From NCBI GenBank assembly GCA_947449735.1, contig CANFTB010000023.1, positions 1 through 64,000 of the forward strand: a stretch of 64,000 bases of DNA, given 5' to 3'. Numbering within the stretch: position 1 is the stretch's first letter; each line of letters begins with the position of its first letter. The notes under the pieces are model-generated. The model made no database searches and had not been told where the DNA came from. It saw only the letters and a program-made list of their open reading frames with translations. Positions 1 through 64,000 of the stretch are shown here, in pieces. A program made the translations under genes and the position numbers. The stretch comes from Chthoniobacteraceae bacterium (GTDB taxonomy: Bacteria; Verrucomicrobiota; Verrucomicrobiia; Chthoniobacterales; Chthoniobacteraceae).

Positions 1-120
1 GCACAACCGCAGGCCGCACAACCGCAGGCCGCACAACCGCAGGCCGCACAACCGCAGGCCGCACAACCGCAGGCCGCACAACCGCAGGCCGCACAACCGC
101 AGGCCGCACAACCGCCAGGC
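1..120. repeat. 15-bp tandem repeat, 8 units
   Basis: Seven perfect direct copies of a 15-bp unit (GCACAACCGCAGGCC) run from position 1 to 105. An eighth copy (106-120) differs in its last six bases. The array begins at the window edge, so the true copy number is larger or unknown. The unit is a multiple of three, so copy-number change would keep the reading frame. Confidence 0.95.
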
Positions 121-138
121 GCACTGAAAAAGGGGTAA
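1..138 (+). CDS. C-terminal tail of truncated gene, AQPQA repeats
   Basis: In frame 1 the window opens inside a reading frame that encodes tandem Ala-Gln-Pro-Gln-Ala pentapeptides, then AQPPG-ALKKG and a TAA stop at 136-138. The N-terminal part lies outside the window, so no function can be given. Ala/Gln/Pro repeats like this are typical of flexible, low-complexity tails. Because the 15-bp unit contains no stop codon in any frame, the frame choice is not certain: frame 2 also ends nearby (125-127) and frame 3 stays open longer. Frame 1 gives the most protein-like composition, so I prefer it. The two hairpins further down (351-440) are on the right side to end its transcript. Confidence 0.45.
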   Translation, partial: AQPQAAQPQAAQPQAAQPQAAQPQAAQPQAAQPQAAQPPGALKKG

Positions 139-350
139 CGAAAAGCTTCCGACGTCGTTCAGAAGCTCCTCCCCTCACCCACCCTCGTTCATGGATGCCC
201 TGCGGCGGCTTCCACGAACATAAGCACTGGTCCAACGGGCTACAAAGGGAGCTCCCTCACAGGCGTTCCATTCAAAGAGCGCGGTTCCGAACCCATGCAG
301 GCGTAGATGTCGCCTGAGGAACCTCCGCTTGGAGAGTAAAAGAGTTGGGC

Positions 351-397
351 ATCGGTGGGGCCTGTTGGGTGTCGTCACTCAACAAAGACCCACCGAT
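351..397 (+). other. long perfect-stem hairpin
   Basis: A 9-bp perfect stem is formed by 351-359 (ATCGGTGGG) and 389-397. Its loop itself contains a shorter stem (364-372 against about 377-385), giving an extended imperfect rod. Only a short T run follows, so it is a weaker terminator than its neighbour. It may act with the 401-440 terminator or be part of a structured RNA. Confidence 0.5.
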
Positions 398-400
398 TTT

Positions 401-440
401 GGGCATGGCAGAGAACCCTGTCTGCCACGCCCACTTTTTT
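401..440 (+). terminator. Rho-independent terminator
   Basis: The left arm 401-412 (GGGCATGGCAGA) pairs with 421-432 except for one A/C mismatch. The loop is 8 nt, and the stem is followed by AC and six T residues (435-440). The T run lies only on the + strand, so it ends rightward transcription. The nearest upstream frame on that strand stops at 138, 263 bp away. Confidence 0.8.
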
Positions 441-498
441 ACTACAAGTCCGCTACCTGCCAGAGGGTTCAACGCAGTCCGGAAATTACGGACCCGCC

Positions 499-3400
499 CT
501 ATTTGGCAGCGGCATGCTGATGCCCGTGCGCGCCCTCCCCGGCTGCGGTCGCCGCGGCAGGCTCGGGATTCGCCTGCAGATAGGCGTCCACGTTTTTGGT
601 CACCACCAACTTGCCCCACATGATCATGTAATGACCCGGGAAGGTGCATACATACTCGTATTCTCCCTCGGTGCCTGGAGCCTTCATTTTAAGGGTCTCT
701 TTCTGTCCGGGCTCCAGAAGGCGGGTCGCCTCCAGCACCCGCTCGTCTTTCTCCGGAACATACGGCCGCCCCTTCTTGTCGAGCTGATCGGGGCGGCGGG
801 TCTGAACGGATTCCGACACGCTCTGCCTCGCGCCTGGCTTCACCACGAGCAGGTTGTGCGGCATCACGTCCGCGTTCTCGACGATCAATTCAAACGGCTT
901 GCCGGCCTCCACCACGATACGCGGCGTGTCGTAACGCATCTGCTCCCGGACAGTCTTCACCACAAACACGCTCACGCCCAGGCTCCGAAGCTCCTTCCGG
1001 ACGGCAAGCGCCTCTGAGGGTTCCAAAAGTCCGGCAAGCTGGGTCGCCGCCTGCACCGTTTCCACGAAGGACTGTTCCGTGCGCTTGTCCGTGGGGACGC
1101 CCTTAGCCCAAGCCAGAACGCTTGCGACCGCCGGACCGGCGCCTGCATTGCTCCAGCTATCCCGGGGAAGCTGTAGAACGCTGCGGGCCGCTCCGGTACG
1201 CTCGTGCCCCTTTTCAAGAAAGGAAAGGAGCGTGGCAAAGTTCGCCTTCGCGTTTGCTCCACCAGTCAAAGGAAGCGCCTTGACCAAGGCGGAGCGCATC
1301 GCCCCGGACATTTTCGGATCGGCTACCGACTCCGCGAGCAGAGGCTGGAACTTGGAACGCAAACCAGGGTCGGAGACGAAGCCTATCGACTCGATGAGCG
1401 CCGCGCGCTCCGCGTCACCCTGCGTCTTGCTCCAGGTTGCCTGGGGATCGGCGTCGGCGAGGATCACAGCCCCCCACGCCGCCTTTCTCACAGAACCCAA
1501 TGCCGCTTTCGAAGCAAGGGCGGCGAAGGCATCCCGCACAGGCGCCAGCTTCGCAGCCGGGGTGAGCGCCACGAGTTTTCCAATTTCCTCAGCAGCACCC
1601 GAGGAGGAACCGCCGGCTGCGTTAAAACGCTCCAGCACGCTCACCATTTGCTGCTCGCGGGATGAGTTCTTGATCTTGGCCAGTTCCTTGAGCGCGTTGT
1701 CACGCGAACCAGCGTCGATGGACTTGCGGTCGAGCCGCGCATTCAAAACGGCCTCCACATTCGGAGCCTTGTTCAAATCCGAGTCGGAAAGCTTCTCCAG
1801 CACCACCGCCAGTGTCAGGGGATCCGCGGGCAGAAGAAAATCCTTACGAAGGCTTTGCAACTGCTTCAATGTCTCCTTGAAGCAGTACTCGATGTAATAG
1901 TCTGTCGGCTTCCGCAACACCGCATACGCGGCTTCAAGCGCCGCGGGCACGTCGTCCCCCTTGAAGAAGCTGGCCACCCGGACAGCTTCCAAGCGCACAC
2001 GCATGTGCTCGTCGGCAGACGCCGTCTTCAGCAACGCAAGGGCGTTCGGAACGCGGTCACGCCAGTAACCCAGAACGCGGACGCCTTGGGCGCGCGCCCT
2101 GTGGTCTGGCGATTGGAGAACCTCCTCCAGAAGGTCAAGGTTGACGACGTCATGCCACTGGTGCACCCAGAGGGCCTCGAGCCTGTTGTGTTCGAACTTG
2201 GCGTCTGCCTTGTTCAACGCCCTTTTCCAAGCCTGTACCGCGTCAATGACCTCCCGGGTGTCCCGGCCCCCAAGTTCGATTTTCGCGCGAAGGCGCACGT
2301 CGTCCTCATGCTCCGAAAGAAGGGCGACGAGGTTCGAAACCGACTCGCCGTGGACCTTCTTGGGAGTCAACAACGGCCTCGAAGGGAACGTGATCCGGTA
2401 GATACGCCCGTGCTGGTGGTCGCGGTTCGGATCCCGGAGGTGGTGCTGCAAGTGTCCGATCAGCATCTGCGACCAGTCCATGAAGTACAAAGAACCGTCG
2501 GGGGCCACAGTGATGCCCGAGGGACGGAAATTTGGATTCTGCTCGATGTCCGTGGTGACCAGGTTGTCCAGAGTCTCCCCCTTGATGGCCGACCCCTCCT
2601 CGGTGAGCTTCGCGCGGAAGATCCCCTGGATACTGATCACGTTTGTATTGAGGAAAAGTCCCTGCCAGTCCTCTGGAAAGTGCCGGCTGGAAAGGATCGC
2701 CGTACCCGGACAAGGGCGCGAGGGACGCTGCCAGAACTGCTGCATCGAGGGATGTGCCCCGGTGTCGAGATGACCGCTGAAGGCGGGGCCGAAATAATTG
2801 GCGTTGCCCGTGGCGTCCGTCACGAGGTCGTTGCCCCAGTAGTCGAACACGCGGCCGTGCGGATTTGCGAACCCGTAGGGAACGTGGCGCCCGAACTTGC
2901 CGGTCATCGGCTCGAAGCGGTAGATGGCGCCGTTGACGTTGCGCACGGGGCCGTTGTAGGTCTCCACGTTGGTGCGATGGAAGACTCCGTCGCTGAAATA
3001 CATCGCGCCGCCCGGTTCATAGCATATCGAGTTGGTCTCGTGGTGGGAATCGGCGGCGTCCATGCCGTGCACAAGCCGCTCCTTCCAGTCCGCCTTGCCG
3101 TCGCCGTTGGTGTCGCGCATCCACCACATGTCGGGGGACTGGATCACGACCACTCCGTCCTTGTAGAACTGGAAGCCGGTGGGGCAGTTGAGGCCGTCGG
3201 CGAACGTCGTGACTTTCGACGCCTTGCCGGTCTTGGAATCGAGGTCGAGGACCAGCAGCTTGTCAAAGTTCTTTGTCGTGGGGGTGGTCTCCGGATAGGT
3301 CGGCCAAGCCGCCACCCAGAGGCGGCCCCTCGTGTCGAAGTTCATCTGCACCGGATTCACCAACTCAGGAAAGGTCTCTTCGGACGCGACCAGTTCCACC

Positions 3401-4512
3401 TTGCAGCCTTCGGGCAGCGTGAGCCATTTGATGGCTTCCTCACCGCTCAGGTAGGGCTTGGGTTCCTTGCGGTTCGGCGGCGTATCGTCCACCTTGGGAA
3501 GGTTGTCGTCCTTCACCACGAGGGTGCGCCCCTGCGCGGCGGCCCAGACGGCGGCATCGCGGTTGGCGGTCTTAACATCCCGCTGGGCGAGCTCCTGCCC
3601 GAGAATGTGGGCGTTCGTCATCCCTTCGTAAGCAATCCGGGAACGCTGGCCAAAGATGTTGAACTGATCAACGGTGCGGTACCGGTGGTGCCACTCGACG
3701 TTTTTATCCAGGACCGCCTGCCTGATCTTTTCCACCTTTGAATCCACTGCCGGCGCGGCCTGTCCAAAAAGCGCCTTGAATTGCACGGGGGCGAGCAGAC
3801 GGTCGCCCGCGTCGGACAGGTGGATTCCGTTGATGGTCAGCGGCTCGGCGCTGGCCTCGTAAAGCGCCTTGGAAGCGGCAAAAAGGTCGACGAACGGGAC
3901 GTTGTTCGCCTTCGCCACGGCGGCCATCGCGGCGGTGTAGAGAGCAAAATTCTGGTTGTTCGTCGCTCCCGCGGGATACCGGGAATTTTTCAAATTCTCG
4001 TGCGCGACGGGGGAAAAGAGAACCACGCGGGGGCTGCCCTTTCCGAAATCGGATTGCACCAGCTTTTTCAAATACGCATCCAAGTCCGCTTTGAACTCTT
4101 CGAGTCCAGCCTCGCCCTTGAACGATTCGTTGAAGCCCCAGTAAGCGAGAATCACGTTCGCGTGGAAGTCGGCTCCGGCGATGTAGGTGACCTCCGTTTT
4201 GCCGACCGTGGTGGTCAGCTGGCCCGGCTTCATGTTCAAAAAATACTCAGTGGTCGGCACTTCGTCCGAACGGGGATGCAGATTCACCTCGTCGGCGGCG
4301 AAGCCCAGATTGCGCACTGTGAGTTCAAATTCGGGATGCGACCGGTGGATGAGCGTCTCCAGCCAACCGTGGTGCTGCTGCCTGTCCGCGAGTCCGCTGC
4401 CAACGATGGCGATGTGGTCGCCCTTGCGCAGGGTGAGCTTTTGCGACTCGGCGGCCTGCACCAAAGCGGCGGAGGTGAGCACGAGGGTACTGATGATCGG
4501 GAGGGTTCTCAT
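499..4512 (-). CDS. Secreted SGNH / PVC dehydrogenase / HEAT / cupredoxin fusion
   Basis: A 1337-aa exported multidomain protein of the kind seen in Planctomycetes and Verrucomicrobia. I start it at the ATG at 4512, which gives a signal peptide (residues 1-20, ending VQA-A); the open frame extends further upstream but that part is not protein-like. An SGNH hydrolase-like domain (25-255) carries S39, N129 and H231 in the block positions. A 'membrane-bound dehydrogenase' type beta-propeller (about 370-760) begins GCKVELVASEETFPELVNP. Alpha-helical HEAT-like repeats follow (about 780-1150). The C-terminal azurin-like cupredoxin has complete type-1 copper ligands H1219, C1289, H1294 and M1298, and the protein ends in a His/Ala tail. 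I infer a periplasmic sugar-oxidising or esterolytic enzyme that passes electrons to its own copper domain. The substrate is unknown. It is the last gene of a leftward group. Confidence 0.88.
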   Translation of the reverse strand: MRTLPIISTLVLTSAALVQAAESQKLTLRKGDHIAIVGSGLADRQQHHGWLETLIHRSHPEFELTVRNLGFAADEVNLHPRSDEVPTTEYFLNMKPGQLTTTVGKTEVTYIAGADFHANVILAYWGFNESFKGEAGLEEFKADLDAYLKKLVQSDFGKGSPRVVLFSPVAHENLKNSRYPAGATNNQNFALYTAAMAAVAKANNVPFVDLFAASKALYEASAEPLTINGIHLSDAGDRLLAPVQFKALFGQAAPAVDSKVEKIRQAVLDKNVEWHHRYRTVDQFNIFGQRSRIAYEGMTNAHILGQELAQRDVKTANRDAAVWAAAQGRTLVVKDDNLPKVDDTPPNRKEPKPYLSGEEAIKWLTLPEGCKVELVASEETFPELVNPVQMNFDTRGRLWVAAWPTYPETTPTTKNFDKLLVLDLDSKTGKASKVTTFADGLNCPTGFQFYKDGVVVIQSPDMWWMRDTNGDGKADWKERLVHGMDAADSHHETNSICYEPGGAMYFSDGVFHRTNVETYNGPVRNVNGAIYRFEPMTGKFGRHVPYGFANPHGRVFDYWGNDLVTDATGNANYFGPAFSGHLDTGAHPSMQQFWQRPSRPCPGTAILSSRHFPEDWQGLFLNTNVISIQGIFRAKLTEEGSAIKGETLDNLVTTDIEQNPNFRPSGITVAPDGSLYFMDWSQMLIGHLQHHLRDPNRDHQHGRIYRITFPSRPLLTPKKVHGESVSNLVALLSEHEDDVRLRAKIELGGRDTREVIDAVQAWKRALNKADAKFEHNRLEALWVHQWHDVVNLDLLEEVLQSPDHRARAQGVRVLGYWRDRVPNALALLKTASADEHMRVRLEAVRVASFFKGDDVPAALEAAYAVLRKPTDYYIEYCFKETLKQLQSLRKDFLLPADPLTLAVVLEKLSDSDLNKAPNVEAVLNARLDRKSIDAGSRDNALKELAKIKNSSREQQMVSVLERFNAAGGSSSGAAEEIGKLVALTPAAKLAPVRDAFAALASKAALGSVRKAAWGAVILADADPQATWSKTQGDAERAALIESIGFVSDPGLRSKFQPLLAESVADPKMSGAMRSALVKALPLTGGANAKANFATLLSFLEKGHERTGAARSVLQLPRDSWSNAGAGPAVASVLAWAKGVPTDKRTEQSFVETVQAATQLAGLLEPSEALAVRKELRSLGVSVFVVKTVREQMRYDTPRIVVEAGKPFELIVENADVMPHNLLVVKPGARQSVSESVQTRRPDQLDKKGRPYVPEKDERVLEATRLLEPGQKETLKMKAPGTEGEYEYVCTFPGHYMIMWGKLVVTKNVDAYLQANPEPAAATAAGEGAHGHQHAAAK

Positions 4513-4657
4513 AATTTGGGGAAAACGGCTTAAAGAGCGAACCGGAATTGGACGTCCGAGACTGACTCGATGGAGGTTAACCACAAACTGCCCCGTCCCG
4601 TAGGCATAAAATTCGCCCAAAACCACCGGCCGACCCAAAAAACCCGGAGAACAGACA

Positions 4658-5920
4658 CTAACACCCAGCGGTGGATTTGGTTGCCACCAGTTCGCCCGCG
4701 GAGGAACCGCTGGACCGGTAGGCCGCAAGAAAGTACACCCCGACAAAAAAGACTGCGGCCGCCAATACTCCCCAGTACAGCGGCCAGTCGGTGCGGCCTC
4801 CGGAAGAGCACAGAGAGTGCAGCGCCCCGCAGCCGAGATATCCGCATAAATTTCCAAAGCCGCCGATCAGCAGGGTGAGCAAAGCCTGCGCCCTGAAGCG
4901 CAGTTCGCGGGCGATTCTCTTCTCAACGTAAATCTGGGCCGGTATGAAAAAGAGCGTGAAGCAGATGCCGTGCATCAGGATTCCCGTGATCAGGGCCCAG
5001 CGAGCGTTGAGTCCAAACAACACATACCGCAAGACAGCAACAAAAATGGCAAAGACAAAGAGCGGCCTGAGCCGTACCGCAGTGAGGATGGGCGCCATCG
5101 CGAACATTGCGACCGCTTCAAAGACCTGAGCCAGGGACATCGCGGCGCTCACCTTGGCAATTCCGAGTTCCTGAAGATGCATCGGCGTGTAGGGATAAAA
5201 CGCGGCAAGCGGTATGCTGAGGAGCCCAGCCGTCAAAAAAAGCGCCCTATGCTGGGGATCCCGGAGCAGACGAAACGTCTCGAGTCCGAAAAGCGAGCCC
5301 CCCGAGACTCGCTCGGCAACCTCCTTCGGTTGAACGCTTGGAAGGAAGAAGGTGAATGCAGCGACTCCCGCCCAGCAGACTGCGGAGACGAAGCCCGGCA
5401 GAGTAGATCCATCCGCATGCAAAACAAGGCTCACGAGCGGGCCTGCCGCCATCCAACCGAAGGTGCCCCAGGCTCGCAACGGTCCGAACTGGCGGCCCGG
5501 GTCACGGAGCTGGGCCAGCACCAAGGTGGAAGCCACCCCCCAAGACGGGGCGAAGCAAAACTGGAACAGCTGGATCAGGACCAGAATCAAGTACTGGTTC
5601 CAGCCACGCTCGATCGCCAGAAATGTCATAGAAAGAAGCACAGCCATGCCGGTGCACAACCAGCGCAACACAACGTTTGGAGAGAAGTGACTGTCCGCCA
5701 GCGTTCCAGCCAGCATAGGGGAAACAAATGCCGCGACGGCACTAGTGGCAAATGCCCAGGGGGTTAAATTCCCCAGTCCGTGCTCTTTTAAGATCGAACT
5801 GAAGGGTACAAACCAGAGTGCGATGGCATGCGCCTGAAGAAAAAACAGCCCCCCCATGAGGGACTGGCGAACGGGGGCAGGCTGTGTCAAAACGGCAAAA
5901 ATGGGAGCGGAAGACTTCAC
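4658..5920 (-). CDS. MFS transporter, nucleoside/H+ symporter-like
   Basis: About 420 aa of hydrophobic segments in the 12-helix pattern of the major facilitator superfamily. It most resembles the NupG/LacY-like nucleoside-proton symporter group: the first helix region reads GGLFFLQAHAIALWFVPFS, and the loop between helices 2 and 3 is ADSHFSP. The frame is open up to 5974, but that start would overlap the stop of the upstream gene by 29 bp. A GTG at 5920 (V-K-S-S-A) leaves a 25-bp gap and is my choice; a Met further in (MGGLFF) is also possible. It lies between the BsuPI-domain gene and the dehydrogenase fusion on the same strand, so uptake of a sugar or nucleoside is plausible. The substrate cannot be read from the sequence. 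Confidence 0.8.
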   Translation of the reverse strand: MKSSAPIFAVLTQPAPVRQSLMGGLFFLQAHAIALWFVPFSSILKEHGLGNLTPWAFATSAVAAFVSPMLAGTLADSHFSPNVVLRWLCTGMAVLLSMTFLAIERGWNQYLILVLIQLFQFCFAPSWGVASTLVLAQLRDPGRQFGPLRAWGTFGWMAAGPLVSLVLHADGSTLPGFVSAVCWAGVAAFTFFLPSVQPKEVAERVSGGSLFGLETFRLLRDPQHRALFLTAGLLSIPLAAFYPYTPMHLQELGIAKVSAAMSLAQVFEAVAMFAMAPILTAVRLRPLFVFAIFVAVLRYVLFGLNARWALITGILMHGICFTLFFIPAQIYVEKRIARELRFRAQALLTLLIGGFGNLCGYLGCGALHSLCSSGGRTDWPLYWGVLAAAVFFVGVYFLAAYRSSGSSAGELVATKSTAGC

Positions 5921-5945
5921 TAAAAGTGCACCCTGCTTGGCGCGG

Positions 5946-6569
5946 CTATCTCGCTGTGATCGCCATCCGCGCAAGCAAACCCGCCTGCCCGGTCACTGCA
6001 GCCTCCAGAGTGTAGACATTTCCAGACACCATTCCGGCTGTCGGAAGAGAGAGGCTGTATTCCAAACGTTCCCCGGGATTTACGGTAACTAGGCTTCCCT
6101 CATGGCTGTCCGCTACGCCCTCGGAGGCACGTGCCAAGATTTTTCCCGACACATCACGGAGGACGGCCTCAACGCGTTTGCCGGAGGAAAACTCCATAAC
6201 CTGAGCGCGCTTCGTGGGGTTTACGACTCGCAGCCTGACGCTGATCGACGACGTCGATTTCAGCACAACCGAATTGCTGGAGCACTCGCCTTCCAACCGG
6301 AGACGCTGCTTGGATTCTTTGACCGGAGCGGAAGTATCCCCCCGTCTGAAAAGCCCAGTCACAGCCCGGACACCTGAACCCAAAAAGTCCCCAGTCGAGC
6401 GGATCGCAGAACCACCGGCGTCGACCGTCGAGCGCCAGGTGCGCTTGATCGCGGGAATTGCGCCGCGTTCGGCGCTTTGATCGGCACCCGTAGCCGCGGC
6501 GTCGCTGGCAAAAACAGACGAAGCCACAGCGAGATAAGCAGACAGGGCGATGAATAAAAGCGGACGCAT
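5946..6569 (-). CDS. Secreted BsuPI-domain protein
   Basis: A 207-aa protein. The start at 6569 is chosen because it gives a clean signal peptide (MRPLLFIALSAYLAVASSVFA). A Gly/Ser-rich linker (about 45-80) is followed by a domain that fits the BsuPI intracellular proteinase-inhibitor family. The typical pattern is a 'NP..' strand, FSSGKRVEAVLRD, GKILARAS, then a proline/glycine turn NPGERLEYSL and a closing strand YTLEAAVTG. Despite the family name, most exported members are beta-sandwich proteins of unknown role. It is divergent from the next gene, with only 67 bp between the two starts, so the two promoters must overlap. Confidence 0.65.
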   Translation of the reverse strand: MRPLLFIALSAYLAVASSVFASDAAATGADQSAERGAIPAIKRTWRSTVDAGGSAIRSTGDFLGSGVRAVTGLFRRGDTSAPVKESKQRLRLEGECSSNSVVLKSTSSISVRLRVVNPTKRAQVMEFSSGKRVEAVLRDVSGKILARASEGVADSHEGSLVTVNPGERLEYSLSLPTAGMVSGNVYTLEAAVTGQAGLLARMAITAR

Positions 6570-6636
6570 CCTTCCAAGCTTAGCGAAAGAGCTGACGGTT
6601 TGCAAACCCGGGCCGGTTCCCACACACTCGCCATTT

Positions 6637-7149
6637 ATGCAAATGCTGATCCGCTTGCTTCTCACAGCCTGCCTGGTTTGTCTCAGTGCGACTGAAGCCC
6701 GCGCCTTCTCGCGCAAACCGGTGTGCACGGTTCGGTTTTATGTCGAGGTGGACGCGTCCGGAGCCGATCCATTCGCCGTACCTGTAAAGGTCGGGCGTCC
6801 TCCCCGGCACATCTTCCACGAGAGCGCCGCCAGCATCAGCGAGCGTCAGATCTTGGGTGTCCACACCTACCAGACCCCCGACGGGACGTGGGCGGCTCTG
6901 ATCAAACTAGACGCCTCCGGACGCATCACTCTGGCCAACATCAGCTCTGGAAACAGGGGACGCAGCCTTATAGCCTATGTAGGCAACGCCAAGGTATCCA
7001 GGGTGTTGCAGGACGACATTTTGATCGACAGGCTCGTGACCGACGGATTCATCCAGATCCGCGGCCTGCTCGTCCAAGAAGCTTACCAGATTCAAAAACT
7101 GTTTCCGCCGCTTAAGCCGGAGGATAAAGGCACGGGAGCAAAACAGTGA
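6637..7149 (+). CDS. Small secreted protein resembling the SecD P1 head
   Basis: A 170-aa protein with a signal peptide (MQMLIRLLLTACLVCLSATEARA). I start it at 6637; another ATG follows at 6643. The mature part reads like the periplasmic P1 'head' subdomain of SecD/SecDF: a strand with LDASGRITLANIS, GNRGRSLIAYVGNAKVSR, then a G-x-I-x-I-x-G turn (DGFIQIRGLLVQEA) and a final helix ending KLFPPL. There are no membrane helices of SecD itself, so it would be a stand-alone exported version of that fold. Its role is unknown. The next gene's GTG start overlaps its TGA stop (GTGA), so the two are translationally coupled. Confidence 0.6.
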   Translation: MQMLIRLLLTACLVCLSATEARAFSRKPVCTVRFYVEVDASGADPFAVPVKVGRPPRHIFHESAASISERQILGVHTYQTPDGTWAALIKLDASGRITLANISSGNRGRSLIAYVGNAKVSRVLQDDILIDRLVTDGFIQIRGLLVQEAYQIQKLFPPLKPEDKGTGAKQ

Positions 7150-8087
7150 ACTTCCTTGATATCCTTAGCATCGTAGCCCCCGTTTTTCTGGTGGTCGCCG
7201 GGGGGTACATGTTCCGCAGGTTCCGATGGATGACACCCGAGGGGGACAGCACGCTGCTGAAACTCGGGGTGAACGTGCTTTTGCCCTCCCTGATCGCAGA
7301 TACCGTTTTGGGAAACACCCTGCTCACCAAGGCTAGCGACCTATGGATCCCTCCCGCGCTCGGCTTCGGACTCATCGCTGCCAGCATGGGAATCGTTGCC
7401 CTGATGCTGGCGCCTTTGAGGTTGCCGGAACAAACCAGCGGCGCGGGCATCATCACCGCGGGTGTTCAAAACTTCGGCTACATGGTCATCCCGCTGATCG
7501 ACGCGCTGTTCGAACGCGGCACCCTCGGCGTTTTGTTTCTTCACAATCTAGGAGTCGAACTCGCCATGTGGAGTCTAGGCATCTGGGTCCTCTCGAGAAA
7601 ACAGGGCGGCACATCCTGGAGAAACCTGGTGTCTGCTCCGGCGGTTGCGGTGCTGGCGTCCGGCCTGTTGAACGTGATCCACGCCAACGAATGGATGCCC
7701 CTAGTGGTGAAGAAATCCCTTCACATGACGGGACAGGCAGCCATCCCCCTCGCCCTGCTTCTGACCGGGGCGACCATCTACGATCAGATGAAGCAGCGCA
7801 GCGAGGAAAAGCCCAAATACGCCGCGCTCTCGCTGGCGCTGCTCGCCAGGCTGGCAGTCTTGCCCATGCTTCTACTTGCCGCGGCGAGGTGGCTTCCGGT
7901 GACCGATGCGTTGAAAAAAGTGCTGGTAGTTCAGGCCGCCATGCCCTCGGCGATGATGCCGGTTGTCATTTGCCGCAAATATTTTGCTGACAGTCGCTTC
8001 TGCGTACAGATTATCCTGCTGAGCACCGCCCTGAGCCTGGTCACGATCCCGCTCTGGATACGGTTCGGCCTGCACTGGATCCAATAG
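7146..8087 (+). CDS. AEC family transporter
   Basis: A 313-aa membrane protein of the auxin efflux carrier (AEC) family, which exports or exchanges organic acids or amino acids across the inner membrane. It has about ten hydrophobic segments. N-terminal IVAPVFLVVAGGYMFRR is followed by the family's LLKLGVNVLLPSLI, and the NFGYMVIPLIDALF helix has the usual Asn-Phe-Gly feature. The C-terminal half carries the QAAMPSAMMPVVI helix characteristic of AEC proteins. Translation starts at a GTG that overlaps the previous stop by 4 bp. Confidence 0.88.
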   Translation: MNFLDILSIVAPVFLVVAGGYMFRRFRWMTPEGDSTLLKLGVNVLLPSLIADTVLGNTLLTKASDLWIPPALGFGLIAASMGIVALMLAPLRLPEQTSGAGIITAGVQNFGYMVIPLIDALFERGTLGVLFLHNLGVELAMWSLGIWVLSRKQGGTSWRNLVSAPAVAVLASGLLNVIHANEWMPLVVKKSLHMTGQAAIPLALLLTGATIYDQMKQRSEEKPKYAALSLALLARLAVLPMLLLAAARWLPVTDALKKVLVVQAAMPSAMMPVVICRKYFADSRFCVQIILLSTALSLVTIPLWIRFGLHWIQ

Positions 8088-8167
8088 AACGACGCTTCAA
8101 GCGTCATCCAGACGCCCCCCCACACCTTCAGAGACAAGATCCACCCTCCCAGCCTCCCCCCACTGAA

Positions 8168-10198
8168 ATGAAAGCCCACCCCCTTGGCTTCAGCACCCTC
8201 ACAGCCTTAGCGACAGCCGCTACCTTTTTGATTTGCCATGCCGCCCCCGCGCGCGGCGAGAAAACGCCCCTATGGCAAAGACAGGTGAACGCCCATACGG
8301 CCGCCATCGAAGCGGAATCCGCCGCGGACCTTGCGGACGCAGAGGATTGGATCCGCAACGCTCCCAATCATCGCAAGGAGCTACTGGGAATGCTGGGCCT
8401 CGATCCCCTGCCAAAGCGGGGCGACCTAAATGCCGTCACGGTTGGAGTCCTAGAGCATGAGAATTTCACAGTGGAAAAACTCCACTTCCAGTCAAGCCCC
8501 GGCCTCTACGTGACCGGAAACCTCTACGTCCCAAAGAAAAGGGAGGGCCGTCTTCCCGCGGTTCTCTACGTGTGCGGCCACAGCCAGATGGTCGAGGGCA
8601 ACGTGCGCTATGGGAACAAAACTGGCTACCAGCACCACCCTGCCTGGCTGGCGCAAAACGGCTTTGTCGCCCTCGCCATCGATACGATTCAACTGGGTGA
8701 AATTGCGGGACTCCACCACGGCACGCACAACCTTAACATGTGGTGGTGGAACTCTCGGGGATACACCCCCGCCGGCGTCGAAACTTGGAACGGCATCCGC
8801 GCCCTCGACTACCTGCAATCCCGGCCGGAAGTTGATCCCGAACGACTCGGTGTCACGGGAAGGTCGGGTGGCGGTGCCTATTCTTGGTACATCAGTGCGG
8901 TAGACGAACGCGTGAAAGCATCCGTTCCAGTTGCCGGCATCACGGACCTCAGAAACCATATCGTCGACGGAGTGATCGACGGGCACTGCGACTGCATGTT
9001 CGCCCTCAATGCACTGCGCTGGGATTTCAACAAAATTGCGGCCCTTGTGGCTCCGCGGGCGCTGCTGATCACCAACACAGACAAGGACCCCATTTTCCCC
9101 ATCGACGGCGTCGAGCGTGTACACCGGGACGTAGCGCGTGTGTACAAGGCGGCCAACGCTTTCGACAAGATCGGCCTACTGGTCTCGGAAGGCCCGCACA
9201 AGGATGTTCAAGAGCTTCAAGTGGGTGCGTTCCGCTGGTTCAAAAGGTTCCTTTCAGGTGACGCCGAGTATCCCATTCAGCCTGCAAAAAAGCTGTTTGC
9301 CCCCGCACAGCTCAAAGTCTTGACCCAGGTTCCGGCCGACGAGCGCACCTCTTCAACGCACTCTTGGTTCGTGCCCGTGCCCCCGGCTGAAAGTTTTCCT
9401 AAGACGGAGTCGGCATGGAAGGAATCGGCGCCACAGTGGATCGGCCGGATCAAGGCAACCAGCTTCGCAAACTGGCCCTCCACCCCAAACGCCCCTGGGG
9501 CCGCAATTCAGCTGCTGGAAAAACACCAGGCCGGCGCGGGAACAGTCGCCTCGTTTTCAGTCCAGACCGATCCACTCCTCGGCGAGGAAAGCGGTCCCGC
9601 GCTTGTCGTCTGGGGGATCACCCGCGCCGTCGAGGAATTCGTCCAGCTCAGTTCTTCCAAGAATGCCGGGGCGCGCCAAGCTCAGCAGGGCGCCATCGTT
9701 CGCATCGTAGACAGCGGGGAGCTCAAGGCAGAACTGGACCGCATCCAAGCGGGCGCAACTCCCCCCGAGGGCAAGCTTCTCGCGCTTTACGCGCCTCGGG
9801 GCTTTTCGCAGGCCGCAAAAGACGGAATCCGGCCAGAGCCTTGGATCTCCTCCCAAAAGGAGAACAGCCGCATCCGGCGCCGGTACATGCTTACCGGAGG
9901 GACCCTTGAATCCTGGCGCGTCTTCGACATAGTCCGCTTTTTAAACGCCCTCGGCGGTCCGGCGGCAGCCACACCAATCGAGGTACACGCCTCCGGAACA
10001 TCTGCTGTAAACACCTTGTACGCATCGCTTTTTTGCGAGGGTCATTTCTCCTACAAACTCACACAGCTGCCCGCGTCCCACGAGACACCGGGGACGCCTG
10101 ACTATTTCAGCATTCTCAGGGTGCTGGACATACCACAGGCGATCGAACTCGCACGCTCCCGCTCGGTGTTGAGCTACACGGCCGCATCCGTGCAATGA
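8168..10198 (+). CDS. Exported alpha/beta hydrolase (acetyl-xylan-esterase-like)
   Basis: A 676-aa secreted enzyme with a signal peptide (about 1-30). The alpha/beta hydrolase domain (about 90-365) has the nucleophile motif G-R-S233-G-G, an acid in ITNTDKDPIFP (D305 or D307) and His344 in SEGPHKD. The preceding VLYVCGHS strand supplies the oxyanion region. This arrangement matches the acetyl-xylan esterase / large 'family esterase' group common in Verrucomicrobia and Planctomycetes. The C-terminal 300 residues form a second domain without a motif I recognise. Its last four bases (ATGA) overlap the start of a TonB-dependent receptor gene. I infer a polysaccharide- or ester-processing pair: surface or periplasmic de-esterification with coupled uptake. 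Confidence 0.8.
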   Translation: MKAHPLGFSTLTALATAATFLICHAAPARGEKTPLWQRQVNAHTAAIEAESAADLADAEDWIRNAPNHRKELLGMLGLDPLPKRGDLNAVTVGVLEHENFTVEKLHFQSSPGLYVTGNLYVPKKREGRLPAVLYVCGHSQMVEGNVRYGNKTGYQHHPAWLAQNGFVALAIDTIQLGEIAGLHHGTHNLNMWWWNSRGYTPAGVETWNGIRALDYLQSRPEVDPERLGVTGRSGGGAYSWYISAVDERVKASVPVAGITDLRNHIVDGVIDGHCDCMFALNALRWDFNKIAALVAPRALLITNTDKDPIFPIDGVERVHRDVARVYKAANAFDKIGLLVSEGPHKDVQELQVGAFRWFKRFLSGDAEYPIQPAKKLFAPAQLKVLTQVPADERTSSTHSWFVPVPPAESFPKTESAWKESAPQWIGRIKATSFANWPSTPNAPGAAIQLLEKHQAGAGTVASFSVQTDPLLGEESGPALVVWGITRAVEEFVQLSSSKNAGARQAQQGAIVRIVDSGELKAELDRIQAGATPPEGKLLALYAPRGFSQAAKDGIRPEPWISSQKENSRIRRRYMLTGGTLESWRVFDIVRFLNALGGPAAATPIEVHASGTSAVNTLYASLFCEGHFSYKLTQLPASHETPGTPDYFSILRVLDIPQAIELARSRSVLSYTAASVQ

Positions 10199-12324
10199 AG
10201 ACGCCCTACCGCTTCAAGCAAATGCCCGGGCTTGCGCCATTGCTGAGACCAGTCGCGGCATGCCTTGCCAGCGGCCTTGCAACAGCCCTCGGCGATTCGT
10301 CCGACAGCCTTCCGGAGATCGCAGTCCGGGCGACTCCATTTGCGACAGCGGCCCTAACGACACCAGCGACGGAGGTTTACCTGGGCGAGGCCCAGCTGTC
10401 CCACGCCCCGCAGCGGACGCTCGACGGCGTCCTCCGCGACGTGCCCGGCTTCCGGTTGTTTCGCCGCACCGACAGCATTGCAGCGCATCCGACGACGCAG
10501 GGTGTCAGTCTCGCCAATGTCGGCCCCAGCGGTGCGAGCAGGACAACCGTGCTCTGGGACGGCGTGCCGATGAATGATCCGTTCGGAGGGTGGGTTCCCT
10601 GGACGCGCTTCGCACCGGCGACCATCTCTGCCGTGCGTCTTGCCCCAGAGGGAGGAGTCAGTCCGTGGGGCACCGGCTCCATCGGCGGCGTCATCGCCAT
10701 GGATTCGCGCTTTCTAAACGAGGCTCCCTTCGCATTCATCGAGGGCGCCGCAGGCAACGTGATGCCCCACCAGGCGACGGTGGCCTTCGCCCAAGACCTC
10801 AACCCGTCCGGGACGCGCTTGTTCGGCACAGTCCATGAGTCCAAGTTTTCGGGATACCCTGTCATCCGTGAGGACAAACGGGGACCAGTCGATACGCGTG
10901 CAAACTCACGCGAACGGGCGTTTGATGCCGGAGTCGCACAATTTTTGACGCCCGACAGGGAATGGCGCCTCACCCTGCGCGCGTCAGCGTGGGAGGAGGA
11001 ACGCGGCAACGGCACACCGCTGACCACCAACGCAGGAGACGCACTGGATTTTTCGATCCGCCTGACGCGAAACGCGGGCGCAGACGAGTGGTCCTCGGAG
11101 ACCATTTTTTACACGCAAAACAGACAGTTTGAGAGCTATTTCACGAGTGTCGCGAGCGACCGCTCCAGCGAGCGACCGAGCCTTGATCAGTTCTCAGTTC
11201 CATCCAGCGCCGTTGGTATCATCCAACGCACCCGTGTTCCCCTTGGAGACAGGCACATGCTTGGCGCGGGCGTGGACTTCAGCGGAGTCGAAGGGAGCAC
11301 CCACGAGAGGTTCTCTTACTCGGGCACGTCTTTTACGAAAGAACGCGAGGCTGGCGGCCGCCAGGCGGATGGAGGCCTGTTCCTTCAGGACACGTGGACT
11401 CCGTCTCGCAGTCTGCAATTGCATGGGGGCGTCCGGCTTGAAATTCACCAAGACAGCGACGGCCGGCTGCAAGAGCGAACCATTGCGACAGGCGCAACAC
11501 TCAAGGATCGGCACTATCAGCACACGACAAACTGCCACCCCCAGTTCACGCTCGGCGGAAAATGGAACGCAATGGAGACCGTGGAGTGGAGTTCGAATAT
11601 TTTTTCAGGCGGAAGAAATCCCAGCCTCAACGAGCTTTACAGGCCGTTTCGCACCGGCGACCTGGTCACTCTTGGGAATCCCGAACTGGGTAGAGAATCC
11701 GCTGTCGGAGGGGAGATGGCGCTCAAGTTAAAGGCCACGGACGAGCTGACATTCCGAGTAAAAGCATTCGCCAACCAGATGCGAGACGCGATCGCTACGG
11801 TGAGTTTGGTGAGGGGCCCTGGCACCTTTGGGGACTGGGGTTATTTGCCACCGGGAGGAGTTGGAGCGCAACGAACCAACGTTGAAAAAGTGATGGTGAG
11901 GGGAGCGGAAGCCGGAGCGGAATGGAAGGTCACAAGGAGTATCACGCTGCAGGCCAGCTGGCTGGCCACCCACAGCGAGATCGAAAGATGCAGCAAGGAG
12001 CGCAATCTCGAGGGCAAGCGTCTTGCCCAGGTCCCCTCTTCACAGGCAATCCTGCAGATACGGGGAGATCTCCAAAACTGGATGTGGGTCGCCGTCTGCC
12101 GCTATGTGGCGGCGCAGTTTGATGACGACGCCAACACCCTTTCACTCGGAACCTGCATGACTTTCGACGCCAGGATCACCCGGAGGCTGGGGAAGAAGAC
12201 GGAGGTTTTCGTCGCCGGGGAGAACCTTTCAAACGCCGAAATACAGACGCGGAGGGACGCAAACGGGACCGTCAGCATAGGCGCCCCCAGAATGTGGAGC
12301 ACGGGACTGAGGCGGGAGTTTTAA
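10195..12324 (+). CDS. TonB-dependent outer-membrane receptor
   Basis: A 709-aa receptor for TonB/ExbBD-energised uptake of a large or scarce ligand. The plug domain (about 45-160) shows LDGVLRDVPGFRLF, TQGVSLANVGPSGASRTTVLWDG and the GTGSIGGVI turn. The rest is a 22-strand-type barrel of alternating residues that ends in a terminal Phe (LRREF), as outer-membrane barrels should. The N-terminus has a hydrophobic stretch that may be the signal peptide. It starts inside the stop of the hydrolase gene (ATGA), which implies co-expression. The ligand could be a glycan product, a vitamin or a siderophore; the sequence does not decide. Confidence 0.92.
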   Translation: MKTPYRFKQMPGLAPLLRPVAACLASGLATALGDSSDSLPEIAVRATPFATAALTTPATEVYLGEAQLSHAPQRTLDGVLRDVPGFRLFRRTDSIAAHPTTQGVSLANVGPSGASRTTVLWDGVPMNDPFGGWVPWTRFAPATISAVRLAPEGGVSPWGTGSIGGVIAMDSRFLNEAPFAFIEGAAGNVMPHQATVAFAQDLNPSGTRLFGTVHESKFSGYPVIREDKRGPVDTRANSRERAFDAGVAQFLTPDREWRLTLRASAWEEERGNGTPLTTNAGDALDFSIRLTRNAGADEWSSETIFYTQNRQFESYFTSVASDRSSERPSLDQFSVPSSAVGIIQRTRVPLGDRHMLGAGVDFSGVEGSTHERFSYSGTSFTKEREAGGRQADGGLFLQDTWTPSRSLQLHGGVRLEIHQDSDGRLQERTIATGATLKDRHYQHTTNCHPQFTLGGKWNAMETVEWSSNIFSGGRNPSLNELYRPFRTGDLVTLGNPELGRESAVGGEMALKLKATDELTFRVKAFANQMRDAIATVSLVRGPGTFGDWGYLPPGGVGAQRTNVEKVMVRGAEAGAEWKVTRSITLQASWLATHSEIERCSKERNLEGKRLAQVPSSQAILQIRGDLQNWMWVAVCRYVAAQFDDDANTLSLGTCMTFDARITRRLGKKTEVFVAGENLSNAEIQTRRDANGTVSIGAPRMWSTGLRREF

Positions 12325-12377
12325 ATCTCCCCCGCCCCGGATCCGCTTCTATTTCAGCAAACGCAGGCCAGGCACGC

Positions 12378-13742
12378 TCAGGCGCAAAACTCCCACCCCT
12401 TGCGTACGGCATTTCGCTTCAGCAGCAGGTTGGCCTCCGGGCTGTTTAAAAAGCGCTGGGCCGCGCTGTCCCATTTCAAAAGCCTGCCGGGATTCAACAC
12501 GCCGATGTTGCCGAGCAGGCCGTAGCGGCTCAAAGGGACGGCGTACTCGAAATTGGAACCGCACTTGCGGCCCGACAGGATGGCTTCGATAAGCTCGATC
12601 TGGGGGTTCTTTGCGGTGGCGCGCTCGATGGTCGGCTGGGGGGCTTTCTTAAGCAGCCAGTCCTCATGCTTCGCATAGGGCAGGAGTCTGGGTTTTCCGG
12701 CATGGTCACCGATGCAGATCAACTTTCCTTCCTCCCCGATGTACAGAGCTCCGGCCTTGGCCTTCGCCCAGTCCTCGGATTCGTCCAACTCCACCGGCCG
12801 CTCCGGCTTCCGATTTCCGTCGTACCAGGTCAGCGTTACGTCCCCGAAAAGCTTGGTCTTGTGCTTAAGTGTGATGGTGGAAGCCGAAGGAAACGTGGTC
12901 TCAGTGAGGTCGTCGACGTCCGCCTGAATTTCGTAAGGGTCCCCGAGTTCGCATGCGTAAAACGGGCCGTCCAGCGTGTGGCACCCCATGTCCCCCATCG
13001 CGCCGGAGCCGTATTCACGGTGGGCTCTCCAGGCAAACGGGTGCAGTCCCGGCAAATACGGAACCTCAGGACACTGGGCAAGCCAGGCGTCCCAGTTCAA
13101 GGTGTCCGGAGCGGCGGCGGCAACCATGCCCTCCTTCGCCTTGGTGCCCTGCGGCCAGATCGGACGATTTGTCCAGACGTGTATCTCCTTAACGCGGCCG
13201 ATGATCCCCATCGCGAGGTACTCCTTCAAAGCGCGCAGACCATCGAGCAAATGCCCCTGGTTTCCCATGTTGGTGAGCACTCCTTTTTCGCGTGAAAGTT
13301 CCAGCAGCCGGTTCGCCTCCCAAACCCGGTTCACAAGCGGTTTTTGCACGCAAACGTGCTTCCCATGACGAAGCGCCTCGAGCGCAGCGGGAAAATGCGA
13401 ATGGTCGGGAGTGGAAACCGTCACTCCGTCGAGTTTGTCCCCCATCGTCGCAAACATTTCCCTGAAGTCCTGAAACAGCCGGGCGTTCGGGTAAAGAAGC
13501 TTTGCCCGCTCGAGCCGGGTCCGGTCTACGTCACACAGGGCGACAATTTCCGCACCGGCCGAGGTGTTCAGCAGGTCGGCCTTGCCCTTGCCCTCCACCC
13601 CGATTCCTCCAAATTGCAACTTCTTAGGTCCCTGCCCCCGGAGGATATGGGGAAACACGAGCGAGCTTGCGGAGAGAGATGCGGCCTTGAGAAAGGAACG
13701 CCGTGAGGTGCGGGATGCGGTGGAATAGTCGGAGGGGTTCAT
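12378..13742 (-). CDS. Tat-exported Gfo/Idh/MocA oxidoreductase
   Basis: A 454-aa NAD(P)-dependent oxidoreductase, probably acting on sugars or inositols. The start at 13742 gives a twin-arginine signal with R14-R15 in SRRSFLKAAS, so it is folded and then exported. The Rossmann region follows (FGGIGVEGKGKADLL, then EIVALCDVD), with STPDHSHFPAALEALRHGKH. The usual E-K-P motif is Q133-K-P here. The C-terminal half has a Gfo/Idh substrate domain with GAMGDMGCHTLDGPFYA. PVC bacteria carry many such paralogues. It is convergent with the TonB receptor gene (53-bp gap) and divergent from tadA. Confidence 0.9.
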   Translation of the reverse strand: MNPSDYSTASRTSRRSFLKAASLSASSLVFPHILRGQGPKKLQFGGIGVEGKGKADLLNTSAGAEIVALCDVDRTRLERAKLLYPNARLFQDFREMFATMGDKLDGVTVSTPDHSHFPAALEALRHGKHVCVQKPLVNRVWEANRLLELSREKGVLTNMGNQGHLLDGLRALKEYLAMGIIGRVKEIHVWTNRPIWPQGTKAKEGMVAAAAPDTLNWDAWLAQCPEVPYLPGLHPFAWRAHREYGSGAMGDMGCHTLDGPFYACELGDPYEIQADVDDLTETTFPSASTITLKHKTKLFGDVTLTWYDGNRKPERPVELDESEDWAKAKAGALYIGEEGKLICIGDHAGKPRLLPYAKHEDWLLKKAPQPTIERATAKNPQIELIEAILSGRKCGSNFEYAVPLSRYGLLGNIGVLNPGRLLKWDSAAQRFLNSPEANLLLKRNAVRKGWEFCA

Positions 13743-13774
13743 GAATTGGGGGTGGATGAGACACGTGAAACGGC

Positions 13775-13790
13775 ACAAGCCCGTGCTTGT
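13775..13790. promoter_or_regulatory. inverted repeat between divergent genes
   Basis: ACAAGC and GCTTGT are separated by 4 bp in the 207-bp gap between the oxidoreductase and tadA starts. It could be an operator for the oxidoreductase promoter. I found no -10/-35 pair that fixes its role. Confidence 0.25.
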
Positions 13791-13949
13791 ACTAACGCAG
13801 CTGGAGACAGACTCTCTATGTCCGCGAAAGCCCAGCATTACACTTTTCAATACCCGCTTGCAGCTTTTCTCTTTGTTTCCAAAGCGATCCACGCTGGCAA
13901 ACTTCTTGAGATCGCTCGGCAACAAGCTCCTATCCGACTCTTTAAATTC

Positions 13950-14456
13950 ATGGAAGAAGGCATCATCGATTTGCAAAGCGACGACTACTTTATGGGTGAA
14001 GCCTTGCGCCTTGCGCAAAGGGCGCGAAGCCAGGACGAAGTCCCCGTGGGCGCAGTACTGGTTCTCGAGGGGCGCATCATCGCCCGCGCCTACAACCAAG
14101 TGGAGCAGCTCAAAGACGCCACCGCCCACGCCGAGATCCTAGCCATCACGCAAGCCGAGGCTGTGCTTGAGGACTGGAGGCTCACAGGCTGCGACCTCTA
14201 CGTAACCAAGGAGCCCTGCCCCATGTGCGCGGGCGCCATCATCCACACCCGGGTGCGGCGCGTCATCTTCGGCTGCCTCTCGCCCAAGGACGGCGCGGGC
14301 GGCAGCCTCATGAACCTCCTCCAGCACCCCAAGCTCAACCACCGCTGCGAGGTCACCAGCGGCGTCCGCCAGCTGGAGTGCGCCTCCGTTCTCCAGGATT
14401 TCTTCAGGCAAAAACGCAGCGCCTCCCCCCCGCCCCCGGGGCACCTTCCGGAGTAA
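13950..14456 (+). CDS. tadA: tRNA-specific adenosine deaminase
   Basis: A 168-aa cytidine/deoxycytidylate-deaminase-fold enzyme. It converts adenosine-34 to inosine in the tRNA-Arg wobble position. I start it at 13950 because family homology begins at DYFMGEALRLAQRA; the longer upstream frame is not protein-like. H60-A-E62 provides one zinc ligand and the proton shuttle. P-C90-P-M-C93 provides the other two zinc ligands. The GAGGSLMNLLQHPKLNHR stretch is characteristic of TadA. No clear Shine-Dalgarno is visible. It is convergent with the sigma factor gene. Confidence 0.93.
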   Translation: MEEGIIDLQSDDYFMGEALRLAQRARSQDEVPVGAVLVLEGRIIARAYNQVEQLKDATAHAEILAITQAEAVLEDWRLTGCDLYVTKEPCPMCAGAIIHTRVRRVIFGCLSPKDGAGGSLMNLLQHPKLNHRCEVTSGVRQLECASVLQDFFRQKRSASPPPPGHLPE

Positions 14457-14517
14457 GAGCCGTCCGCCGCGAACCCTCTCAATCCGGCCCCCCTGCCTGC
14501 TTGACCCGGCCGCAAAA

Positions 14518-15396
14518 CTACCCCGCGCGCTTCCCTCCCGGCAGCAGGTGCTCAATAGGCTGCTCCCGGCGCGACAGGGCGCGCCTCAGCTTCTCCAGCG
14601 CCCCGTTCTGCAGCTGCCGGATACGCTCCCTCGTGACCCCGAACCGCTTGCCCACCTCTTCCAGAGTCTTCGGGCTCTCGCCCTCCAGGCCGAACCGGGA
14701 GGCGATGATCCGGCTCTCCCGGGGGTCCAGCACCGAGAGCACCTCCCCCAGTTCCTCTAACAGGTTGCTGTCGCTCAACTGCTCGAGGGGGTTCGGCGCC
14801 TCTAGGTCGCTCACGGTCTCCCCCAGCTCCTTTCCATCGTCATCGCTCACCGGGGCGTCCAGCGAGGCGGGGCGCAGCGACACCGTCCGCAACTGCGCCA
14901 GCTTCGGTGCCGAGATGCCCACCTCCTCCGCAAGCTCCTCGTCGGTCGGCTCCCGCCCCAGCTCCTCGCTCATGCTCATAGCAAGGCGGCGCACCTTGGC
15001 GATCTTGTCCACGAGATGCACGGGCAGCCGGATCGTCTTGCTCTGGTTCGCCAGGGCGCGCTTGATGCTCTGCTTGATCCACCAGGCAGCGTAGGTGCTC
15101 AGCTTGCCCCCTTTCGAGGGGTCGAAACGCTCGACTGCCTTGATGAGCCCGATATTGCCCTCTGAGATGAGGTCCGGCATCGGCAGCCCGAAGTTGTTGT
15201 AATCGTGCGCAATCTTCACCACCAGGCGCAGGTTGGCCTGAATCATCTGGGAGCGGGCCTCCCGGTCGCCCAACTTAATGCGCCCGGCCAGCTCCACCTC
15301 CTGCAGCGGCGTCAGAAGCGGCACCTGGCCGATCTCCCGCAGATACACCCTCAGCCCGGACTCGGGCTCCTCGCGACTGCCATATTTCATTACCAT
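14518..15396 (-). CDS. RNA polymerase sigma-70 family factor (RpoD/RpoS-like)
   Basis: A 292-aa sigma factor with regions 1.2, 2, 3 and 4 but no acidic region 1.1, so probably a group 2 or a short primary-like factor. Region 1.2 is in RVYLREIGQVPLLTPLQE. Region 2 contains DLISEGNIGLIKAVERFDP and the TYAAWWIKQSIKRAL recognition helix. Region 4 has the helix-turn-helix TLEEVGKRFGVTRERIRQ. A strong Shine-Dalgarno (GGAGG, 7 nt before ATG) supports the start at 15396. The upstream region carries phased 10-bp repeats and a candidate promoter. Confidence 0.93.
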   Translation of the reverse strand: MVMKYGSREEPESGLRVYLREIGQVPLLTPLQEVELAGRIKLGDREARSQMIQANLRLVVKIAHDYNNFGLPMPDLISEGNIGLIKAVERFDPSKGGKLSTYAAWWIKQSIKRALANQSKTIRLPVHLVDKIAKVRRLAMSMSEELGREPTDEELAEEVGISAPKLAQLRTVSLRPASLDAPVSDDDGKELGETVSDLEAPNPLEQLSDSNLLEELGEVLSVLDPRESRIIASRFGLEGESPKTLEEVGKRFGVTRERIRQLQNGALEKLRRALSRREQPIEHLLPGGKRAG

Positions 15397-15762
15397 ACAG
15401 CTCCCTCCCCAAAATGTTTTGCAGGTCCCAGCCGGCGCGCCGCCCTAAGTCTAAGCGTCTTCAAACGGCATCCAACGGCCCCAAACGGCATCTTAAGATC
15501 CTGAAACAAGGCTTCAAAGCACCGCGCCCCGAAACAGTTCACGCAACCCCTTGAAAAACCGGCGGGACAACCTGCACGGCCCCTTCTCCTGTTGCTACGG
15601 GAACCGCGAGCCCGAAAGCCTTATCTATTCGTGCGACAGCACGTATTTAGCCACGCCTCCGGAACCACGCCTCCATAAACACGCGCAGCCATGCGCCCCG
15701 CCGCCGTAACCGCCTGCAGACCAAAGCAGCGCCGTCACCGTGCCCAACCCCACCCCTAGCCC
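15397..15762. other. 366-bp intergenic region upstream of sigma gene
   Basis: I see no gene here. It contains a candidate sigma-70 promoter and phased repeats for the sigma factor gene (15448-15491), a small hairpin with a 5-bp stem and GACA loop (15630-15643), and a 10-bp direct repeat CCACGCCTCC at 15651 and 15665. The part near 15763 is C-rich and holds no U-tract terminator for the 220-aa gene. Confidence 0.5.
15448..15491 (-). promoter_or_regulatory. candidate promoter with three phased 10-bp repeats
   Basis: On the - strand, TTGGAT (15470-15475) and TAGACT (15448-15453) are spaced by 16 bp, a reasonable sigma-70 promoter for the sigma factor gene 52 bp downstream. Overlapping and upstream of the -35, three consecutive 10-bp units occupy 15462-15491. 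The outer two are identical (ATGCCGTTTG on the - strand) and the middle one shares GCCGTT. Ten-bp phasing puts the units on one face of the helix, as for an activator or repressor site. Confidence 0.4.
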
Positions 15763-16425
15763 CTAGGACGGAGTCCCCGCAAACGGAGTGAACCCAAGCC
15801 CGAACGCATTCGCAGACGCCGCAAACATCGTCGGAATCGACCCGATGAAACTCTCCCATTGCTGGTTATTCCGGTACTGGGTGTCCGCACCCATGTACAC
15901 CCCCGCCGGAAGGATGCCACTGTCCTCGATCTGCACTCGCACCTCGTATTCCCAGTCCGGAATCCGAACATGCCCAAGCGCCGCCGGCCGCGCAACCTGC
16001 CGCGTCCCGGCAAAGGACCGCAAAAAACGCTCCCGCTCGTGGAGCGATTCAAAACGCGCCTGGGCCTGCATCGCCAGCGAGCTCACCGACTTCGGATCGA
16101 CCTCCACCAGGGCATGCACACGGCAAAGCGTCTGCTGCACCAACTGCCAGTCCGCCCAGTTGCGGGCGTTGCGCACCGCCACCCGCAGCCGTTCCGCCGT
16201 GCGCACCAACGTCCCGTTTCCCTCGAAAAACGTGGCATTCAACTCGTACTGGTACAACAGGTCGCGCCCCAGCAACTGGCACTGCGTTGGCTTCAGGCCG
16301 ATCCCCTTCAGGGGATCGCACAGGTCGCGGACGAAGTCCTCCAGCGCGGTTTCGCGCATACTGACCGGAGCCGGGAGCGGCAGGTCAATGCTCACTCCAA
16401 AAATCTCGATGGGGATGACTTCCAT
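15763..16425 (-). CDS. Unrecognised 220-aa protein downstream of giant gene
   Basis: A 220-aa, mostly soluble protein that I do not recognise. It begins MEVIPIEIFGVSIDLPLP; I use the ATG at 16425 rather than the TTG nine bases upstream. It has no signal peptide and no membrane helix. Notable are a central region rich in Arg (RTAERLRVAVRNARNW) and aromatic stretches near the C-terminus (WEYEVRVQIEDSG, YMGADTQYRNNQQWE), suggesting an alpha/beta fold. It lies 250 bp downstream of the giant gene on the same strand, so it may be co-transcribed, but the gap is long. No link in function is shown. Confidence 0.6.
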   Translation of the reverse strand: MEVIPIEIFGVSIDLPLPAPVSMRETALEDFVRDLCDPLKGIGLKPTQCQLLGRDLLYQYELNATFFEGNGTLVRTAERLRVAVRNARNWADWQLVQQTLCRVHALVEVDPKSVSSLAMQAQARFESLHERERFLRSFAGTRQVARPAALGHVRIPDWEYEVRVQIEDSGILPAGVYMGADTQYRNNQQWESFIGSIPTMFAASANAFGLGFTPFAGTPS

Positions 16426-16620
16426 AAACAACAAACTTTCCCGAAGTGCCGAAATCTACTCCGCCACCTAACGGACAGCAATCCCAACATCCCCTCCCTC
16501 CGCGTTGACCAGATTCATCGCCACAAACCGCATTCGCGCGAAGAAGATCCGCTGCCACAAATCCTCTCCGCCTTCCGAGCCTCTTCAGGGAACCCTCGCT
16601 TGATCCCGGCGGCTCGGAAT

Positions 16621-16646
16621 CCCAGTTCAGAGGAAACCTCACTGGG
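16621..16646 (-). terminator. possible terminator hairpin after giant gene
   Basis: CCCAGT (16621-16626) pairs with ACTGGG (16641-16646), and an inner GAGG/CCTC stem closes an AAA loop, leaving a 3-nt bulge. It lies 30 bp downstream of the giant gene's stop. It lacks a T run on the - strand, so termination may be weak or factor-dependent. Confidence 0.3.
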
Positions 16647-16675
16647 ACCCGGTCCGTCAGGATTAAAGGGGCGCC

Positions 16676-17270
16676 TTATTCGCCAGGGAGGGATGCCGCC
16701 TCGGCCTGCAGGTTCGTGATCAGCGTGGACTTCACTCTCTCAAAATCGACGTCACCACCGAGCAGCAGCACCTGCTCCGCATCCCACACCAAGTCAACAT
16801 TGAGATCGTCGTCCGTGCCACTCCCCAAGTCGTAAGCCCCAGACATCAACTCCGGCGCGCCATAAATCGAAGCGTCCCCTGCTGTCTGGACACGACCGGC
16901 GAGCGTGAAACTCACGGGCTGGTCCAATCCAGGCACACGCTCAGCCAGCACGGAAAACTCCGAACGCTCACTAGCCGAAGCATCCTGAATGGTCTGATCC
17001 GCAGGGAGCCATCCATCCACCTTCTCCAGCGTGAGCGGCGGCGCCGGCGAAACAGAATCCAGCAGCCATGCGGAGCGGCCCTTGGAGACCACACGCTTGC
17101 CGCCAACCATCTCGCTCGCCCGCTCGGTAATCCAGTATCCGCTCCGGCTCTCTGGACTGCTTGAACCGTTCAGATGCTTCCCACTCACCCAGTACACCCA
17201 CCAAGCGGTGAAGGCGGAGGTCGTGCCATCCGAACCGGCGTTCACCACTGGCGGCGCTGATTCGCTGCTT
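16676..17270 (-). other. Unique C-terminal region of the giant protein
   Basis: After the last Ig-like domain (ending SAMLTVLGSS) come about 190 residues unrelated to the repeats. They start with an aromatic-rich stretch (TAWWVYWVSGKHLNG), continue with SRSGYWITERASEM and KGRSAWLLDSV, and finish in an acidic section with DLGSGTDDDLNVDLVWDAE. A functional end-cap, a processing site or a novel secretion signal are all possible. I recognise no known sorting domain. Confidence 0.6.
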
Positions 17271-20200
17271 CCCAACACCGTGAGCATTGCGGAGGTCACC
17301 ACTGGGGCGTCATCCAATCCGGAGTTGGCGTCATTCCGAATCTCGACCGTGTACACTCCAGATTGAAGCGGGCTCATGAGCTTCAGGTAGGGCGAGTCTG
17401 TGCCCACCACAGATCCGTCCCTGAGCCACTTGTAATGAGGCGTGGAACTCGAATTCACCACCACGGAGAACACTACCGGACCGCTCGAAACCGTGCGGGA
17501 CACGGGGTGCACCTTGATCAAAGGAATCATCACGACATCCAATGTGACTGGCTCGCTGGTCTTCGTCTCCTGTGTCGACACATTCGTTGCCACCACCGTG
17601 TAGTTGCCGTTGTCGGAGCTGTCTGCAGCATTAATCCTGAGCTGGCTGGAAGTCCCGCCCTGGATCGTAGCGCCGTTCTTGCACCACTGCAGTGTGATCT
17701 CTCCAGTTCCGGAAACATCCGCGATCAGGTTCACCGAGTCCCCTCGGCTCACCTTGGACGGAGAGATGATCTTGACCCCCAACGCCTCGTCGACGGCCAC
17801 CGTCACCAAGTCGCTCATGGCAAAGCTGGAGTTGTTGCTCACCTTAACCTGGTAGATTCCAGCGTCAGCGACCCCAACATTACTCACTGACAGACTGGCA
17901 GAGGAACCTCCAGTCACAACGGAAGGTCCAGTACTCGAAGAGACAGTACCCGCAGTAATCGGAGCACCATTCTTCAACCACTGATAGGTGATGGGCGCAC
18001 CACCAGAGGCGACCACCGACAGGGTGAACCTGTTGGCGGAAGTTCCCGCTTTCACGGGCCCAGCGATGGAAGGCTGGGTCGTGATGACCACCGGCGAGGC
18101 CACCTCCATGGTCACTGGTGAGCTGGTCGTCTGACCTCCGGTCGGACTGGTCACCCGAACGCTGTACGCTCCCTCCTGGGCAGGCGTCACGCCCTCGATC
18201 GCCAGAATGGCCGTCGCACTTCCGGTCACGCCTGCGCCGTCCGACACCTGCGCTCCATCTTTAAACCACTTGTAGGAGAACGCCCCAGGCGCCGCCGTGG
18301 CGGCTCCCCGGACTTTGACCTGCATCCTCACCCCGTCTCCTGGGCTCACCTTGGTGGGGATATCCACAGCCCCCTCGATAAATGGATCCACAGTCACTTG
18401 AACCCCGGCGCTGGTCGCAAATACGGCCCCGTTGTCCACGAGCACGTCATAGACGCCGTCACTGGAGTTCGTCACCTGCGAGATCACATGCTGTATGATG
18501 AACTTGCCGTACTCGGCCTTGGTCGGATCCGTGACTCTCTGGCTTGTCAACTTGGTGCCCAAGGGGAGCAAGGGGATCCCGTTCAGACGCCATACGTAGT
18601 TCAAGGTCGCCGCCGCCTTGAGTTCGTCCGCCACCGCGACAAGCTTCACATTGGAATCAGTCGTCTTAAGGGTCAAAGACGCCCCGGAATTCGGCTGGGT
18701 GACGATGATTACGTCAGTCGGGGTCACTACGCGCAATCCAACGACGTTACTAGTCACAACGCCGCCAGCACCCGTGACCTCGACCTTGATCTGGGCAAGA
18801 TCGTCTCCGGACTTTAGATCTTTCAAGATGAGGGTGGGTTCGTTACCGCCAACCGTCCTCCATGTATTCATGCCGTCATCCAGCATCCTGCTCCACGCGT
18901 AGGAGAGCGTTCCCGAACCTGTTGCTTCCACACGGAAAGCCGCCGTGCCCTTCTCCGAAGACAGCACAGGCTGCGGCTGGACTCCAATGACAGGCTTGAG
19001 ATTCACCGTCACCTGCGCGGGGTTGCTCTGCGACACTCCGAAGCTGTTCGAGACGAGGATATCGTACCGGCCGGCATCGGATGCAGCAGCCTTCAAGCGA
19101 GTGAGTGTCAAAGCTGCAGGTTCTTCGCTGGCCATCACCAGCACCGTTCCGGCTTCACCCGCGAGCGCGACTCCATCCTTCCTCCACTGGTAACGCACCG
19201 ATGTTCCCGACAAATCGGAGACCTGTGCGGTCAACGTCAGAAGACTGTCCTGCGTCGCCGTGACGGGAATCGTCTCGTTGCCGCTAGCTCCTGCGAGCTT
19301 TGCTGCTGGGGGCGCTTTCACGGCGACCCGAGCCACTTCTCTTGCATTTACGGCAGGCGCCGCAGTGCCCTTCGCAAACGACACCACTCCGGCGGCGTTC
19401 GCCCTCGAAAAGTCATTCGAGATTTCAACCCCGTAACTCCCGGAAGCACCGGCTGTGACCGCAGGAATCACCAGTTCCGGACCTGTCTGGGACAGCAGCG
19501 TCCAGGCGCTTGCCGGACTGGAGGCGCTCGGCTTCCTGTACCACTTGTAGACAGGGTTGTATCCGGTCGCAGCGACTTTGAGCCGCAGCGCATCCCCCTG
19601 AGCGAGCCCGAGCGAGCTGATCGTCGTCCCGGCAGCAAAGCCCACCGGATCGTGCACCTTGACCTTGACCGGCACGCTCTCGACGACGCCGTTCACCTTG
19701 CCGATGGTGCTGACCTTGTAGTACAGCTCGTCCGACTCCAAGATTCCCGAAATGCTGCACGTTCCGGGTGTGATCACGACCGAACGCCCGGCGCTCGAAG
19801 TGCCTGCGAGGACGGCGTACGGCCCCCGTTCATAACGGGATGAGTAGAAGGTGAAGGCAGAGCCGTCGCTCAGCGAGCCTGTCTCCCTGGCATCGCCCAC
19901 GTTGGCCGTCAGTGTCAGCGTGTCGCCCGGGTCCACCTCCGTGACGACTGCTGTCCCGGCGTTGACCGTCGGCACGAGGGAAACCGCCACCGGGTCGAGA
20001 ACCTTCACGTAACCTGAATCACTCGTGATGGCACCCACCGTGTTCGTTATCTCCACTCGGTAGTCGCCCTCGTCCATCTTCCTGACACCATTGATATAAT
20101 AGGCGCTGCCCGTGGCTGACCCGGCGCTGCCGCCGGGAACCGGCACCCAGTATTCGCTTCCCTTCTGGCGGAAGAACCACTGGAAGTGAGTGTCGTTGGT

Positions 20201-23200
20201 GAATATACCACCGATGCTCAGCACGGCGTTGTCAGCTGGACCCGCCGCGCGCGCCGGATACGTCAACTGCATCGCCAGCGGCTGATCGGTGATCACCGGA
20301 AGAGGAAGCACGTACAGGGTGAACGGCACCGACTGGCGAGCCACAACTCCCCCCTGACCATCAGGTACCATCACAACTGCAGTGTAGGCGATTCTGGTCG
20401 TGGTATTGCTACCATCCGCTGCTTTAAGGTTACGCAGAGTCAGAGTGAGGCCTGTTTCACCCGGCACCTCGTTTGTCACGGGCGCCGTTCCAGAACCGAC
20501 AGCTGTCACCGTTCGAATCCACTTCACAGTGAGACCGTCTCCGATCGGGAAGACGCGGAACGCTGCCGAACCTCCTTCGGGCACGAAATAGTTCTGCTGA
20601 CTCCATCTGACGCCCTGCTCCGTCGTCAGCCAGGCATTTTGCTCTGCCGGACCGCTCCACACCCTGTCCCACTTGCCCCACTCCGGACTGGTACGGAAGC
20701 CGGCCTTGTACAAGGGATCGCTGACGTTCACAAAGACGTTCGCAGGCGTGCTGAGATAGGACGGTTCATCCGCAGCCCCCGTCGAGGGATCGGGCAGCGC
20801 CACCGCCCAGTAGACACCCGAATCGGATTCCTTGGGCGCGGCAAGAGTCAAAGTCCCCCCGCCGGAAAGGCTCCCGGACTGCAGGGTGCCTCCAGAAGTA
20901 ATCCTCCTCTGCCATCCAGAGATGCGATAGCCAGTCTTGACCGCGGCGGTCAACACAATCGGCTTGGCTTCAGCTCCCTCGATCCCCACGACGGAAACCG
21001 GCTGGAGCGAAAAGACGTCTACTGCGGACGCCGCCTCAGAAGCCAGCACCACCGTCGCAAAGACGGAGCTACCCGAGGGCCCCATCACCGTTACGGTGTA
21101 GTCACCCAAGCTCGAGGCGGTGGCTTCCGGAATCTCAAGCGTATCTGTACGGCTCAACTCAAGATCAGGCTGCCCTGCCTTGGTCCAAGAATAGATCAGC
21201 GGCCCTGTACCGGTTGCTACGATGCGGAATTTGGCAGACCGGTTCACAAGTCCAGAGGTGGCGACACTCTCATTGACCGGCGGCACCAGAATGCGGGGCG
21301 GCTCGAGCACTTGCAGCAGCGCCTTCCGGCTGGCCGTCGTGCCGACGGTGCGTCCGTTGACTGTGTTTGAAACCACCAAGTCGAAGAGCCCGCTGTCGAC
21401 CACGCTCACATTGTTCCGAACAAGCCTGATGACCTTCGAGTCGGTCGGAGAAAGGACGCCAGAGCCTCCAGAGATTTCAACGCCGTAACGTCTCCACTGG
21501 TAGCTGATCGATCCAGGCCCGGAAACCTCCGCGCTCAGCGTGACTTGAGAGCCCTGTTCGACGCGCTGATCCAAAGGCTGCTTCACGATTGAGACAGGAA
21601 TATCAACCAGCAGCGTCGCCGCGCTCGACAGCAACTCAGAAGTCACCAAATTGCTCACACCCACGGTGTAGGCTCCTGAGTCCAAATACGAGACCGTCGA
21701 CAGCGAAAGCTGGTCGCGTGTAGCGCCACTGATCGCGACACCGTCGTGATACCACTGATACTTCAGCGGGCCGGTCCCCGTAGCCTTGACTGTGAAAGTC
21801 ACAGGATCCCCGGGTTTACAGGTTTGGGAATTTGGATGCTGAGTGATCTCCACGGGCTTGTTTACAATCACCCGTGCCATCGCACTGGACATACGCCCAA
21901 TCGGGGTCGTGACCAGCACCATGTAGAATCCTTCGTCGGAAATACTGGAAGAAGGAATCAGAAGTGTGCTCGAGGTCTGGCCTGCAAGCATCTGTGCGCC
22001 CCGGCCAATACCCTTGATCCACTGATAGGCCACCTTGTCGGTCCGGTTCAGCTTAACCTCAAGTTTGATCGGACTGTTTGGGTTTACAGTCAGGTAAGGT
22101 GCGGGATGCTGGAGGATTTTCCACAGGGACTGTGGTTTCACTTCACAGGAGGTGCTTGCAACGCGTTCAAAGTTATTGGAAACGACAACATCGTAGAAGC
22201 CCGCCTGCGCCAGAGTGAGCGAAGGCAGCTCAAAGGTGGACCGTGTCGCACCCCGGATGGCCACGCTGTTGTAACGCCACTGGTAGCGCAGCACACCGTC
22301 GGCAGCATTAGAGGAGGTCTTGGCCTCAAAAATGATGCGGCTTCGGATGTCCCTCTCCAACACTTCCGGAAGCGCTTCCACGCTCAGCGGCGAAGCCACG
22401 GACAGCTTGATTTCGACGCGTCCGGCGATCGTGTCATTGTCGTCCTCAGCCTCAAAGGCGTAGGTTCCCGCGTCGGTCGCCGAGACAGAGAGAATCTCAA
22501 ACGTCCGCGTGGCAGTCGCCAGCAAGGAGCCGTTTTTGAACCAGCGGAACTTCAGCGAAGCGGGCGTCCCACCGGAGACCACGGTTGGATTGAAAAAGAC
22601 GCGTGTCCCGGGACGCGAAAGGGTGTCTGCGAGTCCGGAGATCACCGGCCGGGGTTGTATCGTGAGGACGGTCGCCTTGGTCACCAACCGGCTCTTTTCA
22701 GCGCCGCCGGAGTACTTGCTGATGACGAGGTCATAGAGACCCGCATCTGTCAGGTCTAGGTTTGAGATCGTCAGGATCTTCGTATCGGATCCGGTAACCC
22801 GTCCTGCAACACTATCGCTGAGTGGCACGCCGTTCTTACGCCACCTGTAACCAATCACCACTCCAGCCTGGTCGGCAATTTTTAGGGTGAAGGCAATCTC
22901 GGCTGTCTCACCCCGTTTCTTCGGAAGCTGAGCAGGCGGCAGAGAAGTACCGTTGAGGGATTCGCCGGCTAATGCACCGCTTACGGAGCCTGACGAACTG
23001 TCAGCCTCTTCAGTGATCTTGAGGTCTTCAATCAGAGTTAGATCTGCGCGAAGACTCGTGTCCAGTCCGGGAGTGCCGCCATACACGTTGCGCACTACCG
23101 CCCAGTAGGCGGCCCGCTCCTGAACGTTCTCAAGAATCAGCTCCGCAGTGGAAGCGGATGCCAGGGTGAGTCGTTCCCCGACCGTCTCCCCTTCCACCAG

Positions 23201-26200
23201 CTTGTACCACTCATAAGACAGTGGCGGAGTGCCCTTTGCCAGAACACTAAAGCGGGCGCCATCCCCCGGATTCACCACCAACGTCTCAGGCTGCTTCGTG
23301 ATGAACGGAGGAGACAGGACCGTCAGCAGCGCCGGAGTACTTGCGGCCGAATTGACGTCGTTCGACACAAGCACCCAGTATTTACCGTTGGAACCATCGG
23401 AAATAGCGGAGCCTGGATCTGCGGAAGCAATCAAGAGCGTGTCGGTAGCCGCACCCGAAATCTTGCCGAGAACGTCAACCAAGGCTGTCTTATCGAAGTA
23501 CCATTGGTATTTCAGTTTTCCGGACGCGATTTGAGGTGATCCGCTGGCGAGGACCGAGAAGACGGCTCCCTCACCTCTGGACACGCTCAGTGACGCGGGA
23601 TGGGAAATGATTTCAACCTTTGTCAGCACGTTCACCGTAACAGGCTTGCTCGGGACATTTCCTACGATGTTCGAGACGATCACGTCATAAATGCCGGAGT
23701 GATCCGTGGCGTTGGCATTCAGGATGGAGAAAACCGGCCTGTCCCTGACGTCGTTCAAGACGTTGAGGGGCACACCGTTGCGCCGCCAGACGTAGTGCAA
23801 GCTTGGAACACCGGAAGCGTGATCCAAATCCAGAGTACCGGAAGCCTTGACCACCAAGGTCGCCTTGCCTCCCTCGATCAAGGTCGGCGCCGCAGGCTGA
23901 GTCTCAATCTTGACCGCCTCGTTCAGACGGAGTTCCGCCGACGTACTCACTGAAACGCCGTAGGCGTGGGAGACCACGACATCGTAAAATCCTGCGTCTC
24001 CGCTCTCAACGTCGGAAATTCTAAGGACTGGCGAATTCGCCCCCTCAATCCGGTCAGAATTCTGGAGTAGAGCCCCTCCCCTGCGCCACTGGTAGGTGAC
24101 GTTCTTTCCGGTCGCTGCCACTTTCAAAACCGCAGTATTGAGCGGGTTGACCGCCTGGTTCCGGGGATTATCGGTAATAATATTCTTTTCCAGAACTGTG
24201 AGGCTGAAGTCTCTGGATTGGCTTCCACGCTCATTGGACACCGTGACTCGGTACGTTCCGGCATCGCTCACAAGCAAGTCGGACAGTGACAACGAAGCGG
24301 AGGCCGCGCCGGGTATCGAACTCCAGCGTCCGCCTCTTTCACGTTGCCATTGATATACGAGCTTGCCGCCGCCTTCGGCAGTCACCGACATGCTGGCACC
24401 GGCACCGGCAAAGACGGTCTGCGAAACCTGTGCTGACGGGGTATTCACAATCGACACCGGCCGCATCAGGGCAGCCTGCACCTCAGCACTCATCTCCGAG
24501 CCGAGTTGCAAGAGAGTTCCAGCCTGCTTGGTGGAGGTCACTTTGACCTTGTAACGGTCCGCAGTGGTCAAATCCGTAACGTCCACGGTCAGACTGGCCC
24601 CGGTGTTCCCGGCCATGACTGCTCCGTTCTTGTACCACTGGTAGGTCGCGTCCCCCTTCGAGGCTGCCACAACGCGGAACATGTAGGAAGCCGCAGCCGG
24701 ATCAGAGCCCTCCACAGGAATCAGCTCCAACGAGGACTTCGGCTGCTCGGTGATCCGGACGTTCTCATAGACCTCCAAACGAGCCGACTGGCTGGCAACC
24801 GTCAGCGGGCCGCTGCTAATCAAGACATCATAATCAGCAGAATCAGCCTCCAATGTTGGCTTAACGGTGAGGCTTGGCGCGCTGGCGCCTTTGATCTCCA
24901 CGCCGTTCCGCCGCCACTGGTAGCGCAGGGACTTCCCTTCCGCGGACACGGTGAAGGTGGAGCTCGTTCCCGCCTTCAGAGAAAGGTCGGCAGGATTGGT
25001 CAGAATCTTTACATCATTGCTGACGGTCAGGGAGGCAGGAGAACTGATAGCAGGCGTTCCCACCCCGTTGCTCACCTGAACCTCATAGTCCCCTTCATTG
25101 ACGGCGTCCGCACTCGCGATCGTCAACTGCTCCGTCTTGGCGCCACTCACCTGGCCTCCATCCTGAAGAGGCACTCCGTCTTTCCTCCACTGATACTTCA
25201 AAGGCGCATAGCCGGCCGCTTCCACGCGGAAACGAACCGATGAGAGACGGTTGACGGTCTTCGAAGACGGCTGGGAAACGATGCTCGCCGGCATGCGCAC
25301 GGACAAGGCAGCGGTGGCACTGGTCAAGGAACCGGCGCCGTTTGTCACGGCAACGCTATAAGCACCGGCGCTCGATTCCGCCGCTGTGAAACTCAACGTC
25401 GGCTGGGTTTTCCCATCGAGCGCGGCTCCGTTCTTCGTCCACTGATAAGCGACACTTCCGCTGCTGACGGCCACTCCCACCGACAGGCTGACGGGGCTGC
25501 CCAAATCCACCGAGAGATTTTCAAGATCCTTGGTAAGCTGAACCGGCTGGAACACCGTCAGCGTAGCGGCATTCTGGGGAGATACCGACTCCAAAACAGC
25601 CTGGGTATCCGGATCCCGCTGGAAAACGCGCACCGATATCTTTGAACCCGAGTCATCGCCGGAGACAGAGGACATCGTGAGCGTCGAGTAAGCGGTGCCG
25701 CCCGAGACGCGCGCAGAGATGCCGCCGGTGGCAGGTGAGCCATCAATGAACCACTGGAAACGGAGCCCGCCGCCTTCGACAGAAGGATCGCCACCGGTCG
25801 CCTCAACCTGGAAGGTGGCCGATGCGCCCGGCTTCAATGGCCCCACATCCGCGGGAGACTTCTTGATGCTGATGGTGTCGAGCACCTTCAATGTGGCAGA
25901 ACTCGTCACGCTGGTGAATTCGACGCCGGAGAATTCGTTGTACCCCTTGACCTGGTAGATTCCAGAATCCACGAGCGCGACGGCCGGAATGGTGAGCGTG
26001 CTGGAGGCTGCAGTGGAAACGGATGTCGGCAATCCACCGACGGCCCGTGACCAGGAATACTTGAGATCATCCCCCGAGACACTGAAGCCCGACCACTGCA
26101 GGGATTTGCCCTTCAAAACCGTAACCGACGCCAGAGGCGTGGCCAGTTCTACCGGTATTTTGCTCAACCGAATTTCCTGAGACAGCGTCTTCACAGGGCC

Positions 26201-29200
26201 AGTCTCCCGGGTCGCCGCGTTGCTCAGCAGGGCATCGTACTTGCCCAGTTGATCCAGAGAACTCACCGTCAGTCTGAGCGTACCCGAGTTTACCCCGGAA
26301 GCGGAGCTACCCTCGACGAGCGGCACCCCGTTCCTGCGCCATTGGTAGGTCACGCCCGCGGGAGGTTCAACCAACGTAAGGCTCGCGGTAGCGCCAAGCG
26401 CCAGCGCGCCGGCAGGCGACTGAACCAACGCAAGGTTGGAAGCCGGTGGCAGTAGTTTCGCGACAGCTATATCCACGACGCCCGGCGCCTTGGTTCCTTC
26501 AGCATCCACTGCGAGAACGGAGATTCTCTTGATGGAGTCGGTTTCGGAATCCGGCACGAGAAGCTTGAGCACGCCATCCGAGGAGAGCTGAATCCAGCTT
26601 TCGAGCGGGACTGAGGCAAAGGCCCATTTCACAGGCGCAACCAGTTCCGCCGGAGCGGCGAGCTTGAGATCCTTGATCGTGCGAGTGGGCGCAGTGAGGG
26701 GCGAATCCCCCGCGATCACCGACATGCTCGAGGAGAATGCAGGCAGCGTGGCCGGTTCCACCTTCAAGAGCACGGTCGAGTACGAGGTCCCGCTCGGGTT
26801 GGTGGCTGCAATCCGGATTTGGTAAAGTCCTTTTGCAGAGGGTGTGCCAAAGATCGTTCCATTCGAAACAGTCGTACCGGGAGGCAGAGCCCCATCCACA
26901 AAAACCGAGGTGGGACTGCCATTGGCCGTAATCGCGTACGCAGGAGAAAGAGAGGCTCCCTTCACTCCGGTGAACTGAAGCGGACTGGTGATCACTGGCC
27001 GAGGAGGCAGGACGTTGAGCGTCAACAGGCCGGCGCCCGTACCTCCATCATTGGTGGCTTCCACTGCCACCGCATACGTGCCAGACGTTTGGACGACCCC
27101 GGAAATCAGGCCGTTTGACGGATTGAGAGTCAATCCCTCAGGAAGGCTGGCACCGTTGCTGGTTCCTGGTGCGTTAAACCGGTAGGGGTCGTAGGAGGCA
27201 GTCAACTGGTAAAGGAACGCGTCCCCGACCACTAGGCTCTGGCTCAAACCCTCCTTGAAGCTGGGTGCAGGAACGCGGATGTCGATCGCCAAGTCCACGG
27301 TTGCCTCGCCTCCAGCATTGATGGCGGAAACCTGCACGGTCGAGAGCCTGACAGCCAGCGGAATGCCGCTGATCAGACCGGTCTTCGTATCCAATTCCAG
27401 CCCGCTGGGAAGCGCATCCACGGCGAAGCTGGTTGGAATGTTATCCGCAGTGATCTGGTACGTGAAAGGTGCATCCAGGTTGCCTCGCGCAGAGAGAATT
27501 CCTGAAGCAGGGACCCCTGTGAACTCCGGCTTCGGCGTCTTAACGGTGATTGCCAGCGTCGCACGCCCCGTCCCCGATGAGGAGAGGACGCTCAGATTCA
27601 GGGTATGCGATCCCAAGACTGTCGGGGTCCCGGAAAGGGTCCCCTTCCCGGCGTCGAAACTCAGCCAGGACGGTACGCCCTCGGCGCCATAACCGCTCAC
27701 GGCCACATCCGTGCTGACTTGGTACGAGAACGCCTTGTTAAGATACGCGGTGGCGCTAAGGGTGCTCGTGATCACGGGCAGCGCAGGCAAAACGTTAAAC
27801 GTCAGCTGGCTGGTACCGGTTCCCACGGTGCTGACCGCGCCAAGCGTTGCAATGGAAGTGCCGGCCACCAACGGAGTCCCGCTGATGACACCCGAAACCG
27901 TATCCAAGGTAAGACCGGAGGGTAATCGGGTAGCGGAGAAGCGTGTCGGGAAATTGCTCGCAGAAATCGTGTAAGTGAACGCGTCACGCACACGGGCGGT
28001 GACGCTGGTTGCACTGTCGATCACCGGCGGGCCCAGAGGGCCTTGAACCTCCACATACACGCTTCCCAAAACCGACTTCCCGGCCGGATCGGTCGCCTGC
28101 AACATCACATTCAGTTTGCCGGAAACGCCGGGTACAGTCTGGAGCACTCCGGTGCTGGCAAGGTTCAAGGACACGGACGGTAGCAAGTAACAGTCGGTAG
28201 GAATAGTCTCCTCGGACTGGGAGGCGCTCCGCCAGCGCAAGCGACAGCTCGCCGCTCCGCCGTACTCGATAAACTCCGCGAGGACATCAGTCGGAACGCC
28301 CGCAACGAGCGAAACCGGAATGTTCGCACCAGTCACCCAAGGGTCGTAAACCAGCACGCCGCCCACCCAGACACGGATCTTGTCGTCAACCCACGCGCTG
28401 AAGTTGTAGGACTCGGTGTATTTCGGCACGAGCAGTCCGGTCCAGCGGACACTGAAGCTGTCAGCCGGAACCAAGGGATCCGGGGCCTCATACCCCCAGT
28501 CAAAACTCACGCTGCTGTCGACGCGGGTCAGCAACAAAGTCCCGAAGTCAGTCCCGCTGTAGTATTCGCCCTTGATGCCGTTTTTTCTCTGAGGGTCGTA
28601 AGCTGCCGCAATCGACCACGCCACAGGCCGTGTGAGTCCTGCGGAAACGGGGATTTTCGAGGCAAGGTCAACGCGTACCTTGGACTCGTCATTCAAATCC
28701 GTGAGAAGAGTGGTTTCGAAGTTCGCCAACCCACAGGTGACTTTGACGTCGTACACGGAGGAACCGTCGTCCACGCGGGCATAGATAGGCATGAGACGGG
28801 AAGCCTCCGTCGCGGGCGGCTGAACGCTGAGCACGCCTTTGTCCGAGAGCGAAACCCAGGAAGGCAAAGTCTGGCCCGAGACAAGCGACCAGCTCAGGGC
28901 TGGCGTGCCCAAAACCTGAACTTCCGCAAGGCTGAGGTAATTGTTTCCGGCAAGCTGGACCCGGACATAGCGGCCCCGCGCCCCCTGCGTATCGATCGAA
29001 TATGAGGGATTCGGCATCACATTGATGCGCTTCTTCCAGGTTTCGCCATCCACCAAAGTCGAGGGAACAGCGTCACTTGCAACCTTCGCAAAAGGCTGCT
29101 TGGAAACGACCACCCAGTAATCGCTCAAACGCTCGGGAGCCATATCCATCCGGTTCCAAAGCACCACTTTCTGGATGTCCTGCTCAACGCCAAGGTCCAC

Positions 29201-32200
29201 CTCCCACCAAGCCCCCTGCTGCCCTTCGGTATGGGTCACGGACCCGCCATTCCACTGGCCGTCGGTGTTTCCGTCCACCGCTCTCGAAGCGGGGCCGTAC
29301 TCGCTGCTCTGTCGGGCTGCCTTGTTCAAGGCATAGTTCGGGCCACTCGTGAAACTCGCCGCCAGAGGGGCAAGATCCAGCACCGTCGGAGTGGACTTGC
29401 CCAAGAGCACCGGTATGAGCGGCGCAAACATGGGCTCCAGCACGTTCACCGTCAATTTGCCAGACCCCTTCACACCCGAAGCATCCGTCACATCAAAGTA
29501 CACATCAGTTACGGAGGACGTCTCCCATGCCGGCGGCTGCAAGCTGAACGTTCCCGTACTGGAAACGCCCATCCACCAAGGCAGATCCTGCCCGGAGCTG
29601 AAACTCCAACTCTTGGTTCCCTTCAGTGCGGCATTCGCCTGCACCAGCGTGTTAAGGTCCGTTGCGACGGCCGTGGAGGCGCCGACATCCGCAAGGATGT
29701 TGCCCGAGAACAACAGCGTGGACGGCGCAGTCCATGCGGGCATCGCCAGCAACTGGACACCCGAGGAAGTATAGCGCGCCGGCTTGCTCAGGGTCAGGCT
29801 GTTGGAGCCGTTTACGGACTTGATCACCGTCCCCGGAAACAATCCAGAGCCCGAGATGGACATCCCGGCAGACAAGCCTGTCGTGCTAGACACCGAAACA
29901 ATCGCACTGTCCGCCCGCACGCTCGAGGAGGCGAGGTTGACGCCCGTGCCACCGGTCACCACCGTGCTTATCCGGGCGGTGCGGTACCGTATCGCAGGCT
30001 GAGTCCCTTCTGGCGAGCCAGCCGGTAGGAGCTCGTTGTAAGTCTGGTTGTAGAAAACAAACCCGCGGCCGGAAGGCACTGTGCTCGGAAGCGTGGCTGA
30101 AACCATTCCCGTGGATCCGATGCTAAAGCCCTCCGTCGGCATGTTGATAGATCCAACCAACGACCAGGTCGCACTGTATTCTGCCGACATCGGCCACCAG
30201 TTGCTCAAATTCAACGTGGTGGGTGAAGTCTGTCCCGCGGTGACAGACAACCCAGGTTCCAACCAGATATTGCTGGAACCGACCAACTCCACAGCCGCCA
30301 GCATCGTCTTGGGCGTGCCCTTGCTGGAATCAGTCACCTTCACCACTGCAGTTCCGAAGGCCCGGCTCTGCGGCACACTCAAGAATCCGCCGCTCGACAG
30401 GTTCCATTGGGAGAGGAAATCCGCGCGCTGGCCGGACACGTACTCCCAAGTCAATGAACCGCTCAGACCGGCGTCATCCGCGAGTAACTCGGGCAGATCT
30501 ACCGAGATACCCGCCTGATAGCCCCAGTCCACAAACTGGGACTTCACCAAGTTCACCACATTCCAGTTCACCCGGTAGGTGCGGCTCGAGATCGCTCCGT
30601 AGATGTCCTTGTAATTGAGGTCCACATAGACCGGTTTGATGCCCAGATTTGCCGCGGTAGCCGCGGGGAAACGAAGCTCCCCAGTGCTTGCATTCAGACT
30701 TGCGCCCGCCGGCAGGTCCGGCGATCCGGGAGAGAGGGACCAACTGAAGAAGCCGGCGCCCCACTCGTTGGCCGTCAGCGTCCTCAAGTTGACGCTGGTT
30801 CCCTGGGTCTGGCCCAAGGGCGCGTTCGCTGCGAGGTTTGTTGCATTAACGAAGTTCAAAACAACCTTGCCGGTGAACTTCGCCCCGGAAGCGTTCGTGA
30901 CCTCGACGAACAGGTTCCGCAACTGGCCGCTAGAGACACCGGTGGAAACCGTAACTTCCCCAGCCGCGCTGAGAGTGAGCCCGCTGGTCACCGCTGAATC
31001 CTGACCTTGGGTGATTGCCCAGGTCCTTGCCCCGGCAAGCGCGGGCAGGTCAGACGCCATCGGGTTCAGGTCAAACACCTTGGTGCCGGAAGTAAACTCC
31101 TGCATGTCGACGAACAACTCGGCCGCCGTCGGGATCGAAAGCGGATTGACCGTCACCTTGATGGTCGAGCGCTGGCTGGTTCCATCCGCGATCCGGCCGA
31201 CCTGGTCAAAATACAAGGTCGCCGGCTTGGTTCCTGAGACCGGACGCGCGGTGAGCGAACCGCTGGAACTGAGGGTAAGCCACGAGGGCAAAGCCTGCCC
31301 GGGAGTCAGACTCCAGACACGCGAACCGACCAACCCCGACATTCCCACGTTCGGAACGTCATTCAAATTCAAGACCGTCCCCGTCGTGCCGGAAATTGAC
31401 GCGCTGAGCGTTGCGCCGTTGTCAATGTGCGGCGTATTAACCCGGACCACCCCGAAGGCCTTTTTGCCAGCCGCATCCGTGGCGAGAACGAAAACATCCT
31501 GCTGAATCGCCTGATACTGGGAGAGGCTCAACACCCCTTCCGCACTCAGGTTGAAGCGCCAGTCCGGCGCCTGCCCTCCTGACGGTGTCACCAGCGACCA
31601 AGTGACTCCACTGCCCAGTCCCGCGGTGGCAGGCAACAGGGCGCTCAAATCCTTAGTCAACTGAACGCCCGACCAGTTGTCGCCGAAGAAGGGACTGCTG
31701 AAAACGGTCCCGCCGCAGGTCACCTTCACCGTGTAGGTCACCGTGTTGCCATTGGAATCTGTCAAACCCGTCTCCTTTAAGAAAAGGGTCTGCGGCGCAT
31801 CCGTTGCCGCAGGATTGAGCGTAAGCACTCCGGCCTCCGTCAAAGTCGCCCAGGAAGGCATCACCTGTGCGAAGGCAGGCGACCACTTCTGAGTTCCGGC
31901 GAGGCCGGCAAGGGGCAGTTCGACTGTGGAATTCAGGTCGAACGCCGTGCCCGTCTTGGAAACCGAGGCGATCAATGTGGCATTGCCGCGGGGATAGGTC
32001 CCGTTCACACGAACGCTTCCGCGCACGAAATTTCCCTTCGAGTCGGTGGCTTTAACAAAAAACTCATTCCTGAAATCCGCCCACCCGCCAAGCCAGTAGA
32101 ATCCATCAGGATTCAACCAGACACTGCCGTTCCAATTCATCCACGCCGGCGTTTCCGCCGCCCAAGTCACATCGCCACTCAAGCCCAAGCTCGAACCAAA

Positions 32201-35200
32201 CTCCCTGCTCAGGTTGCCATTGATCTGCTGCCCCAGCCAGTTGTCACCGACCAAATTGCCCCGGAAGCTGACTCCGCCGCAGGCGACCTTGATCAAGTAG
32301 GTCTGAGCCGCACCGGAGGCATTCACACCATCCTGCTGGAAAAAGAGGGTTACCGGCGCATCCGTTGCCGAAGGCGAAAGCGTCAACTGGCCCGATGCGC
32401 TCAGTGAAGCCCAGCTCGGGAGTGTCTGAGCAAACACCGACTTCCACGTCCGGGAGGACGCCACGCCCGCCAGGGGAATGTCGGGGAGTGCGTTCAAATC
32501 CACCACCGTGCCGCCGGCTCGCCCCGCCTCAACGGTGGCAACGCCAGAACCGTTGATGTACATCATGTTGGCGCGGATTTGGCCGTAAACCGTTTTTCCG
32601 GTCGAATCCACTGCACGTACGACGAAATCCTTCTTGATCCAGTTATACCACCAGAGGGTCAGAGTTCCGCCGGCGTCCATCGAAATGTAGGACGTGTTGT
32701 CCACACCGCGAATCGTCGGAGAGGACCAGGTCACCGAGCCGTTCAGCCCTGCACTTGCAGGCAGCTTGGTTTTCAAATCCTCAGTGTACTGGATCCCCAT
32801 CCAGTTGTCCCCAACGACAGACCGCGAAAACACAGTCGGGTAGAAAGCGACCTGTACCTTGGTAACCTGCGCATTCCCCGCCCAATCCCGATAGCCCTGG
32901 TCCAGCACCAAAACAACCGGCTGGTCCCCCACAGACGGAGTCATGCGAACGACGCCGGCCGAGGTCATTTGGATCCAACTCGGGAATGATTGCGAAAGGT
33001 TGAGCGCCCAAGTTCTGTTGGAAGCCCCGCCCCACAAGGGCATCCCCGTGACAGTGTTCAAGTCCACCTCTGTACCCCCCTCCTGACCCACAAGGGCCGT
33101 CACGAGCGAATATCCGTTGACGTTGTAGGCCCAGACCGACACCGTGCCGTTCAGCGTGCGCCCGGTGCTGTCCACAACCTTTACCGCTACCTCCTGGCTG
33201 ATGTAGTTGTAGGCTGGAAGGCTCAAAACGCCTTGAGCAGAGAGGCTGATCCGCGTGTCGATCGTCACCCCGGGAGTCTGCACAAAACTCCACGTGGCTC
33301 CCGAACCCAGCGCCAACCCCGCGGGCAACCGCTGATTTAAATCGGCAGTCAAATTCTCTCCCCAATTGTCGCCCGCCACTGCGATCCGGAAACTGGAAGG
33401 CGCAAGCTTCAACTCGTAAGTTACGCGTCCCGGCGCGCCACCTGCATCCACCCATGTTTGGTCCACAAGGATGCTACTGGCCGAGGAAGAGGAAGTCGGC
33501 GACAGCGTGAACGTACCGTTCGGGCTCAGCTGCACCCAAGAAGGAAGGTCCTGTCCCTTGGAGGCAGTCCAACGACGCGTTAGAGGGGTGGCGTACTGGC
33601 CGAGGGTGGAAACCGTGTTCAGGTTGATTACCGTTCCGCCCGACTGATCGACAAGGGCTCCAAGCACCACCCGTCCGTTCACGCTTGGGGTATTTACAAG
33701 CACACTTCCGATGACGGATTTGTTCGCCGAATCCACCGCCCGGACGAGGACCGTCCCGAGCCAGGAGCGGTTCTGCGGCACCGTCAGCAGACCGTTCGTA
33801 GAAAGCGTCAGCCAGCTCGGCACGGTGTAGTTGCTGGAATCTACAAAACTCCAGGTCAGTTCCGAGTTCAGGCCGGAATCAGACGGCAATTCCGTGGTCA
33901 GGTCGAGGGTCCGGTCTGCAGGCACGTCGTAAGCCCCCGCAATCGATGCGTTGAATGCGACCACATTGCACTGGATGAAAACCCGCTGCACGCCCCCGTT
34001 GCCGTTCGCATCGCGGTATGCTTCGTCCAGAAGGACAGTGGCAGACGTGTCGGAAGCTGAGGGGTTCAGCGTCAGCTGTCCTGACGATGTCAGCGAGATC
34101 CAACCGGGCAGCTCCTGCCCGTAGGCGGGGCTCCACACGCGGTTGGTGCCGCTGATCGGCAGATCCTGGGTGGAATTCAGGTCATAGGTCACCGGGCCGA
34201 AGCCGGCCTCCGCACTCAACTGGGCGCGGCCGTTCGGATTCACACTGTTGACATACACGGCCCCCACCACAGTTTTGTTGGCGGAGTCCACGCCCTTCAC
34301 CAGAACGGGCCCTGCGAAACTCTGGTATCTGGATACCGTAAAGGATCCGGCGCTGGTCAGCGTGGCCCACGTGGGAGTCGTGATTACGGACGTGGGAGCG
34401 AATGACCAGACCACGCCAGAGCCCAGTCCAGTCCCCGAAGGCAGCTTCGTCTTCAGATCGATGCTGGCAGAAAGGTTGTAATCGTTCGTCAGCGGTATGT
34501 TGAATCCTGAGACCACGCAGCGCAGGGCGATCGTGACCTTTTGGAAAGAATTGGCCGTATCGATCCAAGTCTGGTCAACGAACACGACTGCGTCCGAATC
34601 CGTGGCAGCCGGAGAGAAGGTCACCACACCGGATGCGCTGAGCGTCATCCAGCTTGGAAGGGTCGTTCCCGCCGATGGCGCCCACTGACGGGTACCAGCC
34701 GGATATCCAAGAGAAATCCCGGGGACGATATTCAGATCGGCCAAACTTCCACCCGCAGCAGCCACCACCGCTGGAAGGATGACACTGTTGTTGATGGAAG
34801 GCGCATTCACAAAGACCGAGCCGAGCACGGCCTTGCCAGTCGAATCGACCGCCTTCACCAAAAAGTCCTGCTGCAAGGACGTCGTGTTCACCGCGGTGAA
34901 CGTCCCGCTCGAGGAAACACTCACGCCGGCACCCGAAGCGGGCGTTCCCAAACTCCAGGTCACGCCGGTGCCGAGACCGGAGTTTGCAGTCAGCTTAGAG
35001 GTCAGATCGACGTTCAAAGTCGCCTCGCGGGTCCAAGCAACGCTTGTTCTGAAGGCGGTGACACCCACCGAAACGCTTCCCATTTTTTTGGCCACAGGGA
35101 ACTCCGACGAGTCTGCGTCGTAGACTTCCACCAAGTAATTCTGAGCTCCTGCCGGAGTGCCCGCAGGCGGCGCCGCCGCCAGGGTTCCGGACATGGCGTC

Positions 35201-38200
35201 GAGGGTCAGCCAGGACGGAATTTGCTGTCCGGCCTTGAATCCCCAGGTCCGCCGGCCGCCCGACAAAGTTCCGAGAGAACGGTTCAAGTCGACAATCGAA
35301 GCGCCACTCTGTCCCGCGAGTGCGTACAGCTGGTTCTCGAAACTCGAGGAGACAAGCCCCACAGTGTAACCGAGGGCGAAAGTCTTGTTCAGGGAATCCT
35401 TGGCCACCAAGGTCAGTTCCTGCTGAGCAACTCCCGCAGGAACGGAAAGGATTCCAGCCCCGGATACCGTTGCAGCCCCCCCTGCCCCGTTGAGAACCGA
35501 CCAGGATGCCGTGCCGGACAATCCGCTGTTCGCCGGAAGCAAGGCATTCAAATCCACCGTCCGAGCAGCCGTCATGGCCGCGCCAGTGAGTCTGCCGAGC
35601 GCACCCACCGGAGTCACGATCAGGGCAGTGCGGCGGAGCGTTCCCTGAACGCCCATCGCTTCCACGAAGAACTTCTGGGGAGTGACCACGGTCGCCGGCG
35701 GCTGAAGTGTCAGAACTCCGGCGTTTGAAAGGCTGATCCAGGACGGAACTTCCTGACCGAGTGCAAACGACCAGGCTCCCGGGAGATCGTCCATCCCCGC
35801 GAGATCCACCACGGTTGCAGTCGCCTGACCTGTCATCGCGTTCACAACCCGCGTGTAGGCGGGAGAAAACGTGTTCGCCACAACGTCTCCTGTGGCCTTC
35901 TTGCCACCGGCATCCGTCGCGACCACATAGAATTCACGCAATGCCGCGCTGCCAGCGGAAATGGTGAGCGACCCCGCATCGGACAAAGTCACCCCCTCCA
36001 AAGGCTGGGTCAGGACTCTCAGAGGAACCACCTGCTCGGACATCGTCGCGCTCCTCCAGAACAGCTGACAGTACGCCAAGCCACCGTACTCGATGAACTC
36101 GACCTTGATCGTGTGCGGCGTGCCGGCGACCAGCCTGATGCCGCTGCTGTCCGAATTCCCGCTCACGATCTGCGTTCCGTCCAGCCACACGGTGAACCCG
36201 TCGTCTGCCAGACCCCGGAAAGTATACGTATCCGTCACCGAAGGGGTCAGGGTGCCAGTCCATCGCACCGAGAACCAATCGCCAGACATTGAAGGATCCG
36301 GTGACCCGCCGCCCCAGTTGAAGTCAACGGCACCATCCTGGCGGGTCAGGACCTGAGTCTTGAAGTCAGCTCCCGAGTAGTACTCCCCTTTCAGACCGGG
36401 CGCATACGAAGTCCAATTGATCTTCCCGCTCAACCCAAGGCTGGCCGGAATCTTGTTGTTCAAATCCACCGTCAGCGCATCTGAGGAGGACGCGTCGCTG
36501 AGCAAATTCACGTGGAAATCACCCGTGGCGCCAACGGCCTTCAGCGTGACGGTCCGATACGTCTTGCTTGGATTCTGCGCATTGGCATCAAAAACTTCGA
36601 CGATGCAGTTCCCACCAGAATACTGCGCCCCAAGGGGCGGCTGGACGCTCAAAAGGCCCTTCTCCGACACCTGAATCCACTCCGGCAGGGATTGGCCCGC
36701 CAGCAACTGGAAGACGTAGTTGGAAGAATAGCCGTAGAAATTATTCTGCGAGAGACTGTATGCAACCCCTCCACTCTGGCCCGGCAGCACGTTCAACGTC
36801 ACCATCGAGGGTGCATTGACCACGTTGAACATGACCCAACCGCTGACCGAACGTCCCGAAGCATCGGTCACCGTGATCGGCAACTCCCAGCCCCGCACCT
36901 GCCAGTTCTGGTACATCGTCACCGTGCCGTCCGGCGACAAACCGGCTTCTGGAGTCGTCTGCCCGGGCGTATAGGCGAAAGTCAGCGCGCCGGAAAGTCC
37001 GAGGTTTGCGGGCAGGCTGTCTTTGAGTGCAAACTTGACCCCTCCCGAGGGGTTCGAGTTGCCCGTGAACATCAGGGCAAAGGCGGTCGATTGGACCTTC
37101 ACCAACCCGTAAACCTTAGCCAGAGGAAGGGAGCGGTCGGTCAATTCCACGAGGTAATCCCCGTCGAATCCCGAGGCTGTCGCGGACGGACGGAGCGACA
37201 AAAGCCCCCCCGAAGTCACACTCATCCACGACGGGACGCTCTGTCCCGAGGCCATCGCCCAAACGCGGGAACGGCTGTTTCCAAAACCATAGAACCCGTC
37301 TTCACACAGATTCATGACCGTGGTGTCGGACTGACCCGGGGCGACATGGACCGTCCGTTCAAACCCGGGCAGAACAGTCTGCACGGCAATCCTCCCCAGG
37401 AACGCTTTCCCAGCAGAATCGGTGGCGACGACAGGCACTTCAGTGGAAAGCGGCAACGAACTGTTCACCGTCAGCAATCCATTGGAAGACACGGATACAG
37501 ACCCGTCGGCCGTCGAACCGGACCAAGTGAGCGTTCCGGATGCCCCAAGTGAAGCAGGCAGGAAGCCGGCAACGCTTGCGCTGTAACCGCCCGCCTTGCT
37601 CGCATTGCCCAGAAGGGCGCCAGTGAAATCCACGCAACTTACCGAGATCTTGCCTGCGGTCGTCGGAAGCGCAGACCCCGCGCCGACGCGGGTCACCTGC
37701 ACATAGACGTCCTGACTCAGCTTTGCAGTGCCCCCGGGGGGCGCTGCGCTCAACACACCCGCAGAAGAAAGCGTGAGCCATGCCGGAAGCTGCTGGCCGT
37801 CGGCAAACGTCCACGTGTGACGGTCGCTCGATCCAGACACCGGAAGGCTCGGAATCGCATTCAAATCCAGCGATCTTCCCTGCCCGGGGGCAGCACTCAG
37901 AGCGCCGGTGAAGCTGAAATCCATCAAGCTCACCGACAGTCGCAAAGAGCCAGTCGCCTTGCCGCTACCATTCTCAGCGCCGATAGTGACGTCATACAAA
38001 CCGGTGGTGTCCACCGAACCACTGATCAAACCGCTCGTCGTATTCAGCGTCACGCCGCGGGGCAGTCCCGTGGCCGAGTACACTGTCGGTGTATTTGAGG
38101 CGACGATCTGGTAGGAGAACGGCTTACCGACCAGTGCATTCAGCGCCAAGGCTCCCGAGATTACCGGAGTTGGAGGCGGCAGAATCTGCGCGCTAAGCGA

Positions 38201-41200
38201 CACGCCCGTCGCACTCGCAGTCGCCGCCGTGCTCAGCGTCACGCCAGTCGTCCCGCTGATCGCCGTGATCTTTGTCCCGGACGCAATCCCTGTCCCGCTT
38301 ACCGGCATGCCCAAGTACAGACCCGTCGTGGAACCCACACGCAACTGCGTGCTGCCACGCGTCACAACGGCTCCATTCAAAAGCACGCCGCTCCCGCCGG
38401 TCACCGTCACGTCCACGCTCCCAAGCGTGAAAGGTGACATCCCCGCCGTTGGCGCGCTCCCCACGTAGAAACGATACACGCCGCTCGCCGCGCCCGCCGT
38501 CGGTTGCACGCTCAACACTCCGGCCGTGGTCATCGATACCCAGCTTGGCAACGACGCCGTGTCTCCGTAGAACGACCATACGCTCGTCATCCCCGGCATG
38601 CCCATCTGGTTTCCTGAAGCCACATCCAGCGTGGTAGCCGCGGCTTGTCCCGCCGTCGCACTCAATGCCTTGTTGAACGACGGCGATACAAGCTTGTAGT
38701 TCACCAAGCCGTACACCTTCTTCGCGCTCGCGTCCACTCCCTCCAACACCACCGTTCCGGAGCTCACTCCAAAGCTATAAAGACTCGACCAAGTCAATGT
38801 CCCACCAGAATTCAGCGTCCAAGAACTCAACGCCCACTGGTCCTGCCACGACGAAAAACCCCAGTTCGCCGCTCCACTCAACCCGGCACTCGCCGGCACG
38901 GCTGCAGCAAGGTCCAAAACGGCCGCGCCCCCCTGCGTTTCCCCGAGCAAATCTGTCGTAAAATGCGCCCCGATCCACGCCACCTTGACAATGCTCGAGT
39001 AGGAGGTCGTCATCCCCGGCATCGTCTGGGTGTAACTCAGATAAAAGAACCGCGTCCCGGCATTCGCCGCAGTCACCGCCGGCAAAATCAACTTTCCTGC
39101 GGAGCTCACAGTCACACCCCGAGGCAGGATTCCAAGGTCCGAAGGCACAGACCACGCACGACTGCTTCCCGTCCCCGGCAGCGGAGGCATCGAAGAAAGT
39201 GTCTCCAAATCCACAGTCGTCCCCTCCCCCACCCCAATCAGAGAGGCCAACGGCACAATCGTCGGACGGAACAGATTGAGCGCAACCTTGCCCATCAAAG
39301 TCGACCCATTGCCATTGTCCACCTGCACCAGCACGTCCCGCGTCCCCATCTGTGCGGAGGTCCCCACCGAGAGCAACCCGGACGGACTCAAGCTCAACCC
39401 CATAGTCAAGTAAGACTCCTGCCCGGAAGCGATGCTCCAGTTGCGCACCGTTTCAAACCCAGCCACCCCAGAAGCCTGCGGGGTCAAATCCAAACTCGCC
39501 GGACTGCTCTCCGAAATGGCGCCCAAGTCCACACTGAAAGCCGCGCCAAACGACAAAACAGTCGCATTCACCTTCGCGTACCACGGTCCCAAACCGGAAT
39601 TTGAGCTATCAACCACCTTCACGAAATACTCAGACGTTTCCTCTGGCGTGCCAACCGGAGGCGCCAGGGACAGACTGCCCGTGCCCGTCAACGTCACCCA
39701 CTGCGGCACAGCCTGAGCGTCCACAAACGACCAAGTCCGTGAGCCCTCCCACCCCGGAACAGACCAGGCAAGCGAGTTCAAGTTTAACACCGCCGCCGCT
39801 GACTGTCCGGGCAGTGCCGCCAACTGCGCTGAGAACGACAGTGAATACGCCGACAGCGACACCCCAAGCAACACCGAGTGCTGGTTCACATCCTGCACCT
39901 TGACCGCAAACTTCTTCGACAGCGCTGTTCCCTGAGGAACCGCGACCACACCCTCGGAACTAAGCGTAACCCCGTCTAGGTCCGCCTCAGTTGCCCGCAC
40001 AAGCGACCAGGTCTTCGTCCCCACCAAAGCCTCGGCGGAGGACAGCGCTCCATCCAGAGTGAAACTCAATCCTCCCTGCTGGTTCGCATCCCCGATCAGG
40101 TTCACACGAAACGTCACAAAATCCACATTCACCTGTCCGGTCAGAGTGGTGCCTCCAGCAGTCACCTGAACCAGCAGATCTTTCGTTTCAGATTTTGTTC
40201 CTGCGGGCGCCTGTATACTCAACGACCCAGCCTCTGAAACCGACACCCACGACGGGAGGTTTTGTCCCGGTGAAATCGCCCATACCTTCGTGCCTGTCAG
40301 CTCGGGACTGTCGGTCAGAAGGGTGTTCAAATCGAGCTGAGACGCTCCCTGCAGTCCGATATCGGCCAGCATCTCACCCGTGAAAGAGACGGTCGCAGGC
40401 GGTCCAGTTTCACTCTGGGAAGCCACGAGCGCCACGCCCGTCGCACTGGAGGTTGCCGCCGCGCTCAACGTCACGCCGGTTGTCCCGTCGATCGCCGTGA
40501 TCTTTGTCCCGAGGGCAATCCCCGTACCGCTCACCGGCATCCCCACGTACAGGCCCGTCGTGGAACCCACTCGCACCTGCGTGCTGCCCCGGTTCACCAA
40601 CGCTCCGTTCAGCAGCACCGCGCTCCCGCCGGTCACCGTCACGTCCACGCTCCCCAAAATACTCGCGGGCATCCCGGCAATTTGCGAGCTCCCCACATAC
40701 AACCGATACACTCCGCTCGCAGCCCCTGCCGTCGGCTGCACGCTCAACACTCCGGCCGAGGTCATCGACACCCAGCTCGGCACCGACGCCGTGTCGCCGT
40801 AGAACGACCATGCGCTCGTCATTCCGGGCATGCTCATCTGGTTTCCAGAAGCAACATCTAGCGTCGCAGCCTCTGATTGCCCCGCCATCGCACTTAGCGA
40901 CCTGTTAAAAGTCGGAGTCACGAGCTTGTAATTCACCAAGCCGTACACCTTCTTCCAGTTCGAATCCGTACCCTCTACCACCACCGTCCCCGTGCTCACT
41001 CCGAAATTATAATAGGTCGACCAAATCAACGAGCCGCTTGGGTTCAGAGTCCAAGAAGAACTCAACATCTGTGCGTTCTGCCAGGTCGAGAAACTCCAGT
41101 TTACCGCTCCACTCAGCCCCGCGCCCGCAGGCACAGCATTCCCCAAATTCAGGCCCACTCCACCTGCCGGTTGCGTTTCGCCGTTCAAATCCACCGCAAA

Positions 41201-44200
41201 ATGCGCCCCAACCCATGCCACCTTCACCATGCTCACGTACGAGGAGTTCATCCCCGGCATCGCCTGCGTGTAGCTCACATAGAAGAACCTCGCCCCGGCA
41301 TTCACCTCCGACACAGCAGGCAAAGTCACCTTTCCCGTCGAATCTAAGGTCACTCCACGCGGCAGGACCCCAAACCCGGAAGGGACAGACCAGGTCCGGG
41401 TCCCCATTGGAGGGGGCATTGACGGAATCGTCTCCAAATTAACGGTTGTCGCACTCTCCGCTCCAATCACAGAAGCCACAGGCACCAGCATCGGATAGAA
41501 TAGGTTCAACGCCACCTTCCCCACCAGCGTCTGCCCTGCGCCATTATCCACCTGCACAAGCACGTCGCGGATCCCCGACATCACATAAGAACCGGCAGAC
41601 AACACCCCGGCCGGGCTCAAGCTCAGCCCCGTCGTCAGGTAAGACTCCTGTCCGGAAGCGATGCTCCAGTTTCGCACCGTTTCAAACCCAGGCAGGCTCG
41701 AAACCAAGGAAGAAAGATCCACACTGGCGGGACTGCTGTCAGAAACTGCGCTCACATCGGCGCTTAATTCAGACGTGAAACCCGTCACCGTCTCCGTAAT
41801 CCTCCCATAAGCCAACTGCGCATTGGGATTTGAAGTATCCAAAACAGCCACGACGTAGTCCCGCTTCCCGGTCGGAGTCCCTGAGCCAGGAGACGCAGAA
41901 AGCACTCCGCCTTCACTCAACGTCAGCCACGCCGGGATGCTCTGACCTTCCACAAAGGACCAAACGCGGGTCGAAGCAGACCCCCCTATGCCTGAAGGAA
42001 TCGTGTTTAAATTCAACACCGAGGCAGACGTCTGTCCCGGAACCACACTTTGACTCGCACTGAGCGACATGTAAAAGGAGCGCAACTGCAGACTCCCCAC
42101 GACGGATTTTCCGCTCCCGTCCACAGCCTGCACCAGAACGGCCTGGTCCACAGCGAAGCCCGGAGTCACAGTCAAACCGCCGGAGGCACTCAGGCTGATA
42201 TACCAAGGGACAGAGGTGCCACCTCCGGACACAAATGACCAAGTCAGCGTTCCCGAGAGCCCCGAATTTGCGGGTACCCTACTATTCAAATCCACAGCCC
42301 CCGAGCTCTGGTTCTGGTCAAAGAACATCGCCGTACTGAAGGCAATCACGGGCACAGTCACCTTCCCGTAGTAGGTGTAAGGGTACGCCGCGGAGCCATC
42401 CACAACGGACACGATGTAATCACGCGTCGCGGCAGGCGTCCCGGCAGGAGGCGAAAGGGTCAAGCTACCGCCCTGCGTCAAACTCAACCACGCGGGCACA
42501 TCCTGACCTTCGACAAGCTTCCAAATGCGGGTCAAATCAGTCCCCCCAACCATATATCCGGCGGAGCCATTCAAGTTTTTGACGACTGCCGAGGACTGCC
42601 CGGCAACGACGCTCTGTGCGGTGGAGAAGGAGGGGTACACCGAAAGCACCCGTACACTTCCCTGAATGGTCTTGCCGCTTCCGGAGTCATCCATCGCTTG
42701 CACCAAAACCGTCTGGTCGACCGACATCCCTTGATTCACGTTCAGCGTACCCGAGGAGGACAAAGTCAGGTACCAGGGGATGTAGGCTCCCGAATCATTC
42801 GAGAACGACCAGTTGATCGGACTGGCAAGCCCCGAGTTCGCGGGAAGCTTGGCATTCAAATCCAACCCGAATCCGCTCGGCTGATTGGCGTCCAAGACAA
42901 GGGCTGCGCCAAAATCCAGCGCATTCAAGGACACTGTTCCGAAAGCCTTTGTCCCCATGGACCCCGTCGACGTCTTGTCCGTGACTTGCACGTAGTATTT
43001 TCCAGACCCAACACTCTCTCCGCTCGAGGGCGCGGCTGTCAGCGTCCCGCCCGAAGTCAACGTGAGCCAACCGGGGATGGTTTGCCCGGGGACAAATGCC
43101 CAATTCCGGTTCGCCACAATGCTCGGGACGCTCCAGGTATTCTGAACCTCACCCAGGCTGTTGAAATCCAAGGTCACCAGAGTAGAGCTCCCCTTGGTAA
43201 GATTCACGGACCGGGTAAACAGACCGTTAAAAGCGGTTATGGAAACCGCTCCTGTCACCTGTTTACCAGTCGAGTCAGTTGCAACCACCCCTACATCCGC
43301 GGATCCAATGTTGCTGTAAACGCTTAGCGTGCCCGCCGACGAAAGATTCACACCCCACGGCGCAGGTGAGGAAGCAAAACTCCACGAGACCGGCGCAGTC
43401 AGGGCACTCCCACTGGGAAGCCGGGCATTCAGGTCAACAGACAAGCCGTTAGCAGAATAAAGGTCTCCAATCAGGCTAGCGCGAAAATCCACCGTGTTAA
43501 CACTCAACGAAGCGTACTGCTTCCCGGTACTCATACCCGAGCCTCCGGAGAACTCGATAATCAGCTCAGCTGTTCCGCCCGCAAAATCAGCCGGAACAAG
43601 AACAGAAACGACACCTGCTGAAGAGACCGTCAGCCACTCCGGAACGGTCTGTCCTGCGGAAAAGGAGTACACCCGCGAGCTCGTCTGCCCCATTCCAGGG
43701 TAGTAGTTCGAAGAAGGTGCCAGCGTCTCCAAATCCAGAGTTGAAGCCGTTTGGCCGCCCTTCAAAACAGAAAGCGCAGCTGAAAAAGCCGGCATCACGG
43801 CCTTGACCGAGATGCAGCCCGTCGCCGTGTGCCCTGCATCATCCGAAACCGAAACATTTACCAGACTGCTGCCGCTAGAGTAACCTGGCACAGTCAAGAG
43901 ACCCTGCGGACTTACCGATCCGATATCCATCCCCATCCCAAGGGGAAGAGACGCCAGCTTTTGCCATGTAAACGGTGCCACGAGACCAGCGGATGCCGGC
44001 AAAAGCCTGCTCAAATCCAGAATCATACCTCCCATTTTGTATGAATTACCCACCAAGGCACCGGTGAAAGCCACCGGCCTGATCACCATCCGGTAGTAAG
44101 TCGACGACGCCATCTGGTTTCCGGTGTCCAGCGACTGAACGACCAGCTCTGTCGGGTCCGCGAAACTCCCCGAAGGCGCGTTCATGGTCAGACGACCGGA

Positions 44201-45922
44201 GGTGCTCAACTGAACCCAGGAAGGAACCGTTTGCCCCGCTGTGATCCCCCATCGAAGCGACCCCATACTGTAAGACGCCGCCCCCTGCACCCCCTGGTCA
44301 TTCAAATCATAAGCGACTCCACCAGCCTGCCCGGGGGCAACCGCCACATCGATCGCGTTGGTGGCCGCCACCGCCCTCACCGAGAGGCCGCCTGTCACCG
44401 AGTGATTTGCTTCGTCGGAAACGACTACCTGCAAATCCACCTGAGCGTTCGCCCAAGACGCCGCCGTCAAAATCCCAGAGGGCGAAAGCGAGATCCCCTG
44501 CGGCAGCGTTTGTCCGGACAAAAGCATCCAGTTCTTCGTGCCAATCAGGCCAGCGGCAGCCGGCAAACTGGCATTGAGGTCCTTCGAAAGCAGGGCAGGT
44601 TCAAATTGCGCGGTATTGATCAAAACAGATGTGGCGAAACCAACGGCGTTGAGCTTCACGATCCCGTAAGACGTCACATTGCTGACAGGCATCCCCGGCA
44701 TCTGATATCCGGACATCGTGCCGACCATCTGCACCACATACTCCTCCGTGAGCGGAGTCGAACCCGCGGGCGGGTTCACGGACAGCACCCCGGACGCGGA
44801 GAGCGTCATCCATTCAGGGAAAGTTGCACCTGCAGGAACCGACCAGGTTTTTCCTGACAGCGATCCCGACATTGGGTTCGCGAGAACAGATTCGCCCAAG
44901 TCCACCGTGGACGGCGAGGACTGGCCGCGGGCCACATTGACCGTCCTGTCAAATGCCGGCGTGAAAGCCGTGTACGCGACGTCCCCTACAAATTGTTTCG
45001 AGGTCGCATCCGTGACCCTGACCGACACATTAGCCGTGAAAGCCATGCCCGCCATCATGTTCGAGGTCAAACTTCCACTCTGCGAAAGATTCAGCATCCC
45101 GCCGGGCGTGAGGATCTCCCAACTCAAGGGCGGAGTCGCCCCCAATCCAGCGGGCAAGTACGCGCGGAGGTCCACCGGCCCGGTCTTGGCGGTGCTGGTG
45201 AAAACCGAGGAGATGAAATCGCTCACGCTCACCATCAACATCCCGGAAGACTTCACGGCCGTCGGGCCATAGTTTCCATCGTACACCTCGACAAAGAGCA
45301 GGGAAGTCGCCCTCGCAGCCCCTTGCGGGGGCTTGGCGCTCGCCCTCCCCTGTGACGAAAAACTGATCCAGGCAGGCAGTTCCTGTCCGGGCACAATGCT
45401 CCAGACGCGCGACGCGGAGGTGCCAGGCAGCGCCGGCCAAACCTGAACCGAGTTCAAGTCCACCTCGCTGTTTGAAGCCTGCCCCGCCAGGGTCGATAGA
45501 ACCGAGCCGAAAGTCGTCGCGACCAGCCGCAGCGTCATGGTTCCGCTCGAGGAATGCCCGGCGCCATCAGTCGCAATGACGGACAACGACAACGAGTCGC
45601 TGGTGTAGGGTGGCGACGGAACAACCGTCAATACCCCGGAAGCATTGAGTGAAATTCCACTCCGCGCAGGGGGTGATGAAAACGCCCAAGTCACCGATCC
45701 AGTCAGGCCGCTGTCGCTGGGGAGCTTTGTGTTCAGGTCAAACGTATTACCTTCCGTTCCCGTAGGATAAGCGGACATCACCACGGTTCCGTCCAGACTG
45801 GCCGCCGCGTGCGCCGGGTTGCCCCCAAGGCATAGAGCTAGGGCGATAAGCACCAGGGCAAGAACGGGCCGAAACCGGTGCCTGAACCCGCCAAAAGGAG
45901 TTAGAAAGTCAAAAGTTGTCAT
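16676..45922 (-). CDS. Giant secreted repeat protein, 9748 aa
   Basis: One uninterrupted 29,247-bp reading frame covers 46% of the window and encodes roughly 1 MDa. The ATG at 45922 is preceded by AAGGGG seven bases upstream. Residues 1-40 are a Sec signal peptide (FRPVLALVLIALALCLGG...AHA-A). About 56 beta-rich repeats of 90-100 aa (residues ~41-5950) alternate between types A and B, with one F5/8C and two PA14 modules inserted inside units. Then come He_PIG domains (~5958-6391), one more repeat, about 31 Ig-like domains (~6491-9557) and a unique C-terminus (~9558-9748). Cysteines are very rare, as expected for an extracellular fibre. I see no LPXTG, PEP-CTERM, dockerin, T9SS tail or autotransporter barrel. 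I infer an adhesin or cell-surface/matrix scaffold; the export and anchoring route is unknown. Confidence 0.93.
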   Translation of the reverse strand: MTTFDFLTPFGGFRHRFRPVLALVLIALALCLGGNPAHAAASLDGTVVMSAYPTGTEGNTFDLNTKLPSDSGLTGSVTWAFSSPPARSGISLNASGVLTVVPSPPYTSDSLSLSVIATDGAGHSSSGTMTLRLVATTFGSVLSTLAGQASNSEVDLNSVQVWPALPGTSASRVWSIVPGQELPAWISFSSQGRASAKPPQGAARATSLLFVEVYDGNYGPTAVKSSGMLMVSVSDFISSVFTSTAKTGPVDLRAYLPAGLGATPPLSWEILTPGGMLNLSQSGSLTSNMMAGMAFTANVSVRVTDATSKQFVGDVAYTAFTPAFDRTVNVARGQSSPSTVDLGESVLANPMSGSLSGKTWSVPAGATFPEWMTLSASGVLSVNPPAGSTPLTEEYVVQMVGTMSGYQMPGMPVSNVTSYGIVKLNAVGFATSVLINTAQFEPALLSKDLNASLPAAAGLIGTKNWMLLSGQTLPQGISLSPSGILTAASWANAQVDLQVVVSDEANHSVTGGLSVRAVAATNAIDVAVAPGQAGGVAYDLNDQGVQGAASYSMGSLRWGITAGQTVPSWVQLSTSGRLTMNAPSGSFADPTELVVQSLDTGNQMASSTYYRMVIRPVAFTGALVGNSYKMGGMILDLSRLLPASAGLVAPFTWQKLASLPLGMGMDIGSVSPQGLLTVPGYSSGSSLVNVSVSDDAGHTATGCISVKAVMPAFSAALSVLKGGQTASTLDLETLAPSSNYYPGMGQTSSRVYSFSAGQTVPEWLTVSSAGVVSVLVPADFAGGTAELIIEFSGGSGMSTGKQYASLSVNTVDFRASLIGDLYSANGLSVDLNARLPSGSALTAPVSWSFASSPAPWGVNLSSAGTLSVYSNIGSADVGVVATDSTGKQVTGAVSITAFNGLFTRSVNLTKGSSTLVTLDFNSLGEVQNTWSVPSIVANRNWAFVPGQTIPGWLTLTSGGTLTAAPSSGESVGSGKYYVQVTDKTSTGSMGTKAFGTVSLNALDFGAALVLDANQPSGFGLDLNAKLPANSGLASPINWSFSNDSGAYIPWYLTLSSSGTLNVNQGMSVDQTVLVQAMDDSGSGKTIQGSVRVLSVYPSFSTAQSVVAGQSSAVVKNLNGSAGYMVGGTDLTRIWKLVEGQDVPAWLSLTQGGSLTLSPPAGTPAATRDYIVSVVDGSAAYPYTYYGKVTVPVIAFSTAMFFDQNQSSGAVDLNSRVPANSGLSGTLTWSFVSGGGTSVPWYISLSASGGLTVTPGFAVDQAVLVQAVDGSGKSVVGSLQLRSFYMSLSASQSVVPGQTSASVLNLNTIPSGIGGSASTRVWSFVEGQSIPAWLTLSEGGVLSASPGSGTPTGKRDYVVAVLDTSNPNAQLAYGRITETVTGFTSELSADVSAVSDSSPASVDLSSLVSSLPGFETVRNWSIASGQESYLTTGLSLSPAGVLSAGSYVMSGIRDVLVQVDNGAGQTLVGKVALNLFYPMLVPVASVIGAESATTVNLETIPSMPPPMGTRTWSVPSGFGVLPRGVTLDSTGKVTLPAVSEVNAGARFFYVSYTQAMPGMNSSYVSMVKVAWVGAHFAVDLNGETQPAGGVGLNLGNAVPAGAGLSGAVNWSFSTWQNAQMLSSSWTLNPSGSLIWSTYYNFGVSTGTVVVEGTDSNWKKVYGLVNYKLVTPTFNRSLSAMAGQSEAATLDVASGNQMSMPGMTSAWSFYGDTASVPSWVSMTSAGVLSVQPTAGAASGVYRLYVGSSQIAGMPASILGSVDVTVTGGSAVLLNGALVNRGSTQVRVGSTTGLYVGMPVSGTGIALGTKITAIDGTTGVTLSAAATSSATGVALVASQSETGPPATVSFTGEMLADIGLQGASQLDLNTLLTDSPELTGTKVWAISPGQNLPSWVSVSEAGSLSIQAPAGTKSETKDLLVQVTAGGTTLTGQVNVDFVTFRVNLIGDANQQGGLSFTLDGALSSAEALVGTKTWSLVRATEADLDGVTLSSEGVVAVPQGTALSKKFAVKVQDVNQHSVLLGVSLSAYSLSFSAQLAALPGQSAAAVLNLNSLAWSVPGWEGSRTWSFVDAQAVPQWVTLTGTGSLSLAPPVGTPEETSEYFVKVVDSSNSGLGPWYAKVNATVLSFGAAFSVDLGAISESSPASLDLTPQASGVAGFETVRNWSIASGQESYLTMGLSLSPSGLLSVGTSAQMGTRDVLVQVDNGNGSTLMGKVALNLFRPTIVPLASLIGVGEGTTVDLETLSSMPPLPGTGSSRAWSVPSDLGILPRGVTVSSAGKLILPAVTAANAGTRFFYLSYTQTMPGMTTSYSSIVKVAWIGAHFTTDLLGETQGGAAVLDLAAAVPASAGLSGAANWGFSSWQDQWALSSWTLNSGGTLTWSSLYSFGVSSGTVVLEGVDASAKKVYGLVNYKLVSPSFNKALSATAGQAAATTLDVASGNQMGMPGMTSVWSFYGDTASLPSWVSMTTAGVLSVQPTAGAASGVYRFYVGSAPTAGMSPFTLGSVDVTVTGGSGVLLNGAVVTRGSTQLRVGSTTGLYLGMPVSGTGIASGTKITAISGTTGVTLSTAATASATGVSLSAQILPPPTPVISGALALNALVGKPFSYQIVASNTPTVYSATGLPRGVTLNTTSGLISGSVDTTGLYDVTIGAENGSGKATGSLRLSVSLMDFSFTGALSAAPGQGRSLDLNAIPSLPVSGSSDRHTWTFADGQQLPAWLTLSSAGVLSAAPPGGTAKLSQDVYVQVTRVGAGSALPTTAGKISVSCVDFTGALLGNASKAGGYSASVAGFLPASLGASGTLTWSGSTADGSVSVSSNGLLTVNSSLPLSTEVPVVATDSAGKAFLGRIAVQTVLPGFERTVHVAPGQSDTTVMNLCEDGFYGFGNSRSRVWAMASGQSVPSWMSVTSGGLLSLRPSATASGFDGDYLVELTDRSLPLAKVYGLVKVQSTAFALMFTGNSNPSGGVKFALKDSLPANLGLSGALTFAYTPGQTTPEAGLSPDGTVTMYQNWQVRGWELPITVTDASGRSVSGWVMFNVVNAPSMVTLNVLPGQSGGVAYSLSQNNFYGYSSNYVFQLLAGQSLPEWIQVSEKGLLSVQPPLGAQYSGGNCIVEVFDANAQNPSKTYRTVTLKAVGATGDFHVNLLSDASSSDALTVDLNNKIPASLGLSGKINWTSYAPGLKGEYYSGADFKTQVLTRQDGAVDFNWGGGSPDPSMSGDWFSVRWTGTLTPSVTDTYTFRGLADDGFTVWLDGTQIVSGNSDSSGIRLVAGTPHTIKVEFIEYGGLAYCQLFWRSATMSEQVVPLRVLTQPLEGVTLSDAGSLTISAGSAALREFYVVATDAGGKKATGDVVANTFSPAYTRVVNAMTGQATATVVDLAGMDDLPGAWSFALGQEVPSWISLSNAGVLTLQPPATVVTPQKFFVEAMGVQGTLRRTALIVTPVGALGRLTGAAMTAARTVDLNALLPANSGLSGTASWSVLNGAGGAATVSGAGILSVPAGVAQQELTLVAKDSLNKTFALGYTVGLVSSSFENQLYALAGQSGASIVDLNRSLGTLSGGRRTWGFKAGQQIPSWLTLDAMSGTLAAAPPAGTPAGAQNYLVEVYDADSSEFPVAKKMGSVSVGVTAFRTSVAWTREATLNVDLTSKLTANSGLGTGVTWSLGTPASGAGVSVSSSGTFTAVNTTSLQQDFLVKAVDSTGKAVLGSVFVNAPSINNSVILPAVVAAAGGSLADLNIVPGISLGYPAGTRQWAPSAGTTLPSWMTLSASGVVTFSPAATDSDAVVFVDQTWIDTANSFQKVTIALRCVVSGFNIPLTNDYNLSASIDLKTKLPSGTGLGSGVVWSFAPTSVITTPTWATLTSAGSFTVSRYQSFAGPVLVKGVDSANKTVVGAVYVNSVNPNGRAQLSAEAGFGPVTYDLNSTQDLPISGTNRVWSPAYGQELPGWISLTSSGQLTLNPSASDTSATVLLDEAYRDANGNGGVQRVFIQCNVVAFNASIAGAYDVPADRTLDLTTELPSDSGLNSELTWSFVDSSNYTVPSWLTLSTNGLLTVPQNRSWLGTVLVRAVDSANKSVIGSVLVNTPSVNGRVVLGALVDQSGGTVINLNTVSTLGQYATPLTRRWTASKGQDLPSWVQLSPNGTFTLSPTSSSSASSILVDQTWVDAGGAPGRVTYELKLAPSSFRIAVAGDNWGENLTADLNQRLPAGLALGSGATWSFVQTPGVTIDTRISLSAQGVLSLPAYNYISQEVAVKVVDSTGRTLNGTVSVWAYNVNGYSLVTALVGQEGGTEVDLNTVTGMPLWGGASNRTWALNLSQSFPSWIQMTSAGVVRMTPSVGDQPVVLVLDQGYRDWAGNAQVTKVQVAFYPTVFSRSVVGDNWMGIQYTEDLKTKLPASAGLNGSVTWSSPTIRGVDNTSYISMDAGGTLTLWWYNWIKKDFVVRAVDSTGKTVYGQIRANMMYINGSGVATVEAGRAGGTVVDLNALPDIPLAGVASSRTWKSVFAQTLPSWASLSASGQLTLSPSATDAPVTLFFQQDGVNASGAAQTYLIKVACGGVSFRGNLVGDNWLGQQINGNLSREFGSSLGLSGDVTWAAETPAWMNWNGSVWLNPDGFYWLGGWADFRNEFFVKATDSKGNFVRGSVRVNGTYPRGNATLIASVSKTGTAFDLNSTVELPLAGLAGTQKWSPAFAQVMPSWATLTEAGVLTLNPAATDAPQTLFLKETGLTDSNGNTVTYTVKVTCGGTVFSSPFFGDNWSGVQLTKDLSALLPATAGLGSGVTWSLVTPSGGQAPDWRFNLSAEGVLSLSQYQAIQQDVFVLATDAAGKKAFGVVRVNTPHIDNGATLSASISGTTGTVLNLNDVPNVGMSGLVGSRVWSLTPGQALPSWLTLSSSGSLTARPVSGTKPATLYFDQVGRIADGTSQRSTIKVTVNPLSIPTAAELFVDMQEFTSGTKVFDLNPMASDLPALAGARTWAITQGQDSAVTSGLTLSAAGEVTVSTGVSSGQLRNLFVEVTNASGAKFTGKVVLNFVNATNLAANAPLGQTQGTSVNLRTLTANEWGAGFFSWSLSPGSPDLPAGASLNASTGELRFPAATAANLGIKPVYVDLNYKDIYGAISSRTYRVNWNVVNLVKSQFVDWGYQAGISVDLPELLADDAGLSGSLTWEYVSGQRADFLSQWNLSSGGFLSVPQSRAFGTAVVKVTDSSKGTPKTMLAAVELVGSSNIWLEPGLSVTAGQTSPTTLNLSNWWPMSAEYSATWSLVGSINMPTEGFSIGSTGMVSATLPSTVPSGRGFVFYNQTYNELLPAGSPEGTQPAIRYRTARISTVVTGGTGVNLASSSVRADSAIVSVSSTTGLSAGMSISGSGLFPGTVIKSVNGSNSLTLSKPARYTSSGVQLLAMPAWTAPSTLLFSGNILADVGASTAVATDLNTLVQANAALKGTKSWSFSSGQDLPWWMGVSSTGTFSLQPPAWETSSVTDVYFDVTDASGVKGSGKLTVNVLEPMFAPLIPVLLGKSTPTVLDLAPLAASFTSGPNYALNKAARQSSEYGPASRAVDGNTDGQWNGGSVTHTEGQQGAWWEVDLGVEQDIQKVVLWNRMDMAPERLSDYWVVVSKQPFAKVASDAVPSTLVDGETWKKRINVMPNPSYSIDTQGARGRYVRVQLAGNNYLSLAEVQVLGTPALSWSLVSGQTLPSWVSLSDKGVLSVQPPATEASRLMPIYARVDDGSSVYDVKVTCGLANFETTLLTDLNDESKVRVDLASKIPVSAGLTRPVAWSIAAAYDPQRKNGIKGEYYSGTDFGTLLLTRVDSSVSFDWGYEAPDPLVPADSFSVRWTGLLVPKYTESYNFSAWVDDKIRVWVGGVLVYDPWVTGANIPVSLVAGVPTDVLAEFIEYGGAASCRLRWRSASQSEETIPTDCYLLPSVSLNLASTGVLQTVPGVSGKLNVMLQATDPAGKSVLGSVYVEVQGPLGPPVIDSATSVTARVRDAFTYTISASNFPTRFSATRLPSGLTLDTVSGVISGTPLVAGTSIATLGAVSTVGTGTSQLTFNVLPALPVITSTLSATAYLNKAFSYQVSTDVAVSGYGAEGVPSWLSFDAGKGTLSGTPTVLGSHTLNLSVLSSSGTGRATLAITVKTPKPEFTGVPASGILSARGNLDAPFTYQITADNIPTSFAVDALPSGLELDTKTGLISGIPLAVRLSTVQVSAINAGGEATVDLAIDIRVPAPSFKEGLSQSLVVGDAFLYQLTASYDPYRFNAPGTSNGASLPEGLTLNPSNGLISGVVQTSGTYAVAVEATNDGGTGAGLLTLNVLPPRPVITSPLQFTGVKGASLSPAYAITANGSPTSVFVDGALPPGTTVSNGTIFGTPSAKGLYQIRIAATNPSGTSYSTVLLKVEPATLPAFSSSMSVIAGDSPLTAPTRTIKDLKLAAPAELVAPVKWAFASVPLESWIQLSSDGVLKLLVPDSETDSIKRISVLAVDAEGTKAPGVVDIAVAKLLPPASNLALVQSPAGALALGATASLTLVEPPAGVTYQWRRNGVPLVEGSSASGVNSGTLRLTVSSLDQLGKYDALLSNAATRETGPVKTLSQEIRLSKIPVELATPLASVTVLKGKSLQWSGFSVSGDDLKYSWSRAVGGLPTSVSTAASSTLTIPAVALVDSGIYQVKGYNEFSGVEFTSVTSSATLKVLDTISIKKSPADVGPLKPGASATFQVEATGGDPSVEGGGLRFQWFIDGSPATGGISARVSGGTAYSTLTMSSVSGDDSGSKISVRVFQRDPDTQAVLESVSPQNAATLTVFQPVQLTKDLENLSVDLGSPVSLSVGVAVSSGSVAYQWTKNGAALDGKTQPTLSFTAAESSAGAYSVAVTNGAGSLTSATAALSVRMPASIVSQPSSKTVNRLSSVRFRVEAAGYAPLKYQWRKDGVPLQDGGQVSGAKTEQLTIASADAVNEGDYEVQVSNGVGTPAISSPASLTVSNDVKILTNPADLSLKAGTSSTFTVSAEGKSLRYQWRRNGVEIKGASAPSLTVKPTLEADSADYDVLISSGPLTVASQSARLEVYENVRITEQPKSSLELIPVEGSDPAAASYMFRVVAASKGDATYQWYKNGAVMAGNTGASLTVDVTDLTTADRYKVKVTSTKQAGTLLQLGSEMSAEVQAALMRPVSIVNTPSAQVSQTVFAGAGASMSVTAEGGGKLVYQWQRERGGRWSSIPGAASASLSLSDLLVSDAGTYRVTVSNERGSQSRDFSLTVLEKNIITDNPRNQAVNPLNTAVLKVAATGKNVTYQWRRGGALLQNSDRIEGANSPVLRISDVESGDAGFYDVVVSHAYGVSVSTSAELRLNEAVKIETQPAAPTLIEGGKATLVVKASGTLDLDHASGVPSLHYVWRRNGVPLNVLNDVRDRPVFSILNANATDHSGIYDVIVSNIVGNVPSKPVTVNVLTKVEIISHPASLSVSRGEGAVFSVLASGSPQIASGKLKYQWYFDKTALVDVLGKISGAATDTLLIASADPGSAISDGSNGKYWVLVSNDVNSAASTPALLTVLSPPFITKQPETLVVNPGDGARFSVLAKGTPPLSYEWYKLVEGETVGERLTLASASTAELILENVQERAAYWAVVRNVYGGTPGLDTSLRADLTLIEDLKITEEADSSSGSVSGALAGESLNGTSLPPAQLPKKRGETAEIAFTLKIADQAGVVIGYRWRKNGVPLSDSVAGRVTGSDTKILTISNLDLTDAGLYDLVISKYSGGAEKSRLVTKATVLTIQPRPVISGLADTLSRPGTRVFFNPTVVSGGTPASLKFRWFKNGSLLATATRTFEILSVSATDAGTYAFEAEDDNDTIAGRVEIKLSVASPLSVEALPEVLERDIRSRIIFEAKTSSNAADGVLRYQWRYNSVAIRGATRSTFELPSLTLAQAGFYDVVVSNNFERVASTSCEVKPQSLWKILQHPAPYLTVNPNSPIKLEVKLNRTDKVAYQWIKGIGRGAQMLAGQTSSTLLIPSSSISDEGFYMVLVTTPIGRMSSAMARVIVNKPVEITQHPNSQTCKPGDPVTFTVKATGTGPLKYQWYHDGVAISGATRDQLSLSTVSYLDSGAYTVGVSNLVTSELLSSAATLLVDIPVSIVKQPLDQRVEQGSQVTLSAEVSGPGSISYQWRRYGVEISGGSGVLSPTDSKVIRLVRNNVSVVDSGLFDLVVSNTVNGRTVGTTASRKALLQVLEPPRILVPPVNESVATSGLVNRSAKFRIVATGTGPLIYSWTKAGQPDLELSRTDTLEIPEATASSLGDYTVTVMGPSGSSVFATVVLASEAASAVDVFSLQPVSVVGIEGAEAKPIVLTAAVKTGYRISGWQRRITSGGTLQSGSLSGGGTLTLAAPKESDSGVYWAVALPDPSTGAADEPSYLSTPANVFVNVSDPLYKAGFRTSPEWGKWDRVWSGPAEQNAWLTTEQGVRWSQQNYFVPEGGSAAFRVFPIGDGLTVKWIRTVTAVGSGTAPVTNEVPGETGLTLTLRNLKAADGSNTTTRIAYTAVVMVPDGQGGVVARQSVPFTLYVLPLPVITDQPLAMQLTYPARAAGPADNAVLSIGGIFTNDTHFQWFFRQKGSEYWVPVPGGSAGSATGSAYYINGVRKMDEGDYRVEITNTVGAITSDSGYVKVLDPVAVSLVPTVNAGTAVVTEVDPGDTLTLTANVGDARETGSLSDGSAFTFYSSRYERGPYAVLAGTSSAGRSVVITPGTCSISGILESDELYYKVSTIGKVNGVVESVPVKVKVHDPVGFAAGTTISSLGLAQGDALRLKVAATGYNPVYKWYRKPSASSPASAWTLLSQTGPELVIPAVTAGASGSYGVEISNDFSRANAAGVVSFAKGTAAPAVNAREVARVAVKAPPAAKLAGASGNETIPVTATQDSLLTLTAQVSDLSGTSVRYQWRKDGVALAGEAGTVLVMASEEPAALTLTRLKAAASDAGRYDILVSNSFGVSQSNPAQVTVNLKPVIGVQPQPVLSSEKGTAAFRVEATGSGTLSYAWSRMLDDGMNTWRTVGGNEPTLILKDLKSGDDLAQIKVEVTGAGGVVTSNVVGLRVVTPTDVIIVTQPNSGASLTLKTTDSNVKLVAVADELKAAATLNYVWRLNGIPLLPLGTKLTSQRVTDPTKAEYGKFIIQHVISQVTNSSDGVYDVLVDNGAVFATSAGVQVTVDPFIEGAVDIPTKVSPGDGVRMQVKVRGAATAAPGAFSYKWFKDGAQVSDGAGVTGSATAILAIEGVTPAQEGAYSVRVTSPTGGQTTSSPVTMEVASPVVITTQPSIAGPVKAGTSANRFTLSVVASGGAPITYQWLKNGAPITAGTVSSSTGPSVVTGGSSASLSVSNVGVADAGIYQVKVSNNSSFAMSDLVTVAVDEALGVKIISPSKVSRGDSVNLIADVSGTGEITLQWCKNGATIQGGTSSQLRINAADSSDNGNYTVVATNVSTQETKTSEPVTLDVVMIPLIKVHPVSRTVSSGPVVFSVVVNSSSTPHYKWLRDGSVVGTDSPYLKLMSPLQSGVYTVEIRNDANSGLDDAPVVTSAMLTVLGSSESAPPVVNAGSDGTTSAFTAWWVYWVSGKHLNGSSSPESRSGYWITERASEMVGGKRVVSKGRSAWLLDSVSPAPPLTLEKVDGWLPADQTIQDASASERSEFSVLAERVPGLDQPVSFTLAGRVQTAGDASIYGAPELMSGAYDLGSGTDDDLNVDLVWDAEQVLLLGGDVDFERVKSTLITNLQAEAASLPGE
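17270..26450 (-). repeat. Array of ~31 Ig-like domains in giant protein
   Basis: About 31 units of 90-110 aa follow the pattern 'I..QP....V..G....L.V.A.G...L.YQWRRNG..L.G.......L.I..V...D.G.Y.V.VSN..G'. The Trp of YQW is nearly invariant, as in bacterial I-set-like immunoglobulin domains, while the two disulfide cysteines of classical Ig folds are absent. The last third is more divergent: some units have KWIR, FQWFF or YKWYR. This is the C-terminal third of the protein. Confidence 0.85.
26740..28050 (-). repeat. Five He_PIG domains in giant protein
   Basis: Five consecutive putative-Ig (He_PIG) units of about 85-90 aa are marked by F.Y.I.A...PT.F.A..LP.GL.L...TG.ISG.P...G...V. Examples are LPSGLTLDTVSGVISGTP and LPEGLTLNPSNGLISG. 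They separate the A/B repeat array from the Ig array. A single extra He_PIG unit lies alone at about 37920-38180, directly after duplication copy 2. Confidence 0.85.
28190..28582 (-). other. PA14 module 2 inside an A repeat
   Basis: Residues about 5781-5911 form a PA14 domain. It starts GIKGEYYSGTDFGTLLLTR, continues FSVRWTGLLVPKYTESYNF, then WVDDKIRVWVGGVLVYD and a final AASCRLRWRS strand. PA14 domains usually bind carbohydrate. The flanking A-type repeat is split: its PVAWSIAA strand precedes the module, and SLNLASTGVLQ follows it. Confidence 0.9.
28905..29355 (-). other. F5/8 type C (discoidin) module inside a B repeat
   Basis: Residues about 5524-5673 read as an F5/8C domain. It starts NYALNKAARQSSEYG, has ASRAVDGNTDGQWN, then WWEVDLGVEQDIQKVVLWNR and a closing GRYVRVQLAGNNYLSLAEVQ. 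This family commonly binds sugars or lipids. It interrupts a B-type repeat just before that unit's Trp strand, which resumes as ALSWSLVSGQTLPSWVSL. Confidence 0.92.
29740..31120 (-). repeat. Diverged third copy of the internal duplication
   Basis: The protein encoded here follows copies 1 and 2 unit by unit (ELFVDMQEF, then GARTWAITQGQ, KVVLNFVNA, LPAGASLNASTG, and the GLSAGMSISGSGL module), but identity is much lower. The unit that follows it (GNILADVGAS) matches the unit after copy 1 (GEMLADIGLQ), so the ancestral block was probably longer than 1.37 kb. Confidence 0.65.
31140..33390 (-). repeat. Four-fold A+B pair array, ~564-bp period
   Basis: Four consecutive A units begin with a G-D-N-W motif. 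The reverse-complement codons for DNW start at 33361, 32801, 32237 and 31673, so the spacings are 560, 564 and 564 bp (188 codons). The B units between them share a V/LDQ..RD or equivalent segment. The regular spacing suggests local tandem amplification of one A+B pair. Confidence 0.8.
36015..36400 (-). other. PA14 module 1 inside an A repeat
   Basis: Residues about 3175-3303 form a PA14 domain. It starts GLKGEYYSGADFKTQVLTR, then FSVRWTGTLTPSVTDTYTF, GLADDGFTVWLDGTQIV and a closing LAYCQLFWRS. The flanking A unit has its KINWTSYAP strand before the module, and GVTLSDAGSLTI after it. Its placement matches that of PA14 module 2, about 2600 residues away. Confidence 0.9.
38185..39552 (-). repeat. 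Internal duplication, copy 2
   Basis: About 1.37 kb (four A/B units plus a terminal GSTTGLYLGMPVSGTGI module) is closely similar at protein and DNA level to 40415-41780. Over the roughly 54 bp encoding GFETVRNWSIASGQES and flanks, I count three mismatches. It is followed by a lone He_PIG domain. Confidence 0.9.
40415..41780 (-). repeat. Internal duplication, copy 1
   Basis: This is the partner of 38185-39552, displaced by about 2.23 kb. The shared protein landmarks in order are ETVRNWSIASGQESYLT, RDVLVQVDNG, LPRGVT, KVYGLVNYKLV, DVASGNQM, MPGMTS, WSFYGDTAS, VLSVQPTAGAASGVYR and KITAI-GTTGVTLS. Units before the two copies also resemble each other, so the event may have involved the full 2.2 kb. 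Confidence 0.9.
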
Positions 45923-46110
45923 GTGTGGGCCCCTTGAAATACACAGAGGCTGCGCCTTTCAGAGCAGGAAACACGCCATTTCAGGGACAACGCCTGTAGA
46001 AGCGCCGCTGGAACCAGAACAGCCTCCCGCCTACGGCCGGATTACACTTGCCATACACAATCCCAGCTTATAGTTTGGCCCCTAACTGTCAGCTACCGTA
46101 CAAGAGCCAC
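45923..46110. promoter_or_regulatory. divergent promoter region, giant gene / marR
   Basis: This 188-bp gap must hold the promoters for the giant gene (leftward) and the marR-efflux operon (rightward). Rightward, TTGCCA (46048-46053) and TATAGT (46069-46074) are 15 bp apart, slightly short but plausible. Leftward, the same AT-rich patch reads TATAAG, so the two promoters may overlap. The MarR protein may bind here and affect both sides, which is inference. Confidence 0.3.
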
Positions 46111-46623
46111 ATGCCGCTGCTTCTTCTCAAAGAACTCCCTCGCTTTGAATGCCTCCTAGAGGCGGCACAACGCTACCCCGACCTCCACCCAGAGTCCACC
46201 GAGGCTTTCCTCCATCTGCTGCGCACCACGGACCTCGTCTTCGCAGCCGACAGCCGCCTCCTCTCCCAGCACCAGCTCAGCCCGGGACGCTTCACCGTCC
46301 TCATGCAGCTCAACAGGCACCCCGATCTGCCCGAGACCCCGGCAACCCTTGCCGATGCAGCAGGCGTAACCCGCGCCACCATGACCGGCCTCCTAGATAC
46401 CCTCGAAAAAGACGGCCTCGTCCGCCGCTCCCCCGCCCCCAGCGACCGCCGCCTCACCCTGATCCAGCTCACCGAGGCCGGCACAGCACTGATGAACCGG
46501 GTCATTCCAGAGTATTTTCGTAATGTTGCCGCTATGATGGCCCCCCTTTCCCCCGAAGAACGCGCCCAACTGGTTGGCCTTCTCCAAAAAATCGAGCGTA
46601 ACCTCCCCCCTTCAGTGGATTAA
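46111..46623 (+). CDS. MarR family transcriptional regulator
   Basis: A 170-aa winged-helix regulator. The start at 46111 gives MPLLLLKELPRFECLL. The DNA-binding region lies at about 75-125: TPATLADAAGVTRATMTGLL is the helix-turn-helix, and GLVRRSPAPSDRRLTLIQLT is the wing with the family's D-R-R. A C-terminal helix (PLSPEERAQLVGLLQKIE) serves dimerisation. It is 58 bp upstream of an RND-type efflux operon, so it is likely that operon's local repressor, released by a small toxic ligand. Confidence 0.92.
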   Translation: MPLLLLKELPRFECLLEAAQRYPDLHPESTEAFLHLLRTTDLVFAADSRLLSQHQLSPGRFTVLMQLNRHPDLPETPATLADAAGVTRATMTGLLDTLEKDGLVRRSPAPSDRRLTLIQLTEAGTALMNRVIPEYFRNVAAMMAPLSPEERAQLVGLLQKIERNLPPSVD

Positions 46624-46681
46624 GCCCGGAAAATGCAAGAGGCGCAACCCGCAATCCTGAATCTAACCCTCTCCAAAAATT

Positions 46682-47809
46682 ATGTGGAAACGAATGCTCC
46701 TGATGCTCTTCTGCGTCGCACTGGCCGTCGCAGGTATCGCCTACGCCAAGTTCCGGCAAGTCAAGGCCGCCATCGCCATGGGCAAATCCTTTGCCCCGCC
46801 CCCCGCCGCAGTCACCACTGCCGTCGTGGCTCCACAGACTTGGGAACCCTCCCTCCGGATCATCGGAACCTTGAAGGCGGTGCAAGGCGTCAGCATCAGC
46901 ACGGACCTCGCAGGCATCGTGGCAGAAATCGCGTTCGACTCAGGCAAACCCGTCCAAAAAGGAGATCTCCTCGTCCAGCTCGGCTCCGATCAGGAACGCG
47001 CACAGCTCGCAGCCGCCCAGGCTCGGCGCGACCTCGCGCGCCTCGACGCCCGTCGCAAACGCGATCTGCAGGCGCAAAACGCCGCATCCATCTCCGAACG
47101 CGACGCGTCCGATGCCGAACTCCGCAGGGCAGAAGCCGCCTGCGAGGAGGTCGAGGCCCTCCTAGCCAGAAAGCGCATCACCGCGCCTTTCACCGGAATC
47201 CTCGGGATCCGCCAGGTGAATCTGGGTCAATTTTTAAACCCCGGTGCGCCCATCGCCACCATGCACTCCCTCGATCCGATCCATGTCCAATTCAACCTCC
47301 CCCAGCAGCAACTGTCATTTGCAGCCAACGGGAGACCGCTCAAGGTCTTCACCGAAGACCACCCTGAACTGGGCCGTGACGGCGCGATCACAGCCTCAGA
47401 CTCTCAAGTCAACGAGAACTCCCGCTCAATCACCATCGAAGGCACCCTGCCGAACAAAGACCACGCGCTGCGTCCGGGCATGTTCGTGAATGTCGAGCTG
47501 CCCCTCCCAAAAGAACAGGACGTTCTGGTCGTGCCAGCCTCGGCCATCAGTTACGCACCCTACGGCGATTCTGTCTTCGTCGTAAAGGACGGCACCGCTC
47601 CCGACGGCAAGCCAAACAAAATCGCCTCCCAGCAGTTCGTGAAACTGGGGCAAAACCGGGGGGACCAAATCCGCGTCCTCAGCGGCCTGGCGCCCGGCGA
47701 CGAAGTCGTCACCTCGGGAGTATTCAAGCTGAGGCCCGGAGCCCCAGTCCAGGTGAACAACCAAGTGCAGCCCCCCAGTGAAGCAGCTCCGAAGCCCCCC
47801 AACAGCTGA
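46682..47809 (+). CDS. RND efflux periplasmic adaptor (HlyD/AcrA family)
   Basis: A 375-aa membrane-fusion protein linking the inner-membrane pump to an outer-membrane channel. The N-terminal hydrophobic helix (about 5-22) serves as anchor or signal. The lipoyl half GIVAEIAFDSGKPVQKGD is followed by a short coiled coil (about 105-160), the second lipoyl half ITAPFTGILGIRQVNLGQF, then a beta-barrel domain (LRPGMFVNVELPL) and the membrane-proximal domain. No outer-membrane channel gene is nearby, so TolC must be encoded elsewhere. The C-terminal tail is Pro-rich. Confidence 0.92.
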   Translation: MWKRMLLMLFCVALAVAGIAYAKFRQVKAAIAMGKSFAPPPAAVTTAVVAPQTWEPSLRIIGTLKAVQGVSISTDLAGIVAEIAFDSGKPVQKGDLLVQLGSDQERAQLAAAQARRDLARLDARRKRDLQAQNAASISERDASDAELRRAEAACEEVEALLARKRITAPFTGILGIRQVNLGQFLNPGAPIATMHSLDPIHVQFNLPQQQLSFAANGRPLKVFTEDHPELGRDGAITASDSQVNENSRSITIEGTLPNKDHALRPGMFVNVELPLPKEQDVLVVPASAISYAPYGDSVFVVKDGTAPDGKPNKIASQQFVKLGQNRGDQIRVLSGLAPGDEVVTSGVFKLRPGAPVQVNNQVQPPSEAAPKPPNS

Positions 47810-47888
47810 TTCCTTTTTCACACTTCAGAATCCCGGGAAAACACCGCGCTAAAAACCTTTTCCACCCGCGTCCTCTTTTTCATTCCCT

Positions 47889-50800
47889 GTGAGCTTCACC
47901 GACCTTTTCATCCGGCGTCCAGTCGTCGCGACCGTCGTCAGCCTGATTTTACTTCTGGCCGGCATTCAGGCGTATTTCACCCTCAACGTCCGCCAGTTTC
48001 CTCGCAGCGACATTGCGGTCATCAACATCAAGACGCGCTACGTCGGCGCCAACCCCGACCTCGTGCGCGGCTTCGTGACCACGCCCCTGGAACGCACCAT
48101 CGCGAGTGCCGACGGCATCGACTACATCGAGAGCCAAAGCGCCCAGTCGCTCAGCATCATCACAGCCCATCTCAAGCTCAACTTCGACACCAACGCAGCA
48201 CTCACGCAGGTGCAGGCTAAAATCGCCCAGATCCGCAACGAGCTTCCTCCCGAAGCCGAGTCGCCGTCCATCGAGCTCACCACTTCCGACAGCCAATTCG
48301 CCCTCATGTACATCTCCTTTTACTCGGAGAGCATGGAGTCGAATCAAATCACAGACTACCTCACTCGAGCCGTCCAACCGCGCATCACAGCCATCAACGG
48401 CGTGCAGAAGGCCGACATCCTGGGAGCCCGCACCTTTGCCATGCGCATCTGGCTCAAGCCCGACCGCATGGCGGCCCTCAACCTCACCCCGGCAGAGGTA
48501 CGCAACGCCCTCTCCTCCAACAACTACCTTTCGACACTAGGCGGCACAAAAGGCACCCTCATCACAGTCAACCTCGTCGCCAACACCAACCTCAAATCCG
48601 TTGCGGAATTCCAGAACCTCGTGCTCCGCGAACGCGACGGCTCCATCATCCGCCTCGGCGACGTTGCAGACGTCGTGCTCGGCGCTGAAAACTACGACAC
48701 CGACGTCCGCTTCTCCGGTCAGAAAGCGATCTTCATGGGCGTCTGGGTCCTGCCCACCTCGAACAGCCTCGACGTCATCAAAGCCGTGCGCGACGAGATC
48801 CCGCAAATCGAGAAGCAGCTTCCGACGGGCATGAAAGTCCATCTCTCCTACGACGCAACGGGCTACATCCGGGACGCGCTCCACGAGGTGCTCCGCACGC
48901 TCGCTGAAACCCTCCTCATCGTCATCTGCGTCATCTTTCTCTTCCTCGGAAACTGGCGCTCCATTCTCGTCCCTGTGGTGGCCATTCCGCTATCGCTCGC
49001 GGGCGCGCTCTTCCTCATCCAGACGCTGGGCTTTACGCTCAACCTGCTCACACTGCTCGCCATCGTGCTCTCCGTCGGCCTTGTCGTCGATGACGCCATC
49101 GTCGTTGTGGAGAACGTCGACAGGCATCTTCAGGAAGGGCTTTCCCCGTTTGAAAGCGCCATCAAGGCAGCGCGCGAACTTGTGGGTCCGCTCATCGCGA
49201 TGACCATCACACTCGCCGCCGTCTACGCGCCCATCGGCCTGCAAGGGGGCCTCACGGGAACCCTGTTCAAGGAGTTTGCCTTCACACTCGCAGGAGCAGT
49301 CGTTGTCTCAGGCGTCGTAGCGCTGACGCTTTCCCCGATGATGTCCTCAAAGCTTTTACGCGCCGAGGATTCGCACCGGGGATTCGGAGGCTGGGTCAAC
49401 AGGACCTTCGACTCCATTCGCAGCGTCTACAAACGGATGCTCACAGCCACTTTGCGCTGGCGCCCGGTGACCCTGACGCTCGCCGTCATCATCATGCTTT
49501 TGGGCGTTCCATTCTACATGCTTTCGATGAAGGAACTCGCTCCGAAAGAAGACCAGGGCGTCATCCTGGGCGTCATTCAAGCCTCCCCCAACTCCACCAT
49601 CGACCAGACCTCGCTCTACACCTCCCTCGTGAACGATGTGTATTTCTCGATGCCGGAAACCGCCACGAGCTTTCAGATCACCGAAGCCTTCGGAGGCTTT
49701 TCAGGACTCGTCACCAAACCCTGGAGCCAGCGCCAGCGTTCCACCGAACAAATGGTGGGCGAGGTCTTCGGCAAGACGGCGCGCATTCCGGGAGTACGCG
49801 TGATCGCCTTCACCCCCGCGCCGCTTCCGGGAGGAGGCAACTACCCCGTGGAGTTTGTGATCGCCTCAACCGCCGAACCCCGCGAACTTCTCGAGTTTGC
49901 AAACGCACTCGTGGCCAAGGCCTTCCAAAGCGGACTATTCGTCTTCGCAGACACCGACCTGAAGTTCGACTTTCCCCAGACCGAGGTGGTATTCAACCGC
50001 GACAAAGTAGCCTCGATGGGACTCGATCTCTCCCAGGTCGGCTCCGATCTCAGCACATTTCTCGGCGGCGGATACGTCAACCGCTTCTCGATCGAGGGGC
50101 GCTCCTACAAGGTCATCCCGCAACTCCAGCGCACCAGCCGCCTCAACCCGGACCAGCTCTCCGACCTCTACGTGAGCGGCCCCGGCCACAAGCTTGTTCA
50201 GCTCTCCACTTTTGCGACGCTGCGCAACACGACGGAACCCCGCACGCTGAACCGCTTTCAGCAGCTCAACAGCGCGCGCATCCAGGGCGTCATCCCTCCC
50301 AACATCACGCTCGATCAGGCGCTCAAAGCGCTCGAAACCGAGGCCGCAAAAATCCTGCCAAAGGGCTACTCCATCGACTACGCAGGCGAAGGCCGCCAGC
50401 TCCGAGTCGAAGGCAACAAGCTGCTGCTAACGCTCGCATTTTCAGCAGTCCTCATCTTCTTGGTCCTCGCTGCGCAGTTCGAAAGCTTCCGCGACCCGCT
50501 CGTCATTCTCGCCGGGTCCGTCCCTCTCGCACTCTCCGGTTCGCTGCTCTTCTCGTTCCTCGGGTATACAACGCTCAACATTTACAGTCAGGTAGGACTC
50601 ATCACTCTCGTCGGCCTCGTGTCCAAAAACGGCATTCTGATTGTCGAGTTTGCCAATACTCTGCGAAGCGAAGGCATCCCCCAACTGCAGGCCGTCATCG
50701 ATGCCTCAGCCACGCGTCTGAGGCCCATTTTGATGACCTCCGTCGCAACCGTCTGCGGCCACTTTCCGCTCGTCATCGCCAAGGGCCCCGGAGCCGGCGC

Positions 50801-50924
50801 CCGCAACAGCATCGGAATCGTGCTGGTCACAGGCATGATCATCGGCACCGTCCTCACCCTCTTTGTGGTCCCCGCCGTGTACATGGCGATCTCTCGAAAA
50901 ACCGCGCCGCCCAGGCACTCCTGA
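47889..50924 (+). CDS. RND multidrug efflux transporter (HAE1 family)
   Basis: A 1011-aa proton-driven drug exporter of the AcrB/MexF/MdtB type. It starts with GTG at 47889 (SFTDLFIRRPVVATVVSLIL), the conserved first helix. TM4 carries the proton-relay aspartates D401-D402 in GLVVDDAIVVVEN. The large periplasmic loops follow helices 1 and 7 (HLKLNFDTNAALTQVQ; KEDQGVILGVIQASPNS). The second half repeats the fold, with LVGLVSKNGILIVEFAN in TM10. It is somewhat shorter than AcrB (1049) but complete. It forms an operon with the upstream adaptor (79-bp gap) and MarR regulator. Confidence 0.95.
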   Translation: MSFTDLFIRRPVVATVVSLILLLAGIQAYFTLNVRQFPRSDIAVINIKTRYVGANPDLVRGFVTTPLERTIASADGIDYIESQSAQSLSIITAHLKLNFDTNAALTQVQAKIAQIRNELPPEAESPSIELTTSDSQFALMYISFYSESMESNQITDYLTRAVQPRITAINGVQKADILGARTFAMRIWLKPDRMAALNLTPAEVRNALSSNNYLSTLGGTKGTLITVNLVANTNLKSVAEFQNLVLRERDGSIIRLGDVADVVLGAENYDTDVRFSGQKAIFMGVWVLPTSNSLDVIKAVRDEIPQIEKQLPTGMKVHLSYDATGYIRDALHEVLRTLAETLLIVICVIFLFLGNWRSILVPVVAIPLSLAGALFLIQTLGFTLNLLTLLAIVLSVGLVVDDAIVVVENVDRHLQEGLSPFESAIKAARELVGPLIAMTITLAAVYAPIGLQGGLTGTLFKEFAFTLAGAVVVSGVVALTLSPMMSSKLLRAEDSHRGFGGWVNRTFDSIRSVYKRMLTATLRWRPVTLTLAVIIMLLGVPFYMLSMKELAPKEDQGVILGVIQASPNSTIDQTSLYTSLVNDVYFSMPETATSFQITEAFGGFSGLVTKPWSQRQRSTEQMVGEVFGKTARIPGVRVIAFTPAPLPGGGNYPVEFVIASTAEPRELLEFANALVAKAFQSGLFVFADTDLKFDFPQTEVVFNRDKVASMGLDLSQVGSDLSTFLGGGYVNRFSIEGRSYKVIPQLQRTSRLNPDQLSDLYVSGPGHKLVQLSTFATLRNTTEPRTLNRFQQLNSARIQGVIPPNITLDQALKALETEAAKILPKGYSIDYAGEGRQLRVEGNKLLLTLAFSAVLIFLVLAAQFESFRDPLVILAGSVPLALSGSLLFSFLGYTTLNIYSQVGLITLVGLVSKNGILIVEFANTLRSEGIPQLQAVIDASATRLRPILMTSVATVCGHFPLVIAKGPGAGARNSIGIVLVTGMIIGTVLTLFVVPAVYMAISRKTAPPRHS

Positions 50925-50997
50925 CGCTCGTCGATATCGCCATCATTGACAGGACCGGACTAGTCGCCCGTCTTATGCTTCGCAGAATTTTAATCAA

Positions 50998-51807
50998 GTG
51001 AAGGCTACCGTCCGAACCCTCCTCCATGTTCGCGCACGACTCCTCATTCTAGCTGTTCTCCCCTGCCTTTCCGCCTGCGAAAAGTCTCCGGTTCCCGAAT
51101 CCAGGCCCGCACTCACCGTGTATTGTGCCGCTGGATTGCGAAAGCCGCTGGAGGCTGCCGCGCAGGCTTTTCAAAAAGACCAAGGCATCGAGGTGCTTTT
51201 TCAATTTGGAGGAACAGGAACGCTGCTCAGCCAGATCCGCGTTGCTCAAAAAGGCGACCTTCTGATTGCGGCCGATGAAGACTCTGTCGCTAACGCGAGG
51301 AATGCCGCCCTCGTTCGCGAAGTCATTCCCTTTGCAACTCAAACCCCCGTGCTCGGCGTGAAAGCGGGAAATCCCAAAAACATCTTCTTGTTCCAGGATT
51401 TGATGCGGGACGATCTCAAGGTGGCTCTCGCCAACCCCGAAACCGCGAGCATCGGAAAAAGCGTTAGGGCAGCCGCCGGGACCGAATGGGAGAAGCTCGC
51501 AGCCAAGGTCACTGTGATGAAGCCAACCGTAATGGAAATTGCGGCGGACCTTTCGCTCGGGGCCGTCGACACCGCAGTCATCTGGGGTGCATTGATATCG
51601 CAGTTTAAAGGCATCGAAGCGGTCCATACGCCGGAACTCGACGCCCGGCCCGAAAGAGCCAGCACAGCCGTGCTACAGTGTTCAAAACAAACACACGCTG
51701 CACTGAGATTTGCGCGGTATCTCGCCGCGCCTGATGCAGGAGGCAAAGCAATCACCGCGGCGGGATTCCAGCACCTGCCGGGCGACCTCTGGAGTCCGAA
51801 ACCCTAG
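50998..51807 (+). CDS. modA: Molybdate-type ABC substrate-binding lipoprotein
   Basis: A 269-aa periplasmic binding protein. It starts at GTG 50998 and has a lipobox LSAC with Cys27, so it is a lipoprotein. The mature N-terminus LTVYCAAGLRKPLEAAAQAF and FQFGGTGTLLSQI match the ModA/WtpA class, in which Ser/Gly main-chain and side-chain groups bind molybdate or tungstate. DLSLGAVDTAVIWGA is in the hinge region. It is the first gene of the transporter operon and ends directly against the ATG of a 55-aa ORF. Confidence 0.85.
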   Translation: MKATVRTLLHVRARLLILAVLPCLSACEKSPVPESRPALTVYCAAGLRKPLEAAAQAFQKDQGIEVLFQFGGTGTLLSQIRVAQKGDLLIAADEDSVANARNAALVREVIPFATQTPVLGVKAGNPKNIFLFQDLMRDDLKVALANPETASIGKSVRAAAGTEWEKLAAKVTVMKPTVMEIAADLSLGAVDTAVIWGALISQFKGIEAVHTPELDARPERASTAVLQCSKQTHAALRFARYLAAPDAGGKAITAAGFQHLPGDLWSPKP

Positions 51808-51975
51808 ATGCTTCTCTACAGCGCAAGCGTCAACCGCCCCGCCAGCGAAACCTTGCTGGGCCGTTTCGCCACCCACCGGCAGGAGTTTGAAAAGGCAGGA
51901 TTCCACTGGCGCGGCGACGAGGCCCCGGTTTCAAGCAAATCCATTGAAGTGCCGGCCTGGTTGAAAGAGAAATGA
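51808..51975 (+). CDS. 55-aa ORF between modA and modB
   Basis: This ORF begins at an ATG directly after the modA stop (TAG then ATG, no gap). It ends at 51975, four bases before the GTG start of modB. It encodes a 55-aa soluble, charged peptide: MLLYSASVNRPASETLL, then GRFATHRQEFEKAGFHWRGD and a Lys-rich end (WLKEK). I do not recognise it. Exact packing between two operon genes supports it as a real small gene. A short conserved accessory protein or a fragment of something longer are both possible. Confidence 0.55.
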   Translation: MLLYSASVNRPASETLLGRFATHRQEFEKAGFHWRGDEAPVSSKSIEVPAWLKEK

Positions 51976-51979
51976 ACCG

Positions 51980-52762
51980 GTGAATTCCCCCGGCGTTTCC
52001 AAGTTCTGGCTCCTGCTCGCCCTGACCACGGGCGCGTACGCGCTTTTTCTGCTCGCGATGCTGGCCGCGACCGCCACCTACAGCTCGCCCCACGACCTTC
52101 TGAAAGCCCTCCAATCGAGAGAGATCCAGCACTCCATCCAGCTGAGCCTTCTCACCTGCTCAATCACGGCAGCCCTTTCCCTGCTCATCGCCGTTCCCGC
52201 GGGATTTCTTCTCGCCCGGTCGCACTTTCCCGGAAAGCTATGGCTAGAGGCCGTCCTCGATATCCCCATCGTCCTGCCCCCGATGGTCATCGGCCTCTGT
52301 CTCCTGATCTTATTCCAAACAGCAGCGGGGAGGCTCATCGAAAGAGCGATCCCCCTCACCTACACGATCTCGGGCGTCGTGCTCGCGCAGCTTGTCATCG
52401 GCGCTGCGTACGCCATACGAACCATGCGCGGGACCTTCGACCATATTTCCGAGCGCCCCGAAAACGTGGCGATGACCCTCGGCGCCTCGCGGGCCCGCGC
52501 AGTTTGGCTCGTTACGCTACCCTCGGCACGGCGCGGCATCTTCGCCGCCGCCAGCGTCGCGTGGGCGCGCAGTCTGGGCGAGTTCGGTCCCATTCTGGTG
52601 TTTGCCGGAGCGACCCGAATGAAAACCGAAGTCCTCCCCACGACCGTCTGGCTCGAACTCAGCGTCGGCAACCTCGAGGCTGCGGTCGCCGTCAGCCTCC
52701 TCATGGTGGCCTTCGCGATGCTAGTCCTAGTCGCCGTCCGAAAAGCGGGCGAACGCGTTTGA
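51980..52762 (+). CDS. modB: Molybdate-type ABC permease
   Basis: A 260-aa inner-membrane permease with five to six hydrophobic segments. It starts with GTG at 51980. The LLIAVPAGFLLARSHFPGK segment and the DIPIVLPPMVIGLCLLILF helix are typical of ModB. The cytoplasmic EAA loop lies in ENVAMTLGASRARAVWLVTLP, where it contacts the ATPase, and ARSLGEFGPILVFAGATR is a ModB hallmark. It works with modA and the downstream ATPase. The gap to modC is 15 bp. Confidence 0.9.
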   Translation: MNSPGVSKFWLLLALTTGAYALFLLAMLAATATYSSPHDLLKALQSREIQHSIQLSLLTCSITAALSLLIAVPAGFLLARSHFPGKLWLEAVLDIPIVLPPMVIGLCLLILFQTAAGRLIERAIPLTYTISGVVLAQLVIGAAYAIRTMRGTFDHISERPENVAMTLGASRARAVWLVTLPSARRGIFAAASVAWARSLGEFGPILVFAGATRMKTEVLPTTVWLELSVGNLEAAVAVSLLMVAFAMLVLVAVRKAGERV

Positions 52763-52777
52763 ACTCGGCCCGATCCC

Positions 52778-53428
52778 ATGATCCGCTTTGAAGACATCTC
52801 CTGGCGTTCAGCCACCTTCCAACTCGAAGGAGTGAACCTCGACGTGCCTCAGGGTTGTTACGGCGTCCTGATGGGCCCCACTGGCTGCGGCAAAACCACA
52901 CTAGCCGAAATCCTCTGCGGCCTCCGCTCCCCGTCCGCCGGACGCGTCTTCTGCGCAAACACCGAAATCACCCACCTCCCGCCAGGCAGGCGCGGCATCG
53001 GCTATGTCCCTCAGGACGGCGCGCTCTTTCCAACCATGTCCGTGCAGGAAAACCTCGCGTTCGCGCTCCGCCTGCAGGGCCTCCCGCAAGCGGAACGCGC
53101 GAAAGCCGTTGCTCCGCTCGCCGAACAACTGGGCATCTCGCACCTCCTTCAACGCATGCCGGAGCACCTGTCCGGCGGGGAGCGCCAGAGGGTCGCCCTA
53201 GGCCGCGCCCTCGCGTCAAGACCCGCCGCACTCGTGTTGGACGAACCCCTCTCGGCGCTCGACGAACCGACCCGCGACGCCCTTATCCTAATCCTCCGGG
53301 ACATTCAAAGAAACCTTCGACTGACCATGCTTCACATCACCCATCACAAGCACGAAGCGGCAAGTCTTGCACAACGTCTTTTCCGATTCGAAAATGGGCT
53401 CCTGACCGAATCCCCCCTGCCCCAATGA
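52778..53428 (+). CDS. modC: Molybdate-type ABC ATPase, no C-terminal MOP domain
   Basis: A 216-aa ATP-binding subunit with Walker A GPTGCGKT (33-40), Q-loop Q79, signature LSGGERQRV (131-139), Walker B ALVLDEP (about 151-157) and a switch His near H187. Usual ModC proteins (about 350 aa) have a C-terminal MOP/TOBE molybdate-sensing domain that mediates trans-inhibition. This one ends straight after the ATPase core, so that feedback is probably lacking. Its stop overlaps the next start (ATGA). Confidence 0.85.
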   Translation: MIRFEDISWRSATFQLEGVNLDVPQGCYGVLMGPTGCGKTTLAEILCGLRSPSAGRVFCANTEITHLPPGRRGIGYVPQDGALFPTMSVQENLAFALRLQGLPQAERAKAVAPLAEQLGISHLLQRMPEHLSGGERQRVALGRALASRPAALVLDEPLSALDEPTRDALILILRDIQRNLRLTMLHITHHKHEAASLAQRLFRFENGLLTESPLPQ

Positions 53429-53754
53429 CCGAAACAACCCTCACCCCCGAGGAGCGATCCATCTACCAGTGGCAGATGGATCTGGAAGGCTTTGGAGAAT
53501 CCTGGCAGCGGCGACTGAAAGCGGCGTCCCTGCTCGTTTCACAAGTCGTAGGCATGTGCTGTATTGCCGCCGCCGAAACTGTGAAATGGATCGACTGCAC
53601 CGGCTCCCGTCTCGCGGGTGTGCTTCTCACTATGGACCTCGCCTCCATGAAAATCCGCCTTCGCAGCGACTGCCCGGTCTGCTCATGCTTCGGAGCCGCA
53701 TTCCCGAATGTCGCAGTGTCTTTCGCATCCATCAGCCCCCTGCCCGCGAAATGA
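53425..53754 (+). pseudogene. MoeB/ThiF-like gene with internal in-frame deletion
   Basis: A 109-aa frame matches both ends of the MoeB/ThiF/HesA family but lacks the middle. Residues 1-39 (EERSIYQWQMDLEGFGESW...LKAASLLVS) correspond to the N-terminal helix and first strand, just before the GxGGLG nucleotide loop. At residue 40 the text jumps to VVGMCCIAAAETVKWIDC, the family's C-terminal segment, ending CPVCSC. About 140 residues are missing compared with MoeB (249 aa), including the ATP loop, the catalytic Asp and the first CxxC of the zinc site. It cannot be a normal adenylyltransferase. Its frame and ATGA overlaps on both sides are preserved, so it could be a fresh deletion, a retained small protein or an assembly error. 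Confidence 0.6.
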
Positions 53755-54845
53755 ATACCCCGCTCACATGCAAGCGCGGCGCGGAGCTTCGGGCCGTCAC
53801 GATTCGGACGGTCCTGAGCGTGGCGCTTCTGCAATCCGCCAGCCTCACCCGCGCAGCCCAGTCGGATGATCCCGTGGATCTCGCCACTGCAAAGGCGGCC
53901 GCATTTTTAGTCGGCATTCAGGATCCGCGCGGAGCGATTTCTGAAAACGGAACGCACGAAACCGCGATGACCGCGCTCTCCTCGCTCGCACTGGCCGCCA
54001 TCGGAAACCTGCCGGGCGATCCCACCCCAAACGGCGCCTCGTTACGCAAGGCGGTTTCATTTTTGCTGAACCCCGACAGGCAAGACGCGGAAGGCTACTT
54101 TGGCGGACGCGATTCCTCCCGCATGTACGGCCACGGGATCACCACCCTGACCCTCTGCGAACTGCTCGGGTCGGGCGCTGACAAGGCCCAGGACAAGGCG
54201 CTGCGCACCGCTTGCGAAAAGGCCGTCTCGCTCATCCTCCGCGCGCAGGCGGTGTCAAAACGAAAGGGCAACGAGGGAGGCTGGCGCTACACCCCTGCCG
54301 CCACCGACGCGGACCTTTCCGTCTCCATCTGGCAGCTCATGGCGTTGAGATCGGCAAAAAACGCGGGACTTCAGGTCCCCTCCGAATCCATCGACGCCGC
54401 GGTGGACTACATCCGCAACCTCCATTTTCAAGCACCCCCGCTGTCATCCTCTCCCACGGGATTCCGGTACAGTCCGACCACCGCTCCTGTCTGGTCCACT
54501 TGTGCGGAGGGACTTCTGGCGCTCCAGGTGTGCGGACGCTACGAGGCTCCCGAAGTCCTCTCCACCGCCGACTGGCTGCTCAAGTCCCCCCCGGATCCCT
54601 CAAAGGCCAAAGACATCTGGTTCTATTACGGAACCTACTACTATGCGCAGGGAATGTACCAGCGGGGCGGTCTTCACGCCGACGAATCCTTCCGCTCCGT
54701 CAACGCCGCACTCCTTCCGCTCCAGAAGCCGGACGGTTCGTGGAAATCCGTTTCCGACAAGGAAAAGGACCGCGTCTACTGCACCGCCATGGCCGTGCTG
54801 AGCCTGAGTGTAAAATACCACTACCTGCCTATTTACCAGCGATAG
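53751..54845 (+). CDS. Secreted prenyltransferase/squalene-oxidase-repeat protein
   Basis: A 364-aa protein with an N-terminal signal-like region (about 15-36, RTVLSVALLQSASLTRA). The rest is alpha-alpha toroid-type repeats resembling the prenyltransferase/squalene oxidase family: FLVGIQDPRGAISENG, TALSSLALAAIG, GGWRYTPAATDADLSVSIWQLMALRS, then LLPLQKPDGSWKS. No catalytic DxDD cyclase motif is visible, so it is unlikely to be a terpene cyclase. PVC bacteria have many such exported proteins of unknown role. It begins inside the stop of the preceding remnant (ATGA), so it is in the molybdate transporter operon. Confidence 0.75.
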   Translation: MNTPLTCKRGAELRAVTIRTVLSVALLQSASLTRAAQSDDPVDLATAKAAAFLVGIQDPRGAISENGTHETAMTALSSLALAAIGNLPGDPTPNGASLRKAVSFLLNPDRQDAEGYFGGRDSSRMYGHGITTLTLCELLGSGADKAQDKALRTACEKAVSLILRAQAVSKRKGNEGGWRYTPAATDADLSVSIWQLMALRSAKNAGLQVPSESIDAAVDYIRNLHFQAPPLSSSPTGFRYSPTTAPVWSTCAEGLLALQVCGRYEAPEVLSTADWLLKSPPDPSKAKDIWFYYGTYYYAQGMYQRGGLHADESFRSVNAALLPLQKPDGSWKSVSDKEKDRVYCTAMAVLSLSVKYHYLPIYQR

Positions 54846-54882
54846 GCCCCAGTCAAAACGCAACCCTTGCAATAGAGAGAGA

Positions 54883-54908
54883 GGCGTAGCCCCCAAGGAA
54901 GCTACGCC
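54883..54908. terminator. hairpin between convergent genes
   Basis: GGCGTAGC (54883-54890) and GCTACGCC (54901-54908) form a perfect 8-bp stem with a 10-nt loop in the 122-bp gap between converging genes. No strong T run follows on either strand, so it may be a weak bidirectional terminator. Confidence 0.45.
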
Positions 54909-54967
54909 CCAAAATCTGCCGCGTGCAGACCAATGGTCCCCACAGCGGCTCAATCGAACGCCAGATA

Positions 54968-55318
54968 CTAGACCTGCACGTGGACCACTTCGCCCCGCGC
55001 CATCGCCGCGTGCTGGGCGTCCGAGCACGGTGCGTTCAACGGCACTCCCACCGGGCGCTCGCTAGACTGTACCAGTCCATTCTGAAGCATATACCGCTCG
55101 ACTTCCTCGCCGGAAATGTCAGGAAGCATCGTTCCGTTGATTTCGACGCAGGGGCTGAGCTGCTGGCCGCTGCGCTGCTCCATCTCCCAGCGGAACGCCG
55201 GGTTTTTGATGATGTCCTTTTCCGTGTAGGGCAGGTCGTATTTGGCCAGAACGGCGCGGACGCCGTTGCTCCAGCCGCACTGAGTCTTCACGTAGGCGGT
55301 GATTTGGGGTTTTTCCAT
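54968..55318 (-). CDS. Glutaredoxin-like protein, CGWS active site
   Basis: A 116-aa thioredoxin-fold protein. The strand-helix start is ITAYVKTQC14-G-W-S17, so the active site is monothiol CxxS rather than CPYC. The cis-proline region reads LSP56-C57-VEING, with a Cys next to the cis-Pro. The following LPDISGEEVERYML helix replaces the usual GG motif. The C-terminal 35 residues (SERPVGVPLNAPCSDAQHAAMARGE) extend beyond a standard glutaredoxin. It may act on glutathione adducts or iron-sulfur clusters. It lies downstream of the S1 terminator, so it likely has its own promoter. Confidence 0.75.
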   Translation of the reverse strand: MEKPQITAYVKTQCGWSNGVRAVLAKYDLPYTEKDIIKNPAFRWEMEQRSGQQLSPCVEINGTMLPDISGEEVERYMLQNGLVQSSERPVGVPLNAPCSDAQHAAMARGEVVHVQV

Positions 55319-55354
55319 ATTCTGTGGTTGTTGGTTTTAAAAAGTGACAGCCCT

Positions 55355-55397
55355 CAAAAGCAAGAGCCGGTGCAGAGTCTAACTCCACACCGGCTCT
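55355..55397 (-). terminator. Rho-independent terminator of S1 gene
   Basis: AGAGCCGGTG (55363-55372) pairs perfectly with 55388-55397. The 15-nt loop itself can form GAGT-CTA-ACTC, making an extended rod. On the - strand the stem is followed by TGCTTTTG. It is 41 bp beyond the S1 stop codon. Confidence 0.85.
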
Positions 55398-55438
55398 TCG
55401 GACAGTACAGACTTTTTCAGTCCGCCTGTATTCTGCAA

Positions 55439-57121
55439 CTAGCGCTTCTTGCCTTCGCCGGGGCGGTACTCTTCAGCAGCCGCGAACGCCTGCTCCAGAC
55501 CCACCATGTCCTCGCCCGGACGCAGCGAATCGAACGCAGCGGCTTCCCGCTTGATCTCTTCTTCGTCGTAGGCTGCGGCCTTGATCGACAGACCAATGCG
55601 GCGCTCGGTTTTGTCCACCTTGATGACACGGGCTTCGATGTCCTGCCCGACCTTCAGATGGTCCTTCACCTTGTCCACGCGGTCTTCGCTGATCTGCGAG
55701 ATATGAACGAGACCGTCGATGTCGCCGTCCAGTTCCACAAAGGCACCGAAGCTGGCGATCTTGCTGATCTTGCCCTTCACCAAATCACCGATCTTGTAGC
55801 GCGTCTCGATGGTCTTCCAAGGATCGTCTTCAAGCTGCTTGACGCCAAGGCTGATGCGCTGGCTGTTCTTGTCGATGTCGATGACCACCGCTTCGATCTC
55901 GTCGCCCTTCTTGAGGACTTCCGAAGGATGGTTCACCTTGCGTGTCCAGCTCATGTCGGACACGTGGATCATCCCGTCGATGCCTTCTTCGAGCTCCACA
56001 AACGCGCCATAGGCGGTCATGTTGCGCACCGTTCCCTTGACCTGCTTGCCAATCGGGTAGCGGTGTTCGATTTCCTCCCAAGGATTCGCCTCGAGCTGGC
56101 GGACTCCAAGGCTGATCTTCTGCTCGTCGCGATTGACGCCCAGCACGATCGCCTCGATTTCCTGACCCAGCGTGAGCACGTCGCTCGGACGCGTGATGCG
56201 CTTCGTCCAGGACAGTTCGGAAACGTGGATGAGTCCTTCGACGCCTTCCTCGATTTCGACGAACGCACCGTAAGGCACCAGATTCGTAATCTTGCCTTTG
56301 ACGCGGGTTCCCACGGGGAAACGGCCTTCGGTCTCTTCCCACGGATTCTTCTGGATCTGCTTGAGCCCCAGTGAAACGCGCTCCTTGTCGCGATTGATGT
56401 CGAGCACCACGACTTCCACTTCCTGACCAACCTTGAGGAGTTCGCTCGGATGTCCGAGGCGGCCCCAGCTCATGTCGGTGATGTGCAGCAAGCCGTCCAT
56501 TCCGTCGAGGTCGACGAACGCACCGAAGTCGGTGAGGTTCTTGATCGCCCCGCGCACGATGTCGCCAGGCTTCGTTGCATCGAGGAAACGGCTGCGCTTG
56601 TCGGCGCGCTCCTGCTCGATGAGTTCACGGCGGGAAAGCACCACGTTCTTACGGTCGTCGTTGATTTTGACGATTTTGAACTCGTACGTGTTTCCTACAA
56701 ACTGATGCAGGTCCTTCGGCGGCACGATGTCGATCTGCGAACCGGGCAGGAATGCCTCGACTCCGATGTTCACGGTGAGACCGCCCTTTACGACGGAGCG
56801 CACCTTGCCTTTGATGATGCCGCTGTCGTGGAAGACCTTGACGATCTTTTCCCAGTTCTGGCGGTAGGCGGCGCGCTCCTTGGAAAGGATGACCATGCCT
56901 TCGTCATTTTCCAAACGGCACAGCAACACTTCCACTTCGTCGCCGATTTGGATGTCTTCCATGTCTTCGAACTCGGAGAGCGGGATAACGCCTTCGCTCT
57001 TGTATCCGATATCGACGAGCACTTCGCGCGCACGCACTTCGAGGACGTGTCCCTTGACGATACTGCCCTCTCTAAAGTCGCGAAGCTGGTGCATCGCGAG
57101 CAATTCCTTCATGTCTGTCAT
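55439..57121 (-). CDS. rpsA: 30S ribosomal protein S1
   Basis: A 560-aa S1 protein that helps the 30S subunit bind and unfold mRNA. Six S1 OB-fold domains start at about residues 18, 102, 186, 271, 358 and 445. The last four show the consensus GAFVxLxxxxDGLxHxSxxSW, as in TDFGAFVDLDGMDGLLHITD. The first two are diverged and contact the ribosome in the family. The length is as in E. coli (557). AGGAAAGG lies 12 nt before the start at 57121. It ends in an acidic/Gly tail and a strong terminator. Confidence 0.97.
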   Translation of the reverse strand: MTDMKELLAMHQLRDFREGSIVKGHVLEVRAREVLVDIGYKSEGVIPLSEFEDMEDIQIGDEVEVLLCRLENDEGMVILSKERAAYRQNWEKIVKVFHDSGIIKGKVRSVVKGGLTVNIGVEAFLPGSQIDIVPPKDLHQFVGNTYEFKIVKINDDRKNVVLSRRELIEQERADKRSRFLDATKPGDIVRGAIKNLTDFGAFVDLDGMDGLLHITDMSWGRLGHPSELLKVGQEVEVVVLDINRDKERVSLGLKQIQKNPWEETEGRFPVGTRVKGKITNLVPYGAFVEIEEGVEGLIHVSELSWTKRITRPSDVLTLGQEIEAIVLGVNRDEQKISLGVRQLEANPWEEIEHRYPIGKQVKGTVRNMTAYGAFVELEEGIDGMIHVSDMSWTRKVNHPSEVLKKGDEIEAVVIDIDKNSQRISLGVKQLEDDPWKTIETRYKIGDLVKGKISKIASFGAFVELDGDIDGLVHISQISEDRVDKVKDHLKVGQDIEARVIKVDKTERRIGLSIKAAAYDEEEIKREAAAFDSLRPGEDMVGLEQAFAAAEEYRPGEGKKR

Positions 57122-57503
57122 TTGATGATGACCTTTCCTCTCAATAACAACCGGTCGCGCGCCATCCCTCCTCCGGTCTGTTCTGGAATTTGAGATTCAA
57201 AACCATTACAACCATTGGTGCTCTGGTGAGCGACCAGCAACAAACCACGGGTTCCTTGATACACCCGCCGGGACGCAGAACAACCACCTCCTATAGCGAC
57301 GGGAGCCATGGATGTTAGGTGGGTTCGCTTCTGTAGGCAATGAGCAATCGGGCGCCAGAGCGACTTTTTTGCAACAGGAGCTTGCACCCGCCCGCGGAAG
57401 GCCATAGTTTCACGCTCCCGTCAGGCGCCACAGCGTCGGCCGGGTCCGATTGCAAGCCAGGCGTGCCCACAGCGGCACAACAGTTTAGTAGGCAGTCAGA
57501 AAT
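57122..57503. other. 382-bp divergent leader of rpsA and tRNA-Phe
   Basis: No credible gene is present: the short - strand frames here are antisense to the tRNA or lack a domain. The region must carry the rpsA promoter with a long 5' leader (leftward) and the tRNA-Phe promoter (rightward). I see no well-spaced -35/-10 pair for either. S1 often represses its own translation through its leader, which could explain the space. Confidence 0.45.
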
Positions 57504-57576
<73 letters not shown>

Positions 57577-57687
57577 CTTTTCTTCACTCACAGGCACTTA
57601 CGCTCACCAAACCGGCAGGGCAGACCAGCGCATGTCGGATCAACAATGCTGCTTCGGGGTGTTGTCCTAACGTTCTTTCCACCCCTT

Positions 57688-58602
57688 ATGAAATATTCCC
57701 TGCTACGCGGCATCTCCGCATTCGGACGGCTCAGGCTCATGCCCGTTCTGCTGAGCACACTCAACGTGTTTGCATGCAACCAAATATGGGGCGCTGATTT
57801 AATTGTTCCCGAGGGGATCAAATTTGAACGGGGTGTCGAGTTTTCTAATGCAGCAGACCAGCACCTGGAGCTGGATGTGGCGCAGCCTGCGGGAAAGGGG
57901 CCATTTCCTGCGGTCGTGTGTATTCATGGTGGTGGGTTTCGTGCCGGCAAACGCGAGTCTTACGACGCGCTTTGTTTGACGCTCGCGCAGCGGGGATATG
58001 TGGCGCTCACGATTACCTACCGACTTGCGCCTGCATTTCCCTTTCCAGCGGCTGTTCAGGATAGTAAGACCGCAGTTCGATGGCTGCGAGCGCATGCCGC
58101 GCAATACAACGTGGATCCGAGTCGGATTGGTGTGACTGGGGGTTCGGCGGGCGGGCATCTTGCGCAGTTTCTTGGAGTGACCGCCGGAGTGCAAGAATTC
58201 GAAGGCGAAGGCTACCTCGATCAATCTAGTGCGGTGAAGTGTGTCGTGAACAATTACGGGCCGAGTGATTTTACGCAGTCCTATGCGAAGAGTGTGGATG
58301 CAGCCGAGGTTCTGCCGCTTTTCTTTGGTGGTAATCTTGAACAGAAGCGGCGCGAGCACATCGTTGGGAGCCCTCTCTATTGGGTAAACCCGAATGCGGC
58401 TCCTACGCTTTGTATCCATGGTACTGAGGATAAATTTGTGGCGTTTGAACAGGCCCAGTGGCTTGTAAATCGCTTGAAAGCGAGTGCTGTGGAGGCGGAG
58501 TTGCTAAAGATGGAGGGAGCGGGGCACGGATTCAAAGGCGCTGATGCGGACAAGGCGCAGGCTGCGATGATCGAGTTTTTTGACAAGCATTTACAGAAGT
58601 GA
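57688..58602 (+). CDS. Exported alpha/beta hydrolase, Aes/BD-FAE-like esterase
   Basis: A 304-aa esterase/lipase-fold enzyme. The start at 57688 gives MKYSLLRGISAFGRLR and an N-terminal region suggestive of a signal (LLSTLNVFAC30), possibly lipoprotein-like. The oxyanion motif is IHGGGFRAG (79-87). The catalytic triad is S153 in GGSAGG, D248 in HGTEDK and H280 in GAGHGF. This is the hormone-sensitive-lipase/BD-FAE type acting on short-chain esters. The open frame continues upstream into the tRNA, which cannot be coding. The T-richer codon use sets it apart from neighbours. Confidence 0.88.
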   Translation: MKYSLLRGISAFGRLRLMPVLLSTLNVFACNQIWGADLIVPEGIKFERGVEFSNAADQHLELDVAQPAGKGPFPAVVCIHGGGFRAGKRESYDALCLTLAQRGYVALTITYRLAPAFPFPAAVQDSKTAVRWLRAHAAQYNVDPSRIGVTGGSAGGHLAQFLGVTAGVQEFEGEGYLDQSSAVKCVVNNYGPSDFTQSYAKSVDAAEVLPLFFGGNLEQKRREHIVGSPLYWVNPNAAPTLCIHGTEDKFVAFEQAQWLVNRLKASAVEAELLKMEGAGHGFKGADADKAQAAMIEFFDKHLQK

Positions 58603-58651
58603 GAGGGAAGAGCCCAGCAGGCGATAAACCGAAGAACCTTTTTGCCCATTG

Positions 58652-60400
58652 ATGAAGCCTAAGCGGGGAGAATTGGTTGAAATACTCTCGGTCATCCGTC
58701 ATGACCGGGGGCTCTTTATCAGCGCGGTATTGTGTTCAACAGTATCGATGAGTTTTGGGGTGCTGTTTCCGCTTCTTGTGGGAACGATGGTGGATGTTGC
58801 CGCGGGGGTGGCTCCTGCTTGGCTTGGTGGGCGTGGTCTGAAATCGGTGGCATTGCTGCTAGTGGCGACCTTGCTTGTGCAATCGGTGCTAAGCTTCTTT
58901 TCTTCCTATGTCTATCACAAGGTCGGAGAGGTCGGTGTGGGCAGGTTGAGGAAAGATGTCTTTGAGCATTTGATGGCGTTACCCATGCGCTTCTTCAACG
59001 AACACCGGGTGGGTGAATTGGCGAGCCGCCTTTCCTCGGATCTCATGCAGATTCAAGACCTGCTGAGCTTTACGGTGGGACAGGCGATTCGTCAGTGCAT
59101 GCTTTTGGTGGGAGGCATGGCTGCGATATTCATCACGTCTTGGAAGCTTTCGCTTGTCATGGCGTGTTCGTTTCCTGTGTTAGTAGCTGCGGCGGCGATG
59201 TTTGGACGCAGCGTCCGGCGTATGTCTAGGGAGGCCAATGACCGCCTCGCTGCGACCGGAGTCATTGCGGTTGAGTCGCTTCAAGCGATTTCCGCGGTTA
59301 AGTCTTTTGGCAATGAAGGCTACGAGAGCAACCGTTTTGCCAAGTCCGTGGACTATTATATTGAGGCGGTTTTGAAGTCGGCTGGACGCAGGGCAGCCTT
59401 GATCTCCTTCATTATAGCCGGCGTTTTTGGCTCCATCGTGCTGGTGCTTTGGTATGGTGCCGAGTTGCTGCAATCCGGTGAGCTTACGCACGGAGAACTC
59501 ACGCGTTTTTTGTTATATACGACGTTTATCGGAGGCAGCGTGGCTTCTGCTGCCGAGGTTGTTGGTACCATCAACAAGTCGCTCGGAGCTGCGTCTCGCG
59601 TGATGGCTCTCAAAGACGAAGTTGCAGAGGTGATTACTGTGGACATTAACGCTCCTCGATTAACGGGCGCGGTGACGTTTAAAGATTTGACGTTTGCGTA
59701 TCCATCACGCCCTGAGGTGCGCGTTTTGGACGGGATTAATTTGGAGGCGCGTCCGGGAGAACGCATCGCTTTAGTGGGGCCCAGTGGTGCAGGCAAAAGT
59801 ACGGTCGTGTCTTTGCTTTTACGGTTTTACGAACCGACCTCAGGGGGACTCATGCTCGACGGTGTTTGCGCAGCAGATCTTTCTCTGGGGCTTGTACGCA
59901 CCAATGTCGCTTTAGTTCCACAGGATGTGGTGCTGTTTGGGGGAAGTATTCGTGAGAATATCGCGTATGGACGAACAGGTGCATCGGAGGCGGAGATTGT
60001 GCAGGCGGCACAGCTGTCTTGCTGTGAGGAATTTATTTCACGATTCCCAGAGGGTTATGACACGCTTGTGGGGGAGCGTGGAGTGCAGCTTTCCGGTGGA
60101 CAAAGGCAACGGGTGGCAATTGCCAGGGCATTTCTGCGTGACCCTGCGATCCTCATTTTGGACGAAGCTACCAGTGCGTTAGATTCCGAAAGTGAACGTC
60201 ATGTACAGCAGGCGCTTGAGAAGCTTTTGAATGGTCGCACTTCCTTTGTAATTGCGCACAGGTTGTCCACGGTGCGCGCTGCGGATCGTATTTACGTGCT
60301 CGAGCAGGGGCGTGTGAGTGAAAGCGGTTGCCATGAAGAGCTGATCGCAAGGCCTAGAGGCACGTACCGGAAATTGTGTGAACTACAGTTTACGCGCTGA
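58652..60400 (+). CDS. ABC exporter, MsbA/lipid-multidrug type
   Basis: A 582-aa half-transporter with a membrane domain fused to an ATPase. I prefer the ATG at 58652 over the TTG three bases upstream. Six hydrophobic helices lie at about 20-290. LTFAYPSRPEVRVLDGINL precedes the Walker A GPSGAGKST (about residue 375). The signature LSGGQRQRV is near 480, and Walker B ILILDEATSALD is near 500, followed by the switch His in IAHRLSTV. It works as a homodimer and exports lipid or drug-like compounds; the exact substrate is unknown. It follows the esterase by 49 bp, so the two may be one unit. Confidence 0.93.
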   Translation: MKPKRGELVEILSVIRHDRGLFISAVLCSTVSMSFGVLFPLLVGTMVDVAAGVAPAWLGGRGLKSVALLLVATLLVQSVLSFFSSYVYHKVGEVGVGRLRKDVFEHLMALPMRFFNEHRVGELASRLSSDLMQIQDLLSFTVGQAIRQCMLLVGGMAAIFITSWKLSLVMACSFPVLVAAAAMFGRSVRRMSREANDRLAATGVIAVESLQAISAVKSFGNEGYESNRFAKSVDYYIEAVLKSAGRRAALISFIIAGVFGSIVLVLWYGAELLQSGELTHGELTRFLLYTTFIGGSVASAAEVVGTINKSLGAASRVMALKDEVAEVITVDINAPRLTGAVTFKDLTFAYPSRPEVRVLDGINLEARPGERIALVGPSGAGKSTVVSLLLRFYEPTSGGLMLDGVCAADLSLGLVRTNVALVPQDVVLFGGSIRENIAYGRTGASEAEIVQAAQLSCCEEFISRFPEGYDTLVGERGVQLSGGQRQRVAIARAFLRDPAILILDEATSALDSESERHVQQALEKLLNGRTSFVIAHRLSTVRAADRIYVLEQGRVSESGCHEELIARPRGTYRKLCELQFTR

Positions 60401-60683
60401 GTTGATTTGCATTAGCCCTGCAGACCTTTCTGGACCTTCATTCTTCCGGAGCCGCTCGTTGAAGTATTTCTTGGCACTTTTGTAATGCTGCGGCTCGCTG
60501 CTTGCGTGTTCTGTGATTTCTGAGATGGCTTTGCGTGCCTGAGCATCGACGCAGCGGTTGTTTCGCCCTGAGCCAGCAAGCCGTTCCCACCCTACTGCAA
60601 GACATAACGCGTCGGCGCGTTGCTTGGTTCCAGTACTTTTTTGCTTACGCCGTCCGTCAGCTCCCCTGAAGGCAGCAACCCCT
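60384..60683 (-). pseudogene. coding-like remnant without start codon
   Basis: On the - strand a frame is open from a TAA near 60683 to a TAG at about 60384, and its last codons overlap the ABC exporter end. The ~95-residue text looks protein-like: KQRADALCLAVGWERLAG, then ARKAISEITEHASSEPQHYK and YFNERLRKNEGPERSAG. No ATG, GTG or TTG opens it upstream of the protein-like part. I cannot name the family. I take it as the 3' remnant of a gene of the former mobile element. Confidence 0.3.
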
Positions 60684-60856
60684 TAGGGGCACCGGTTCTG
60701 AGAGTCCTTGTGGACGCTTGGCATACTCCTAACAATTCCATTAAAGCCCACTCTGTAAATGATGCTCCATGACATGAAAGCCAACATGTTAAACCTTCAT
60801 TTTCAGTTTTTAAGATCGAGTCGCCGTCTCGATTCCGGTCCCAGCCACATTTCAGG
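60401..60856. other. 456-bp gap, decayed end of the island
   Basis: Between the ABC exporter and the kinase gene no intact gene is present. It holds the - strand remnant described above, a small CCCC-TTA-GGGG hairpin (60679-60689), and the imperfect tRNA-Phe 3'-end copy (60820-60848). Confidence 0.5.
60820..60848. other. second putative attachment site (tRNA-Phe 3' copy)
   Basis: 26 of 29 positions match the tRNA-Phe 3' end at 57549-57577. The mismatches fall at offsets 8, 9 and 20. The sequence GATTCCGG and the acceptor CCCAGCCAC are kept, while the rest of the tRNA is absent here. That is what an att site left by integration looks like. Confidence 0.55.
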
Positions 60857-62482
60857 TCAGGCCACGCAGTCCGCGACCCCTTGCATCGCTGCGCGCAGGC
60901 CGCTTGCCGTCACAGGCTTACTCAACAGCAAGTCCACCCCGGGCGGGGTCCCGCCACGCACCCGCATCTCGTCGCCGAATCCCGTGAGTAAAATCACCGG
61001 CACCCGAAGTCCCCTGGCCCGCATCGTCTCCGCCAGTTCGGAACCCGTCATCTCAGGCATCGACTGGTCCGAGATCACCAGATCCCATTCCCCGGCGGCG
61101 AGCTCGCTTAAAACAGCTGCCCCGTCCGCCACCGGCAGGGCAAAATGCCCATCCGCTTGAAGCATCTCCGTGATGATCTGTCGGATGATTTCCTGGTCGT
61201 CCACCACCAGGACCCGCAGCGACCGGAGCGGATTCTCCGCGGGAATCTCCGGATCCACTTGCATCCCGTCGAAGGCGGGCAGGGTCAGAGTAAAAGCCGC
61301 CCCCTCTCCCTTGCGGCTCTCAATCCCGATCGACCCGCCGTACCGCTGCACAAAACCGTACACCGTCGCCAGCCCAAGCCCGGTCCCCTGCTCGCCCTTG
61401 GTCGTGTAAAACGGCTCCAAACAGCGGCTGCACTCCTCCTCTGTCATCCCGATCCCGTCGTCAGAAACCCGCACCAGAATGCGCCCGTCCTGGCAAGTCG
61501 TTCGAAAGCGCAAGTGCCCGCCTTTCGGCATGGCATCCACCGCGTTGAAAATCAAATTCGTCAACACCTCACGCAGTTCGGGTGAATGCCCTAAAAAGGG
61601 CGGCAAGTCTCCCAAGTCGGTCTCCACTTCAATGAATACACCCTCGGCCCGGCTCTTGTCGCGCCACCGCGGCGCCGTCAGCACGATCGCCTGCTGGATG
61701 GCCAGATTCACGTCCACCGGAACACGAAGTTCGTCCTGGTCCGCCGGACGGTAAAAATTCCGCAACCGGGTGACGACATGCGAGGCGTCCTGAGCGGCAG
61801 CGATGAGGTACTGGAAAAGGTCGCGCTCCCTCGGCGGGGCGTCGTTTTTGAAGTGATTGGCCAGGAGCTCCCCGTAGCCGAGGACCATCGTCAGCGCATT
61901 GTTAAAATCGTGTGCGATCCCGCTGGCCATCATGCCCAGGGCGCGCAGGCGCTCCTGTTTCACCAACTGCTGCTGGGCGGCCATGAGGCGGCCCAGAGTC
62001 TCCTCCAGCTGAAAGGTGCGCTCCTTCACCTGGGCCTCCAGGGCCTCGTTCTGTCGCTGGAGCGCCTGGTGCAGAAAACGCGTCTCCAGAAGGTTCCGAA
62101 TGCGCAGCAAAACCTCGTCGGGGTCCAGCGGCTTGGTGAGAAAATCGTTGGCCCCCTTGGCGAGCGCCCTCTGGCGCGTTTCGGGAGTAATGTCGGCGGT
62201 GAGCACCAAAACCGGCAGATATTCCCCCTGGGCAACCGCCGCTCTGAAGCTCGACATCAGACTAAAACCGTCGACATGCGGCATATGCAGGTCAAGCAAC
62301 ACAATGTCGGGCTTCTGCGTCTTGAAAAGCTCCATCGCCTGCCGCGGGTCCGTCGTGCTGAACACCGGGCCGGACTTCGAGAGCTCCAGAAGGCGCTCCA
62401 ACAGGCGCACGTTGGACGCCTCATCGTCGACGATGAGAAACCGCGCCTTGCTGAGCACCTTTTCGAGCATTCCCTCTTGCAT
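60857..62482 (-). CDS. Hybrid REC - histidine kinase - REC protein
   Basis: A 541-aa soluble signalling protein. Receiver 1 (about 13-130) has the acidic pair D19-D20, phospho-acceptor D64 (VLLD64LHMP) and K117 (LTKPLD). A coiled segment (about 135-180) links to the HisKA-type domain with H191 in SGIAHDFNNAL. The ATPase has the N-box around N313 (NLIFNAVDAM), D341-D342-G-I-G-M and G-T-G-L-G-L. Receiver 2 (about 422-541) has D428-D429, phospho-acceptor D472 (VISD472QSMP) and K522 (LSKP). No membrane segment or input domain is seen, so the N-terminal receiver is probably the input. It is divergent from ribH. Confidence 0.93.
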   Translation of the reverse strand: MQEGMLEKVLSKARFLIVDDEASNVRLLERLLELSKSGPVFSTTDPRQAMELFKTQKPDIVLLDLHMPHVDGFSLMSSFRAAVAQGEYLPVLVLTADITPETRQRALAKGANDFLTKPLDPDEVLLRIRNLLETRFLHQALQRQNEALEAQVKERTFQLEETLGRLMAAQQQLVKQERLRALGMMASGIAHDFNNALTMVLGYGELLANHFKNDAPPRERDLFQYLIAAAQDASHVVTRLRNFYRPADQDELRVPVDVNLAIQQAIVLTAPRWRDKSRAEGVFIEVETDLGDLPPFLGHSPELREVLTNLIFNAVDAMPKGGHLRFRTTCQDGRILVRVSDDGIGMTEEECSRCLEPFYTTKGEQGTGLGLATVYGFVQRYGGSIGIESRKGEGAAFTLTLPAFDGMQVDPEIPAENPLRSLRVLVVDDQEIIRQIITEMLQADGHFALPVADGAAVLSELAAGEWDLVISDQSMPEMTGSELAETMRARGLRVPVILLTGFGDEMRVRGGTPPGVDLLLSKPVTASGLRAAMQGVADCVA

Positions 62483-62669
62483 AGCAATCCGGAGGCCAAC
62501 CTACACCCGGGGCGATCCGGCGGCTAAAGTAAACTGCCTAAGTTTTCTGTAGAGTCGCCACAGCCCCGCTGCCGCCAAGGACCGAGAATCCACGATTTGA
62601 GGTTTGCCCAAACCCACCTCGGGCGTATGCTCCTCACCCCCGCCAACCCCAAAGCGGCGCTCTTTACTC

Positions 62670-63164
62670 ATGTCCAGTTTAATGCCGTCCCGACCCGAAT
62701 CATGCACCACCCCGTGGCGCGTGGCCGTAGTTGCCAGCCTCTACAATCCCCAGTGGGTAGACGGCCTAGTCTCCCACTTCGAATCAGAGGTTCTGGCCAT
62801 TTCCCCCAGCACCAAGATCCAAGTCCACAAAGTGCCCGGGTCCTTTGAGGTCCCCCTCGCCGTCGATTTGCTCGCAGAAAGCGGCAGCTTCGATGCCGTG
62901 GCCGCCTTCGGGGTGCTTCTAGATGGAGAAACTGCCCACGCCACGCTGGTCGCCTCTGCCATTACTCAGGCCCTGCTCACGAGCAGCCTCAAGCACAGAA
63001 TCCCGGTGCTCCACGAAATCCTGCTGGTCAAAAATGCACAGCAAGCCGTCGCCCGCTGCCTCGAGGCAGACCTCAACCGCGGCACAGAGGCCGCACGCGC
63101 CGCCATCCGCATGCTCCGCACCGTGGAGTCGGTCCGTTTACTACACACTTCCATTTCTCAATGA
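62670..63164 (+). CDS. ribH: 6,7-dimethyl-8-ribityllumazine synthase-like protein
   Basis: A 164-aa protein of the lumazine synthase family, which joins a ribityl-aminopyrimidine to a four-carbon phosphate in riboflavin synthesis. The start at 62670 (MSSLMPSRPE) is chosen because homology begins at WRVAVVASLYNPQWVDGL. The core motif PGSFEVP (56-62) is intact, and H90 matches the catalytic His of the family. Two canonical motifs are altered: AVIRGET-type text is GVLLDGETAH, and the GVLT phosphate-site turn is EILLV. The QQAVARC with R129 is kept. It overlaps nusB by 4 bp, a ribH-nusB-ftsY order seen in Verrucomicrobiota. Confidence 0.85.
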   Translation: MSSLMPSRPESCTTPWRVAVVASLYNPQWVDGLVSHFESEVLAISPSTKIQVHKVPGSFEVPLAVDLLAESGSFDAVAAFGVLLDGETAHATLVASAITQALLTSSLKHRIPVLHEILLVKNAQQAVARCLEADLNRGTEAARAAIRMLRTVESVRLLHTSISQ

Positions 63165-63742
63165 GCGACACTGCGTCCACCTCTGGCAAAAAACACGAAC
63201 GTCCTCACGCCGGTGTGCGCCGCGAAGGACGCGAGGCTGCCATCCAATACCTCTTTCAACTCGACTATCAAGAGGGTGAACCGCCGACCCCCGACTCTGA
63301 TTTCTGGAAACTGCGCGCCGGCGCCGAGGATCCCGACGAACTGAACCCCATCCCGGCACGCCCTCCGATCGCACCCAAGGCCCGCGCTTTCGCGGAATCC
63401 CTCCTGCAGGGCGTGTGTGCACACAAGGCCGACCTAGATGAAATCATCACCCGGTACGCCCGCAATTACAGGCTCTCCCGCCTGGCCGCAGTGGACCGGA
63501 ATATTCTGCGCCTCGCCGTATACGAGATGTTTCACACCACCGAAGTGCCACCGGTCGTCGCTATCAACGAGGCCATCGAACTCGCCAAACAATACGGATC
63601 CGAGGAGTCGGGCGGCTTTGTCAACGGGTTGCTGGACAAAATGCGGGGCGAACTCAAGCGTCCCGCCAGAAATGCCGACCGCGCCCCGAAGCAGAACGAA
63701 CCGGATCCTCTCACAAGCCCCCAGCACACTCCGCTGCACTGA
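63161..63742 (+). CDS. nusB: Transcription antitermination protein NusB
   Basis: A 193-aa NusB, which binds boxA RNA with S10 to prevent early termination in rRNA operons. The start at 63161 overlaps the ribH stop (ATGA). Family features are RREGREAAIQYLFQLDYQEG near the N-terminus, and LAAVDRNILRLAVYEMFH with PPVVAINEAIELAKQYG near the C-terminus. It is longer than the usual ~140 aa because of an insertion at about residues 45-75 and a polar C-terminal tail. Confidence 0.93.
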   Translation: MSDTASTSGKKHERPHAGVRREGREAAIQYLFQLDYQEGEPPTPDSDFWKLRAGAEDPDELNPIPARPPIAPKARAFAESLLQGVCAHKADLDEIITRYARNYRLSRLAAVDRNILRLAVYEMFHTTEVPPVVAINEAIELAKQYGSEESGGFVNGLLDKMRGELKRPARNADRAPKQNEPDPLTSPQHTPLH

Positions 63743-63817
63743 TTCCCTTGCTCGCAATGGCCTCCCGTTCGGGCGCCCGCAGGCCCCAGAAAAACCTTCC
63801 TTTCATTCCCGCATTCC

Positions 63818-64000
63818 ATGGCTTTCGGATTCTTTAAATCGTTAATCCAGCGTTTTGCCGGCCGGCCGGTGGACTGGGAGGAACTCGAGGAAATGCTGAT
63901 CCGCTCCGACATGGGGGTCCCGATGTCGATGCGGATCCTGAAGCATCTGCAGGAAAACCCCGAGAAAATGACCGCGGAAAAGGTCGTCGAGGTGGCGCGG
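63818..64000 (+). CDS. ftsY: FtsY, SRP receptor (5' part)
   Basis: The first 61 codons of an FtsY-like gene run off the window. The ATG at 63818 gives MAFGFFKSLIQRFAG, an amphipathic lipid-contact helix, then WEELEEMLIRSDMGVPMSM, the N-domain helix of the SRP GTPases. The GTPase domain is outside the window. It follows nusB by 75 bp and would target membrane proteins with SRP. Confidence 0.88.
   Translation, partial: MAFGFFKSLIQRFAGRPVDWEELEEMLIRSDMGVPMSMRILKHLQENPEKMTAEKVVEVAR

Follow-up and report, generated by a model that had tools for sequence, protein, structure and literature searches.

A 29.2-kb gene of a Chthoniobacteraceae bacterium shares a C-terminal stalk-and-tail module with other giant genes of its genus

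Background

The DNA analyzed here, from an uncultured bacterium, carries a single uninterrupted gene of 29.2 kb, and it raises two questions: how is a protein of such length put together, and by what route could it leave the cell and be held at its surface? To our knowledge, it is unexplained how the giant proteins of the PVC phyla cross the outer membrane and stay on it. Among giant genes, a surface-protein class is said to have been distinguished by Reva and Tummler. The window, i.e. the whole 64,000-nucleotide stretch that was analyzed, is the beginning of a 77.6-kb contig, in a genome of 4.18 Mb that comprises 67 contigs and is 89.6% complete.

According to the available parts of the respective papers, the PVC phyla are enriched in giant genes and account for four of the six top bacterial phyla for huge proteins (PMC11573180), one planctomycete has 45 giant genes, with the giant-gene threshold quoted as > 5 kb (PMC5177795), a protein of 39,678 aa occurs in Omnitrophota (PMC10066038), and giant proteins of up to 85,800 aa are mentioned (PMC12057145). 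The window giant is likewise a very long single gene for a protein of extracellular type; it exceeds the 5-kb threshold, and its product has the extracellular repeat architecture (Ig, He_PIG, PA14, F5/8C) of giant surface proteins. The first-pass annotation had placed it among the largest kinds of bacterial genes; its size does not come near the record. What is new is its anatomy and not its size, since larger PVC proteins are known: it differs from the giant genes of PVC and Omnitrophota by a fixed C-terminal third with a genus-specific tail, shared between proteins with largely different heads. This stalk-plus-tail module is not described in the available parts of the four papers cited above or of PMC12282271.

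Results and discussion

The gene and its parts

The frame runs on the reverse strand from an ATG start through 9748 codons to a stop codon, with no internal stop, and the unbroken frame reported earlier is thus a single intact gene. The G+C content by codon position (0.56/0.53/0.70) marks it as a coding rather than a chance frame. The encoded protein has a mass of 1.007 MDa, a pI of 5.1 and 0.17% Cys. Its parts are as follows (window coordinates, all on the reverse strand).

16676..45922 (-): giant gene, 29.2 kb, 9748 aa plus stop codon
45803..45922 (-): putative Sec signal peptide, residues 1-40, read by eye
29468..45763 (-): cadherin-like repeat region, residues 54-5485; about 50 units of about 95 aa, with a few other modules in between (HMM iteration)
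36056..36403 (-): PA14 domain 1, residues 3174-3289 (Pfam PF07691)
28922..29311 (-): F5/8 type C (discoidin-like) domain, residues 5538-5667 (Pfam PF22633/PF00754)
28202..28585 (-): PA14 domain 2, residues 5780-5907 (Pfam PF07691)
26888..28045 (-): He_PIG region, residues 5960-6345 (Pfam PF05345; limits by eye)
16679..26470 (-): stalk-plus-tail module, residues 6485-9748 (collinear BLASTP to the C-termini of 10/10 other giants)
17243..26470 (-): stalk of 29 recognisable Ig-like beads, residues about 6485-9560 (Pfam Ig_3/I-set, HMM iteration)
16679..17206 (-): C-terminal tail domain (CTD), residues 9573-9748 (176 residues); predicted small beta-barrel plus helix, ends Gly-Glu

The shared stalk-plus-tail module

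We compared the window giant with ten other giants of its genus, which were picked for their long frames among 26 other CTD rows and come from seven genomes, its own included. In all ten, the stalk and tail align as a single collinear BLASTP segment that reaches the C-terminal end, at 27-49% identity. The alignment starts at residue 6484-6525 of the window giant in seven of the eight giants that are long enough, and it occupies the last 3,062-3,216 residues of these seven. The aligned segment of G007C10 (3723 aa) is longer, 3,601 residues, and includes He_PIG domains; in the short, truncated G011C134 and G011C68, the alignment spans nearly all of the remaining sequence.

The Ig-like beads of the stalk also keep their places. 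In eight giants, 28, 28, 28, 27, 25, 21, 20 and 12 of the 29 beads are found no more than 200 aa away from the median offset (the weakest register, 12/29, is that of G002C10), compared with about 3 of 29 expected by chance, a value that is an estimate and not a simulation. Because the beads are in register, the array behaves like a fixed rod rather than a tract in which repeats turn over freely. Such bead-by-bead conservation is unusual for a repeat array, and it suggests that the length of the rod or its individual beads matter. Judged from these alignments, the last third of the giant is a fixed module of about 3,260 residues that recurs on giants with largely different heads. It had been missed in the first-pass annotation because it is invisible without relatives.

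The 5' end runs off the contig in eight of the ten giants, and head comparisons cover what remains. The paralogue from the same genome, G000:C6 (at least 7311 aa, contig-cut), carries PATR repeats and laminin-G domains, and its head (taken as 4,011 residues, i.e. 7311 less 3300) gives no HSP with the head of the window giant. The Pfam scans of sister heads covered this paralogue, G002C10 (PATR, RCC1, laminin-G) and G004C1. The last of these (G004:C1:12113-52081) is at least 13,322 aa long and also contig-cut, and its head combines PATR, NHL, laminin-G and RCC1. Between the window head and seven of the eight heads compared there are common segments (4 to 8 HSPs per head), and the strongest of these are He_PIG-like. 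By these comparisons the heads appear largely different apart from He_PIG-type stretches, so the split between head and module is not clean.

The variable head

In the head of the window giant (residues 1-6484), cadherin-like repeats, about 50 in number, are combined with two PA14 domains, an F5/8C domain and He_PIG domains; Pfam (PF05345) recognizes five He_PIG stretches in the C-terminal half of the protein. A/B repeats had been described along with He_PIG, Ig-like, PA14 and F5/8C parts. The Pfam searches recover the other parts (two PA14, one F5/8C, He_PIG, and Ig_3/I-set), but A and B proved to belong to a single homologous family. Over the whole giant protein, iteration from an A unit led to an HMM with 55 units and iteration from a B unit to one with 53, and the two sets are largely identical; we rejected A and B as separate families. 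The idea that the array was amplified as alternating A-B dimers has weak support: repeats of the same and of opposite parity are 0.307 vs 0.314 identical in one block and 0.330 vs 0.302 in the other.

An AlphaFold2 model of two adjacent repeat units, built on 23 pairs that all come from the giant protein, had a mean pLDDT of 91.1. In a Foldseek search of the PDB, its best match was protocadherin-15 EC5-7 (E 1.1e-6, probability 1.00), and cadherins made up 42 of the best 50 of 181 matches at E <= 0.001. The query TM-scores of these best 50 of 181 matches are 0.23-0.38 and the two-domain arrangement does not superpose, so the likeness to cadherins concerns the single domain only. Within this limit, the head repeats resemble the tandem domains of cadherins and of bacterial cadherin-like or He_PIG arrays, from which they differ in that Pfam covers the family only partly, by He_PIG and RibLong matches.

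Relatives of residues 1-500 were found in 6 of 40 genomes of the family, every one of them in the same genus. G011 has a head like that of the window giant on a separate contig, with 38% identity over the first 500 residues. A short module with the motif GM.[VI]SG[TS]G is present in three copies in the window giant, near residues 1794, 2538 and 5353; by eye, a similar stretch is also seen in a giant on contig C22 of the same genome.

A C-terminal domain specific to the genus

A search with the last 230 residues of the giant hit 11 of 57 genomes, the own genome among them, and every one of these belongs to the genus. A CTD profile built from 17 copies found the domain in 11 of 213 genomes of the order, which are 11 of the 12 genomes of the genus and none of the 201 outside it (best 14 candidates per genome scored), and in an evenly drawn sample of the phylum (best 7 scored) in 1 of 387 genomes, namely the own genome, with 0/386 among the others. 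The one member of the genus that lacks a match is G001, whose giant runs off the contig. The copies terminate their frames, which are long or contig-cut. There are 14 invariant columns over the 17 aligned copies, and 18 of 19 copies end in Gly-Glu or Gly-Asp, the exception being G006:C168.

Searched against Pfam at E up to 1, ten CTD copies were without a match, and the window copy had none in NCBIfam. No relative was found by sequence search of the PDB (best E 0.14), and the CTD model had no Foldseek match at E <= 0.001. The listed titles and abstract beginnings of the literature on giant or verrucomicrobial surface proteins contained no description of the tail. By these searches the CTD is a domain without Pfam or NCBIfam match that occurs so far in one genus only. 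The earlier statement that the protein has no known anchor or export tail stands as far as known tails go; in view of the conserved CTD and the module of about 3,260 residues, what the protein lacks is only a tail of a known kind. At 176 residues and present in 11 of 12 genomes of the genus, the CTD is a small, testable handle on the export of giant proteins.

We also examined eleven frames of the own genome that are rich in Ig or autotransporter domains (frame lengths from stop to stop). The C-termini of ten of these fall into four classes, each common to at least two proteins. The CTD class contains C23 (the window giant) and C6. A second class, a domain plus a terminal Ig, contains C1 (4752 aa), C22 (4808 aa) and C5 (2029 aa). 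The third is formed by C7 (4479 aa) and C5b (1498 aa), with tails that are 40% identical, and the fourth, of autotransporter barrels, by C2, C52 and C61. The eleventh, C8 (1056 aa), has Ig domains at its end. Neither the C1/C22/C5 nor the C7/C5b tails show detectable kinship with the CTD (hhalign probability under 1%, from alignments of 3 and 2 rows). The domain-plus-Ig profile matched at least 33 of 57 genomes at E <= 0.001; among the matches listed, only the terminal Ig part was covered outside the genus, and at least 8 of 12 genomes of the genus had near-full-profile rows. At least two of the four tail classes (the CTD and the C1/C22/C5 tail) look genus-specific.

Function of the three pieces

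We infer export, surface location and adhesion for the window giant, and a role of its tail in these. In the reading that we prefer, to which we give a probability of about 0.65, the protein of about 1 MDa would be a surface or matrix adhesin in three pieces. It would be exported via Sec to the cell surface or matrix; the variable head, with its roughly 50 cadherin-like beads, PA14, F5/8C and He_PIG domains, would probably be the sugar-binding or surface-binding part; the 29 Ig-like beads would form a fixed rod between head and tail; and the genus-specific CTD, a small barrel at the extreme C-terminus, would direct the protein to the outer membrane or hold it there. The model builds on the observed frame, domain order, recurrence of the module, bead positions and dN/dS below 1. 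The protein looks exported, as judged by its architecture and by the signal peptide read by eye, with an end at AHA followed by AA, and the fact that Pfam finds extracellular-type domains only may be counted for a surface adhesin. An adhesin or matrix fibre of this mass without a known anchor had already been proposed, and the adhesin-like or fibre-like architecture is consistent with it.

The module may instead reflect ancestry only. An ancestral Ig giant would have been duplicated and its heads would have grown or been replaced, so that the tail is simply the last bead and has no sorting role. The stalk is homologous bead by bead, as expected from such a history, the CTD clades partly track head type, the paralogues G003C14 and G003C82 align over 4,200 residues, and He_PIG-type segments are common to seven of eight heads. 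However, a mere last bead does not account well for the 14 invariant columns and the nearly constant G[ED] end of the CTD, nor for the four C-terminal classes in the own genome; C-termini shared by several giants are as expected if C-termini matter. We regard descent without a sorting role as possible but on the unlikely side.

A further reading would be a display system of the genus' own, with the 29-bead Ig rod and barrel tail as a common chassis for different giant heads, and with the tail ending in Gly-Glu/Asp read by an undescribed outer-membrane partner in export or anchoring. We put this forward tentatively, as rather improbable.

Candidate routes across the outer membrane

The known tails that we considered (autotransporter barrel, PEP-CTERM, T9SS domains) were rejected. 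The autotransporter barrel PF03797 was not found by the Pfam scan of both halves of the giant, and PEP-CTERM was absent from the NCBIfam scan of both halves and from the Pfam scan. NCBIfam includes models for T9SS sorting domains, and no such family matched either half at E up to 1. The SprA family (PF14349) had no match in the genome, with 14 controls equally silent.

The similarity to type 5 autotransporters with PATR lies in the PATR repeats shared by the heads of three sister giants and in the barrel frames of the own genome, in which we found five proteins with PF03797, with frames of up to 8874 aa. They end in this C-terminal barrel, whereas the window giant ends in the CTD. Two of the autotransporter-barrel giants are G000:C2:42447-69071 (8874 aa) and G000:C52 (6668 aa), both measured from stop to stop.

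Could the CTD be a cargo signal for a type 11 (Slam/DUF560) outer-membrane translocon or an analogue? Cargo barrels of this system are described in the available part of PMC12282271, and the predicted small C-terminal barrel of the window giant under a variable effector part is reminiscent of TbpB, HpuA and HphA. In contrast to these, a stalk of about 3,000 residues of Ig beads lies between head and barrel, and the CTD has no Pfam match. The DUF560/SlipAM outer-membrane protein (PF04575) was matched in none of the 12 genomes of the genus and in 3 of 40 genomes of the family, with 14 controls silent. We consider a type 11 signal improbable. Equally doubtful is the CTD as a small OmpA-like outer-membrane barrel that would anchor the giant by itself.

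For the adhesin reading, the simplest route would be Sec followed by T2SS, with the CTD serving in recognition or retention. The own genome has three secretins: one GspD-like next to GspE, one beside GspE and GspF, and one near PilM. The GspD-like secretin with its adjoining GspE lies on G000:C21, where only these two parts were sought.

Assembly, selection and gene neighbourhood

The dense repeats noted at first are a feature of the protein and not of the DNA. TRF found no tandem repeats within the gene, no 40-mer is present twice on its coding strand, and five 30-mers are. The sole large DNA self-match is an internal segmental duplication (40428-41754 and 38196-39525; 1,341 alignment columns, 75.8% DNA identity). 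The repeats have thus diverged at the DNA level. Without a direct exact repeat of 40 bp or more, a repeat collapse, against which the first-pass annotation had advised a check, is unlikely; we rejected assembly collapse, and mis-assembly of the gene is unlikely.

Selection had been said to keep the gene, and the substitution rates agree. In comparison with G011, the last 1,665 codons (stalk plus tail) have 53% amino-acid identity and a dN/dS of about 0.24, and a local alignment of 968 N-terminal codons with G011:C62 has 40% identity and a dN/dS of 0.33; with dS near 2, these values are rough. The gene next downstream is the following.

15763..16434 (-): 223-aa gene, no Pfam family

A counterpart of it lies beside the CTD gene in two relatives, with 83% identity in G011:C134 and 69% in G006:C168. 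The giant gene evolves much faster than this neighbour (pN/pS versus G011 of 0.50 for stalk plus tail and 0.14 for the 223-aa gene). An artefact of assembly or annotation might be suspected from the unclosed genome and the contig ends that cut eight of ten sister giants, but it is hardly credible for a gene that has one diverged duplication and no exact 40-bp repeat, the same downstream gene in two relatives and a dN/dS below 1.

No promoter or terminator patterns were found at either end of the giant gene. The contig start (1-124) carries a 15-bp tandem repeat in 8.3 copies. A full-length sigma-70 type factor (Pfam regions 1.2 to 4) is encoded downstream of the giant gene (14518-15396, reverse strand). 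Divergent from it (46048-50924, forward strand) are a MarR-family regulator and then HlyD-like and AcrB-type efflux genes. A gene for polysaccharide export (Poly_export/SLBB), a chain-length/kinase-type gene and a beta-barrel gene lie at a distance of about 23 kb (9320-13659 of locus L002) from the giant gene.
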